Part shown: piece after piece, positions 1 to 64,000 of the stretch | Position numbering within the stretch: the first letter of the stretch is position 1 | Layout: each line of letters begins with the position of its first letter | Source of the DNA: Plumapathes pennacea | Taxonomy: Eukaryota > Cnidaria > Anthozoa > Antipatharia > Myriopathidae | DNA length: 64,000 bases | Assembly: GCA_964036295.1 (NCBI GenBank) | Contig: OZ038462.1 | Location: 7,485,267-7,549,266, forward strand | Reading direction: 5' to 3' | Notes under the pieces: generated by a model | Databases searched by the model: none | The model's input: the letters and a program-made list of their open reading frames with translations, nothing else | Told to the model about the DNA's origin: nothing | Program-made: the position numbers and the translations under genes

Positions 1-874
1 TCTTGCCCTTGCGTTTGTACTTGTACCAACAAACAAGGCAAGAGTCAGGGCCCGGTTGCATAAAACACAAAAGCCTGCATGGACTAGGCTTTAATACCAA
101 TGGAAATGAAGTTATTCCGTTCCAGTACTCACTTTTGTTTTGTCGGATCTTTGAGCCACGTGTGTGCGAGTCTGTACGTCAACATGGACGTTCGGAGTTC
201 CTACATGAATAGAATGCGACGGATGTAGCGGGTCGGTCACGTGACCCACGAGTTGAGCCGCCGGTAGATAACTAACTGGGTAAGCGGCATGAGGAACCTG
301 CAGTATCAGAAGACCAACTGGTCAACAGTTCTGTTTAAAATTGATTAAAGCGAAAAAGGCCATGGATAAATGCCTTCCTGACCATATGCTAATGTCGCCT
401 AACCCTTCGAGTCCTAACAACGCTCAAAATATATCCTCTCCTTACTATCTTAGAGCAGGAACATGCAGTACGGTATGGAGAACTTGGCATTTGACCACTT
501 GCATCAAACGTGCAGCTGATCTAACTATGAATCCTCTTTTTGTGTCACCCATACTGCCTCTTCACAAGCTGTGGGGAGAACTTGAATTTCAATATTTAGT
601 ATCAAGCTTACCACAGAAGCATACGGGATTGCTCCGTGAGCCTGCATGTAGTAGGGCAGCGGCATAGTGGAGGCGTATGGGTATGTGACCGCTTGCTTCT
701 TTTGTATTTCCGTTACCTTTGTTTCCGGGATGACACCTCGACGTGACGCCTGCTGACTGCTGTCACCTGAGGAGAGAATACATGTTTATGACGTCACTTC
801 CGTTAGTCAGCATTTTGTCGCCATAGTAATGCATGAAGCGGACGTGACGTAGCGTCTTACTGTTTCAAACTCTG
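1..874. other. No convincing gene; decayed repeats
   Basis: I see no splice-bounded coding exon here. A fragment starting gggcccggttgcataaaa near position 50 resembles the end of the small inverted-repeat elements at 15.0-15.4 kb and 48.9-49.1 kb. The longest frame (341-667, plus) lies over a decayed dispersed repeat and has no protein-like composition. Confidence 0.5.
385..612 (-). repeat. Decayed copy of the AACCCTTTCAC dispersed repeat
   Basis: The order of blocks (tatggagaacttggcattt, then a 'gatctaac' region, then a cctcttcacaagc-type block, then ggagaacttgaatttc) follows the better copies at 34.96-35.10 kb and 51.41-51.61 kb, but with many changes. It was recognised by eye only. Confidence 0.3.
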
Positions 875-880
875 TTTATT
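875..880 (-). terminator. AATAAA polyadenylation signal of the 880-1555 exons
   Basis: AATAAA on the minus strand overlaps the stop codon of the acidic Met-rich exon pair (TAA followed directly by ATAAAC). This would give a very short 3' UTR. Confidence 0.45.
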
Positions 881-1555
881 TAGTTACCTCCGTCTGTCGT
901 CAGCGGCATTCCTGTGTCCCCTTCAGGACCCATGTTGAAATTATTTATCAGGTCTTTTATCGGTTTCGATTCCTCATCCGATAGTTCATTCATCGTCTCC
1001 TCGGGAGACTTGAAACTTTGTGGGAACGCAGAAAGTTCGTCTGTTTGCGGCATCAATTCGTTAGGCTCGTTCATAGCTGTAGAAATCGACCGGACAAAAA
1101 ATAAGTTTCTTTTAACTGAGAACGCTTCTCTGCTTGTTGTAAATATCGTTTTCCTGTGCTTATCTCTATATTATATACACTGTTACCTCCCAGATTCTCA
1201 CAACTTTTTAAGAAGAAACTGTATGAGTGGTAAAGTGAGAATTGAAGGAAAAGGAAGTGGAGAAATTGAAGAGGTGATCACATACCTGGTGTGGGTAATT
1301 GGTTGCTGATTCCAAGTTGTGTCGCTATGGAGCCCGACTGCGGATCAATATTACTGCCAAAGGGAGAACGAAAATTCTCCATTCCTGGAAAGCCCATGGC
1401 CATTTTTGTCAAATCACTTGTGTACCTTTCCATGGAATTGTCATTGTCTGCGTAAAAGATTAATTCATGAGGTACAGCATATTCCTTGGTTAAAACGCTA
1501 TAAAAAATTGCGGTGAGAAAGTTGACGGAACCTTCCTTCGAATTCCCAAGTGCTT
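880..1555 (-). CDS. Acidic, Met/Pro/Asn-rich secreted-type C-terminal exons (5' exon uncertain)
   Basis: Two minus-strand exons join cleanly: 1555-1286 (acceptor ttacag|AAGC, donor CCAG|GTATGT) and 1076-880 (acceptor tctacag|CT, stop TAA). The joined frame runs about 153 residues with no stop. It starts near EALGNSKEGSVNFL, passes through PHELIFYADNDNSMERYTSD, and ends with an acidic tail containing LSDEESKPIKDLINNFNM and finally TTDGGN. An alternative acceptor for the first exon lies at 1484. I find no signal-peptide exon in the 200 bases between this pair and the stop of the neighbouring gene. The acceptor at 1555 needs one base from the previous exon, which is exactly what the signal-peptide exon 3491-3311 supplies. 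These exons may therefore be an alternative tail of that gene, or a separate gene whose start I cannot see. No family recognised. Confidence 0.5.
1163..1250 (+). repeat. Partial copy of the AACCCTTTCAC dispersed repeat (intronic)
   Basis: The blocks cagattctcacaac, aagaagaaactgtatgagtg and gtgagaattgaag match the 51.41-51.61 kb copy in order. It lies in the intron between 1286 and 1076. Confidence 0.35.
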
Positions 1556-1590
1556 CTGTAACTCAATATAGCACACTGACTAATGCTTGA

Positions 1591-1596
1591 TTTATT
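1591..1596 (-). terminator. Probable polyadenylation signal of the 1772-3491 gene
   Basis: AATAAA on the minus strand, about 180 bases past the stop at 1772 and only 36 bases before the next minus-strand exon (1555). Confidence 0.4.
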
Positions 1597-1771
1597 TTTA
1601 TAAGATAAGGCAAACAATAACACAGCAAAAAAAAGAAGAAGAAAAAGTAATTAGTTAATTTGGTGCAGGCTGACGTCAAAAGCGCGCCTGCTCTGTTGAA
1701 TTAAACGTTTACCAGTCGGATCGCTCGTACTATTTACCTTATCTCATAATTATTTATACTTTATCAAATGA

Positions 1772-3491
1772 TCATGGAGATAGTTTCTCACGTTCTTCAT
1801 TTTCATCTTCATCTTCCACGGGACTGGCGATCTCCTGACGAGACTGCCCCTTCTCGTGTCTGGGGCTCATATTCGTGGGTGTCTTGGAGCGACGGCAACA
1901 ACAGGGCATACAGCAGTGGTGATGATGACAAGGCCAACTAAAGCCTCCCATGTAACCGCATCCGGGATACAAACATCCACCCCACCCATAACAACCCGGA
2001 TGATAGTTTATAACTTGGTGACGCTCTGCCTTCTCTTCTACTCTCTTGGGGATCATAGATTTGTAGAATGGTCCCGCAACTGGATACCCGGTATGTGCGC
2101 CCAGTAGAGGAAAAACTCCTCCCAATCCAGAGCCAGGATATATCACACCACCCCATCCGTACGACCCAGGGTGAAAACCACCAACGAACTGCCTCGCCAC
2201 GCCTGGTTCCTCGTCATTGTGTTTAGGTATGTTCGACTTATAATACGCGCCCTGGCTGAACTCAGGGAAAGGCATGGGTCCAAATCCGAACCCCGGATAA
2301 CCCCATTCTTCAAAGTCGCTAAAGGGCCCATAGTAAGGCGGGGGCGGTCCCCATGGAAAGTTGAAGCCATCTCCAAAGTCGCCTTCAAATCCATCAAAGG
2401 GCGCGTCTATATCTTGACGTTTGAGAGTGCTGCTTGATTTTGGAATTTGCGAACGATGTGGGTGACCGAAGCCATGACCAAACATATTTCCGTGTCCCCA
2501 TCCCCATCCCCACCCCGGGTACCCTGCGTTACCCCAGCCCCATCCTCCCCACCCTCCCATGTAACCAGGCCACCATCGTTTACTAGGGCTCTCTGCAATT
2601 CTTGGAATACCAGAGCGAAGGAATGGGCCCCACCCAAGGTTCCCCCATCCGGGATACCCGGTGTTCCCCCAGCCCCAATTCCCCCAGCCGCCCATGTAAC
2701 CCGGCCACCAGCGCTTGGCAGACTGAGAGTTATGAAGAGATGACGGTGACGGAACCTTTACGCTGTGTTTTTTGCTAGGAATCTTGGACTTGTAAGATGG
2801 ATAACCGTTCCAGCCCACGTGGTGTCCCGGATGTCCCCACGCGTGGCCCCAGCCCGCGAAACCGGGCCACATGGACATGGTGCCCCAGCTGTGGCCATGG
2901 TGATAAGGGCCCAGGTGAATTGCGTCCACTACTTGCTTCTTGTGTCCGTTCTTGGCCTGTCTCCCTTCTTCACTTCCTGCACACCCCAACGGTAAGATAA
3001 TGAAATTTTAAAGTTGTTTAATTTAATAACATTGAAATATATTTGTTTTGGCGTTTTTAGTTGTCAAGTGTGTCGCTAAACAAGACAACATATACGTACT
3101 GATTGTGTAGTGATTTTCTGGGCGTATGCAGCTTGGTCGGGTGAATAAACGCTTTAACATGAGTAGAATTGCCGAGTTATTTCTTTTTTTTACACTTCAA
3201 ACAAAGGCTTAATTCAAATGACCAGCCTTTAAATCTGTTGTTTTTATTGCTCGGTTATTTCTCTTTGCCCAAAAATAGCATGGCGCGATCAAAACCGTAT
3301 TTATTCTTACCTTCATCTTTCGCAGCATTTTCCACGCTATTTACATTTGCAAACAAACCACGATTTTGATGGTCATCACTGCTTTTCGCGAAGCGAGCAA
3401 TACGGCGTAGCATGTTATTTGGTCTTTCGTTTGAGTCGCAGCCATGAACAAACAACAACATGAAAATAACAAACCATGACAAGGATGCCAT
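1772..3491 (-). CDS. Secreted Trp/Gly/His-rich repeat protein with five [YLH][KR]SxIP motifs
   Basis: Two exons: 3491-3311 (ATG, donor GAAG|GTAAGA) and 2976-1772 (acceptor gtgcag|GAAGTG, stop TGA). They total 1386 bases, or 461 residues, with the junction in phase 1. The start is the ATG at 3491; upstream extension would need a GTG. Residues 1-17 are a signal peptide (MASLSWFVIFMLLFVHG), followed by a basic RRIARF stretch. The long exon is built of aromatic Gly-rich blocks (KRWWPGYMGGWG near residues 148 and 193; GYPGWG; a HHHHCC and CCC tail) separated by YKSKIP, LRSGIP, HRSQIP, YKSNIP and YKSMIP near residues 122, 180, 234, 306 and 365, each followed by basic residues. The C-terminus is acidic. 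No membrane segment or named domain is visible. It could be a matrix, adhesive or mucus protein, or a multi-peptide precursor cut at basic sites. Function is unknown. Confidence 0.85.
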
Positions 3492-3559
3492 CTGTGGTTT
3501 AAAAGACAACTCGGTCTTCACTGAATCTTAGACAAAACAACGCGCCGGTTCCTGATGTA

Positions 3560-4942
3560 AGATTCGCTCTTTACGTGGCGATGTAACCCCTAGAGGAAAG
3601 ACTGTGATCATTGGTTATTCTTAGTCCCTTTGCTGGTCCTATTAATAATTGAAGGGCGCATATGTCTTGATTGAGAAGTGAACTTTGCCATCGTCCCCGT
3701 TTTAACAAAAAATGTTTTCTTTGCCAGTTGCACTATCTCATTTACTTTGTCAATCATATATACAGGGTTAGTTGTTTAAACAAATTCGCAACAATATTCT
3801 GAAGTAAATGTTTTATTGTGTTTTTCACTCTCAGTGAGATAACACAATTTATTACCTGTCAAAGAACTCACTCAGTTTTATTATCGTGAACCTATAATTT
3901 ACACCATATACCTTTGTGCCGTAATTTGGTTGTGGTTTTAGTCCAGATGTTTCAACTCAATGCTTTTACCTGTAGTTAGGATATATACTCGAATAATCCG
4001 ATGTTAAAAATATTTGATATTAAACAGGAAAAGTTGAACCTTTTAAAATAAAGTTTTTACCAAACCCATCACTTCTCAAAGAATTTCAGCAGATTGGGAC
4101 CTGCAGTCCTGGTGTTGGATAAAAGTGTAAAACAATAAAGAGATTATTCTATAGCTTTGAAAAAGACAAAAAACCGAAACACTGCCTTTACCAGTATACA
4201 CGAATTAAAACAACAGCGACACTCATTTTTATTTTACCAATGTGAATATTATTGTTGTATTTATAAAAGAGCGGCAAATATGACTCGAAGGAAAATGCCC
4301 GATTCTAAACTAATGACCAATTAAACGATGTTCCGGTCTAACTACTAGGTCAGGCCACAGCTTAGTCGAGATGAACACGACTCGTGTGTTTCGTTGCATT
4401 TGGAAAGGCCGGTCATAGTCATTGAAATATTCTGACCGATGAAAGATCTTGCCACAGTTCCAGTGTCGGCGGAAAGAAACCGCCGTGCACCCTAACAAAC
4501 TCTCTTTGACGTGACTGTTATGGTATTTGTCCATATAGACGAGCTAGCTGTACTAGCGTATCATTAAAGTAAAGTAAAGATAGGAATGTTACTTGCCTAC
4601 TTTACTATAAAACTATGATTCACATATTGCGGAAGTATTGCAATTAAGGGGTGAAAATTAGACCGTCATCTATAAACACTTTTATTTCCGCGTTTTTCCC
4701 CTTTTTACCTTTGCACTCAGTAAACTTGTGGTATCTGACTATTCCGGCAGGTTCGTTTGTTATAGCCAGGTCATGCAGTTTACGGTGTCACGAGAAAACC
4801 TGCCGTCGGTCAACATCTGTCAATCACCGCTAAATCCGGCTATTATCTCATCACATGCAGTTAACAAAGAAAACGAAAACCGTGAAGATTGAAATCATTT
4901 CTGTAGTTAACAAGTTGGACTACTTTACAAACTGCTGACACG
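3560..4942. other. Intergenic spacer between divergent genes
   Basis: AT-rich sequence with no supportable exon, separating a minus-strand gene from a plus-strand gene. A TATAAAAC string at 4606 lies about 335 bases before the next ATG and could be a promoter element only if the 5' UTR is long. Confidence 0.4.
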
Positions 4943-5950
4943 ATGGATTGGAAGCTTCTTTTGCTCATATTATCGACGTTAGTTCTTGTCCAGGGAACTC
5001 CTCTCGGTGAAATCCGAAGTGAAATTGCTGAAGCAGATAGGCTTGGCGGTGTAGTGATGCGCGAGCGACAAGGAGGCAGCGCAAATGTCCGTAACAAGGT
5101 GGAGCTTATGAAGCGTGCGAGAAGGAGTCCGGCGGCAGAGGACAAGCAAATAAACAGTGAAACAAAAGAGACGCAGTCTAACGAGAGAGACAAACGAGAA
5201 ATAGACGAGGAGAAAATGGAGCCGGAGCTTAAGTCGAGTGAAGATTACTACACGCGCCCAAATGAACCTCGCCAGAGAGGAGGTAGAAATACAGTGGAAA
5301 CTGTGCAAGAAGACGAAAACAGAGAAGAAGACGTTGAATCCGAATACAATAGCAACAAGGTTGCAATTAAACGCCGTATAATTCCTTACATATCGAGCTT
5401 GAGAGGCCCGTTTAAAGTCACTGCCCTCCAGCCTGCTATCAACAACCTGAAGAAAACCAGGAAGCGATGCTTCTGCAACTTCCCGTCCGGCCGTGTACAC
5501 GAGTTTGAGGTGATCGGTTGTGAAGGTCCGTACACTTGTGGTGGGTGTGGTGATTGTGGTTCGCCTTATCCTGTCGTAGGTCTCGGTTGTCAACCTGGAT
5601 GCGGAGGCATTGGTTTGTGGGGCGGCCTGGGTCCCTTTGATTTGCATGGATGGGGAAGTTTTGGTGGGTGTGGAAATTGTGGAGTTATTAATGGTTGTGG
5701 AGGTATTGGTGGATGTGGTGGTTGTGGTGGATTTGGTGGATGTGGTGGTTGTGGTGGTTGTGGTGGATTTGGTGGATGTGGTGGTTGTGGTGGTTGTGGT
5801 GGATTTGGTGGATGTGGTGGTTGTGGTGGTTGTGGTGGATTTGGTGATTGTGGTGGATTTGGTGGTTGTGGTGGATGTGGCGGTTCATGTGGATGCGGAG
5901 CTTGTGGCATTCCAACTGTGGTTGAGCACGTTTATCATTGTAAGTACTAG
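4943..5950 (+). CDS. Secreted Cys/Gly-repeat protein (335 residues, single exon)
   Basis: An uninterrupted frame from ATG 4943 (acgATGG context) to TAG 5950. Residues 1-18 form a signal peptide ([18 protein letters not shown]). Residues 19 to about 175 are charged, Glu/Lys/Arg-rich, with several dibasic or furin-like sites (RARR, DKR, IKRR, RKR), so processing is likely. A short cysteine-bearing linker follows ([20 protein letters not shown]). From about residue 195 to the end the chain is almost only Gly and Cys ([14 protein letters not shown] repeats), ending HVYHCKY. This suggests a disulphide-crosslinked extracellular structural protein, but I recognise no family. Odd points: a strong GTAAGTAC donor-like string overlaps the last codons, so an alternative spliced tail is possible. 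The Gly/Cys tail also opens long shadow frames on both strands. Confidence 0.85.
5703..5880 (+). repeat. In-frame minisatellite coding the Gly/Cys tail
   Basis: Near-perfect copies of a 36-base unit (ggtggatttggtggatgtgg followed by tggttgtggtggttgt), nested on a shorter GGTGGNTGT period. Copy number is likely to vary between individuals. Confidence 0.8.
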
Positions 5951-6651
5951 TAATGAAAACAAGGCCAGGGATAGTTTACGAAAACACAAAGGTTTTAGTT
6001 GTTTTCTCGACTCTCATTCTTTTGGTCTATCAGCTCAGCTTTCTGACCACGTGCCTTTTAATTTATCTTTTTGTCAGTAGTGTTACTGTATTTGCGGATG
6101 TTTGTGGCCACTGTGGTACTTCTGTTGATTACCGTTTAATGTCTCCTGTCTGACATCTGACACGTGGTTGTACTATATTACAGGTTGTAAAAAGAACACC
6201 GCGCCTCGACGTAATCGCGGAAACACTCAACATAACAGGTCAGCGTGACCAAACAAGATAAGAGAGCGTGACCAAGCAAGACAAGAGAGCGTGACTTTAT
6301 GACCGCCAGCAGAACATGCAGGTTGCCCTAATGCGTTCAGTTAATCAGTGATGCACATGAAATAAACACATAGGAGTAAATGGAGCTGATAGAGCGGTGT
6401 TATTTCGGTGAAAATAAACTGACATATTTGACGAGCAAATAAAGTATTCAAATCGAATCAATTTTTCCTGGTCGTTAGGTGCAGGGTGACATGCAGTGCA
6501 TGCGGTCACCATATCGGGACATAACAATCTGGCCGTATTAACGGGTGTTTCAGATACTTAGAAAATGAGTGGGCGTTTGTTCCGCGGAACAAAAAAAAAA
6601 AAAAAAAAAAGTGGCCGTAATAACGAGGTGGTCTCAAGTCGGGAAATCACT
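5951..6651. other. 3' flank of the Cys/Gly gene
   Basis: There is an AATAAA at 6361-6366 and another near 6410, either of which may end the preceding transcript. Near 6240-6295 a unit of about 22 bases (gcgtgaccaagcaagacaag type) occurs two to three times, and an A-tract of about 20 begins near 6591. No exon seen. Confidence 0.4.
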
Positions 6652-6958
6652 GTTTAGTATATACCACGCAAGTGAATAGTGCTTTTCGCGCGCTCTGATT
6701 GGCTCCTCAATCTCGGAATATTAAGTACTATTCACCTCCCGGCGGCTTCCGGTAAAACAAAATGGCGCGCGAACCCAATTTTTGCACACTTTTGTCGGAA
6801 ATAAAATAGCTATTTGGGAGTTGGCTATTAAACTTGTGGTATATACTAAAACAATTATTCTCCTCAGTGTCGGTGACTAGCGATGGATATTTACTTCGCC
6901 GAAACGGCTCGGTAAATATCCACCGCTATTCACCTCCACTTCGGCGAATAATTGTTAA
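6652..6958. mobile_element. Small inverted-repeat elements (MITE-like)
   Basis: tttagtatataccac at 6652 is repeated in inverse as gtggtatatactaaa near 6837. Directly after it, aattattctcc with tggatatttac pairs with gtaaatatcca and ggcgaataatt. These are nested fold-back arms with no coding capacity. Confidence 0.6.
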
Positions 6959-7154
6959 ACATACAGTGCAGTTATGGTTCTGTTGTTTAACAAGAGGAAC
7001 TGCAGGTAGATATGTGGGCTGAGATTATAATGGTATAATGTAATGATTTGGACACATTGTAATCCTCTGAAGTCTTTCTGGTGGTTTATCGATCATCAAT
7101 TCAGATGTGATCTTTTACAGACACAACTTCAAGACACGACTCCGACCATCGAAA

Positions 7155-9059
7155 ATGAAACAATCTTTTCTCATAAAAACCGTCATAATCTCACTAACTC
7201 TCTCAGTAATTCCCAGTGCATTTTCAAAGCGTCTATCAAGAAAAGATGAGAGAAGAAATCATGGTGCAGAGAACGCAGATGGCCCAACACAGAGGAAATT
7301 AAGAAACGCGCAGAAAGAAAGGAAATACACCAGTGTATCCGACCAATTTATATCACATCCGGGAACTACTGCCATGAAAAGATGCGGCTGTTGTCCCGAG
7401 CAATACGGCGGCGCGTTTTACTGGGACTTCGGAGAACCCTTTGGCTTGGGAGGGCCCTGGGGACCGGGATATGGTTTGGACGCCCCGATTGCTTGGGACT
7501 ACAGCGGAACCTTTGGTGGTTGGAATGGCTGGTCATATCCCAAAGAGCCTTTCAGGACCCCGCCTGCGCATGGCGACGTGGGGATTGGCTGGCAGAGTAG
7601 GTTTATGTTTCATCTGTTGTGATGCTTTTGCTAGGACAGGTTACGATTTACTTTAGGTTGATGTTGGAAATTTGAACGCCGTAGCAGCGGACGTGTTGAG
7701 GATTAGCACTTCGTCGGAGTAAGGTTTGACTAGGGTCGAAATGTCAGCCAACAGTACACCTATACAACATTCAGATTTCCATTGATTTACCGTACATTTT
7801 CTCACTACGCTGATGCTGTCCCAATCAAGTTCTTACGATTACTAGCATTGCCTGATATAAACAATGTTTCACAAGCGCTATAAATCACGTTTTAACAGCA
7901 GCGACCAACGTCAAATTTCTCTTTCAGTTTCTCGCCATAAATATATGATACAGTAAGAAGAACTTGGGTTTTTGGTATCTTGCTCAGATAAAAGCTGCTT
8001 AAATTATCAATTCTCGCTGCATAACTCGTGCATTCTCTTCTTAACAGGTAAGGGGAATCTGTATTTGGTCTTGGGAATGAAAGGGCTATACTGAGCAAAT
8101 ACTAGCATTCTATTTTATGATTTGTCAGTCGAACACGGCTTAGATGAAAGTTGATTGAACTACCAATGTTCTCGTTGTGTTTCTCTTACGTTTTCCTTAT
8201 CCTCCTGGGTACTTGCGAGAGTTTGCATTTTGAACTATAAAGTAAAACGGTTTACTAATTTGCAGACTTCGAGGAAGGAGAGGGTGATGTTGGACATGAC
8301 ACTGAAGTCGTTAATCCAGCGGCTGCCGAAGAAAAACAAGCAGAAACTGTGTCCCAGGGAATCGCAGAAGGATCCCACGTAGCAGGGCCTGGGGCAGATA
8401 AAACAGCAACCAATAACAAAGCAGTTCCTGCAGCTACAACGTAAGTAGCAGATAAGTAGAAGTAAATTACTAGCAAGACAAATATCTTATGTACACAGCA
8501 GCATTTCAAGCCCTTTGAAGTGAGAGTGTGTCGCTCGGTCATCCTATTTCAGACCAAAATATACGACTCTTTGACCCTATTTCACACCTGTATTCCAAAA
8601 TTTTCTCCCTTTTCGGACCGGAATACCAAAATTGTCACCCAATATTAGACCTGCATCTCAAAAATTGCACCTTATTTTAGACCAAACGGGCGACATCAGC
8701 AAAATCTACCAGACAAAATTTATACCCTATTGCAGACTAAAATGCTTGAAGAACGACACCTTTTGGGGGATATCCCCGCGGATCGTGCTTTCACGTGCGA
8801 CTTCAAATGCTTCTTTTTAAAGAGTTTGTCAGAACGTAGACGACACTTTTAGAAAGATTATGATCAAAGTTCTCCGTCAAAACGACAAAAAGTCAGTCAC
8901 CCAACTTCGTTTGTTCCAAGGAACTCACTCACAATACGTCGTGAGACCATACATGAACACTACATGAAACGTACACTCAACAAACCGCGTTCTTAGTTGA
9001 AACTCCAACATTTTTCATTTTCTGTCTTCTTCTTTAGGGCCGTGGAGAAGCCAAAATAA
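7155..9059 (+). CDS. Secreted Gly/Trp-rich protein with CGCC motif (three exons, 212 residues)
   Basis: Exons are 7155-7596 (donor GGCAGA|GTAGGT), 8266-8440 (acceptor aatttgcag|ACTT, donor CAAC|GTAAGT) and 9038-9059 (acceptor tctttag|GGCC, stop TAA). Phases agree (1 then 2) and the total is 639 bases. The ATG at 7155 starts a signal peptide (MKQSFLIKTVIISLTLSV, cleaved near AFS|KR). Next come a basic region rich in Arg/Lys/Asn, a CGCCPEQYGG cysteine cluster near residue 76, and an aromatic Gly-rich block (GPWGPGYGLDAPIAWDY, GGWNGW). Exons 2 and 3 add a hydrophilic Ala/Glu/Thr tail ending AVEKPK. The order of signal, basic segment and Gly/aromatic block matches the two other secreted proteins in the first 6 kb. 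It is probably an extracellular structural protein; no named domain. Confidence 0.8.
7930..8095 (-). repeat. Copy of the AACCCTTTCAC dispersed repeat (intronic)
   Basis: Reverse-orientation copy with recognisable blocks agaagaacttgggttttt, atcttgctcagataaaagc, gggaatctgtattt and gggaatgaaagggct. It lies in the first intron of the 7155-9059 gene. Confidence 0.55.
8545..8770 (+). repeat. Tandem ~40-base 'cctatttcagacc' repeat (intronic)
   Basis: Degenerate units alternate cctatttcagacc, catctcaaaaattgcacc and ccctattgcagac. About five units lie in the second intron of the 7155-9059 gene. Confidence 0.6.
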
Positions 9060-9936
9060 GCATAATTGTTTGGAGATTTCCTACAATAGCTTTCTGGCGC
9101 CATTCTTCTGCAAATAACGTATTTTGTGATTCATTCCCGAGTCATAGTTGTAAATCGAATGGGTTATTAAAAGAAGATAAACCACCCTCGCGCGGTTCAA
9201 TGTGACTGAGTTGGGTTGGAAGGGAACGCTGCTGTTAGAATGTAGTATTAAACCAATATTCTAAATGAGTGCCGAAGTTGTGCACTCCATGTTTATGTAA
9301 AGAAAAGTATAGCGAATTGCTCTAAACTAGTGCTCTGAACTACCCATTTGAGAGTACACAGAAGAGTGAAATGTTATTTTGCTCCCAAACGAAAATCGCG
9401 GATAGTGCGTTCCAATTCACGCGCAACTTTCGTCCGCCAAACTGCTTGTCAATTTTCGCTGCTTGAAAAGCCGCACCAGAACACACGTACATTGAAAAAA
9501 CCATACCATATACGCTTCATTTCCCCGACATACGTTCACGTGACCAAAGGTTCATGGAAGAACCTGTGATTTGACGTCATATTTCCCAGAAGAGGAGACA
9601 AAAAGCGGTTGAGGGGGAGCGGGAAGAGGAAAGAAAATGGAAAGGAGGGAAAGCGCAACTTGTGTTCTTGTCTCCTACAACGCCGTCGTGTTGTAGTAAA
9701 GTTGCTTCGTCCAACAAGGACTTAAAAGAATACGCGTGCCTTGCCGGTCAAGTCGAGTAGCTAAGTATCGGAAGATACTTCAAATTTAGCGAGGAGCTGC
9801 TTGGATAAGAAACATTGGTCTATTTGGGCAAAAACACCACCCGATGATTATGCAAAGGTTTTCCATAGGAACGGTGCCTGGTGCCATTTTTTTAAAAAGA
9901 TAACTGACAAACGCAACATATTGAATGTTCGTCATG
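9060..9936. other. Intergenic region between convergent genes
   Basis: An ATTAAA at 9166 may end the preceding plus-strand transcript. I see no exon. Purine-rich sequence near 9595-9650 and CG-containing sequence near 9345-9450 are unexplained. Confidence 0.35.
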
Positions 9937-9942
9937 TTTATT
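9937..9942 (-). terminator. Polyadenylation signal of the nine-exon cysteine-module gene
   Basis: AATAAA on the minus strand, 67 bases after the stop at 10009. Confidence 0.55.
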
Positions 9943-10008
9943 TTCTACACTACAATGAGCGAGGAAGCTGCGTTCCTTGGTTTGCTGGACATGTCAGCGG
10001 TGTTCGCT

Positions 10009-13000
10009 CTAAAGAGTCACGCCCTTGTTCTTCAGGCATTTTGTGAAGTCGAGCCCGCACTTCAGTTTATCTTGCCAGCCACTCGCACCTCCGTAGCACG
10101 TTCTGAAGTCAGCATAGCAGTTCCCCTGTTTGAACAGAGAAACCTCCGTCATTTCATTATTCATGTACGAACAACCTTTTTGAAGCCCGCTTGACCAAAC
10201 TCCTATTTTGAATATAGATCTAAATTTACCCGTAGAAGCTCTACCCAAAACGGGGACCTTTTCACACCCCAGCCGTATAAGATACACCTTTGGTATTTTA
10301 AAGGGTCAGTAAAAAGGTTGGACTGAGGGGAAATCGTTTTGGTCTTTTATAGGAGTTCGAAAATTCATGGTTACCTCGGTCAGGATCAAATATCGCTTTC
10401 GAGCTGTCGCGAGTGGTTTTGCTGGAAGTCTTTCAGTTAAACTGGACTAAAAAAAAGCGAGCCATGTTTTACACAGCTATATAAAAGGTTCACTATTTCA
10501 ATCCAGGGTGCATTCAAAGGGTTGAGCGCTTGAGCGGCGCCTCCCATATGTAGTCGTCTGAATTCAGTTATCACAGTTTTCTCTTCCGTGATTTGTTTCA
10601 TATTTAGAAGCTTGGCAAACTGTATTTGCTGATCCAAGTCTGTGTTGAACAAAAACGTAAATAAAGTCGCTTATTAACTTACGATGAACGGTGGGATCGT
10701 GGGAAGGAGGACACTCATGCATTTCTTGTACTCCGAAAAGCACTCCTTCTTGGGCTTGCCACTCTTGACGCAGTCGTAGGCATCAATCTTGCATTGCTGC
10801 AAACAACAAAAGGTTAGGGCATTGTAAACTAAGCTCTCTTTATTCCAACAATATGGTAAGTTTGGGGTTGGATAGTTAATAATTAACAAAGCAACCAGAC
10901 CAAGTTGACAGCTTTCTCGACGTTCGATAGTCATAATGACAGTGTGCCGTTTACAATTGAAAAGTTGTAAATATCGGCATTGAGTCGTTAAAGTCACAAG
11001 TGCGAACGGGGCCTTGATGTCCTTCAACAAAAGGGCGAGAGAGTCAAGTGTATTGAGTAGACTCATAAAAATGAAGAATATCACACGCATAAGAAGACCT
11101 CACTGGATAAGGAAAAGGTAAAAACATTGCGGCGTAAATGAATATGGACTTTTCACTAGCTGGAGGATAGGGAAAACACTGTAAAAAAGCAATTTTGCAG
11201 CATCACTTTCTGTTGGTTCTTCAGTCATGACTCAATTGATGTTTTTATTTATTTTTATTGATGTTTTATTGAATTTTGTCGGTCTGTTTTTACTGGTTTT
11301 ATCGGCGGATCTGGTTTTGCTGGTTTTATCGATCGGGTTTTACTGGTCGTACTGGTTTTACTTACCACGTAAGGGTGACGTGTCGGTTGGCCGTCTTGGT
11401 CGTCAAAAACCAAACTGGAAGAGGGTCCTTTGTTCGCTATACACTTAGCGAACATGGCGTAACACTTGGCTTTTTCTTTAATTCCTTGCCATCCACCTGA
11501 TTGTACACCACTCAAGCAAGCCTTCCGTGCATCGTTACAAAGCGTCTATATAATGAATCACAAGTAACCGTTTTTATAAAAGAAAAGACTCCTATAGTAA
11601 AGTTGATGGTTTTATAACTGAACCAAAGTCCAGGCTGTATGTATAGTACGTCCAGTGCAAAGCAGGAGGAGATGAAGCGAATAAAGTTCTTAGTAACCGC
11701 GCTAATTCTGTGGAGAAACGTTGATTCAAACGAATTTGTTTATAACTTACGACAAAGGGTGGAATAGTTGGAAGAAGAGCAGCTAAGCAGCTCCTGTAAT
11801 CCCTAAGGCACTGCATCTTGTCGTTTCCATTCTTGTAGCAGCTATACAAGGTTACGTGGCATTGCTGTGAAAAAAAAAAATTACAATAGGCAGGTGTTGA
11901 CATGTCATTACCAAACCAGAAACAATTCCAAATGAAACGAAGTTAACCTGGTAGAACATATTATTAACAAATTAGCGAGCTGATAGGTGTTCTTCTGAAT
12001 CATTTTCCTCCAGTCAAACATTGGACAAATAGTTGAAAACAGGGTTTCCAACTCCAACACATACATAGTTACATACACAGTCGACAAATTACTATAGGAA
12101 AAATGACATGGGCGCGCTCAATTCATACTCCAAAGAGGGCGTTTCTTAATCAAACTAAGCCCAACTTATATCGATCGTGGCTAATAATTAGATCTGGCAT
12201 TACTGAAAAACGCAGTAATTACAAAACACCTTAAGTTGATGATACATCGGTCGATTTGCAACGATATGTTGCACTAAAAGTCGTTTCGGTGTAACATCTC
12301 ACGCAAGCCACAACACGCTCTGTTGCTGCAGGAAGAGTGTGTATGCTCACGCAATGCTCCGTGAAACTAGCATACTGTTGTTGTAGGAGCCGTCGAAAAC
12401 TGTGCCAAAGATAGTTTTTGAAGCAATTTCAAAAACTTGCAAGGCGTTGCAGCACTGCAAATATCCGCGAAAAAACATTTGCACTGGGGTGTTACATCAT
12501 TCTGAGTGAATTTTAGCGCAATTCCATGTCATTACAAATCGAGCAGTGTAACACCTTTACCTTTACATCCGCTACGCCACGCTTATCCTCATCAAAAACC
12601 ACAGAGGATCCTTTGTTCTTAAGGCAAATGGCAAAGGTTTTGAAGCACTTAGCTTTGTTCAACAGCCCGCTGCTGCTAGACACACAAACTTTCAGATCGT
12701 TCTTGCACGCAATCTACGGAGAAAAGCAAGAAAGCAATCAACTGTTTCGGAAAGAGCATTTTTGTGAACATGTGTAGTGTGTATGTGCATCCGTGCATAG
12801 GCCCTGTCCACACGTATCTGTTTTCTACGAAAACGCAAACTTTTCTATGCGGATTGGCCTTCCGTCCACACATATCCGGTGAATACGGCCACTAAAACGG
12901 AAACGTTTGAAAACGTTCTCCAGAGTGGAAACTTTTGAATACGATATTTATCCGTATACGTGTGGACGGGTGAACACGCAAACATTTCAAATCGCCCGCC

Positions 13001-15552
13001 AGATTATTTTTTGCGTGGGTGGATAATTTCACTGAAAACGCATTCAATCTTTTGCAAACGGTTCAGTTCATCTGAAAACGATGTCGTGTTGACGCAATAC
13101 TTTTATTCCGTTTTTAGTGAAACGGAAACGTAAACTTTTGAAACCGCATCCGTGTAAACGGGGCCTCAGTCATACATGTTTGTGTTCAATGTGCTTGTGT
13201 GCGTGCGTATGCGTGTACGAACGTGTGATGTGTGATGGCACAGTTGGCACAGGATGAAGGCAAGTATTACGAAATAACCAGAGTCTCGAAAAACAAGCTG
13301 ATTTGGGACTAACCAGACTTAATAAGTAAAAGTGATTCTAATACACACCAGGAATATGACCATTTCACTTTTTCATAAAATAATCAAACCATTTACTTGC
13401 TTTAGCAAAATCCAGAGGGGGAACAGACAAGGGAAGGGACTGACAGGTAAATGTCTTTTTTAACCAATTCAACTAGTACTCACAACAAAGGGAGGAATGG
13501 TGGGGATCAGAACAGCCATGCAGCTCTTATAGTCCTTCATGCACTCCAGTTTGCCTTTCGCTCCGGCCTTAAAGCACTTGTACAGGTCAATCTTGCATTG
13601 CTGAGCAATAAAAGACAGGAAAATAAAAAAATAAATAATACCTATATTAACATGTAGAGATCAGTTTTCGGATGAGTGCCAAAACCAAAATCAAAGTAAG
13701 TAACAGAGCGTCAATCACAGATGCTGTTTCGGCCAAGCAGCGCTTGATTTTACTTTGAATAAGGGACCAATCAGTGTGCGTGAATTCGTGAAAACTCCAC
13801 AAGCACTTGCTTGCTTGCGTGAGTAGATCGCAATCGGGTATTGCTTTTGTGACCAATTAAAACGCGCAGCAAACTCAAAATTAAGCAGTCATACAATTAC
13901 GTTCGATAACGGCTCCATTTCAATGTAACAGACAATGTTATTGATAATAGTAATCAACGTACTTTCCACGCGCGCAGCTTTACAGTTCAATCTCACACTG
14001 CTGGGCCAAGTTTTACGAATTAAATCGAGCAAAGACTAAAATAAAGACGGATCTTGAGACAACGGAAGTTTAAAGTCAAATCAATCAAATCATTGCCATA
14101 TAAGATTTTGGTCTCGGACTTGTTTCTCGCACAAAATGTATCAATTAACTCTGAAAAGAACAGTATAGGACACAAAGTATAGATTGATTGAACATTTTGA
14201 GAAAAGCGAGTTGGATTACTCACAAAGTATGGGTGACGTGTTGGTTCTTCATCATCAAACAACACGCCGGCAGGAGGGCCACCGTTCTTCAGACATTTGG
14301 CAAACTCGATGAAGCACTTGCTTTTACCGAGCAATCCACTGGCCGAACTGATGCAGCTCTTGAGTTGGTCTTTACACTGAATCTGAAAAGACGAGGAACA
14401 GCGGGAATGAAAATGTAGGAAAACCAGTTGACAAAGAAAAAGTGCTACGAGGCGCAAGACAAACAAAAACAAAGAAAGCAAACTAACGAGGCATAGCGAA
14501 AACAAAAACACACGGCACTACAACAAAACAGAATGGACAAAGATAAAGTGCCAGGGGGCGCAAAGAAAGAAAAAAAGAATACAAAGAATAAAAACGACAC
14601 TACAAAGAAATGACCAAAAAAAAGTGATGGAGTGGGAAAGAAAAAAATAAGGAGTAGGTAAAAATGCAGGCAGAGAAAACTGCGACAAACAAGAAGTGGA
14701 AATTACTAAAAAGGAGAATTGCTCACCACAAACGGGGGAATTGTTGGGATGAGGACAGCCATACAGTTCTTATAATTCTTCATACACTCCAGCTTTCCTG
14801 TTCCAGCTTTGACGCAGTCGTACAGGTCGATCTTGCATTGCTAACAAACATTACACAACGTGTTAACGAAATATGTCCGCCACGAAGATAAATGGCGCGA
14901 TTCTCGTTCACTTTTCGCACTTTGCTGTTTTGCTTCTCGCTCATTCCTTACATTTTCCAGTGGTTAGTTTTGTTAATTATCGCCCACTCTTCGTTGTTAG
15001 TCGAGTTGAAACTAGAGTCTTCTATAGCTCCAATTGTTCAAAGCCCGATTAAGCTAATCCAGGATTAACCACTTTTTCCTTCGTCCTGTTAGCGAACAAA
15101 TAGCGGGATTTTGTTCAACTAACAACTAAAAAGCTACTTTTAGCTCAAAACTTATCACGAACGCTCAATTCTAAGCGAAACCTTCCCGTTTTTCAGGCTT
15201 AAAAAGGACAAAACATTTGCCGCTAATCCAGGATTAGACTAATTGCCCTTTGAACAACCGGCCCCAGGGCCCGGTTGTTCAAAGAATGGATAGTGCTATC
15301 CACAGGATAAATCTTTATCCTCTCGACTGAATTAAGCTTAATGGTTAATTTTATCCACTGGATAGCGACTTATCCGGCGAATAGCGCTATACACTCTTTG
15401 AACAACCGGGCCCAGAGGTCTATACTTACCACGTATGGGTGTCGGTCCGGCTCGCCATCCTCGTCATCCTGCAACAGGTAATCGTCCAGAGCCTCAGCTT
15501 GGATGTGCGCCACAAAAGCGGCAAAAACAAACGCCAACAGAAACGTCTTCAT
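10009..15552 (-). CDS. Secreted tandem 4-cysteine module protein, (A-B)x4, nine exons, 396 residues
   Basis: Exons: 15552-15430, 14840-14727, 14382-14224, 13600-13484, 12713-12561, 11864-11751, 11545-11366, 10796-10683, 10125-10009. All junctions are phase 0, all exon lengths are multiples of three, and the total is 1191 bases. Exon 1 is a signal peptide (MKTFLLAFVFAAFVAHIQA) plus an acidic linker ending DDEDGEPDRHPYV. Exons 2, 4, 6 and 8 are A modules of 38-39 residues, typically QCKIDLYDC, a 9-10 residue loop, then CMKNYKNC and PTIPPFV. Exons 3, 5, 7 and 9 are B modules with C-x6-C-x12-C-x6-C (x17 in exon 7); exons 3 and 7 end in acidic TRHPYF/V, while exon 5 ends DEDKRGVADVK instead. The i/i+7 cysteine pairs suggest disulphide-stapled helical hairpins. 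I do not recognise a named family. It is probably secreted and extracellular; no enzyme motif or membrane anchor is seen. Confidence 0.9.
12799..13166. mobile_element. MITE-like element, AGGCCC(T/C)GTCCACAC ends (intronic)
   Basis: aggccctgtccacacgtat at the left pairs with ccgtgtaaacggggcct at the right. The interior is full of gaaaacg / cgttttc strings. It is a diverged relative of the cleaner copy at 46969-47303 and lies in the intron between 13484 and 12713. Confidence 0.65.
13978..14006 (-). pseudogene. Relic A-module exon
   Basis: On the minus strand, gcccag|cagtgtgagattgaactgta reproduces the acceptor and first 20 bases of an A-module exon (16 of 20 bases match the exon starting at 13600). 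It reads QCEIEL and then hits TAA where Tyr is expected; the rest of the module is not recognisable. It lies between a B exon (14224) and the next A exon (13600). Confidence 0.45.
15029..15266. mobile_element. MITE-like element, 'GGTTGTTCAAAG...GGATTA' family
   Basis: attgttcaaagcccgattaagctaatccaggattaa on the left is inverted on the right as ctaatccaggattag ... ctttgaacaacc. It is the same family as 48885-49129 and sits in the first intron of the nine-exon gene. Confidence 0.7.
15267..15413. mobile_element. MITE-like element, GGGCCCGGTTGTTCAAAG ends
   Basis: gggcccggttgttcaaag at the left and its exact inverse ctttgaacaaccgggccc at the right enclose inverted gctatcc / ggatagc blocks. It directly abuts the previous element and shares its outer ends, so the two are related or nested. 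Confidence 0.75.
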
Positions 15553-15616
15553 CTTCAGTTATCTTCTTCGCTTGCTTTCCTAGGAGAGCTAGTGCCTTTT
15601 GTCCTCAGTCGCTCTG

Positions 15617-15624
15617 CTTTTATA
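15617..15624 (-). promoter_or_regulatory. TATA box of the nine-exon gene
   Basis: TATAAAAG on the minus strand, 65 bases upstream of the ATG at 15552. Confidence 0.5.
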
Positions 15625-15639
15625 CGTTTATACTGTTTA

Positions 15640-17681
15640 ATGAGGAGCAAATGTTCCCACAAAACAGATTCTAAAGAGGCTTTGTACACATCCAAGCTGT
15701 TTTATCAATGTTTCTGTGATCAATGCGAACGTTGTTGACCCAGGAGTGTTGACGCAGTTTAGTTTCGTACATTTACTGTGATGTTTTTTTGTTCCCTTTC
15801 TTCGTTGAATTTGTCAGTTCAGTGATAAGAGCCGTGTATCATTCTGTGTGTAATCAGCCAGATACTGCACGAGAAAGCTGTGTAAATGTGGAGGCAAATA
15901 TTGCCCTGTTTCATTGTCCATCGCTAAAATAAACGCAGTTTTAATAGTTTCGCTTGGTGTAGCATCTTCCTGTTTTTTATTTCTTTTTCACGCATTCTCA
16001 AAAGACAACTTGTCCATAAAGTAGCCAGTTGTTTAACATTTGCGAGCAAAAGCGGTGTTACAGTATTACCACTATTAAGACTTCCAGATAGTCTCAGGCA
16101 AAGCAAGCCAAATGATTTTTAATTGACTAAAACATAATAGACCGTTGTTTACAAAAAGCTTGCCCAAACATAAACCGAAGACACACCGCTGAAAAGAGCA
16201 TCGCAAATTTTTTTAAGCCCGCAGCATGTTGCGAAGCGTCGCTATTTTCAACACTGTAGTGTCATGACCGTGACAAAGGCTTATAAAGCAAGACATTTAA
16301 TGTAACTACTGCGTTTAACGTCTAACTATTAAACGCTGCCACTTCTCAAACACTCACACTTCTTCATCCCGCTTGTCAACAGGACTAAATCGTTATATGA
16401 TACTCACCAACAACATGCTAACAACTTAATGTACCTAAAATGTTGCAGTGTTCTCACTATTGTAGTACCACTTTCCACATAAAAGTGTAAAAATAACCAA
16501 AAAAAAAGCATGGTAACTTTCCAGTTTAAATCAGTGAAAAATGTCTTTCAATGGCTGTTTATACAATGAACTCTCTCCAAGGCGGACGCCCTCGGAACTG
16601 GTAGCATTTAGTGTCCGCCTTAGAGAAAATTCATTTCAAGAGAAACAAGTGAAAATCGGCAAGGACCAAATCCACATACTGTCCGATTAGAGAGAGTTGC
16701 GTACACTACTAAACGACGCGGTGGACGAAAACTGCAAACTATGTCTCACAACAAGAAACACGTTTATTTTAAATCTAATTTTAAATTGGTTTTTAAATGT
16801 ATTTATTTCAATTCCCTTGTTTACCTGAGTAAAATAATCATGTTTGCTGAGTAGCCCAAATAACAGCAAAAGAAGCGCAAAACAAGATTTGAGGGTTTTC
16901 GGTTTGCTTTTATTCCTAGTTTAATATGATCATGCCAATAATGAGTACATAATATCCTTAAAAAATAATAGTTTGATAGGAAGTCGACATTTGTCCTCCT
17001 GTTTCTAAGAGAGTTTTGCGACTTGTATTTCGGTGTCACAGTGAAAGACTACTGGCATAAAGATCTTGAACAATCCACCCTTTTACGGCTTTAAATTATA
17101 TTTTTACTCAAAAATTAATATAACCAGGAATCCTGACAAAACTGTTACTATCACTTCAATCCGTAATTATTACTAGCAATCATGAAGTTTCCCACCTTCA
17201 CCAACTTCACTTTGAATGTCAGGTCTTCAGTCGCGTCGCTTCATACCCTATTGTGAAATTTACCTAGGGGGGGTATGTCAATAAAAACCACTAATTTTAC
17301 AAAAGCAAATATCTTTGGTGAATTTTTCTTGAAGACATCTTCATGGCGAGTACAATTAACAAAAAGATGTGCATAATTATAAACTGTTTTAGGGAGTTGC
17401 TGGTCGTATCAGACAGAACTAAAGCAGCATCTAGAGGAAACACGCAACTATTTCGCATGTTTCAAAATCATAAATGCCATGTAATTGCACAGTTGAAGAA
17501 ACAAAGTTGCACGCCTGTTAAAACCAATTCACAATAACCTTTACAATTCAGTACCCACCGCGATATTGTTGCAGCTTTTGCTTTGCTCATGTTAAAACAT
17601 AATAAACAACCCAATTAACTATTGTGTCGGGTTACAGTGTATTTGCTACAAATGTAAACTCTGCAATAAAATACATGGGTT
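15640..17681. other. Divergent intergenic spacer between two cysteine-module genes
   Basis: AT-rich sequence with no splice-bounded exon of either module type. Because the flanking paralogues are transcribed away from each other, shared control elements would lie here. ctctccaaggcggac near 16572 is echoed by gtccgccttagagaa near 16612, a short hairpin. Confidence 0.4.
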
Positions 17682-17689
17682 TATAAAAG
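17682..17689 (+). promoter_or_regulatory. TATA box of the four-exon gene
   Basis: TATAAAAG about 135 bases upstream of the ATG at 17823. Confidence 0.5.
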
Positions 17690-17822
17690 CGCTGTTTCCA
17701 TACTGCTGAACCAATAGAGAATACGCATGCGCTCGTTTGATGCATGTTTTCCGCCACAGCTCTTTTAAGAAAAAGAAGAGTTCCTCGAGATCGCAAACAG
17801 CAAAAGAGGACAGGAATTCGAC

Positions 17823-19866
17823 ATGAAGCCGTTTCTCGCACTTGTTTGCGCTGCTCTGGTGGCAAACGCCCTGAGTAACAAGCTACAGGAAGCTTTACAT
17901 GAAGAGGTTCGCGGTATCGCTGGTTTGAATTAACAAGTTAGAAAAAAAGAAATGTAAATTTGAAAGTGCAAGATAGAGTAAAATTAAATAGAGTGGGAAA
18001 TATAAGGGCAAGATCTGGGGAATAAACCAATACCAGAAAGTGGGATAAAAGCTACGGAGCGATCGACCGAGCAACTAACCCAGTTCTCTGTTTAAAAAGG
18101 ACAGCTCTGATCCAGGCAAGAAAATTTTGGATGCATTGGAGCGTGAGCCTCCGTCCCCTTCGTACCATCCCTTCATAGTAAGTAGAATTGAAATACTAAA
18201 TTTTAAATTAACGAAAACTTATAGAGCGGTTTTTGGATGAATGCCGAAAGTAACCTTGTAGTTGTTTTGGTTTTGCATTTCTTTGCTTTTGGAATGGTTA
18301 ATTAAGGTGCGGGAGAATTCTCGGCTTATCAGGAACAAGAACAAAACCAGTTTCGATCTTCTCGCGCAAGCAAAACAAGTAGTTAACTGGGACAAATTGT
18401 TGCAACTACGCAAGTCTGAAATGTACTTGGCACTTTCTTGTTTCTTAATTTGGCATTGATGGAAGAATTGGCAAAAACTTTTGCATCATGCACACTTCAT
18501 CTCGTTTACCCGTACTAAAATTTCCCATATGAACACATGACCGGGCTCATATGAAGGGGCCCTTAAAGACTTTATAAATGGCTCTTCGGCTACTTTAGTG
18601 TTCAAGAGTTTCCGCCGGCAGTCGCTCCCGGTTGTTATTCCGACCTTGCCTGAGCCTTACCGTAAAATACATCAACTTGACACAGGCTTCTATGTCATTT
18701 TCTTTCATTCAGTTAAAATTGTCCCTTAGGGAGGCTTTAGTCCACACAAACATTTGGCGGTTAACTACACGGATGGTTGTTAGGTATATTAAAAGAAAGT
18801 CCACAAGCGGACAATTAGACTAATACGAATAATGGAGAAGGACATTTGAAATAATATATTAAATGTCTTTTTTCTTTGCAGCAATGCAAGATAGACTTGT
18901 ACAACTGTTTCAAGGCAGGCGAAAAAGGAAATTTTGAGTGTCTGAAAGATTACAAGAACTGCATGTTTGTGCTAATCCCAACCATTCCGCCATTTGTTGT
19001 AAGTTTCATCTCTTTCTGGTCGTGTTCTATTGGAACTAACCGTTTTTCGCTGGTTAGGATTTTTACGTGTTCTTTTGGGAATAAACCATTTTCGGTTGGT
19101 TTAGTTGATCAAATTCAGCAGTCCACTCTGAACCCGGTTGAAACGGTTGAAAACGATGCACCAGGTATACGGTCGTGTTGCAACATTTTCAACCGAAAAC
19201 GGTTCAAAGAGTTCTATTAGTCACCAACCAAAACCGCTTTAGGTTGAAACGGTTGGTCCCAATAGAACATGACCTTTACCTTATTTCATCTTTTCATTTT
19301 TAAGTTACATCTGGTAACCAGTGCCACCGGAATTACAACGACCACCCAACATAAAATAACGATTGCAAACAAAATCAGAATACAAATTCTCCTGACCATA
19401 AAATAAGAAAATGTATGCCGTGATGCAATGAGAATTGATAACTCATTTAGCTTTAATTTAAAATAAGGTATCAAAAGCCAAGTGTTCTATACATTTCTGG
19501 TGAGGATGAAAAGAGAAAATTGAAGTTCATCAATCTTGGAAGTGAAAGGGCTTTCTTGATCTGCATGTTTCCCTGCTTTGAATATACCAAATCATCTCTC
19601 AGAAATCAATAGAAACTTAGAATAAACGCACTTATATTTTCTCTCCCTTTTCTCCCCTCTCTCCGCTAATACATCGTCACATTACATGTTAATTGAGAGA
19701 TTGTCATTAGTTCAGTTTTGGGAAGTCTGATTGTCTTTTTTCACAGAAAAAGTGCGGCGCTGAACACAAGGACTGCATAGCAGGAGCAAGTGGAATAAAG
19801 GAAAGGTTCCAGTGTCACTCCGCCCTTGCCAAATGTCTCAGTAATAGACCCGCCGCAAATTCTTAA
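17823..19866 (+). CDS. Secreted 4-cysteine module protein, single A-B pair, four exons, about 130 residues
   Basis: Exons: 17823-17906, 18100-18177 (donor TTCATA|GTAAGT), 18882-18998 (acceptor tttgcag|CAATGC, donor TTTGTT|GTAAGT), 19747-19866 (acceptor ttcacag|AAAAAG, stop TAA). This gives 132 residues. The first junction is uncertain: GAAGAG|GTTCGC to aaaaag|GACAGC is phase 0 but has a weak donor. CGCG|GTATCG (17913) to atccag|GCAAG (18116) also keeps frame and gives 129 residues. Residues 1-17 are a signal peptide (MKPFLALVCAALVANAL). The linker exon ends PSPSYHPFI, echoing the HPY motif of its paralogues. Exon 3 is an A module (QCKIDLYNCFKAG ... PTIPPFV) and exon 4 is a terminal B module (KCGAEHKDC, x12, CHSALAKC). 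It looks like the minimal family member. Confidence 0.87.
19019..19273. mobile_element. MITE-like inverted-repeat element (intronic)
   Basis: ggtcgtgttctattggaac at the left pairs with gtcccaatagaacatgacc at the right, and the interior holds inverted aaccg / cggtt motifs. It lies in the last intron of the four-exon gene. Confidence 0.7.
19465..19556 (+). repeat. Partial copy of the AACCCTTTCAC dispersed repeat
   Basis: tatcaaaagccaagtgttc, tttctggtgagga and cttggaagtgaaagggct match the 3' half of the better copies. Intronic. Confidence 0.5.
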
Positions 19867-19907
19867 GTTGGGAACGAGTTTTTTTTTGTCAAAATGTCTG
19901 TGCAAGG

Positions 19908-19913
19908 AATAAA
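19908..19913 (+). terminator. Polyadenylation signal of the four-exon gene
   Basis: AATAAA (in ggaataaataag), 42 bases after the stop codon. Confidence 0.6.
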
Positions 19914-19919
19914 TAAGAA

Positions 19920-22900
19920 AGAGAGCGATGTGCTGTTTCGAGATCAGTAGAATTCGGGGATTAATTAACTGTTTTTTCTATTTGCACAAATATTACTTTA
20001 TTTGATTAGTTCAGTTCAATATTGGCAAAATTATTGTGGGGGTGGGGATGGGGTGAGGGTGACAAGTCTTGAGAGTTGGCAATCAAAAAAAGTGATTCAG
20101 AAATAAATCTGCTACTCTGGACATTATTTTTTATGGAAATAAGGGCGTCAGAGTTGAAGTACGATGTTCTTATTGTCGAGTCGATAGGCCGGCACTGATA
20201 AGGCATAGTCAGTTGCATGCACTTACTCAGTCGCCTCCCCCCCTGCCCGCTTCCTGGAAAACTCTTGTTTCGAGGGTGGGTGGGGGAGGAGGGGGGTAGG
20301 GTTCATACTATAACGTGTAGAGCATGTCTTAGTGAGATCAAGCTCCAGGCGGCAAATCGATAAACGAGTCACACATGAGCTTGCTGAACTATAATCCTGG
20401 TCTAACGTGTTGGGGCACCGACCTTATTTTCTGAAAATCTTGACACTTTGACCCTCTCCTCTTCCTTACAATGTTAAATCAGCGTGCTCAAAGTTCACTC
20501 CCTTTGTACAACATGAGAGGGGTGTATGAGTTTCAAAAGGGGTGGTGGGAGGGTTAAAACACAGCAAATTTATCCAAATAATGTGTCAGTATGTACAAGG
20601 CCGTAGTGGTCGCCTTGTCTCAGTTACTGAGCCCGCGTTCCATTCGACAGTTTTTTCTGATTGGAGAAATTCAATATCCGGGACATTTGAAGTACTTGCG
20701 GTGAGATCTCTAACCAGATTTCATTGGTCGAATGGAAAGCGCCCAAATAGAAGTAAAACGTACTTACCGAGAATATATCCGGGATGCACTGGGTATATAG
20801 GTTGGCCGTCTTTAGCCGTTGTTTCCTGAAATACGAACGTTTTCAAAGGTGGACGAGTTATAGCAAGAAAACTACGCATTTTTATGCTCTTTTGTTATTT
20901 TTGACGAAAAATTTGAAAGTCTTCAAACTTTCAGAAAAGCTTCCTGGGACTATAACGAGACTTTTTGCGATAAATTTGCTTATTTTATTTCAACCGTTTT
21001 TTCGAAAAAAAAAAAAAAAAAAAAAAAAAAATTGTAAGGGTTATGATCGCGAGTTACTGAGTACGAGAGTGAACCGCTGGCATCCTTGACAGCGGCCGCT
21101 GGGTCATCAGCTGTTCGAAATTGACGGCCATGTTAGTCCACGGCGTCGGTCGACCGCTGTTTCGGCCAAGTTTCTCGACTGCGGGACAGGAAATGCAGGT
21201 ATGAAGGCGTTTGTGCTGTATTTGTTTTACCGAACGCGTGTCTGAGGTCATGTACACATTTTCCTCCCATAGTTAATCGTTCAATAAGCAATATTCTGGG
21301 GAAACTACACGGCAAAGTTTCTGCTTTTGTGCGATATTTATGACTGTTGTATAAGAGCCTGAGGGGCAAAATGGTACTTAAATCACTCCGAACAATGGGT
21401 TTAGTATCGAATATGGTAAAGTCAATTCGAGATCAACGATCGAGTACAAAAGCCGGGGAGAAGACCCCTAGGAGGTACTAAAGTGAGCGTGGCTCGAGCT
21501 TATTTTGATCCTAAAAGGTACAGAAAAATCAATAAAAGCATACCAAGAATTTAATGCTTCGATGTTTGAAGTTTCAATTTAGAGTTGCTAACTAACATCT
21601 GCTGGATATATATATTTTTGAGCACTGAAGCAACACACTTGTAAGTTCATACAGATCCCCAAAATTTTGACAATATTCGGCATGTGTGCATATTATTCCA
21701 GCAGATTTATTTATTTATCTGCCAGGGAAATGTGTATCCTGTCCTTTTAAATCCATTATTCTGGGAATTTGCCTTTTGACTTCTGCTGAGGAACAATATT
21801 TGTCCCCTTGCAAGACAAAATTTGTTCACTATTGAAAATAATGTTAGTTTCCTAAAAACATTCATGAAGTAAAAAATATGTTTAAAAATGAATTCTCCAT
21901 GTTTTTAAAATTGTTTTAAAATTGGTTCAATTTTAGGATACAATTTTGTCCTGTCATCCATTTGGCTTGTTTATAGTATTCCACTAGAGAAAGGAAACAA
22001 GATTTCTGATGAGAGATTGAACCTGATATTGATAATGGTATTTTACAGCAGTCAGCTGGCTGTGTTGGCCAGGGAACACTCTACAGCGATTCTTCTAGAC
22101 CTGCATGTGCTGGTATTTTACCGAGAAAATTCATACTGTACCGGAAAAAATTGAGGCTACGGGTATTCCGTACTGGAAAATATAGAGTACAGTATATTTC
22201 TTTGAAGGCACACTGGATATTCTACTCATTCTACTGAAGAAATGGTCCGAAATGGTCAAAAACTTGATAGGCTAGATTATCTTGTGTCCCCAGTTCCGCT
22301 GCAGCAGAAGAAACAATTTTTTCTTCTTCTTCTACCTCTTCTAAAACTCACCAGCTACTTCAATATTGAAGATTCTAATGAGTGTGATTAGATTCTCGTG
22401 TGCTGCACTTATATGTTGTACCAGTTCCAGGTGGCTCTGTAATGGAAAAATATTTCCTACCGATACTCTGTACTGGCTGATGGTCGGGTCTAGCGGAATC
22501 TCTGACCCTACCCTTGCAATTCATTTTGTTTGCAAAACTCTACTCCTTCTTTTAAACCATGCATCCTTCTGGGTAAAAATATGTCCTAATATTTCTTTTT
22601 AACTCAGTCCTTTGGGAGCACCCTGTCCTAAATTATGAATTTAGATTTCCCCTTTCCCCTATATACATCATTCTACAGTATTTCATTTTGGAAAACATCC
22701 TCTGTCCATTCAAATTATTGCTTTGTGAAACATCCATTTTTCCTCTGTTGATGTGACACAAGAGTAATCTGTTCTTTTTATTGCTTCCAACGGATAGATA
22801 TCCATATCAGTGAGCATGTGTAAGGCTTTTTCACTACACAGTCCCCTCAAGGATTGGGTTGGACAGGCATCAAATCTGTTAAAGAATTTTGCTATTTTTT

Positions 22901-24129
22901 GGGGAGTCTACATGTGTGGCAAGGTGAGATCTTCTAGATTTGGTGACTTGTTTATAGCTGAGATAAAAATTCATACCAACACCTACAGGTACATAATATG
23001 CCAAGCATTTTATCTTAACTTCACATAAACCTTTGGGGATTATTTTTATGTAGACCGCATTCATATAGCATGCGTAATCCTTTGTTTTAAAGCATTGCTG
23101 TATCAGTACAAGAAAGTACTGTATTTGTATTGTGTGATTTGGAAGCACACCCCAAAATTAGAAATCTTGAGAAATTAGATTGTAGCTTAAAAATGTGCAA
23201 AGTTACAGCGATGTTAATTTGGTTAGATTTGTACCTCACAAGGCACATAATCAGAATAAGTTATCAGGAGTATTAACTATAATTTTAGCGCAAGAATTCC
23301 ACAGGAAAATATGTATCCACCCCTTAGATGAAATATATATTTTGCAAGTAATTTGATCTAATACGCTATCTCAGTTTGTGCAAATGTTGAAGCACACTCA
23401 AAATAAAACCAATGTTTTACATTGATTTTATGCATAATTAATTAGACTGGTTGACTCCACATATATGGGATGCACACATGTCTTTCAATTTTTGTCAAGA
23501 AAAGTGAAGTTTTAATTATCATGGTGCTTAGCCTGAATAAGTTCTTTTGAGTATAAACTATTTTAGCCAAATCGCTCATTATTGCAAGGGTATTAAATAT
23601 CTTCTTTTCTCAATTCAGACCAGAAATATACAGAGAATGAGCACAGGGGAAATTGAAACTTTTGAGAACATATACAGCCAAACCCCATTATTTTGAAGTC
23701 AAGCCAAATCCTGTTGGATTTATCTTCTTTTTTATCCTTTCATCCTGAGCTTAAGCATTACTCACACGCTAAGGACAACATTCCACTTTCTGCTTGTAAA
23801 CACAAGTTCCTAATTAAATTTACTATACAGCAAAAGCTACTAGGTAGGAAAACATTGAATTGAGTTAGACTGCAGCATATTGTACTTGATACCTAGGAAG
23901 GCTCTGAGGAACGTCTTGTTCTTTCAACCGATATTGATTTGTGGTTTGTTCAAATGTTTTACCAAGTTCAATTTTGAAACCTTTATGAACCTTTAGACCC
24001 TACCACTTTTACGCGTAGTCTGATAATTGCTATACTGTACATGTATCTCGTCAATGGCTGAAGAAAGCTAAGACTTAAGAAATATATAACACATCACCGT
24101 GTAATATAGCCTCATCTAAACACATCATG
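19920..24129. other. Gene-poor spacer
   Basis: Contains G-rich sequence near 20035 and 20270-20300, an A-tract of about 28 bases starting near 21006, and AT-rich sequence after 21.5 kb. On the minus strand 20825-20768 is bounded by a good acceptor (tatttcag) and donor (GTAAGT) but joins to nothing visible. No supported gene apart from the weak exon candidate at 21130. Confidence 0.35.
21130..21198 (+). CDS. Candidate first exon, organelle-presequence-like (weak)
   Basis: ATG in a locally CG-rich patch opens 23 codons (MLVHGVGRPLFRPSFSTAG then QEMQ) to a good donor ATGCAG|GTATGA. The Arg/Ser/Phe composition without acidic residues until the end resembles a mitochondrial presequence. I cannot identify the next exon, so this remains a candidate only. 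Confidence 0.22.
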
Positions 24130-26095
24130 GAAAGTTGGAAGAACACTTGTGATAGTCCCAGTAAGGTTTCCCTAAAGTTTCAAGTCAGAGTTTTTAAATT
24201 TTGGCAAAAAAAGCATGGGCTATAGGCTATAACAATGATTATTGATAACTATCAAATTTGGCCAAAATTGTAAGGCTATGTAAAGCATTATTGCTATATC
24301 TTGTCAACAGCTAATTAAAGAAAAATAAGATGAGAAACATATAGGAAAAGGTCTTGTAATAGGACTCCAAGGAAGGTTTCCTGAAGTTTCAAAAGTTTTT
24401 AAATTTTAGCAAAACAAAAATAAATAAATAAAAAAATAAATAAATAAATAAATAAACCTTAACCTAACCTTGGTCAATCTGATAATAATTAACAATTGAC
24501 AATTATTGCTCTACCTCGTCAACAGCTTAAGAAAAATAAGAGAAATGCAAAGCAAAAAATCTTGTGATAGTCCCAGTCAGGTTTACTAAACGTTTCAAGA
24601 GTTCTTTACTTTTGAGAAGAAAATATGGGCTATAGCCTTGTCACATTTACGCCTAATATGAAGTTTGTAATAGTCTCAGGAAGGTTTCCTAAAAGTTTCA
24701 AGAATTTTTAAATTTTGGCAAAAGAGCAAATTGGGCTATAGCCTTACCATTTTTTGGCCTAATCTGATAATTCCTATATCTTATCAACAGCTAAAAAAAA
24801 AAAGAACAGGAAAACGTCTTGTAATAGTCCCAGGAAGGTTTCCTGAACTTTTTAGGATTTTTTTAACTTTTGACAAAAAAGCATGGGCTTTAGCCTAACC
24901 ATTTTTTTGCCTAATCTGATAATCACTATATCTTGACAAGAGCTAAAGAAAAATAGTAGAAATGCATAGCAAAATGTTTTGTAATAGTCCCAGGAAGGTT
25001 TCCTGAAAGTTCCAGAGTTTTGAAATTTTCGATAGAAAGTATGGGCTATAGGCTTACCATTTTTTGGTAAAATCTGATAGTCGCTATATCTCGTCAAAAG
25101 CTAAAGAAAAATATTAGAAATGCATAGCAAAATGTCTTGTAATAGTCCCCGGATGGTTTCCTGAAAGTTTCAAGAGTTTTCATATTTTGGGAAAAAGCAT
25201 AGGCTATAGCCTTACCATTTTTTGGTGAAATCTGACAATCGGTATATCTCACCAAAAGCTAAAGAAAAATAGGAGAAATGCATTTCAAAATGTCTTGTAA
25301 TAGTCCCAGGAAGGTTTCCTGAAAGTTTCAAGAGTTTTCATATTTTGGCAAAAGCATGGGCTATAGGCTTACTATTTTTCTGGCCAATTCTGATAATTGC
25401 TATATCTTGTAAAAAGTAAAAGAAAAATTGGAGAAATGCATAGCAAAATGTCTTGTAATAGTCCCTGGATGGTTTCCTGAAAGTTTTAAGAATTTTCAAA
25501 TTTTGGCAAAAAAGCATGGGCTATAGCCTTACTATTGTTTTGGCCAAATCTGATAATCGCTATATCTCGTAAAAAGTAAAAGAAAAATAGGAGAAATGCA
25601 TAGCAAAATGTCTTGTAATAGTCCCAGGAAGGTTTCCTAAAAGTTTCAAGAGTTTTCATATTTTGGCAAAAAGTATGGGTTATAGGTTTACTATTTTTTG
25701 GCCAAATCTGATAATCGCTATATCTCGTAAAAAGCTAAAGAAAAATTGGAGAAATGCATAACAAAGAGTTTGTAGTAGTCCCTGGAAGGTTTCCTGAAAG
25801 GTTTAAAAATTTTCAAATTTTGGTAAAAAAGCATGGGTATAGGCTTATCATTTTTTGACCAAATCTGATAATTGCTATATCTTATAAAAAGCTAAAGAAA
25901 AGTAGGAGTAATGCGTAACAAAGAGTTTGTAATAGTCCCTGGAAGGTTTCCTGAATATTTTAATAATTTTCAATTTTTGGCAAAAAAGTTTGGTCTATAG
26001 GCTTACCATTTTTTGGCCCAATCTGATAATCGGTATATGAGGTCAAAAGCTAAAGAAAAATAGGAGAAATGCGTTTCAAATTGTCTTGTAAACAC
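24130..26095 (+). repeat. Tandem array of ~159-base units, about 12 copies
   Basis: Each unit contains cttgtaatagtcccaggaag, gtttcctgaaagtttcaaga, gcatgggctatagccttacc, aatctgataatcgctatatc and taaagaaaaataggagaaat in that order. The nt-ag-tccc block recurs near 24150, 24352, 24571, 24664, 24819, 24977, 25137, 25295, 25453, 25613, 25769 and 25926, giving a regular 156-160 spacing over the last two-thirds and irregular spacing before 24.66 kb. It has no coding potential. It is AT-rich and looks like a small satellite. Confidence 0.85.
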
Positions 26096-26428
26096 ATGTC
26101 AATCTTAACATGGAGAGGTCAATTTTAACATGGAGGGAAAGAAATCACTTGAAAGGGGAATTATTTCCCGGTTTTAACCAATCAGAGACCATAAATTTCA
26201 TGCCGGGCTGACCGAGTAATCATATCCCGATAATAGCCAATCAGGGATAAGCTGTGAGTAATCATACCACGCGCGAGGTATCATTACTTAGTCATGACGC
26301 CATATGTTTGCGAGATATAATCCATATCTTGCTTTGTAACATAGAGAATGCCGTGATGTTTCAAATCACCAAACTGGAAAACGATTGTAACCAATTTCCC
26401 GTGAAGAAAGAAATCTCCCTCTCATCAG

Positions 26429-27618
26429 GTAAATATGTATCCGACCTACCCGAGGCAAGGAAGGGGTATACTAGCAACAGACCTGTTGATAGATGGCCGT
26501 GGGTTTTCAAAGAATTTAAAGCCAATGGTTATGCCACTTTTTTCAGTGAAGACGATAATTTTGCGGCGTTCAATTACCGTCTACATGGCTTTATTGAGCC
26601 TCCCACTCACCATTACAGCCGCTACTTTTGGCACGCTGCTAGAAAGAAAAGGTTTTGCACAGAGAGTAAACCCCAGCATCTCGTTCACTTTGATTACATT
26701 TAGTCATTCTTCCAAGCTTATTCTTCAAAACCCAAGTTTGGCTTTGCATTCTTATTGGAAATTAGTCACAATGCTTTGAATTCGGTCTTCATAGCAGGGA
26801 GCGACTTCCACAGACTTATAGAAAGACTGCACACAAGAAACTTCTTAAACAATACCATGCTGGTCGTAATGAGTGACCACGGCTTTAGATATGGAGAATC
26901 GAGGTTCACATTTCAAGGAAAGTTGGAAGCAAGGCTTCCATTCCTCTCCATTACACTTCCACCGTGGTTTCGCAAAGAATACCCACATCTAGAGAGCAAC
27001 TTAAAACGCAACACAAATCTTCTTGTTACTCCATTTGATCTTCATGCGACGCTGCAACACATTATCTCGTACCCTAAACTCCCCCAATATATGAAGTGGG
27101 GCAGAAGCTTCTTTGACGTCATACCAGGATCATGTGACTGCAGTACAGCTGGTGTACCTGAGCACTACTGCCCATGCGTGCGCTGGCAACCTGTAGATAA
27201 AGACCACTGATCAATCAGGCAGTCGGCTCAAACCGTGGTAACCCATATAAACTCACTGACGTCATCAGATGCCGACGGCGTAAAGTTGTGCGCTCGTTTG
27301 GAACTTGCGGAAGTTACTAGCGGCTATCAGAAAATACCCAATGTTAACATGCTGCAATTTATACGCGCCGCCGATCGACACAGAGTGGAAAAGTTTGCTG
27401 ATGGTCCGATGCCTATTGTGGACTGTATATATCAAGTTCAGCTTTGTACTGTTCCCGGGAATGCGGTGTTTGAAGTATCGGTCACCCACGTCGAAGATAA
27501 ATTTGAAGTGGTTGGCGAACTGAGCAGGATTAATCTTTATGGAGATCAACCGAAGTGCATCATCGACAAGAAACCATTTTTGAGGAAATACTGCTTCTGT
27601 AAAAATTTTCAACAGTGA
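26429..27618 (+). pseudogene. DUF229 / arylsulfatase-like pseudogene, 5'-truncated with two in-frame stops
   Basis: One frame runs from a good acceptor (ctctcatcag|GT) to a TGA at 27616. It carries features I associate with the metazoan DUF229 (PF02995) sulfatase-like family: DLPEARKGY, RWPWVFKEFKANGYATFF, SEDDNFAAFNYRLHGF, the metal-site-like VVMSDHGFRYGESR, LPPWFRKEYP, and a C-terminal GELSRINLYGDQPKC ... LRKYCFC. The frame is broken by TAG at 26701-26703 (after HFDYI) and TGA at 27208-27210 (after PVDKDH), with homologous sequence continuing in the same frame after each. The N-terminal half with the first metal-binding and catalytic residues is missing; the tandem array lies immediately upstream. 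Because it begins at a splice acceptor it looks like a relic of an intron-containing copy rather than a retrocopy. Read-through or assembly error is the alternative. Confidence 0.8.
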
Positions 27619-28464
27619 AAATGACAATCTATGATTTATATTTGTCACGTGTTTATGCCTCATCTGTCGTTGAAAATTTCAGTGCAAAGACCGGCTCTGT
27701 TTTGAACTCAGTCAGTAGCTAGCTTTTTCAGCACCGGGTCCGTGAAACTTTGGAAAAATGTTTCTAATGCATAGGACTTGTGCGTCTTATTTATGTTATT
27801 TGGATTCGTGGAAGTCATTCCTGTGTAATTTTATTAACTCGCTCTCACCGCAAGCACAAGGTCCTTATTTGACTGTAAAAACAGTATATCTATGCAAGCG
27901 CAAGCAAAACGATCACAATATTTTAGAGCCGTTTTCGCATGACCGTCGAAAATAATGATGTGATTGTTTTGGTTCTGCTAGCGATTGCGTCGAGTCTGTT
28001 TTTAGGGTGAAATAAGGTCTTTTGTGCTTGTCCTTATACTTGTGTTTGTCTATATTAAAAACTTTTCTGATATTCTGACAGTGCTTGGCGGGATAGCAAG
28101 AACAACTGCCATAAAGAGCCCAGTCTATTGCCTTGTAACGAGGATTTCTCTGCAAAAATTTGTAGGTCTAACCTGAAAATCGCTTTGCAGAGTATTTAAA
28201 TGGAAAAAATGTGAATGATGTGGTTAGGTTTTTATTAAGCTATCCCCCACGGCTGTTTCAAACTGTCAATGTCGCCATTCGGTTTCAGTCCACCTAAACG
28301 CGCTAACCGCTCGGTCAGTCAGCCTGGTGAGGAGGGAAAGAGGGACTGGAGACTAAACATCGCTTTTCCCAGGCTCTCCCTGGGAAATCAGGCACAACTG
28401 AATCGACGGCCAATCTGCATGGTTAGCGACAATTACTACCAGGGAAAATAACCTCAAATATACT

Positions 28465-28600
28465 ATGGGTGAAAGTGTGACACCACCGCCTTTGGGTGAA
28501 GCGAAAACACGAGCCGCTCATAAGGACAGACTCTGCTACAAACAGCGACAAAGGATCCTCGCAAATACATCATACCAATATAGTTTGCACAGGAATGAAG
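28465..28600 (+). CDS. Candidate first exon, unknown product (weak)
   Basis: ATG opens 45 codons (MGESVTPPPLGEAKTRAAHK, a basic middle with QRQR, then SYQYSLHRNE) up to a good donor GAAG|GTGAGT in phase 1. Codon use looks coding, but no downstream exon can be joined with confidence. Confidence 0.25.
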
Positions 28601-28675
28601 GTGAGTTGTTGCTTCAGTGACATCTTCTTTATTCCTTATATTCTCTGTGCCCTGTGTTTGACCAGTCCTGGTAAT

Positions 28676-29245
28676 GAAAGGGTTAAAGAGAACCTCTCAC
28701 CGTAGATGCTTTACGCGCCCATGTTTATATTTCCATCCGGAGCTCGACTTTCCTGAGGCACCCACGTTATTACTGATTGATCTGGCTGTCGCTGATTGCC
28801 GAATTTAATACACTCTCTGAGTTTGTGTTGATTTATTTCGCGATGAAACGTAGAAAAACATAGGAATCCGTCATTTTCGTATGATACGAGAATGGCTGCC
28901 GTCTGTCGCAGAAATCTTACTTCGACTTCCGCTCCGCCGGTTCAACACGTACACTCGAGGACTGTATCTTTCACTTTCTAATCACTTTACTTCTTTTCTC
29001 CGTCTTACACAATCTCCTTTTTTTCAATCTGTTACACAATCTCCTCGTGTTAGTCACGAGGCCTCGGTTTTCAGTAATAAGTTTACAATCAATAATTATT
29101 GGTAGTGTAATATTAAACGTAACATGAACAGAATCTTAATTACTTAATTAACTAGACGATAAACATTGACACAAAATACAACACCGTCAGTCACTGGGTG
29201 CGCTAAGCATCTACGGTGAGAGGGTCTCTTTAAAATAGCACCTAT
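28676..29245. mobile_element. Inverted-repeat element, about 570 bases
   Basis: gttaaagagaacctctcacc gtagatgctttacgcg near 28680 is repeated in inverse near 29205-29240 (cgctaagcatctacggtgag then agggtctctttaaa). No internal reading frame of interest. Confidence 0.6.
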
Positions 29246-30534
29246 ATTATTTGACGGATACGTTTTCATCAGAAAGGATTTGTGCTTCCCCTTGAAATAG
29301 GGGCAGAATGCAACTCGAGAAATATGACCAATTGTTAGGAACTCAATATCTCTCAAAGTGATTTTTTTTTCCTGTTGTTCAAGATAGAAATAATATTAGC
29401 TCACATTGGCAGAGGACCAATAATTGTTTCTTCACAATTGACATAGAAATCAAACATATTCTGTTTTCCCTGGTTTTTATTCATAAGGCCTGTTTATTAG
29501 TTGTCCCAGTTATCCCCTTATCCACCCAGTACAGTAGCTTAAGCATCATGGGGGAAGCCCTGTTTCCCTTCAGATATCCCGAACCAATTATGCTGACATA
29601 ACCTTCAATCAGAGTACCAATAAGTGTAGTGTTCAATCCTATTTGATCATGCTTTCATTCAGGGTAAGCTTGGCCAAGCACTTTTTAAGACAGGTTTTCC
29701 TGCTACTCTGCACACAGAGATGCCAACTCTTAAGATATCAGGAGACATTCAGCGAAAATTTTTCAAAAGAAATTTTTTCTGTGTTGTGATCTATTTTCAA
29801 CATATCTGCCAGAATTTGTTGTCCTTTTTTGATTTTCTGTTTTACCCCTTGAGAAATTGGCTCAAACGAAAATTTTGATCAAAATAGCCGCTGTTGCAAC
29901 CTGTCATCACTCGTCAACTCATGCGTTTCATAACACCGACATATTACATGAAATCTGGCAAAACACAAGTATTGCGTGTGTGATTGTCAAAGTGAAACCA
30001 TGAAGAAATCTACTGTTTGTTGAGCAAAAAACTGCTGAAGGATGAGGTCTTGGGCTAGATTACACAACACTGCTTTACATCAAAGCATATCAAAGTGACA
30101 TCTGGCTGACAGATTAGCTACTTATGTCAACAAGCACCATTGGGGTGCCAAAAATCTTCAGGCATGATTTTCTCTGCATCTGAAAAACATGTTTTGTTGC
30201 ATTTTCTTGAAGTTCCAGTTCAAGTGAGTTTCAATGGATTGGGTTGGAATTTTGCACAAGTATCGACCGATATGTTAACTTACAAAATTGTGTCTCTGAC
30301 TTTTTGTTTTCATTTTAGAACCCGAGTTATTTCATAAACAAATTCCCTAACGAACATGTTGCCCAACTTTGACTTAAAATATTTTCCGTACCAAACAAAA
30401 TATCAAAAACACTCTTTTTCAGATCAACATATCTGAACTACAAATAATTTATTTAGGTGAGCGAACATGTCAGCAAAAACTTTGTTAAATGCAATGAAAT
30501 TTGTCACAGTAATAGGCCTTATTCTCTCATGAAC

Positions 30535-30645
30535 AGCCTGGGGCGACGATGTCATGACCACAGAATAGAAACTCATGCAGGGGAAAGTAAGTATTTTCTG
30601 TCCCTTTCCCCCACATGGTCATGACATCCTCGCCCCAGGCTGTCG
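30535..30645. mobile_element. Short inverted-repeat element
   Basis: cagcctggggcgacgatgtc atgacc is inverted as ggtcatgacatcctcgcccc aggctg, enclosing about 55 bases. Confidence 0.65.
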
Positions 30646-32004
30646 GTGAGGCCTACTTGTATGAAACAACTCTCACAGATGTTGTATTTTGTTGTGCTCG
30701 GGAATGGCTCCATGATGCCTCAAAGAAATCATTTCACTCATTTTCCAGCTGGCAAGCTTTCCTTTTATGTGGGTTTCCAGTTTTCCAATTTCCAATTTAT
30801 ATTTTTAGTTATGAATACAGCAGTGTAGTTTGTTTCAGTTGTGGTTCTGTGATAGAATTTGTGATGAACACATTCACTTTCCTTATTAGGAGCAAAAGAC
30901 CTCATTAGGAATGGAAGTCTTCCATCAGTCATTATGTGAAGCAAAGCTAATGTCATGACTGACTGATTGACAAATGTTCTAAAATGAAATAGAGGTCTGG
31001 ATTAGTACCCTCTCAAGGCTCAGGGGCAACTTTCCATCAAAAATCAGCTTTAATCTTTGTCTGAAAAACTTATAACATATTCAACTTAAGTAAACCACAT
31101 CTGAAATAACAGGGACTAGAAACTTAATATTTTCTCTATTGCACCATCAAAATATAGACCCTACAAAATCAACAAGTGCAGATGCATTCACCTACTGTAT
31201 ATGTTGGCTGTGTAACAGCAAGCTGTCACCAGGTGTCAATGTGACATGTGGTCTTGGTGTGTAGTAAGGGCTAAAATGGGATTTTCTTTTTTTTGGAATG
31301 TTTTGCAAGAGCAGCCAGAATCATTGGTATTTTTGGTGCATACAATATACTAGGGAACTAGAGAGTCGTGCCATGAGCCAACAACTTGATTTCTGAAGCT
31401 TTGTAACATTTATAATAATTTACGTGTATACAGTACAGCTAAAACTAAGCGAACCAAAAAACATGTTCAAAATGCATATGAACAAAGGTAGGGTTAGGTA
31501 GGGTTTAATTTGTTTATCCTCCAAGCATTGATGTCAATGATGTGACTTCCTGTAAGTTGAATGTACTGAACCAAAATAAGTGTGCCATTTTCATGATTGC
31601 CGAGACATAATTCTGAGTGGCTGTTTGTCAAAGCTGTTTATTTCGAAGTTAAGACAATATTTTAGAACTTTGTTGCTTTACTTGACAGGGTATACAGGAA
31701 CCACACTTTCAAACTTTGTTAGTACTGTAGAGTTGCTTTATGTTCTATGGTAACATGATAAATATGAGGACTGGTCATCAAGTAAGCTGTGTACTGACTT
31801 TGATCACAAAAGACTTTACAACCTTTGTTTAATCCTCATGTGGCACTAAGATCTGTGGAAACAGTGGTCTTATTTCAGGCTTTTAGAATATTTTAATAAA
31901 TTTTGAAAGAACTGAAAACATATGTTGACATCCCCTTACTAGACTTACTGTGCTGGCCTTTTTCAAAATAATGGCGAGCTAAACAAAGCGTCTGTTGCTT
32001 CATT

Positions 32005-32201
32005 TGCAGAGTAACAACAAAAAATGGGGGCAACCATGACAATGTACAGTACAGTATGAGGCTGGTGTGGACCATGGGAAGAACATGAAAAGACTGTTGA
32101 CTATATACTGTGGACAGTTTCACATGGACCTGAAAAGTAGCAAGGAACAAGCAAGTCTTCAGCAAGGTTGGTCTTGTTATCTTGTTTGATGTCCTAAAAT
32201 A
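32005..32201 (+). repeat. Dispersed repeat hit by the 2.7 kb transposon
   Basis: Shares ordered blocks (acagtatgaggctggtgtgg accatgg; ggacagtttcacatggac; aaggaacaagcaagtctt; tttgatgtcctaa) with 36065-36230. On the opposite strand it matches 48365-48550 and 49130-49330. The transposon begins right after its gatgtcctaaaata. Confidence 0.6.
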
Positions 32202-33101
32202 CGGTGTCGGACAAATGCAGACTGCAGACTGCAGACTGCAGACTAGAAATAAAACTAGAAATACGATAATCGCAGATACCCCTCGCTCTGACATTGATGG
32301 GACTTTTACTTTGGTACTCCCAAGAAGAGTAGCCTTTGTTTTACCAAAATGTTGACTCAATCTTTTCTTCGAAGTAAAATGCTACACGCAAAGGAAGGAG
32401 AAAAAGAATGGTGTGTTATACTTTTGCGTTGAAAAAAAGAATCGATTGCGTGACGAAGTACGTATTTCCCACGGTCGGTCGGCACAACAAATTAATTTAT
32501 ACAGTCTGCCAAGCACGTTCTCAAAATCTAATACTCAAATTTTGAAGTTGGTCGGCCGTCGTAGTACGGTAAAAAAGAAACACTGATTTTCCAATTTTGA
32601 ATTCATAGGCAGTACAATTAAATAGGCTTCCTGTGCAATTTGTTTTTACTCTGGACTGCATGCACAAGACTCAGGCATGCATGTTTAATGAGCTCGAATT
32701 GTTTTGTACGTGAACGCGCTCAAAACAACATGATTTCTCCCAGAATCAAAGCAAAACTTGAACGGTTTACTTCAAATTATACACGGGCTTCAGACCTAGT
32801 CATACTTCTAAGGGCTTGTGAACGATTCTCGCTGCAATCACCGCATGTCAAATTACAGTATTTGTTACAGTTTTAGTCTTGAAAGAAATAATAAGACATC
32901 TGACTAAATCATTCAAGACTCCAAGTTCCGATTGCTCTGAGCCAATACGGTAGCCGAAACTGGCGACAGAAACGTATTAAAACAATACTTCGAGGAAAAA
33001 TGATCAGCATACAGATTTTAATACATTCTTGAAGTGATCGAGTTACAAGATACGGGTAGAATATATTTGTCACGGTGATTATTCGCTTTCCACTGACTAA
33101 C

Positions 33102-33385
33102 CTTTGTTGCTTGTCCTTTCTGAATAAGGATCTGAGTTTAACACAAGACGGCGTCTGAAGCTCCCGATTTCCTTCCAAGCGCTGTTCCCTTTGCGGAGCC
33201 GTTTCTTCGGCACGCTTCCGTTCATGATGCTGTCGGTTATCAAATGTTTGTTGTCTTTTCTCTAGACGTATTTGGCGCTGTTCGATTGTTTCACGAATTC
33301 GCCTTGCCCGTGCTAGTTCCCTTCTCTTTTGCAGACGAGCTTCGCGAGACCGTGCTGTGTCAAGTTTTCCAGTTTTCAAATTCAT
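33102..33385 (-). CDS. Arg/Glu-rich repeat ORF inside the transposon
   Basis: ATG at 33385 opens about 95 residues to a possible donor CAAAG|GTTAGT. The protein is a charged helix with about 23-residue repeats (RARRIRETIEQRQIRLEKRQ, then RKRAEETAPQREQRLEG). Similar RE-rich repeats precede helicase or other domains in some mobile-element proteins of invertebrates, but here the frame degenerates after KDKQQR. It may be a captured exon or the N-terminus of a lost element protein. Confidence 0.4.
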
Positions 33386-33619
33386 TTTCGTGAACGCAGT
33401 TACGTACAGTTGTTGCTTCGTTCAAACCTTTGTTTGACCTCGCTTTGACGCTAATCGATAATTATTATTACGTCATTGCCTTAGAGGTCGCCCTATGACA
33501 GACTGACAGACTGACTGACGAACATTAGATTTCGAGATGGCGACTCGCTTGGAGTCTCCACACAAAGCGAATTTGCTGCATTAGCGCCGTGATTATTACC
33601 CTCACTTCGCTTCGCTTTG

Positions 33620-34865
33620 CTCGGGGATAAATAAAAACAAAATGCAAAAACTTTACATAAAATAAAATAAAACAAAACACGCATCACGGTGCAAATACAA
33701 AACAAAAACTTACGTAAAATGCTGTGAAATAAGTTCGATTGGTTCCCGTGAGCTTGACAAACGATATCATCCAAACCATTGTGGAAATTCATCATCCAAA
33801 CCAACTTATTGGATCAGAAAATTTCTTCCTTCTCCCAAGCGTTTCTGATCCACTCGATACGTATGTACTTTTCGACTGCACCCCTCCCCCCTCAACCACA
33901 TTCTTGTACTCGCCCCATTTCTCGTGCGGTCATGATCTCCGAACTAACTGAATAATGCGCACTTAAACTGGGGACAGGCAAATTTCAGGTAAATTGACTT
34001 GGCTGTATATGACAAGAAATTCAAGGTGTTCATTTCGCCGGTTTGTTTTGTGAACATGAACTTAATCGTGCAACTTGGGGCTTTTGAGCCAATCAGTTTC
34101 TATCTTGAATGATCATTATACAAAGCATTTGGGGAGCTTTAATAAAAAATGTATGTATGTATTTAAGCAGTGTATGCGGGTCAACTATATTGTTATATGT
34201 GGCTTCATCTTTGGGTTAAAACACTTGCTGATTTGTTTACATGACCAGGGGCTGGTGTCATTAACTGATTATATGATAAACATGAACTTGACGAAAAGAA
34301 CGAAGAGTACCAAAGTGATGACATCAGAAAAATACCTGTTGCAGAATTCTTTACTTGGACAAATTATCCAGATAATGGTGGTCAAAATTTTTGGACTGAG
34401 ATGTAGTAATCATACAAATGTCTTGTATTCATTACTGGTTTGCATGGCAGTTCCTGTGATTGGCAGCACAAAACTATTTGGCAGGAAACTAAAAAACCAG
34501 AGCTGAAAGTTTTGAAGTTATCAAATACGAAATATTTCGGTTGCTGTGCAGTCATATTGCGTAGCAAGACCACACGAGAAATGGGGCGAGCACAAAAATG
34601 TGGTTGAGAGGGGAAGGGTGCGGTCGAAAAGTACATGCTTATCGAGCAGATCAGAGACTCTTGAGGGAAGGAAGGAATTTTCTGATCCAATAAGTCGGCT
34701 TGGATGATGAATTTCCGCAATGGTTTGGATGATATTGTTCAAACTTATTTCACAGCATTTTTCGTAAGTTTTTGTTTTGTATTTGCACCATGATGCGGTG
34801 TTTTGTTTTATTTTATTTTATGTAAATTTTTGCATTTTGTTTTGTTTTATTTTATTTCTAGCCTG
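33620..34865. repeat. Long internal inverted repeat (arms about 280 bases)
   Basis: The left arm (about 33620-33905) and the inverse of the right arm (about 34595-34865) share atgcaaaaactttacataaa, caaatacaaaacaaaaactt, atcatccaaaccattgtgga and cttattggatcagaaaattt in order with few differences. The spacer is about 690 bases. A strong hairpin is expected. Confidence 0.8.
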
Positions 34866-34962
34866 TGGTCTGCAGTCTGCATTTGTCTGACACCGCCTAA
34901 AATAACAATGTTCAGGGTCTTACTGGACCCATTTGTTGATCAGAGATACTGTACATATCATA

Positions 34963-35100
34963 CAGTAGGAAGAACTTGGCTTTTGATAGCTTGCTACTGT
35001 AAGCTGGTTTAACTATCAATATTCTCACTCTAGCACTCATACATTTCTTCTCAAAAGGTTGAGAGAATCTGCAATTTGAGCTGGGGAGTGAAAGGGTTAA
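34963..35100 (-). repeat. Copy of the AACCCTTTCAC dispersed repeat
   Basis: gtaggaagaacttggctttt gatagcttgct, ctcatacatttcttctcaaa and gggagtgaaagggttaa mark a well-preserved reverse copy. Confidence 0.65.
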
Positions 35101-36636
35101 GTAGGGAAGTGATGAATACCATTACCAATTACTGGCACAATTTCTCCCACCATATATGCTGGCTAAAACAGACACATTGTCAGAAATCGTGGACATTTTG
35201 AGCCTGCGCTAACTTGTCAGCGGTGTATCGTATTACACCAAGAATTGTCACTAAGGTCACTCCAAAACTTCACTAAAGCTTCACTATGTTAATGCAGAGA
35301 ACTTACTTCTACTGAAAAAGCACTTTAGTGGCGAGCACAATAAATGTGAATATTTTCCTGGAATTCCAAGCTCCATTCTATGTCTCCTCTTGTATAAACA
35401 GCCATGACATCGCCTCGTCCAAATCTCCTGGCAAATTATTTAAATCGTGGCAGCCTGGGAACTAAATTAAATCCCAGAAATCATTGCTAGATGAAGAAAA
35501 GTAAACATGGCAGCTGCTGTGAGATTGTGCAGCCATTGGGCTTCTGTTTCTCGCCTTCCTCCGTAGTCGAACATGTAAACATGGCAGCTGATTTCACGAT
35601 AAATTTCAGATAAAAGTACGTCTGTGGAAGAGCTTTGGCGTGGAATTATCAGGCCTTTTATGAACGATTTGAAGACATCGAACACTCTTGAACATATTTA
35701 GATGCTGGCACTTGAACTACATAGTCGTGCTCTCCCGTTAGTTGACGAATACCGGAAGCCATTTGAGGCAGATTATAAGGAAATGTATGGGAAAAGTGGA
35801 GAGAAACAGGAAGTGGGTAGGCCTCCGTTTCAGTACCTGCTTTTGTGTTATTTATGTTGTTAGATCGACCCTCATCAAGTTTAGATGCTGGCACCGTGGA
35901 AATCTAATATGTATAATGATATATTTGCGAAATTTGAACATTCTCATACATTTTCTTATGCTGTATTGACGCCATTACACTTGCATTGTGCACGCGCGTT
36001 CGCCATCTTGTCCACGATTTCTGGCAATGCATCTATACATATTCTGTACCTTCATTAATTTTCTAGAGCAACATGGAAAAAAATGGGGACAAACACAACA
36101 CGACAACACAGTATGAGGTTGCTGTGGACCATGGGGACGACGCAAAAAGGCTGGACAGTTTCATGTGGACACAAATAGCAGCAAGGACCAAGCAAGTCTG
36201 TAGAAAGGTTGGTGTGGTTTGATGTCCTAATATAAGAATATTTCACGAATTGCAGGGGCTGATTTGAAAGCATTTGTTGAGAACACTATATTGTTTTCTC
36301 CAAAAATCATCAATTTTGAGAGCTTAGATTTGGGAATATAGACAACATTGTGTCTGAGGAATATTGATACAGAAATCAGGATTTGCAGATGATTCTTATA
36401 AAGATTGGCTCATATACAAAAAGTTTTCTTGACCAGTGCATTTTTTCAGCCCTTGTTTGGGCCTCAGACGAAGGAGGTCAATGCATCTGTGCAATCTAAT
36501 GCATCATTATCTCTTGTGACATAGTGTATGGCTCTCTCAAGATTGCTATGCAGGACTCCAAAGATAGAGTACAGTAAATTTATATATATAGTAGTATTCA
36601 CTGTACAGTGGTTACATTAATTTCTGTACAAAAATT
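35101..36636. other. Spacer with a second copy of the 32.0 kb dispersed repeat
   Basis: The repeat copy is at about 36060-36235 and includes an unoccupied form of the transposon target (gtttgatgtcctaatataag). No exon seen elsewhere in this stretch. Confidence 0.4.
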
Positions 36637-36642
36637 TTTATT
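36637..36642 (-). terminator. Polyadenylation signal of the eight-exon gene
   Basis: AATAAA on the minus strand. It lies downstream of both possible stop codons of the terminal exon (37070 and 36727), so the last exon probably spans both. Confidence 0.4.
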
Positions 36643-36726
36643 CTGCTCTATAATATCTCACAAATTTTGCTGATTATTTCCTCTGACAGTAATATTAACC
36701 TAAATCTCAATTTGTTATTTGTTATC

Positions 36727-37266
36727 TCAATTTTTTCTCAAGTTCAGTCTTTGTGGTGGCCTGATTGATCTTTGAGTGCGTGGTCTCTTAGCACTGGGTG
36801 GTTGACTGGCACCCTCTTTCTCATGGTCATTGTTGGCCTTGTGTGGTCGCTTTCTGCTGGTGCTGCATCTTTGCTTGTTGTCAGCTTGCTGCTGCCTCAC
36901 ACTCTCTGTATCAGAGAGTTGTTGTGGTTGAATATGGTCAGTGGTAGACCTTTGGTGGCTGACAGCTTGCTGCTGACTTGCTGCTCCAACTTCATCAGAT
37001 ACTTGAGGTGGTTGACTCTGATCAGTGGTAGATCTTTCACTGGCAGCTTGCTGTTTCTTTGCACTCTTCTTAGCAGTCACCCGACGTCGTCTCTTTCGAG
37101 CACTCTTTGATCTTGGAGGCTTTGGCACCTTGGGCTCGGGAACCTTCACCCAGCCAGTCTCTGGCTCTTCTGGCATCGTCACCAAGATCAAAGGAGGCCT
37201 GCCGGGTGGCAGGGGGTTTGAAGCAATCGAGCAGCTGCAAGTACAGAATGTACGCATCCTCCTCAT
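36727..37266 (-). CDS. Alternative-frame Lys/Arg/Gln-rich ORF overlapping the terminal exon
   Basis: In the +1 frame of the terminal exon of the eight-exon gene, 179 codons stay open: PEEPETGWVKVPEPKVPKPP, a basic block KSARKRRRRVTAKKSAKK, two similar segments (ERSTTDQSQPPQVSD and QRSTTDHIQPQQLSD), and a basic end AKRPRTQRSIRPPQRL. The composition is nuclear-protein-like. It could be reached by an alternative splice junction or by a one-base assembly error. Otherwise it is a chance frame within a repetitive 3' UTR. Confidence 0.35.
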   Translation of the reverse strand: MRRMRTFCTCSCSIASNPLPPGRPPLILVTMPEEPETGWVKVPEPKVPKPPRSKSARKRRRRVTAKKSAKKQQAASERSTTDQSQPPQVSDEVGAASQQQAVSHQRSTTDHIQPQQLSDTESVRQQQADNKQRCSTSRKRPHKANNDHEKEGASQPPSAKRPRTQRSIRPPQRLNLRKN

Positions 37267-39864
37267 CCTAGAAAGAAAAACACATAAGCAACTGTACAGT
37301 ACAAAAACAGTAGAGTAAAAAAATAGCTTGTTTTTAGAAACTGTAACAGAATTTTCAGCCTCTATTCCTCAATATATATTTTTGCTCATATTCATCTAAT
37401 TACAGATATGTACATTTTTTTCTTTGTTCAACTGTTTTATTCAATTTCAAGTCAGATGCATGAACAAGAAATATACAATATACCATGACCTATCAATGTA
37501 CATGTGTGCCTTGTGTGAAGTGTGGATTTGGACGAATGTAGAAAGGTTGAAATTTGAATGTCCCAGACAACAAGGCCAAGTCTATGACATTTCTTCAAAG
37601 ACAGCTGCTTGCCACCCCTTATTTCTTATAATTTGTAGTCATACTATGTAATCATCGGGCCGCCTGGTCATGCTGGGTTTGGTGGGGTATTGCATTTCTA
37701 TTGGCCGTCGTTCAGAAACAGGTTGAGATAGCAGCAACAGCGCCTGCGCAGCTTCGACTTCCGCCACAACCTGAGAGTAATAGAAAATGAGATTTGTTTA
37801 GTTTCTCTTTGTTCAAGGTGATTTTCAACTGTCCACGAGACTCGCTTGTGTGATTTTAGAGAGATTTTTTCATAACTTTCTGGTGTTCTGGTAATAACGC
37901 AATAATCGGCGTAAATATTTTGTTTTTAAAGAGGCCTACGCATTTTATCCGAACATCTATAACATTAATCCATTTCTATAATTTTACAACGTGAGGAGCC
38001 CATCAGATAACGTATATTTTTTCCAGTGCGCGACTTGCAGAACGTAGGGGCTGATGTTTTGAAACATGACGCAAACATTACTCGTGAACAGTCATCCAGA
38101 ACATACGCTAAACCCAAGATATTTGCGGTGCGCATTTTCAATCTGCTTCACGAAAATTTGAGAATGTTCCGCGTTGGTCTACGCAAACCTACAGTAAGGA
38201 GTGTGGTGTCTGTACAGTCATATCGAAAAAAGAAGTTTTCACACAACTGTGTTTGTTTATATAATTCATTTGCAGAAAGCCAAAACGTTTTAGGGGCGAA
38301 ACCAGTCTGAACCTTTCTTGAAATGCAATTCGTTTTAATGTCATGATGTACTTGTTTCGTCCTTGCTACTTCGATAATGTTTACTGAAGTTTCTGTTATC
38401 CTACCTTTCTGAACCACTTGTTGTACTTTGAGAAGTAAAAGTAACGGACACATGCGAAGACGTCCTGTAGAGAAACACAAAGATTAAAACAATATTAAGT
38501 TAATAGTTCAATTTCTACAAATTCTACTAACAGCTCGTGCTTTCGGGATCAAACAACATCGCATCAGTTTGTTACCTTTTCTTCCCAGGCGATCTTAGTA
38601 AGATCTCTGCCATACTTCATTAAGCTGAAACAAAACATAAATAAACATAGAATATATATATAGAATCCCTTGCTTGGTACCTTTTTAGTATACCGCCGCG
38701 ATTAGCAGAGCGTACAACGAAGTCGGATTTTAAAACATGTATTAGATTACTCACTACCTTACGAAATGGGATAATGTACTGACTTAGTCATTGGTACGGA
38801 TAATTTGGTCATAATCGAGTTACCTCAGACAGCAACATTGCAACTATGACAGTGAATACAGTAGCAACAACAACAACAACAACTTACCGGAGGGCAAAGA
38901 TCCTCTCCTGTCGCTCTGTCCATTGCCGACGTTCAAAATCAGAGATGTGACCGTACTTTATCATCTGTTCCTCAAAGATCTTAGGGTCGACCCATTCTGT
39001 TGATGAAAAATGGCTCTGATTATTTTTTAAAAAACACATCTTTTTGTACTTTGTGATTCGCTGTATCGATTTGCGTTGTCAAGCGTTGCGCTTTGCTGTG
39101 CTGTGATGTTGTGTTGTGCTATGCTATGCTATAGTCGAACTTCCACTAACGGTAACGTGGATTCTTCGCCCCGATGTCTTACCTTCCCTGGGTGGTCCGG
39201 TGTAAGGTTCTCTTGAGCAACCGGCTTCAATGTCGGCAAGGTTATTTTCTTCATACACCTGAAGTTTGAGAAAAATTGTCGTAATGAGGTGGTCATCTCC
39301 AGTGATAAACTATTTTAGGCGTAGTTCCTGCCAAATCAGACACCTGGTGCTAACATAAATTTTACTTTCCTGATGAAACTACCATCGGAATTTTCCTAAT
39401 CTAAGAGTCGGCTTTACTTCAGTCTAGAGTTAGCTCTTTTTGTGAAATCGCAAACAAGAATACAGCGTCGTAGAGCATGCCTGTCGTACCCTGACTTTCA
39501 CCACATCATTTCAGAACAAACTGCTATTTAAAATACCTTGAAACAAGTTTGTTTGAAAGACTTGAGATGTTTTGTGGACTTGTGAGATCGCGAAATATCC
39601 AACTCCAAAACGTTAGCAATACTCGTGCATTAGAAAGGATTCGTTGGGGGCGTAACCTATCACAAAACAATACCTTGGTATGTCGGGTTTGTGTCTTACC
39701 TTTTGGTAATTTTGCCTGGTATCGTACCGGGGCGAGTTGGTAGCATTTCGCTCACTGAAAAAAGCAGCAAACATTGCTCAAAACAGGACTGTAAGTTGTA
39801 CGAAAATAACGATGCCGAATGATTGTTTTACGTACCTTTTTTGCTCTTTTCGGGCAGATTCCAT
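37070..39864 (-). CDS. Unrecognised charged, Tyr/Trp-rich protein, eight exons, 233 residues
   Basis: Exons: 39864-39836, 39754-39700, 39258-39183, 38996-38888, 38624-38576, 38464-38405, 37770-37645, 37267-37070. All have GT-AG borders, the phases agree, and the total is 702 bases. The start ATG (gcaATGG) opens MESARKEQK. Recognisable stretches are SPRYDTRQNYQKVYEENN, PYTGPPREEWVDPKIFEE, QMIKYGHISDFERRQWTE, LMKYGRDLTKIAWEEK, DVFACVRYFYFSKYNKWF, VVAEVEAAQALLLLSQPV and YILYLQLLDCFKPPATRQ. No signal peptide, membrane segment or named domain is visible. It looks like a helical intracellular protein under normal coding constraint. The last exon is ambiguous: in phase it stops at 37070, but the +1 frame stays open to 36727. 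Confidence 0.75.
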
Positions 39865-40744
39865 TGCTATGCAACGTTTGAATACAGAGTGGATGGTTAA
39901 CAGATCGTTTAAAAGGCAAAACTTTGCTTGTTTCTTCAGAGACTTTGTCGTAAAGCAACGCCCGTGAAAACTTTTCACTGGAGTGAGAGTCCTGACTTTT
40001 TGTGATGTCACAATCGATACTGGTAGACCAATGAAAACGCTCCATCGTGGAAGACGGAGAAACGGCCAATTTTAGTGGTTTTGTTGAACGAAAGTATAAT
40101 AAATAATCGTTCTAAATTCTATGGTACGAAAACGAGCCTGATTTTGCTAACGTCAGCTCTGTATTCGTACGTTAAATCCTTTGTAAAGTTATTTTTTCTT
40201 GCTGCGCGCGCTGCTTTCGACAGCATGATCCCAACGTGCATTGCTCGCGTCAGCTTTGGTGCCGGAGCCAAGTTGTCATCTCCCCTCCCCTCCCCCAAGG
40301 AGAAGAAAGTGTTTCTTGATCATAGTCAGTCAAGGATATTATATACCCGCGTGCGCTCTACACTCCTTTGTAACAAACTGTTTTAATAACCTATACTGTC
40401 TTCCGTGTGCAAAATAAGAGAATTCATTTCAAGTCAATTTTCTTTGTACAGGACTTCAGAGAAGGAAATAATGGACAAGGCAACTGGGACTGGATATAAA
40501 TGATCGGCCGCCTTCATGAGGAACGCTGTTTTTCCTTGAAGAACCGTTTCTTAACACAACTAAAGTATAAAGGTAAGAAAGGAAGAAGTGTATTGTCTAC
40601 TTGAACAGAGACACACGATAGAAAAAACGTTTAACACGAGAAAGCGAGATCAGAAATACTGCAATTAATCGTTATTCGTGAGCTTTTACTGTTTCGATGA
40701 AGACTTCGTGGATTATTCATATGTCACATTGTCTGTGTACACTA
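39865..40744. other. 5' flank of the eight-exon gene
   Basis: No exon found. Promoter elements are not evident as a TATA box. A CG-bearing segment at 40190-40270 may be part of the promoter region. Confidence 0.3.
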
Positions 40745-41775
40745 TAAGATTTTACTGTGAGACTTGAGCGCAGAATAGGCTTCAACGAGGACATGTATCT
40801 TGAGCGCCGAATGTTTATACGCCGCTACTCGTGAATATCTAGTTTTCATTAAGACTTATATCGTGAAAGCGCGAAGTATTCATACATCGCTACTTGTGAA
40901 TCTCTAGTTGTTATGATGACTTGTACCATGCGCTCGGATTATTTATAGGTCGCGACCTGTATACATTGAAGGATTTTACGAGGACTTGTATCTTGAGCGC
41001 AGACTATTTATACGTCGCTGCTCGTGAACCTTGTACTTTTTATGAAGACTTGTATCCATAGCGCGGATTTTACTGTAAGACTTGTATGTTGAGCGCAGAA
41101 TAATTATACATCGCTACTCGTGAACTTTGTACTTCTTATGAAGACTTACATCCAAAGCGCCGATTTACTGCAAGACTTGTATGTTGAGCGCAGAATTTAT
41201 ACATCGCTACTCGTGTACATTGTAGGCTTTTACGAGGACTTGCATCTTGAGCGCAGAATATTTGTACTTTGTACTTTTTCGAAGACTTGTATCCATAGCT
41301 CGGATTATTTATACGTCGCTACTTGTGTTATACACTGTAGGCTTTTACGAAGACTTTCATCGTGAGTGCACAATATACATCGCTACTCGTGCACATTGTA
41401 GGTTTCTACGAAGACTTGTATCCTGAGTGCAGAGTATTTATACGTCGCTACTCGTAAATCTCTGGTTCTTATTATGACTTGTATCGAAAGCGCAAATATG
41501 TATACGTCGGTCTCGTGATTGCTTATGAAGGCGAAAGTGCAATATATTTAGACATCGCTACTTGTGATTTTTTAGTTCTTATGAAGACTTGTATCGTGAG
41601 CGCGGAATTTTTATAACGTCACTAATCACGATCTTTTTAGTTTTGACGAAGACTACGTCGCATGTGAACGCGGAAAATCGTGTGTCGCTGCTCGTGAACA
41701 TTGTAGGTCCGATGAAGACTTGTTTGCGAGCGCAGAATATTCATCTTTATAGTTTTTCTTTGAAGACTTATTAAA
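40745..41775 (+). repeat. Degenerate ~66-70-base tandem repeat
   Basis: Units approximate gaagacttgtatcttgagcg, cagaatatttatacgtcgct, actcgtgaacattgtagg, tttttac. I count roughly 14-15 divergent units. Copies in the opposite orientation occur at 44390-44630 and 48118-48240. Confidence 0.75.
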
Positions 41776-41829
41776 AATGTTGGCAGCGCAGTACATTTGT
41801 GCGTCGCGTCTGGTGAACGTTATGGGAGC

Positions 41830-43590
41830 AGGAGTAGGGTACTGAGATAACATGCCGTTTGTGAAGCAATTGACAACAGCGTCGGCAAGCAATTTAAAAA
41901 TGTTTGTTCCTAATATTTGTGCTTCTGTGAATGCATACTTAGTTTCTTTGTGTATGTCTTGCCCCCATTACTTCTGGAGTTGATTGCTTATCTAATGTCA
42001 AAAACACTGACATTATTTTGTCAACAAGTAATAAGCACGTTGTTCAAAATTGAAAGAGAAGCATTCGCTTTTTCTTGTGAAATTAGTCGCATTGTTTATT
42101 CTGCCGCTTTCATCGCTGCCTTCCCTTCGCTGCACAGACAGACAGGTGTTTATTTCAGTACTTTGACATCTAAACTTTGTCGATTAACTAGTGTTCTATA
42201 TTTTTCAATTCGTTTTCAGTGAAGGCATCTTCTGTTCCTGACTGCTGCGAAGTGTTCAATAGTCAAGCGAAGAAGACTGTCCGCGGCGACCTAAGCTGTA
42301 AGTAGATAGTTGGAAGTTAGCCCTTCATGTGTAGACGCCTTCTAGATTCTGCAAGGTTACTCATGTACAGGATACAACACCAGCACTAACTACTTGCAAG
42401 TTAGCTGATTGATATATCTATTCTCACTACATCATGTGTACATTTTCTTTTTGGATCTTTGGGAGAATTTTAATTCCGTTGTTTGGAAGTGAAAGGGTTC
42501 TACAGCGACCTTAAGATCGAGTTTAGTTTGTCCCTCTCAATGTTGCTACTTTTTTACAACAGGATCCATATCTTTGCAGTGAATATAAGCTACAAGAAAT
42601 CCTGTGTTGCATGATTGAACAACTGGCTGAAAAGTTTAATGGTCAATTACCAGCTGAGGTACATGTACTAAGCTTCCTACTTACCAATTGTGCCATGCAA
42701 GATCTTCTCTTTGACTTTGAAATGGCACACGGCAGGATCACGAGCGCTGCAAGTAAAATATTTTCCACATTTAGAACTCCATATATAAAGCGAGTGATAA
42801 CATCGTCGGCAAGCAATTTACAAATGTTTGAACATTTGTTCCTTTTGTGCTTCTGTGAGTACATACTTAATTTTATTTTTGTACGTGTTGTTGTTTCTCT
42901 TCTTTCGAAAGTTCGATTGCTAATTCCATCCCGGTATTATACATTGCGTCTTCAAATTATCAGCACTTCGTTTGAAACTTGAAAGAGAAGCGAAGCAGTC
43001 GTCCAACGGCATAAATTTATCAGTCCCAACAGTGCACGTGCGCTTTTCCTTGTGTAATTAGTCTCATTGTTTTATTTTTTGGCTGTTCGTGAAAATATTC
43101 AAATTCGCCTTTTCAGCCGGTTTCATACTTCAGTATTTTGGCATGTACATGTAAACTTTATCGATTAAACAGTGTTCCATACCTGTATTCCTTTTCAGTG
43201 AAGACATCTTGTGTTCCTGACTGCTGCGAAGTGCACATTCGTCAAGCGAAGAAGACAATCCGCTGCGAAGGCATCTTCTGTTCCTGCTATTGTGAAGTAC
43301 ACGTTCGTCAAGCGAAGAAGGCAATCCGCGGCGAAGGCATCTTCTGTTTCTGCTACTGTGAAGTACACATTTGTCAAGCGAAGAACGAAGTCCGCGGCGA
43401 AGGTATCTTCTGTTCCTGACTGCTGTGAAGTGTACATTCGTCAAGCGAAGACGGCAGTCCGCGGCGAAGGCATCTTCTGTTCCAGCTACTGTGAATTACA
43501 CATTAGTCAAGCGGAGAACAAAGTGCACATTCGTGAAGCGAAGAAGGAAGTCCGCGGCGACCAAAGCTGTAAAGAAGGTAGTTAAAAGTT
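41830..43590 (+). repeat. Tandem segmental duplication (about 41.83-42.30 and 42.78-43.59 kb)
   Basis: Both copies contain, in order: gataacatcgtcggcaagca-type sequence, a tttgtgcttctgtgaatgcat-like segment, a gaaagagaagc stretch, a cttgtgtaattagtc-like stretch, aactttgtcgattaac, and an exon-like segment introduced by ttttcag|TGAAG that ends in aagctgtaa. The second copy is longer because its exon-like segment has expanded. Confidence 0.6.
43197..43573 (+). repeat. 66-base minisatellite inside an exon-like segment
   Basis: About five copies of gtgaagtacacgttcgtcaa gcgaagaaggcaatccgcgg cgaaggcatcttctgt. Because 66 is a multiple of three, three frames stay partly open. One gives Cys-rich repeats (RQAKKAIRGEGIFCFCYCEV), another a basic VKYTFVKRRRQSAAKASS. 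The unduplicated version at 42221-42297 codes only about 27 codons (SSVPDCCEVFNSQAKKTVRG). Whether either is translated is unknown. Confidence 0.6.
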
Positions 43591-43699
43591 AGTCCTCCAG
43601 AGTAGTTGTAAACGTGTACATTAGTAAAGAACTGACCACAACAGTTCTTCTTAGAGTTCAGCAGTTTAGTAGCAGTAATACTTTGTATAGCACAGGTAG

Positions 43700-43860
43700 T
43701 GTACAATCTTGTAAAGATTCTTGAACAAACTAATAAAGAGTTCAAAATAATCTTCTTGAAAAAAAAAAAAAAATCTTGAAAGAATCTTGTAAAAGTTTCT
43801 TGAACAAACTAATAAACAGTTCAAAATAATCTTCTTGAAAAAAAAAAATCTTGAAAGAAA
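43700..43860 (+). repeat. Duplicated 3'-end-like sequence with two A-tracts
   Basis: gattcttgaacaaactaata followed by aaNagttcaaaataatcttcttg and a run of 10-15 A occurs twice in tandem, each copy with an AATAAA. It resembles a head-to-tail duplicated transcript end or a retroposon tail. Confidence 0.6.
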
Positions 43861-44025
43861 AGTTTTTAAAATCTTTATATACAAATCCTCCCCAAGCCCC
43901 CTAACCCCCCTATTCGCTCAGCTAGTTGAATGTCGCTCACCCATCGACTACCGCCCATCCAACCACCCTGTAGCGACCTCAAATTTAAAGAGTCGGAATT
44001 GTGACGTCAGCAAAGTTTGCAGTGT

Positions 44026-44239
44026 ACCATGGGCTGACATCATATTAAATTTACCATGTAAGGTGACCATGACCATACAAAAGTGTTCATTAAATATCAT
44101 TTATTCATGCAGTGCAAATATCAATCAGGGATTGGCTCTTGTAATGGCTTTTACGCGTGCAAGAATAAACATGTAATGATACGCTTTGATAGTCACAGTT
44201 GCCTTACATGGAAAATTTAATATGATGTCAGCCCATGGT
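44026..44239. mobile_element. MITE-like element, ACCATGGGCTGACATCATAT ends
   Basis: accatgggctgacatcatat taaatttaccatgtaagg at the left is inverted at the right with about one change over 38 bases. Confidence 0.75.
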
Positions 44240-44389
44240 TACATGGACAAGACGAGACAATCTTTATTCGCACTCGCATATTACAATTAATTTTACAAGT
44301 ACCGTCAAATATTCCTACAGAGAAGAGCGCAACTGCTTAGAAATAGCTTAGAAGAGCTAATAGATTGCTGAACGTTAGAGTATTCTGCG

Positions 44390-44630
44390 TTTAAAACACA
44401 AGTTTTCGTAAAATCCTACAATGCACGCGACAAGCGACGTACGAGTATTCTGCGTTTAAATCGTAAATTCCTACATGACTAGCGACGTACGAGTCTGCAG
44501 CGCTCAAGATACAAATAATCGTAAAAACCTGCAATGTACACAAGTAGCGATGTATAAATATTTTGCGATTAAGATACAAGTCTTCTGCGTACAAGATACA
44601 AGTCTTCGTAAAGTCTTACAATGCACACGA
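44390..44630 (-). repeat. Inverted copies of the 40.7 kb tandem repeat
   Basis: About three to four units (tacaatgcac, agcgacgtac, gagtattctgcg, ttaagatacaagtcttc) in reverse orientation. Confidence 0.6.
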
Positions 44631-45334
44631 ACATAAAGCTTTCACTGGTACAAACCAAAACTCCAAAGGAATTCAAAAAGACGGGTTTGAAGAGAACCTA
44701 TCCGTTTTAATTCACGCACAAATTTTCTCAATGAAAAAGTCGGTTTTTACCAGGTTGATAATATGCGCGCAAAAATATCGAACATGTCACTATTTCTGGA
44801 AAGCTCATTGCTTGTGACGTCACAAGCTATAAAATGCAGCGATTTTTTATTTTTTTTTATTTTTCTGGGTTAGAGATCTGCATGCGATGATTGGTTGATA
44901 TTATCATGTGATTTGTGATGACGTTGTGATCACGTGACTTGTCGAGCAAGCAGTTTCGCCATTTTGAAGACAGCAAGTTGCTTGCCTTAGTTGGCTCTGT
45001 GGATTATTTTATGGACCGCTCATCTTACTTACAAACGCATACGCCGGCTGCGGTAGACCCATACTAAATTTCATTGAGCGGTTTTGGCTTGGGTCGGTCC
45101 GTTCAGCCTCAAAAGCCACATTGAAAGCCATGAGAGCAAATGCAATGAATTTATCAATGAACTGCATAACTATGCACAACTGTACAGAAATGTACGAAGA
45201 ATCTAATATCCAGAACCTTGAGAACTTGAAGGAACAAGCTGAACGAAGGCGCTCGAGATACAAAGACGAGAACCTGTGTAAAGACGGCGATTCTTGACAA
45301 GCGCTTGATAGCGGATTATATGGAACTGTTTAGT

Positions 45335-45876
45335 ATGAGGGTGAACTTGAAGGTACTTTGTATTCTTTTACTTTGTATTATTCTTGCTGATACAAGTAAA
45401 GCGTCAGAAAATCTGACTTTTGTTTGGAATCAAAATTTCACTCTGCGTGCATTTATGTTGTTGTTGCGAGATTTTGGCTCGGTGCCATGAAGGTCAAACA
45501 ATCAGTGGAACAGATGGCGTTATTATTTGAAAATTAGGAAATGGCTGAGGAAAAAGTGACCGTTGGTAGATCTTGCTTCGCTCAGTTTTATTGTATTCCC
45601 ATAAATGTTTATGTGAAAGAAAACCGAAGTCCTCCAAGACGAAGTCGTGAGCCAAGCCACGTACCATTGAATTACCTTTCACGCATTTTGAACAAGAGTA
45701 GAAAAAGCAGGCGACTAATACAAGAATACATTTCAAAGAATGTCCCAAAGTCGTCAAAAGTTCATGATTATACCCGAGCTTACGTACTTCACAATGCTAA
45801 TGCGTTCCGTGAACGTGCATGTAAACAACATGGAAACAATAAAAAGCCACAGATGGAAATGGAAAGAGAAAATTAG
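45335..45876 (+). CDS. Possible secreted-protein exons, unknown (weak)
   Basis: An ATG at 45335 opens a signal-peptide-like run (MRVNLKVLCILLLCIILADT) that ends at 45490. A separate frame 45541-45876 reads basic sequence with EPSHVPLNYLSRILNKSRKS and YISKNVPKSSKVHDY. I could not find convincing splice sites joining them. Similar paired segments recur about 1 kb downstream, which is the main reason to record them. Confidence 0.25.
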
Positions 45877-46369
45877 GATCAATAAACCATCGCTGCGAGA
45901 AAGCTAGAAGCTCAAAAAGAAGATTGCCAAAAGTAACCGAGGTGCTAAGATACGTTTGTATTTTAAAATGTGTTAAAACACAGGCATTGCAAGATCAGAC
46001 GTAGTCAGAGATCAAAATCACAGAACCAAGTACAATGGGTTTTCTCTGTCAAGGGATATAGAAAAAAATTCCGGTCCTTCAGTTGTTGATCCAAACAAAA
46101 CGATCATCGGTTGGCTTTCTGGATGCACGGAAGCCATACTTTAGGAGCGATTTTGGCTTGCATTGTTTTTAAGCGTCGGAAGACTTGAAAATAGCCGTAC
46201 CCAAATGCTTGATGTGTTACCAGCGGGACCCCCGTAAAGTACGAAGGGTTGTGTTTTGCAAATGCTCGATTATAGATACCGCTTCAACCAATGTATCTGT
46301 GTTCTGAGCAATATTTGTGTGAAAGAACATCGAATAAGTAGTAGAAGACGTGTCGAAACTTGATAGAAC

Positions 46370-46744
46370 TTGAACTTTTCCCTGCGGGCAGAGCGTCTCC
46401 CTTTGTCGGAAACTCTGCGGCTTTGTGTAACGCGCGGCGTATACGAACAGTCGGCGTTTAACTTCGTTTTGCGTGCAGTAAAGGTTCTTTGTTTATTGTC
46501 TGAGGATATTGAATTACTAATAGGATTGAGGCAAATATCACGCGAGATTAAGATACAAGATCTGTCAATGAAATGTCACGAGCATAATATCATAGAACGG
46601 GGAATCCCGAATCATCAGCTACTTAGCTTTCACTCACGCCGCTTTAACAAAAGCAGGAAAGACCGGCAGGCGATTACATCGAGAATATTTGTCACTGAAT
46701 ACCTCGAAGTCTTCAAGGTTGATATCCGACTATCCGAGCCGTAA
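46370..46744 (+). pseudogene. Possible degenerate paralogue of the 45.3-45.9 kb frames (weak)
   Basis: A hydrophobic LRAVKVLCLLSEDIELL segment is followed by GIPNHQLLSFHSRRFNKSRK, comparable with EPSHVPLNYLSRILNKSRKS upstream (shared NKSRK and flanking hydrophobics). If real, this is a decayed tandem copy. Confidence 0.2.
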
Positions 46745-46968
46745 TGTTCGCTCCACAAGCCCGTGATGCACGCCTTTGTTGTCACGGTATTCAAACGTCT
46801 GCAGCTTCCGATAGAGATTAATTTCGTATCGACTCAGAATTTTGCGTTAAAGCTTAATGCATAGCAGTCTTGAACATATTAGTGATCAGACTTGTACATG
46901 TAGGATGCGTAACGTCTGAGATGGCTTTTTCATACGAAGTAATTTCATCATGGGAAGTGTCATGTTTT

Positions 46969-47303
46969 AGGCCCCGTCCACACTACGCCGGATAAATTTG
47001 AAAACGCAACTTTATTCTTACGGTTAGGAAAACGCTCTTAAAAGTGGATAAATTTGAAAGCGCCGGCTTTGCGTTTTGGTGTGGACGAAAAACATTTTGA
47101 AAACGGAACTTTTCGAAAACCCTGACTCACGTGGCCAGGTCAAGTGGTTTCAAAGATTGTCAGGGACGTTTGTAGAGCAATAACAATACATTTGGGCCCG
47201 GAAACATTTTATCCGTTTTCCAGTGTGGACGGAAAACATTTCTTGCGTTTTCAGAGTGAAAGTTGCGTTTTCAAATTTATCCGGCGTAGTGTGGACGGGG
47301 CCT
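46969..47303. mobile_element. MITE-like element, AGGCCCCGTCCACACTACGC ends
   Basis: aggccccgtccacactacgc cggataaatttgaaaacgcaac is inverted almost perfectly at the right end. It is the best copy of a family also present at 12799-13166. Confidence 0.85.
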
Positions 47304-47865
47304 TGATGTGCTACAGCTACTTGAACATGATGCACACGCTGGGAAGATGAGATAAGGCTATTACGCTGTCTTACAGCTACTTAAGATGTCGGGTATTTCC
47401 CAGTCAATCCCATTACAAAATGACAACACAGTTCCTCCACAAAACATGTCAGCTTGAAAATTCACTCAACAAGGTTGCCAGGTTGTATAGAAAGCGTCAC
47501 ACAAGTACTGTCACGTGCATCGGAAAGCAATGAAAACTGGGTTGTTGCAAACGAAGAATATTCCTACGGGGCCTTCGATAATTGTTTTCTCTCAATTATT
47601 ATAATACACTTTTTCGTGAATATCTGTTTGACCAAAATTAGAAGAAAAGAGGGCAAGAAAAATAAAGGGAGCTCTTGGATCCGTCATTTGCAAAAACTGA
47701 CTCGGCTATAATATCTTTTGCATATAAACGCACGACAAAAGTTCCTCTCCCGGGACCCCGCGTGTCTCTATTCATTGTACTAATGACGTCACAAGCGCAC
47801 TGGCCACGGGCCTGTCTTGTTCTAATAAAAACAAAAACAAAATTAGCTAACCTGTCTCCATACAG

Positions 47866-48001
47866 TTCCAATGACCAAGAATACAACGACTTGAATTATT
47901 CTTCAATGTTCATGTCTGAGGTCACAGAAAGACGACTTTCCAGCAACAAAAGTCCTTGTGAAATTGCCAACCGAGTCCACATAGGGAAGCGTGAAGTCTA
48001 A
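47866..48001 (+). CDS. Candidate terminal exon (weak)
   Basis: After a good acceptor (ctgtctccatacag|T), 44 codons stay open to TAA: SNDQEYNDLNYSSMFMSE, then VTERRLSSNKSPCEIANR and VHIGKREV. No partner exon identified. Confidence 0.2.
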
Positions 48002-48117
48002 GAGTTCCACAAAGATACCACTAGTGTTTTTGGGACTTCTAACTTGATCTCTGGAGAAAAAAATATCGTCACTAAAATGCAATCCAGTTGAAACAAACAG
48101 ACGAAGAAAATATCTGT

Positions 48118-48240
48118 TATAAATGTTCTGCGCTCGCAATCATAATAACAACAAAGTTCAGACCTATGGACGTATAAATATTCTGCGCTCGCGATCATGA
48201 AAACTACATGTACAAAGTTCAGGCGTATCGACTTATAATA
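48118..48240 (-). repeat. Inverted copies of the 40.7 kb tandem repeat
   Basis: Two units with ttctgcgctcgc, atcatgaaaa, tacaaagttcag and gacgtataaata in reverse orientation. Confidence 0.55.
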
Positions 48241-48364
48241 GGAAACAAGTGCGACTATAGATTACTGTAACCGTACTCCTCACAAAATGTTGTTATAATT
48301 ACAAATGCTCTTTAAAATTGATGAATTTTGGAAAAAACAAGAGTATTCTCAACAAATGGGTAAA

Positions 48365-48550
48365 ATCAGCCCCTGCACCTTGTGAAGTATTCATAATTTA
48401 GAACATCGAACAACACCAACCTCACTGTAGACTTGCTCGGTTCTTGCTGCTTTTCCTGTCCACATAAAACCGTCCAGTCAGTCTTTTTGTCTTCTTCATC
48501 TGGGCCACACCATACAGTGTTTTGTTTGTCTCCATGATTTCCATTGTTCA
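48365..48550 (-). repeat. Reverse copy of the 32.0 kb dispersed repeat
   Basis: Blocks gcccctgcaccttgtgaagt, caacctcactgtagacttgc, tccacataaaac and tttgtctccatg run in inverse order relative to 36060-36260. Confidence 0.5.
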
Positions 48551-48884
48551 TCTATGAATTAATGAGGGTAAAGTATCTTTTTTAGCCATTATAATATTAC
48601 TGTTATTACTGTTATTTTTTGTGTTGTGTTTGTCTCCATGATTTCCATTGTTCCTCTATGAAATTAATGAAGGTACAGGTGTTTTCTTAGCCAGCCACTA
48701 TTTTGAGAAAAATATGCCAGTACTGAAAGGGACAGTTGGCATATTTATAACTCCCTGCTTAACCCTTCCACTGCCAAGCTCAAAATGCATATTATTTCAA
48801 CCATTTGACAAAAACTGTACAGTATGAGTGATGTACAGTAGTGAGACCATCTTAGCAAGCTTTACTACTCCTTACTGTAGAGTA

Positions 48885-49129
48885 CTGGGCCCGGTTTTTC
48901 AAAGCACGATTAGGCTAATCTTGGATTAGGTCTAAACTTTCATGTCATTTATATGCCTGAAAATGCGAAGGTTTCGTCCACAACAACTTCCTTTATGCGT
49001 TTGTAAGCTGGAACAAGCTTTTTAATCCATCTTCGAACAAAACTCTGCAGTTTATTGGCAGCGGGGTCGAGAGAAAGGATTTCGTCAATCCTGGATTAGC
49101 TTAATCGGCTTTCGAAAAACCGGGCCCTG
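48885..49129. mobile_element. MITE-like element, GGGCCCGGTTTTTCAAAGC ends
   Basis: gggcccggtttttcaaagc / gattaggctaatcttggatt at the left is inverted as aatcctggattagcttaatc ... gaaaaaccgggccc at the right. Same family as 15029-15266. Confidence 0.8.
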
Positions 49130-51020
49130 TATGATATACAATACCTCTGCCCAACAAATGGGTCTTATGAGCTCCTGCATCACACAAGATAACAAGACCA
49201 ACCTTGCTGAAGACTGGCTCTGTCCTTGCTGCTTTTTATGTCCATGTGAAGCTGTGCACAGAAGTCAACAGTCCATTCATGTTCTTTCCATGGTCAACAC
49301 CAAAACAGCACTGTGTCACTACACATGGTCATTTATGTCCCCAGTTTTTCACTATTGTTCTGAAAATGAAGGGACAGATGTTAGCCTGCCATAATTTTGG
49401 AAAGATGCCAGTATTGGTACAGTAAAGGGCTGTCAAGAAACCCATCACTTTCCTGCTTAAGGTGGCTCAACCTACAGCAACGGACAAAACTGCTGACACA
49501 TCTCCCCCTCCCCCCACTCATTCAATGGGCCAGTATCGGAGCTATAAGATAAATCGATAAGGTCTACTCATTGTTTCATTGTCGTAGCTGAGAGTTAACC
49601 AATTTAGATGTCATGTGATTCTGAAGGCTGCCATAAAACCCTAAAGTATCTAGGTCGAGCGCCCTCCCGGTTTTGGATAAGTTATGCTCTTAAATTGGCG
49701 AATAATGCCTGCCGGCAGTGCTCGTAAAATGCTCAAAATTATGCACAAATTATGCTGGGTACGAACAAAAGCTAGGGTTAGCCCAATCGTGCATTGAACA
49801 ATGGGGGCCGGATCCTGAACTGTCAAATGAAACCTACAGGCTGATGTGACCACTTAGAATAAAGATTTCAATGAGCGAAATCTGATAGCAATGTTCATGA
49901 GTTGCTGTTGAGCGGAATTTACCTTCTTAGTTTGCGTTTTTAAACTATATTTTCAGGAGAAACGTAAAGTCAACGTGATTGTTTAGTTTAGTTTATTAAA
50001 TTCGTCATACACACACTAAATAAATACAAAATAATGGAGTGTATAATGACAGAAGGAAGAAACAGGACTTGCGTCCCAATTGACATCAAACTCCAAACGG
50101 AACTTTAGAGATAAAAATCTATCTAAAACAAGAAATCTAAGATACACTAAAAGAATTAAACCATTAACTATAAACTATAGACTAATAGATTAGAAATGCG
50201 GCCATATAAGAATTATCTAATTGTTGTCTAAATTACATATTTATAAAAGACGAATGTCTAAAACTACATATTTCTATAGAATAAATGTCTTATCTAAACG
50301 TACACAATTCTATAAAACGAATAGTATCTACCTTACAAAATAGTATATTATGGCTTAACTTTGCAACAAAAGCTACGGCGGCTGGTAAGCGGGCAGTTTT
50401 TCTTTATAAAATGCATACAGTGTGTTCCTAAACTGTGATAAGCTAGGAGCACACTTGACTGAGGTCTGACTGGCAGATTATTCCACAATAGATCTAGGAA
50501 AAAGAGAAAATTTGAAATAGTTCTGTTTTTAACAGGTTAAAGCGCGGTAGCTGTTCTGGTCAAATTGACGGGTATACGTGTACTGCTCTTGGAGCACAAA
50601 GTTTACACTAAGCAACACACCTGCACTAACGCTGCATTGTTCACATTTATCGGCATATTTACCTCTTGGTGTTGTGAAACTGCTTTCAATTCTTTGCTTT
50701 TGTTACCACTGCACGTTGACGAACTATTATTAGATGGTCATACTGATAAAAAAAAAACTCCGCCCCTTCACAGAATACCCGACTAGTATCAAAAGCAACT
50801 TTACACTTCACAAAATACCCAATTATTACCAAAAGCAACTTCACACTTAACCACAAAAGGCATTGATGGAGGCAGAACAAAAACCGAGGCCGGTTTTTTC
50901 CATCTGAGCAAAGTGACCTTTAGCCAGAACACACTTGAGGGTGTTTTAAATGCACGACTTCTGTCTACAGCTGTCTGTCTGAACAAATCACAGCTCTCTC
51001 GCGCGTGTAGACCCCGCCAA
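49130..51020. other. Spacer upstream of the fourteen-exon gene
   Basis: Begins with a reverse copy of the 32.0 kb repeat (to about 49400). 49.98-50.35 kb is AT-rich with repeated ctaaaactacatatt-type strings, perhaps a retroelement tail. Near 50.76-50.85 kb cacttcacaaaataccc with attaccaaaagcaac occurs twice. No exon seen. Confidence 0.35.
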
Positions 51021-51027
51021 TATAAGC
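51021..51027 (+). promoter_or_regulatory. TATA-like box of the fourteen-exon gene
   Basis: TATAAGC, 90 bases upstream of the ATG at 51111. Confidence 0.4.
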
Positions 51028-51110
51028 GAGAGCATCCTTCTATTCTGCACACGTGAAGCAGAACATCACAAAAGTCAGTTGATAGAGCCGACGGATCATA
51101 TCAGAGGAAA

Positions 51111-54100
51111 ATGAATAGAGTTTTGACCATTTGTGTCTTCGTAGCGTTGCTGGGCTGTACCCAAGCTGATGTAAGTCTAACCGTCAATGTAATGTGTTGT
51201 TCTACTCGTCTGGGTTTCACATATCTAATTTGAAAAGAATGTCGAATCTAACTTTCATGGAGGAAACTTTGAAACACATGGCACCTTTAATGAAATAATC
51301 AGTGCAGGCTAACTTTACTTCGAACACTTTAGCTTTAAATAATTACACTTCTCATGTATTTCTTGTTAGAGACAGGGAAGTTATCGTATATGCCTTGTAT
51401 TATTTTAACCCTTTCACATCGTAGTTCAAAATGCAAATTCTCCCAACCTTTTAAGAGGAAATTGTATGAGTGATGTAGTGAGAATTGGTTTAATCAGCTA
51501 TCATCTAAGCAAGTTATCAAAAGTCAAGTTCTCCTTACTGTATGATATTGTGCTGCCGAAACTGAAGGAGAAAATTGAACATGATCACTCTTGGGAGTGA
51601 AACTAGGGTTAATCAGCAAGCACTATAAATTAAAAGATTGGCCAATTGTAATTTACACCAAACCATTTCCCGTATTTTGTTTCAGACCGAAAAGGACGAT
51701 GTATCTCCAACATATCATCCTTACCTTGTAAGTACATAGAGGATATTACACGGCGGCGCGAAGATATGAATTTTATTTTCGAGTGGTAAAAACAATATTT
51801 TACGAACGAGCGCTTTGCGAGTGAGTAAAATATTGTTTATACCACGAGAAAATAAAATCCATATCTTCAAGCCGCCGTAATTTTCTTTTTATTATATTAG
51901 ACACGAGTGTTTTACGAGAAATTGCACAAACAACCGTGCAAAAGCAGGAAATGATGCCAACGATATCCTCACTAGTGAGGATATGAAAAATACGCCACTC
52001 TGGTCCCGGATGTAGTTTCGTACGGATTTTACGCACGGTATATTTTCCAGTAAAACACTCGTGTCTATATAATAAAATGTATTATTTTACTTGTCTTAAG
52101 GCATAAAATGCTCAAATTGTATTAGAATTGATCCAATTTGGTAGAGAGCAGTCGCTGATTTCAGTACAACTAAAATGCACAGTACTGATTGTATTTGATA
52201 ACTGGTTTGAGGTACTGACCGCTGTTACACCCCCGCCAGCAATGCAAGGTTGACATGTACAATTGCGTGAAGGCTGGGAAAGCCAAACTGGAGTGTCTGA
52301 AGGACTACACAAACTGTATGTTAACAATAGTGCCCACACTGCCCCCAATTGTGGTAAGTACAAATTGCAGAATAGCGATATTTCACACGTAGGGGGGATG
52401 CATTTTTGTACGGTAATTCTTTTGGCTACCTTCTCTGTACATTCGATGCATTTTGGTTAAACGGCTTCATTTTAATAGCAGAAAGCAATAAAAGAACTTA
52501 GAGAGCTCTGCATTAGAATTATAAGTCTAAGTTCTGCATGCAATAAAAGTACAAAAACAAGAACAATACCATCAATTCATGTATTGTCCTGATGATGCCA
52601 AAGCAGCTAAGACTGGTGAACATGTTGCAATGCGCTTGACTTGGACTTAGTTTTGCCAAAAATAAATCCTTCATGGAGTTTACCAAGAACAGAGTGGAGT
52701 TGGACTTCGTCTTTTACGAGTGACTACCTTGCACAAACAAAAACCTATATCCTTATAGTGATTTACGAACTCGTTACTTAATACATTGAAATGTTGCATC
52801 CTTTTTCATTGACTGAGCAAAACGCCCGATACGAAATGTCCAATAAAGAATAATAATGCGTAGGATTATTACTCTAATGATCGAGAATGGATGTGTCTAA
52901 GGGGTTAGTTCTTACGCCAGCTTTCTAATTTTATCAATGCCTTAATTGCAGGTCGTTTGCACAGACGATTTCAAGAGGTGTTGGAGCAGTTCACCCAGTT
53001 TGTCCGAAAAAATGAGCTGCTTTACAGACTTCAAGAAATGCTTTAAACCTGTGCCCATGCGATACGACCACCCTAAAGCAACCAGGCATCCGTACATTGT
53101 GAGTAAAGAGCCAACAAATTGAGTTATACAATAACCTCTTCACAACCAAGGTTTGTTAAAATGGCTCCTTGCACGGGAACTGGCACGAGCTTCAAATCGA
53201 GGCTCTTCTGGCATTTGAAAAGCTTACTTTGGGAATTTGTGCAAGTAACTCTCCAAGAATAACACGTACATTTTCTTTGTATACGCCTTGGTTGCTTTAG
53301 AGCGACACGAAACTCACATGTTTGCTGCCTGGTGAATTTCGTGCCAGGTTAGCCTCATTTTGAATCCATGGCCGCACCGTGCACTAAGCAAATTCTGTTA
53401 CAAAAAATGTATCTCTCGGGGCATTCTAGTTCGAGTTAATGCCACTAGTTTAAATTATTTTATGCCTATTTTTATTCCAAATTCGCCCAATCACTCAAGA
53501 AAAAAACGCGAGTGATGTAGTGAGAATTGATCAATCAGTTTTCATCTGAGCAAGCTATCAAAAGCCAAGTTCTCCATACTGTATGATGTATCCCTGCTGA
53601 GAGAAAAATATGGACTTGACCACTCTTGGTGGTGAAAGGGTTAAATAATATTCTTCAAACATTCATCGTAAAAAAATGGGGAGCCAAAACATATATAATT
53701 CTGACCGCATTGTTATATCACAGCAATGCAAGATTGACCTGTACGATTGCGTGAAGGCTGGGAAAGCCAAACTGGAGTGTCTGAAGGACTACAAAAACTG
53801 CATGTCAACGATGGTGCCCACAGTACCTCCAATTGTGGTAAGCACATGTATATTGCAGAATAGTGAGATTTAACATGTGAAATTTATTGGTGTACTCTAA
53901 GGGTGGGTTTCTTTAATGGGTCCATGATCCAAAGTATCCAATTTTTGATATGATCCAGTGAATCCGTCCTAAGTGTGGATCACATGGTTTCATTATCCGG
54001 ATTTGGATTTCAGTAAAGAAACAGATAATCTGTTTTTTGATTTGTGATCTGGATTTGGATTGCTAAAAAGAAACACACCCTAATTCTCTTGACCATCTCA

Positions 54101-55759
54101 TTTTTCTATTCGTATCGGGCGGTTTGCAGACCCTTTGCACAGAAGACTTCAAGCTTTGTTGGAGTAAAGCATCCAATCTGTCCGACAAAATGAGATGCTT
54201 TAAGGATTTCAAGGCCTGCTTCAAACCTGTACCCATGATGCAATTCGACGGTTCCACCCCAACCAGACATCCATATGTTGTAAGTAAATCAAACATTCAG
54301 CGAGTGAATTACATTCTTCAATTTCCTTTTTTATACATCCAACCAGATTTCAGTTAAACATCAAAGAACCCAATCAGGCATTTATACTTTGAGAGTAAGA
54401 CCCCATCTACAATAATTCGTGTTCGTTGAGACCGCACATTATTCATGCGTCTTTGCCTTCCGACCACATTAAAACGATGATTAAAAACGGTTCCAAAAGC
54501 GGAGTGTTCTCAATATGAAAACGACGGCTGACTTTTGAAAATGTGTGGACATACTAGCCTAAAACCAAAAATTTTTACATATCCAACATTAGTTCTTCTT
54601 CTCCTAGCAAACTGTATCGGCATTGCAATAATCGCTGATATTTCTGGTTTTAGATATTGCCAGTAAGATATGTATCTTAAATGACATCAGTGTGACTTTA
54701 AACATTAAAAAAAAAAAAAAACTCACATGTTACATCACAGCAATGCAAGATTGACCTGTACGATTGCGTGAAGGCTGGGAAAGCCAAACTAGAGTGTCTG
54801 AAGGACTACAAAAACTGCATGTCAACGATGGTGCCCACAGTACCTCCAATTGTGGTAAGTACAGGTATATCACATAATAGTGAGATTTAACACATGGAAT
54901 TTATTGGTGTACTCTAAGGGTGCGTTTCTTTAATGGGTCCATGATCCAAAGTATCCAATTTTTTGTATGATCCAGTGAATCCGTCCTAAGTGTGGATCAC
55001 ATGGATTCATTATCCGGATTTGGATATCAGTAAAGAAACGGATGATTTGTTTTTGGATTTGTGATCTGGATTTGGATTCCTAAAAAGAAACACACCCTAA
55101 CTCTCTTGACCATCTCATTTTTCTATTCGTATCGGGCGGTTTGCAGACCCTTTGCAAAGAAGACTTAAAGCTTTGTTTGAGTAAAGCATCCAGTCTGTCC
55201 GACAAAATGAGATGCTTTAAGGATTTCAAGGCCTGCTTCAAACCTGTGCCCATGATGCAATTCGACGGTTCCACCCCAACCAGACATCCATATGTTGTAA
55301 GTAAATCAAACATTCAGCGAGTGAATTACATTCTACAATTTCCTTTTTCATACATCCAACCAGATTTCAGTTAAACATCAAAGAACCCAATCAGGCATTT
55401 ATACTTTGAGAGTAAGACCCCATCTACAATAATTCGTGTTCGTTGAGACCGCACATTATTCATGCGTCTTTGCCTTCCACCACACTAAAACGATGACTTA
55501 AAAACGGTTCCAAAAGCGGAGTGTTTTGCATATGAAAACGACGGCTGACTTTTGAAAATGTGTGGACGTACTAGCCTAAAATCACATAATATTCCAAACA
55601 GTCAGTTAATAGATTTTACAACATTTTTTTTTACATATCGAACATTAGTTCTTCATCTCCTAGCAAACTGTATCGGCATTGCAATAACCGTTGATATTTC
55701 TGGTTTTAGATTTTGCCAGTAAGATATGTATCTTAAATGACATCAGTGTGACTTTAAAC

Positions 55760-55796
<37 letters not shown>

Positions 55797-58700
55797 TACA
55801 TGTTACATCACAGCAATGCAAGATTGACCTGTACGATTGTATCAACGCTGGGAAAGCCAAACTAGAGTGTCTGGAGGCTTACAAAAACTGCATGTCAGTG
55901 CTGGTTCCTTCACTGCCCCCTGATTTTAAGGTAAGCAACGTTTGCTTCTAAGACTTGGTTCATCACAGTCGACCAGTTTAGAGCTTGTGAGCAATCGCCG
56001 TTTGTAAGCGTGAGTCTAATATCAGGACTGTATGCCTTCCTTTAGCAATGTCAGGTAGACCTCTATAACTGCATCAAAGCTGGAAAAGCCAAACTAGAAT
56101 GTCTGGAGGCTTATAAAAACTGCATGTCAATGCTGGTCCCTTCACTGCCCCCTAGTTTTAAGGTAAGCAACGTTTGGCTAGACTTAGTTTGTCACAGTCG
56201 ACTATTGTAAGCGTGGGTCTAATATACCAGGACTGCGTGCCTTCCTTTAGAAATGTCAGGTCGACTTTTATGACTGCGTCAAAGCTGGAATTGATGATAA
56301 GGTGGAATGCCTGAAGAAGTACAAGGATTGCATGGCTGTTTTTGTTCCCACTGTGCCCCCAGTCGTGGTAAGCGCTATATCAAGCCATACATAAAGTACC
56401 TGGAACTCTCCTTGATGAGGGCTAGCCCATTTCCGATTCTTTGTTTTCTTGCCAGTTATGGATTAAAATAAAAACATGATCGGTAAACTTTATCTTTACA
56501 GTTTGGCTTAAAATACTCTGTCTCTGTTGAATACAATTTGAAGCTTTCTATGAACCACTACGTGAAGTGAAGTTAATTGGACGGCCACCGTTTTGTCTTC
56601 AATTCAATAATTTGATCAACAAGGTTCGTTATCTAGTTAGGGAGTCACCAGCGAGAGTCGATCTTTCAGCAAACATTTGAACATCGGCAATAAAAATCTA
56701 TTTGAGTTTAAGTTTTACGCCCAAGCTCAAAATTCAGATTCTTCTAACCTTTTGAGAAGAAAATGTATCAGTAATATGGTGAGAACTGATAGTTTAATCA
56801 GCTTTCATCTAAGCAAGGTATCAAAAGCCAATTTCTTCATACTGTACATGATATTTCTGGTGAGAGATTCAAAGAAAAAATTGAATTTGATCATTCTTGA
56901 GGATGAAATGGTCAAAAAATGAAAGTACGATGACTTCTATCTCTTGCTTAGACCAATTGCGCAGGAATCCTCAAAGAATGCGTTGGCAGTGCGCCTGATT
57001 TATCTGGAAAATGGAACTGCTTAAAAGAATTCAAGGAATGTCTGTCAGGCCCCAAAGCAACTCCGTACCCTGTAGCTGATGCAAGACTCGATGACGAGGA
57101 AAAAGTAAGAGAGAGAGCAATGATCTTGTTCAAATTACGATACCAAGACTAATAGCATGCATACAATAATTTCTGCATTCTGATTGGCTGAGCGCACGTC
57201 AATTTATCCCAAACAGTGCAAAAATGTGAAATTAACAGAGGAGAAATGTGAAATTAAGTGTGCAGAAATTTGAAATTAAAAATTGCCGTTGACTTTAAAT
57301 TGAGTTTGTACTCTCTTATTTCGAATTATTCCTTAGCCAATTTTTACGTCCAATTCAGACAAGGCTATCTGTCTGAAGGATTACAATTCCTGTCAGTCCG
57401 TGTTCTATGGTTTTACATTAGCTACAAATCTTACCGAACCAACTCCCAAGTACAAATTAGACAATGTTTGATTGGTCACTTTAGGGTTGCACGGCCGAAC
57501 TGACCACTTGCATCTTGGACTCCAACAAGAGCTTTACGCAGTGCATGTCGGACTACACTAAATGTCTGCAGATCGTCCTTCCTACCCTCCCACCCTTCCC
57601 CCCAGAGGCGGTAAGTTCTGCAGCACAGCGTTTCATTATATGTCAGCATTATTATATCGATTAGTGTCATTCAATTTGAACGTGTTTCAGTGTCTGTCTG
57701 AAACGTTTTTAGTGTCTGCCTGTATGTGACTTAGGTCCTGTTGATATGGAGAAAGGTTGTCCCGGGTACCAAAGGCACCTTCTTCCCCGAGTCACCCTGG
57801 GCGCGCCAACTATTAGTACATTTCTTTATAATAACATTGAACTATTTACACAAAGTGGCCCCTCCCGAAGGCCACCCAGTCCCGATAGCTGTGGGTTCCA
57901 AATTACGTATGAAAAGTTGAGCACGCCCAGGGTAACTTGGAGAGGAGAGCGTCTCAGTTCCCCAAGACAACTCTTTCTCGGTTTAAACAGGGCGTTAGTG
58001 TACTGTGTAGTCCTAAGCAAGTGTATGTCCGTGTGCATTTTTCACGGTCTGTCTTCGTTTGATATCATATCTTAGTCTACTGTATATGCTCTCCTATTCT
58101 CAGAAACATCGTTCCTATGTTCTCGGAAAAAAATATTCTCTTGTTCTCAGAAACATTGTTCTCTTATTCTAAGTAACATCGTTCTCTTGTTGTCAGTAAC
58201 ACTGTTCTCTTATTCTCAAAAACGTTGTTCTCTTGTTTTCAAAAACGTTCTCTTGTTCTCAGTAACATTGTTCTCTTGTTCTCAGTAACGCTGTTCTCTT
58301 GTTATTAGAAACGTTTTCTTTTTCTCAGACACAATGTTCTCTTCTTCTCAGAAACATTGTTCTCTTATTCTCAGAAACATTGTTCTCTTATTCTCAGTAA
58401 CATTGTTCTGTTGTTCTCAGTAACATTGTTCTGTTGTTCTCAGAAACATTGTTTTCTTGTTCTCAGTAACACTGTTCTCTTGTTATTAGAAACGTTGTTC
58501 TCTTGTTATCAGAAAAATGATTATCTTGCTCTCAGAAACATTGTTCTGTTGTTCTCAGAAACATTGTTTTCTTGTTCTCAGTAACACTGTTCTCTTGTTA
58601 TTAGAAACGTTGTTCTCTTGTTATCAGAAAAATGATTATCTTGCTCTCAGAAACATTGTTCTGTTGTTCTCAGAAACATTGTTCTCTTATTCTTAGAAAC

Positions 58701-58822
58701 ATTGTAAAACCGAGCTGGACACGTGCGTGGCCGCCGCCCCTGGTATGCTGTCGAAGTTCAAGTGTTACACGGCCGCTGCACAGTGTGTAGTCGACGCCAC
58801 ACCTGCACCAACATCCAAGTAA
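51111..58822 (+). CDS. Secreted tandem 4-cysteine module protein, twelve modules, fourteen exons, 548 residues
   Basis: Exons: 51111-51170, 51686-51727, 52240-52353, 52952-53098, 53724-53837, 54130-54279, 54741-54854, 55147-55296, 55814-55930, 56046-56162, 56251-56367, 56952-57104, 57485-57610, 58697-58822 (TAA). All junctions are phase 0 and the total is 1647 bases. Exon 1 is a signal peptide (MNRVLTICVFVALLGCTQA), and exon 2 is a short linker ending TYHPYL. The module order is A B A B A B A A A B A B. A modules read QCKIDLYDCVKAGKAKLEC ... YKNC plus PTVPPIV. B modules keep C-x6-C-x12-C-x6-C, and exons 4, 6 and 8 end TRHPYI/V. Exon 12 ends with an acidic DDEEK stretch and lacks HPY. Exon 13 is a divergent A (CTAELTTC ... 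CMSDYTKC, LPTLPPF) and exon 14 a terminal B. Exons 5-6 and 7-8 are a recent tandem duplication. No catalytic motif or anchor is visible, so an extracellular role is inferred. Confidence 0.92.
51408..51612 (+). repeat. Best copy of the AACCCTTTCAC dispersed repeat (intronic)
   Basis: taaccctttcac at the left and gtgaaactagggtta at the right form imperfect terminal inverted repeats. In between are aaaatgcaaattctcccaac, tgagtgatgtagtgagaatt and agttctccttactgtatgat. Confidence 0.7.
51746..51880. repeat. Fold-back (hairpin) element (intronic)
   Basis: ttacacggcggcgcgaagat atgaattttattttcgagtgg is inverted on the right as ccacgagaaaataaaatcca tatcttcaagccgccgtaa. Inner arms taaaatattgttt pair as well. 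Confidence 0.8.
51889..52076. mobile_element. MITE-like element, GACACGAGTGTTTTAC ends (intronic)
   Basis: ttattatattagacacgagt gttttac at the left and gtaaaacactcgtgtctata taataa at the right, only a few bases after the previous hairpin. The two may be one compound element. Confidence 0.75.
53496..53645 (+). repeat. Copy of the AACCCTTTCAC dispersed repeat (intronic)
   Basis: gagtgatgtagtgagaattg, ctatcaaaagccaagttctc catactgtatgatg and ggtgaaagggttaa. Confidence 0.65.
53900..54081. mobile_element. MITE-like element, AGGGTG(G/C)GTTTCTTT ends (intronic, first copy)
   Basis: agggtgggtttcttt at the left pairs with aaagaaacacaccct at the right; tccggatttggatt and aatccg-type strings lie inside. 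Confidence 0.7.
54917..55098. mobile_element. Same MITE-like element, duplicated with the exon pair
   Basis: The copy lies at +1017 relative to 53900, with agggtgcgtttcttt and aaagaaacacaccct ends. It was inserted before the exon-pair duplication. Confidence 0.7.
56700..56905 (+). repeat. Copy of the AACCCTTTCAC dispersed repeat (intronic)
   Basis: caagctcaaaattcagattc, cttttgagaagaaaatgtat and ggtatcaaaagccaatttct in the expected order. Confidence 0.6.
58090..58696 (+). repeat. ~24-26-base minisatellite abutting the acceptor of the last module exon
   Basis: About two dozen units of gttctcttgttctcagaaac attg or close variants fill the last 600 bases of intron 13. The final unit, gttctcttattcttagaaac attg, is itself the functional acceptor and first codons of exon 14 (tcttag|AAACATTG). 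Confidence 0.85.
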
Positions 58823-58884
58823 ATCAACTGATGCTACACACAGAAATGCATCAAAGAAGGTCACTGTACTTCACATTTGATTGA

Positions 58885-58890
58885 AATAAA
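58885..58890 (+). terminator. Polyadenylation signal of the fourteen-exon gene
   Basis: AATAAA (ttgaaataaaag), 63 bases after the stop codon. Confidence 0.6.
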
Positions 58891-58899
58891 AGTTCACTT

Positions 58900-61800
58900 G
58901 ATAATCTCATACTGATGGTGTTCAGTGTTGTTGAACAGATTCACTGCGTCAATCTAACATGTTCTTTTTAATGAATATGTATCAGGGTTCGTTCTTCAAT
59001 ACTCTGGCCCTTTGAGTTGTCGTAGTGATTAAATTTTTCGTGTTGAGCCACCTCAAAATTTGATAAGAACCGAGTAAATACAATACCCTCACGAAACCAA
59101 GATTTTCGCAAAGCTAACACGGGAAAGGGAAAGAAGCTTGTTGTTTAAAGGGTATTCAACCTATTATTTCTTTCCTTCCAGTCACGAAAAATATACTTCT
59201 TGAAAAACGAAATAGCAGTCATCCTTACAACCAGAATGATTTGCATTTTCATTCTTACTCTTCACAAGTACGCACTTCTCCCAGGAGCTCTTTGAGGCCA
59301 TTGTGTTTTACAACTCATTAGAAAATGTTCTCTGTTTGGCAAAAACGATGCACCATGTGTCTTTACATAGTTTATCTTCTCAATTACCGTTTTTAAACAT
59401 GCTAAAGTTATGGCTTATAGTATTTCTGTCCTGCCTTTTTGCTAATTGCCTCAAAACGGCCCGATGTTTTTGTATTCAGAGCGTCGGCCAGACGACCGCT
59501 TGATAATCGTCCCAACAAAAGGACTGTAACAAAGGGTAGCTTAGGTTGCGTTCGGCTTTATTTAATTTAAACTCCAGTTACTATAGAAATTAATGCTCTG
59601 TGTAGGCAATGTTGTTTCTCCAGTGCTTACCTTAAATCCCCTGTCACCTCACGAAAACGATATCAAGACTAAATACAAAAAACACCGGCTTCATCTTCAG
59701 AAATAAGTCTCTTGTTTTCATGTGTGATGATGACACCCATAACGTTGTCTTGATCTGACAATGTAACAAGTTCCAAATTTTTTTCCTGACATGTTTTAAG
59801 GAAAGTACAAACGCGAGATTGATAGGAATAAAAGTAATATGCCACAGCATTCCTCACTCTTGTTTTGTGAGCGCGAGATAGTAAAACTGATGTTGTCGTT
59901 TTACTTAGTAATTATTTGCGCCAAGTCGAACGTCGCTTGTTTGAGTTTAACTTCTATCTTTACGGCTAAACACAGATCCGGCGTAGCTAAGTAATTGCTG
60001 ACTTAAATATATTGTACTTAAACTAGTACTAAAACAAAAAATTATTCAGAATTATTCACATCCAAATGATCTGAAAACGGTTGAATATCGGCTCTCTAAA
60101 AGTGCTATATATACATCATTGGCACGGTTTGTGAGAGAGAGAGAGAATATAGTTCTAGTTATCGGTAAACGGAATACTCTTTGTGCAGTGTTTTCTATGG
60201 CAGGACTAGATAAAGTGATGAAGTACAAGACACTAAACCGGAGAAGTAAAGATAAAGCTAATTCGCGAGATTGCAGTATTAACTGTTCTTGAGAGTCCCC
60301 TATTGGCGATGACCGTTTAAAAATCGATATTATGTTCACAATGATTCTTATGGCAGAACTGTATGGCAAGAATATGGACATTCTTGAGAGTCCCCTATTG
60401 GCGATGACCGTTTAAAAATCGATATTATGTTCACAATGAATCTTATGGCAGAACTGTATGGCAAGAATATGGACGTTCTTGAGAGTCCCCTATTGGCGAT
60501 GACCGTTTAAAAATCAATATTATGTTCACAATGAATCTTATGGCAGAACTGTATGGCAAGAATATGGACTTAGCTCTGAACGACAGCTGGTAATGCGGCC
60601 CAATCCATCACAAAACTAGTGTCATGCCGAGTTAAAATCTTGCGTCTCCCTTTTGCCGATCATGCAGTGCCTTGAAGACTATTCTCACATAAGTTCAAGG
60701 TTTCTTGTATATCTCCAAAGCTATATCGGTGGAAGTTTTGAAAATCCTAAGTGAATTTTTCATATCGATGAAGTGATTTTTGTACATACATATGATTGTA
60801 TAAAAAGTGAGTGTCAGTATTTTAGTATGGCTAGAGGCTTCTGACTAAGTGGAAAGAAAAATGCGGCTTGTCCTTGGTTTAGGGTAAAGTCCATGAATGG
60901 TGCAAGCAGTACTTCAGGAACTCCCTTGCCTATTTCTCATACTTTGTGTTCTTAATCCCCCACATATTTCTATTTTAAGTTACAAAACCAATATTCAAGT
61001 GTAGACTGAGAAGTTAGTGATAAACTAAATGCACAAAACAAGGAGGAAAAGAGGCGTTTGTGATAAGAATCGCCAGGTATTTCTACCTCTTAAAACTCAA
61101 TTGTAGTAAATGCGGAGATTAGATGTGGCACTACTCTCGTATAAATAAGAAAACTTTTAAAACTAAGTATATTCTTATATAGAGTCACAAAACGACGATC
61201 AATCAAAAAAAAAAAAAAAAAAAAGAAGAAGACAAGAGAAGAGATAGACGCGCTATACTCAACTCTGCACTTGACAATATCTTCACGGTTCGCTGATAAT
61301 AAACCTGAACTTTGTCAAACTATACAACAACAAATTTCTTTAAATCACTTTACTTGTGCCGCAAAAAGCATTCAAGATTACGTTAGTGCACTCTAGTTTT
61401 GGATCTGGATTTAACCTCATTCGGGTGGCAAAAATAACCAAACCATGGCTTCTGTTGTTTCCCATTCGCATTTGTCAAAATTGTCGACGCACACTTAAAA
61501 CCTACGCACTCAAGTACAGAGCGACATCATAGAGGCGAATTTGCCGGAAAGACTCCACGCTTTGCAGCTGGAAAACGCTGTGCCTTTTTACAAGAGACAT
61601 GATAGCTCACATGCACGCTATGTAGCAGCAGCAGAGTGCCCTCTTCATGACTTCATATTAGACTTTATATTGTACTGACACTTTAATTGTACTTGCCTTT
61701 TTGGCGACGAGACCCTCGCTTCCAAACCATCTCAAGAACAGTTACTGTCCAAGACCCTTCACTCCGTGCCCAGACTAGAGACACGGAAAGCTTTAGACGC

Positions 61801-64000
61801 TTATTCCTCTCTCTCTTCCATCGCAATCATATCATCACACTGCAGAATCCTTCATTGCTGAGAAGACAAAAAGAAAAGAGTGGCGTAGTGAATTTTGGAT
61901 TCGGATTTGTGTCCTGTCGTGTCAGGATATATTCCTTTAGTTCCACATTCAATGAGTGATAGGATATCGGCGTGTACGTCACATAGCTTGTTGTACTCTC
62001 CACGTATTACTCTTTGTATCAAGTGTTATTAAGGACTGTATTGTTTGAGTGTACCACACAAAATACAGAGAGTTCATGTGAATAGTGCGGGCCGTACGTG
62101 TGCGTAGGACGAAAAGAATAAATATTGAAGAAAGAAGAGTAGCAGACTATGATGAAACTCATAACGAAACTTTGCGACGTACTAAGTAATTTTTTTCTCT
62201 CGATGTTTTTTTTTTTTTTTTTTTTTGCAGTTTATCAAAGTTATAAGGGGAACCCTTAAATAACGCCTTACAATCCAAATACCAAGTTTTAAAACCTCCT
62301 AAATCATACCAGGTGTATAAATTTTCTTCTAAGAAAACAATATAAAATCTATAAAATGACTGTGCAGTAATAAAGAACTTGGCACTGAAAGCACTGTTTT
62401 TAAAACAACAAGATTTATAACGGATTAGTAGAGACGGACGTAGATTGACCGTAAACAAAAAGAAGACCAATTCGTGTGTCCTTTTCCATATCTCGCCTCT
62501 CGTTCCTAAACTCGTGGCACTCGAGAGACACAGAGGGTAATTCAGGCTAACCGTTTTTAGCAATTCTAATGCGGGACTGCTAACCACGATATCAGAGTTA
62601 CAATGACTCTTTATATGGTACTGTAGTATTTCTCGATATCCGGGTTATAATGACACTTTACTGTAGTATTTAGCTCATGACTTTAGAAGTGTGTCACGTT
62701 TTTTTTTTTTGCTTTGGTGCGATCTTCTTCAGCGCAGCTCAACTTCGAGTCGAGAGAGGGTATTTTAAAGAAAGCTCACAATTGACAAGCCTTTTTTGCG
62801 TCTTAGATCGTTAAATCAACCAAAGCGTGAGAAGTTTTGAATGGCGTTGACGCGACTTTAAATACTCCGACACCTGAACTCAATACCGCCACACAAGGGT
62901 TTGCACGTATTCCCGGCCCAGGCCTCTCCACCAAAGGCGCGGTTTTCTTGTTATATAATAAAAAAAACTTTTATAAGTTTTGTTACCTTTACGGTCATTT
63001 GAAAACCAAGGTTTTATTATTTTTTGTAAATCTGAGGCTATTAAGTGCAGAATGCAAGATGACGTCATAAGTCCTGTAAGTTGGTCGTGTTGTATTACAA
63101 CGGTCTTGATGACGCAGCTGTTTCCCGTGCGTGCGTTGCATGAGTTCTGCCAAGCAAAGCTTTGTTTGTGTTCCCCAAGAGCTGTTTAGAAAGTTATTTT
63201 GATGAATGTTTTGATGCGCAAAACTTAAACTAGACAAAAGCGTAACTGTAACAGCCAAAGCGGCAGCAAACGTCCCGACGCTGTGGATTCGTTACAGCGT
63301 TTCTCACGCGTTTTCTTTAAAGTTTCTGCCTAAACTTCAAAAAAACTCAGGCCCTGACCGAACTAACAAGAAAACTAATTATCTTCCCTCGAATTGCCTG
63401 TTTGTTTTCTGAATTTATTTCAGTCAACCTTTTGGGTTGCTCCAGAAGTAATGCCTATAAAAAGGAAGTATTTCTTTCCTGTAAATTTTTTGGGGATCAT
63501 TTCCTCTCGTGATAGTTTAAACATTCCTGTGACAAGCACCTTTCAGAATGCTTTGAATTATAATAACTCAATAGAATTATAAGCAGTAGGAAAGTCATGT
63601 AGAAATGCGCGACGCAGCACAGCCTACCGGCGCACAAAGCTTGATACAACATTGGCGGCGTTTTGCTCGGCTTGCTTTGTTCGGCAAAAATATATAATCT
63701 AGAATAATCCTTGACAAAAATTCCATTCGACGGTGTGACCGACGCGAAAACAGTCAATACTCTGGCAAAACTGCAATGGAATTCAATTCACTGTTACGTT
63801 CTAAAATGTTCCCACAATGAGCACTTTCTTTAGGGAAAATAAGGGTGCGGCTGAGCTTGTTAGAGATTCATCAGGCGGAACACAAAAAGCAACACAGTGG
63901 TTATTTGTTCACCCACAATGGAGTGTTAAACGAGCGGCGACCTCTAACTTCCTTGGCGACAATACAATGCAAATGAGAAGAAAACGACTCTTTAGAAGTT
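58900..64000. other. No supportable gene
   Basis: I find no splice-bounded coding exon on either strand. Contents include a 95-base triplicate (60286-60568), an A-tract near 61206, a T-tract near 62207-62226 and a short T-tract near 62700. The reading frames present are short and lack protein-like composition. Confidence 0.4.
60286..60568 (+). repeat. 95-base tandem repeat, three copies
   Basis: ttcttgagagtcccctattg gcgatgacc begins at 60286, 60381 and 60476 with almost no differences, each unit ending gcaagaatatgga. Confidence 0.9.

Follow-up and report, generated by a model that had tools for sequence, protein, structure and literature searches.

The window analysed here, 64,000 nucleotides of the Plumapathes pennacea genome, contains three genes, at 10009-15552 on the minus strand and at 17823-19866 and 51111-58822 on the plus strand (genes 1, 2 and 3), which carry 8, 2 and 12 four-cysteine modules, respectively, or 22 in total (12 of type A and 10 of type B). 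With middling confidence, we read them as a small cnidarian family of intact, multivalent, secreted proteins resembling the secreted cysteine-rich repeat proteins (SCREPs), in which the modules are stapled helical hairpins. Each module of 38-60 residues would fold alone as an antiparallel pair of helices held together by two disulphides. A and B modules mostly alternate, A being followed by a proline-rich P[TS]xPP spacer and B by a linker, in many cases acidic, that ends in TRHPY plus one residue in half of the B modules. The family is unnamed and constrained and follows a rule of one exon to one module. An earlier note on this DNA had described the three genes and their 22 modules, all of which were found, and had placed the family in one locus; three genes do lie in the window, but the genome contains, at other places, a fourth gene of eight modules and a gene fragment.

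Gene models and the two module types

In genes 1-3 each module fills a single exon with AG and GT at its borders and introns of phase 0, all 23 introns of the models have GT and AG ends, exon lengths are all multiples of three and the chains contain no inner stops. Including the fourth gene, on contig C9 (gene 4), the models have 8, 3, 12 and 8 introns, one of which separates each module pair. Gene 1 opens with an exon (15430-15552) encoding a signal-peptide-like start and an acidic leader ending in DRHPYV, which has a paired exon in gene 4, and continues on the minus strand with A1 (14727-14840), B1 (14224-14382, TRHPYF tail), A2 (13484-13600), B2 (12561-12713), A3 (11751-11864), B3 (11366-11545, TRHPYV tail), A4 (10683-10796) and B4 with the stop (10009-10125). 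Gene 2, on the plus strand, has a signal-peptide-like exon (17823-17906) of uncertain 3′ end, a second leader exon (18100-18177) of uncertain 5′ end that ends in YHPFI, module A (18882-18998) and module B with the stop (19747-19866). Its leader intron is ambiguous, since splicing in phase 0 depends on a weak donor and, by eye, phase-1 splices are possible; outside that leader the phase-0 introns claimed earlier are present throughout. Gene 3, also on the plus strand, begins with a signal-peptide-like exon (51111-51170), followed by A1 (52240-52353) and B1 (52952-53098, TRHPYI tail). The leader cores are hydrophobic in all four genes, and secretion of the chains is predicted from this hydrophobicity. 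The chains as read lack a hydrophobic C-terminal anchor, and a promoter scan and an Rfam scan returned nothing of use.

The A consensus, C-x6-C-x9/10-C-x6-C, is present in 12/12 modules (x9 in eight, x10 in four), each followed by P-[TS]-[ILV]-P-P. The B consensus proposed earlier, C-x6-C-x12-C-x6-C, fits nine of the ten B modules but not gene 1 B3, which has a loop of x17, and the TRHPY tail is present in five of the ten. Every one of the 22 modules has four cysteines. Translated in six frames, the window gives 21 matches to a pattern covering both types, C-x6-C-x8..13-C-x6-C; 100 simulations with a second-order Markov model averaged 0.43 matches and never exceeded 3, which argues against chance repeats. 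Profiles of A and B align over the 30 columns of the hairpin core (hhalign probability 94%, E 1.1e-7, a single comparison), and the two types are homologous, derived from one ancestor.

Exon duplication and constraint on the protein

Gene 3 contains two tandem A-intron-B-intron units (53711-55777) in which a 1017-bp unit starting at 53711 is repeated at 54728, with an identity, counting the introns, of 95.9% over 855 bp; another 150 bp are 96.7% identical. Within them, A3 (54741-54854) is a copy of A2 (53724-53837) with one synonymous codon change, and B3 (55147-55296) is a copy of B2 (54130-54279, TRHPYV tail). The gene continues with three consecutive A exons, A4 (55814-55930), A5 (56046-56162) and A6 (56251-56367), then B4 (56952-57104), a divergent A7 (57485-57610) and B5 with the stop (58697-58822). 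Because its order is A-B-A-B-A-B-A-A-A-B-A-B, gene 3 is not built purely of A-B pairs. The alternation described earlier thus applies to most of the array but breaks at the three A modules in a row, and growth by A-B exon pairs agrees with the 1017-bp duplication but not with the A exons at 55814, 56046 and 56251. The arrays lengthen by phase-0 exon duplication, involving both A-B units and single A exons, and the tandem unit, at about 96% identity, shows array growth caught in the act. The resulting 2, 8, 8 and 12 modules offer a natural series for valency effects on binding or mechanics.

When the gene 1 and gene 3 chains were searched against the genome of the species itself, they matched the window, the gene on C9, a fragment at C1:8660288-8661252 and one stop-ridden overlapping stretch on C10 (E 0.8-1.1). 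Gene 4 has eight modules in the same nine exons and the same order as gene 1, with all splice phases kept. Its B1-B4 match gene 1 B1-B4 position for position by best score (4/4), and its A modules do so in 2/4; a tree pairs the third A modules of the two genes (82/91), within module trees that have few supported forks (starred 1/12 for A and 2/12 for B). As a separate observation, actinoporin-like matches occur at 18 places in this genome and in 0 of 14 control genomes, which suggests no more than a cnidarian; GFP and Toxin_4 had no match here, nor any in their controls.

Over 388 aligned codons, genes 1 and 4 differ with a dS of 0.739 and a dN/dS of 0.206 (a point estimate), and 32/32 aligned cysteines are kept. 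Exon by exon, the nine ratios are all low, with point estimates of 0.046-0.335 and the minimum in the exon of gene 1 B4. A dN/dS of 0.21 together with complete retention of the cysteines means that the models code for a constrained protein, and the gene models are consistent with both the DNA and the paralogue. That the frames yield no protein, being pseudogenes or chance repeats, is very improbable in light of the low dN/dS and the retention of cysteines and splice phases, even though one family member, the fragment on C1, is a two-module gene copy that is broken.

Predicted fold and fate of the chain

AlphaFold models B (gene 1 B1) with helices at residues 2-13 and 17-32 (mean pLDDT 71, pTM 0.41; block pLDDT 80, 83 and 86 over residues 1-30) and A, with gene 1 A1 as the first sequence of the model, with helices at 6-11 and 13-30 (mean pLDDT 76, pTM 0.46), the latter a moderate model. 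The helical hairpin that had been proposed for every module is therefore predicted for B and is less certain for A. Cysteines seven apart are two turns apart and lie on one face of each helix, from which we infer C1-C4 and C2-C3 disulphides within each module. Foldseek with the B model gave no significant row; 6 of 35 were plant vicilin-leader hairpins, three of them Jug r 2 (1.3-1.5 Å over 33 columns), and the other 29 were proteins without evident relation. The A model had no match, and acrorhagin I was absent from the rows of both models.

Profile searches with the four chains placed no Pfam family over its cut-off, in keeping with the earlier description of the family as unnamed. The top score in three chains was CVNH (PF08881), with 23.6 bits in gene 4, 22.5 in gene 3 and 18.3 in gene 1 against a curated cut-off of 24.5 bits; gene 2 does not list it. 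We reject this all-beta lectin, without regarding it as disproved, on the grounds that it scores below cut-off, that the match extends over about 27-34 residues where the model has 102 positions, and that it clashes with the helical prediction. Single modules gave isolated weak Pfam matches, the best being SHNi-TPR (E 0.0089, one of 12 A) and APC_r (E 0.088, one of 10 B), and the 12 A modules matched four NCBIfam families weakly, one member each (best E 0.028). PsbQ (E 0.54) and granulysin (E 0.6) in a PDB sequence search were not significant. With the A profile, 39 pattern matches in viral contigs and 29 in bacterial and archaeal genomes yielded none that was confirmed. We found no published description of such a module array in the open-access papers searched.

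The principal alternative to an intact protein is a polyprotein precursor cut in its linkers to release single hairpin peptides for venom, antimicrobial defence or signalling, which we regard as possible though somewhat unlikely. Precedents exist in the sources consulted: plant alpha-hairpinin precursors are cut, and an uncut macadamia cassette is described as much less active (PMC7191063); anemone PHAB toxins are reported as repeats encoded on one transcript (PMC6627431); and the crab-toxic acrorhagin I is a helical hairpin. The module cores of genes 1, 2 and 4 are basic (+1 to +4), and dibasic pairs occur in three linkers (KR 215 in gene 1, KK 94 in gene 2 and KK 361 in gene 3); cleavage of another kind is also possible. 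However, each of these pairs is confined to a single gene, the KR of gene 1 is missing from gene 4, and the chains of genes 1-4 have no dibasic site common to their module borders. The three linker prolines are invariant in 12/12 A modules, the low dN/dS extends to every exon, and in gene 3 no propeptide stands between the likely signal peptide and module A, all of which speaks for the intact chain. We infer both the intact chain and the function of the family, and a role outside the cell is a guess.

Past the stop of gene 1, at distances of 2.4, 4.1 and 7.0 kb, are three open frames rich in Gly and aromatic residues or in Gly and Cys, two with a signal-peptide-like stretch near the start and the third without, by eye. 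Together with the tandem Cys-rich proteins reported from coral skeleton (PMC4890752), these neighbours raise the question of a structural matrix protein of cuticle, skeleton, glue or nematocyst capsule, with disulphide cross-links between chains. We think this improbable, since four cysteines per module are an even number that can pair inside the module, and since the 9.9 kb beyond the gene 4 stop hold no frame of at least 60 residues with more than 20% Gly, Trp and Tyr; six frames of at least 120 residues do lie there, none similar by eye to the neighbours of gene 1.

Comparison with known systems

CHCH proteins also have two helices and two disulphides, but with C-x9-C spacing and mitochondrial import, whereas the modules here have C-x6-C behind a signal-peptide-like leader. 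The earlier note had set the spacing apart from the CHCH and alpha-hairpinin folds; it does differ from CHCH and from the C-x3-C of alpha-hairpinins, but the C-x6-C halves of acrorhagin I and the tandem plant alpha-hairpinin precursors had been overlooked. Tandem Cys-rich repeats and predicted secretion are shared with galaxins and a coral Cys-rich skeletal protein; galaxins are described as having repeated Cys-Cys pairs (PMC4890752), unlike the four chains here, which have none. The family also resembles SCREPs, a descriptive class defined by tandem Cys-rich domains (PMC6262176, PMC11896702), in having at least two such domains, with secretion predicted from leader hydrophobicity. The cnidarian SCREPs covered by these sources are of ShK, SCRiP and Kunitz type, plus one four-domain Urticina precursor, and carry two to four domains, compared with 2-12 predicted helical hairpins here.

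The nearest layout is that of plant alpha-hairpinin precursors, described as a signal peptide followed by 2-4 or 5-12 four-cysteine hairpins and linkers (PMC7191063). The leader, the several four-cysteine modules and the linkers are alike, and EcAMP1, with cysteines at 7, 11, 25 and 29, has the C1-C4 and C2-C3 pairing (PMC7191063). In contrast, the plant peptides have C-x3-C rather than C-x6-C, and the wheat and barnyard grass genes as described have no introns between modules, where a phase-0 intron stands between each here. Convergence would be far likelier than descent as the source of this likeness.

Among cnidarian peptides, acrorhagin I (U-AITX-Aeq5a, PDB 6ux5), a secreted, crab-toxic anemone peptide described as a disulphide-stapled helical hairpin, has C15-x6-C22-x14-C37-x6-C44 in its aligned chain and so shares C-x6-C in each half with A and B. 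It differs in having eight cysteines and four disulphides in one domain of 50 residues, as described, rather than four cysteines per module, and the octocoral acrorhagin-like superfamily is described as intronless, unlike the intron-split modules here. The A profile gave E 0.44 against acrorhagin I, with two half-matches in swapped order that are not collinear and not significant, and the B profile had no match at E 10. A bolder and rather unlikely extension would make the family an undescribed animal superfamily of tandem stapled hairpins, a convergent counterpart of plant alpha-hairpinin polyproteins in which a secreted ligand or weapon owes its valency to the duplication of exons one by one, and which might share an origin with anthozoan single-domain acrorhagin-like toxins. 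If such a link exists, these arrays would bear on the interconversion of single-domain toxins and multidomain secreted proteins.

Gene models and constraint on the family

In a six-frame scan of the window the four-cysteine pattern occurred 21 times, whereas 100 second-order Markov simulations of the same stretch gave 0.43 on average and never more than 3; one further module with x17 spacing brings the total to the 22 modules counted in the earlier note. These are carried by three genes, in which module A (C-x6-C-x9/10-C-x6-C) is followed by a proline-rich linker and module B (C-x6-C-x12-C-x6-C) often by an acidic tail. Gene 1 (15552 to 10009, minus strand) has nine exons, namely a leader with a signal-peptide-like start and an acidic end (...DRHPYV) and then four A-B pairs, and encodes a chain of 396 aa. 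Gene 2 (17823-19866, plus strand) has its leader split over two exons before a single A-B pair, and gene 3 (51111-58822, plus strand) encodes a 534-aa chain with a 20-residue leader and the order A-B-A-B-A-B-A-A-A-B-A-B. All 23 introns in these models begin with GT and end with AG, the reading frame is preserved in every exon, and the three chains contain no inner stop. By eye, the sole weak spot is the leader intron of gene 2, where the donor is poor for a phase-0 splice and phase-1 alternatives are present.

Searching the whole genome (290 Mb, 24 contigs) with the gene 1 and gene 3 chains, we found a fourth gene on contig C9 (C9:1681223-1685387), matched by both queries, with the same nine exons in the order of gene 1, all phase 0 and with GT/AG borders. 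Over 388 aligned codons, genes 1 and 4 give point estimates, without a significance test, of 0.739 for dS, 0.152 for dN and 0.206 for dN/dS, with per-exon ratios from 0.046 (the last B) up to 0.335, and all 32 aligned cysteines are preserved. This is the divergence that would be expected of a translated, constrained protein, and it lends the models independent support in place of RNA-seq. A damaged copy of gene 2 was found at C1:8660288-8661252, where the A exon is truncated 5′ and the B exon is open; the search with these two chains returned no further members, and the counts are lower bounds. The family is real, constrained and so far without a name.

Several other features were seen in passing. 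About 1.4 kb past the broken gene 2 copy, a frame (7366-8616 of L040, the stretch around that copy) encodes a GT4-conflict glycosyltransferase domain (E 2.1e-69), and the actinoporin-like cytolysin family (PF06369) occupies 18 places in the genome (G000 C2, C5 and C6; stretches L071-L074). With these features the source is likely to be a cnidarian and probably an anthozoan. The last intron of gene 1 contains a 75-bp dispersed repeat (10289-10363), 84-86% identical to the sequence at 38 further scored places. In gene 3, the end of the last intron is filled by a 27-copy minisatellite with a 23-bp unit (58090-58705), of which 9 bases enter the last exon; since YAGAAACATTGT recurs in nine copies and the final one is the modelled 3′ splice site, this intron holds a series of sequences closely resembling its own acceptor.

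Predicted module fold and growth of the arrays

When profile A is compared with profile B, 30 hairpin-core columns align (probability 94%, E 1.1e-7 for that single comparison), and on this basis the two modules derive from one ancestral module. AlphaFold was given the window modules (12 A, 10 B). The B model has helices at 2-13 and 17-32, with block pLDDT of 80, 83 and 86 over residues 1-30 (overall mean pLDDT 71, pTM 0.41), and the A model has helices at 6-11 and 13-30 (mean pLDDT 76, pTM 0.46). The earlier proposal of a helical hairpin in each module thus agrees with the prediction for B and, less surely, for A. Because cysteines seven residues apart share one helix face, the disulphides expected of an antiparallel hairpin would be C1-C4 and C2-C3, the connectivity described for the alpha-hairpinin EcAMP1 (PMC7191063). 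Foldseek gave no significant match for either model: A returned no rows, and the 35 rows for B comprised six plant vicilin leader hairpins (7uv2, 7uv4, 7lvf, two of 9q1l, 6o3q; E 4.0-7.0) and 29 proteins with no evident relation. The result most contrary to a helical hairpin is the score of CVNH, an all-beta lectin domain and the nearest Pfam family for three of the four chains (23.6, 22.5 and 18.3 bits against a cut-off of 24.5), which we set aside as below cut-off and in conflict with the helical prediction.

Growth by A-B exon pairs, also proposed earlier, is borne out by a tandem unit in gene 3 (A, intron, B, intron) that begins at 53711 and again 1017 bp further on, at 54728, and whose copies are 95.9% identical over 855 bp and 96.7% over another 150 bp. 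The A copies differ at 1 of 38 codons, synonymously, and the B copies at 5 of 50, one of them synonymous. Growth was not exclusively by pairs, however, as three consecutive A exons in gene 3 (55814, 56046, 56251) show that single exons also duplicate. Each of B1-B4 of gene 4 has its best match in the corresponding module of gene 1, and given this position-by-position correspondence the eight-module array probably predates the split of the two genes. Two of the four A modules pair by position; the A modules may have been homogenised after the split.

Likely action of the chains

We favour an intact multivalent secreted protein as the product, because the module borders in genes 1-4 have no dibasic site in common and three linker prolines are invariant in 12/12 A modules. 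Gene 4 lacks the KR found at residue 215 of gene 1, and the border KK pairs of gene 2 (94) and gene 3 (361) are each without counterpart in the other genes. A precursor cut into single peptides is a real rival, since plant hairpinin precursors share this layout, but the lack of a shared dibasic site stands against it. Module cores carry a mild positive charge in genes 1, 2 and 4 (+1 to +4) and are closer to neutral in gene 3 (-1 to +3). The sole hint of a matrix role is the presence nearby of three frames rich in Gly and aromatic residues or in Gly and Cys, and no comparable frame occurs in the 9.9 kb past the stop of the C9 gene.

Of the open frames in the window, that at 1775-3007 (minus strand, 411 codons) is Trp/Gly/His-rich with repeated YKSxIPK-like and KRWWPGYMGGWG units, and has neither a Pfam match at E 0.01 nor a second copy found in the genome. 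Besides a signal-peptide-like stretch, the frame at 4907-5947 (plus strand) has several dibasic sites and a tail sequence, and its matches elsewhere in the genome are confined to the repeat part (residues 232-335). A small frame at 7071-7619 (plus strand) combines a signal-peptide-like stretch with a Gly/aromatic-rich tail; no second genomic copy was found and no Pfam cut-off was exceeded. Two adjoining frames at 26251-27207 (plus strand) match DUF229 (E 8e-15 and 1.1e-47); just ahead of them, a 158-bp unit is repeated nine times in tandem (24665-26091).

Comparison with known cysteine-rich families

Consistent with the earlier description of the family as unnamed, no Pfam family reached its curated cut-off in any of the four chains, and we found no published description in the open-access literature. 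The family satisfies the description of SCREPs, a term for secreted proteins with tandem Cys-rich domains (PMC6262176). Against PDB, the A profile found acrorhagin I (6ux5) at E 0.44 in two half-matches of swapped order, which do not establish homology, but each half of the peptide has the C-x6-C of the family modules. Acrorhagin I is described as a four-disulphide helical hairpin (PMC11722136; PMC11896702). Acrorhagin I-type peptides are reported as a large intronless superfamily in octocorals (PMC11896702). Plant alpha-hairpinin precursors are described as a signal peptide followed by 2-4 or 5-12 four-cysteine hairpins, intronless in wheat and barnyard grass and with a single intron, outside the hairpin part, in macadamia (PMC7191063). 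In its working the family resembles a string of alpha-hairpinin- or acrorhagin-type hairpins, but its spacing, its number of cysteines or the structure of its genes puts it outside both groups. Tandem disulphide-stapled helical hairpins are already known, and the family is probably an unnamed version of them.
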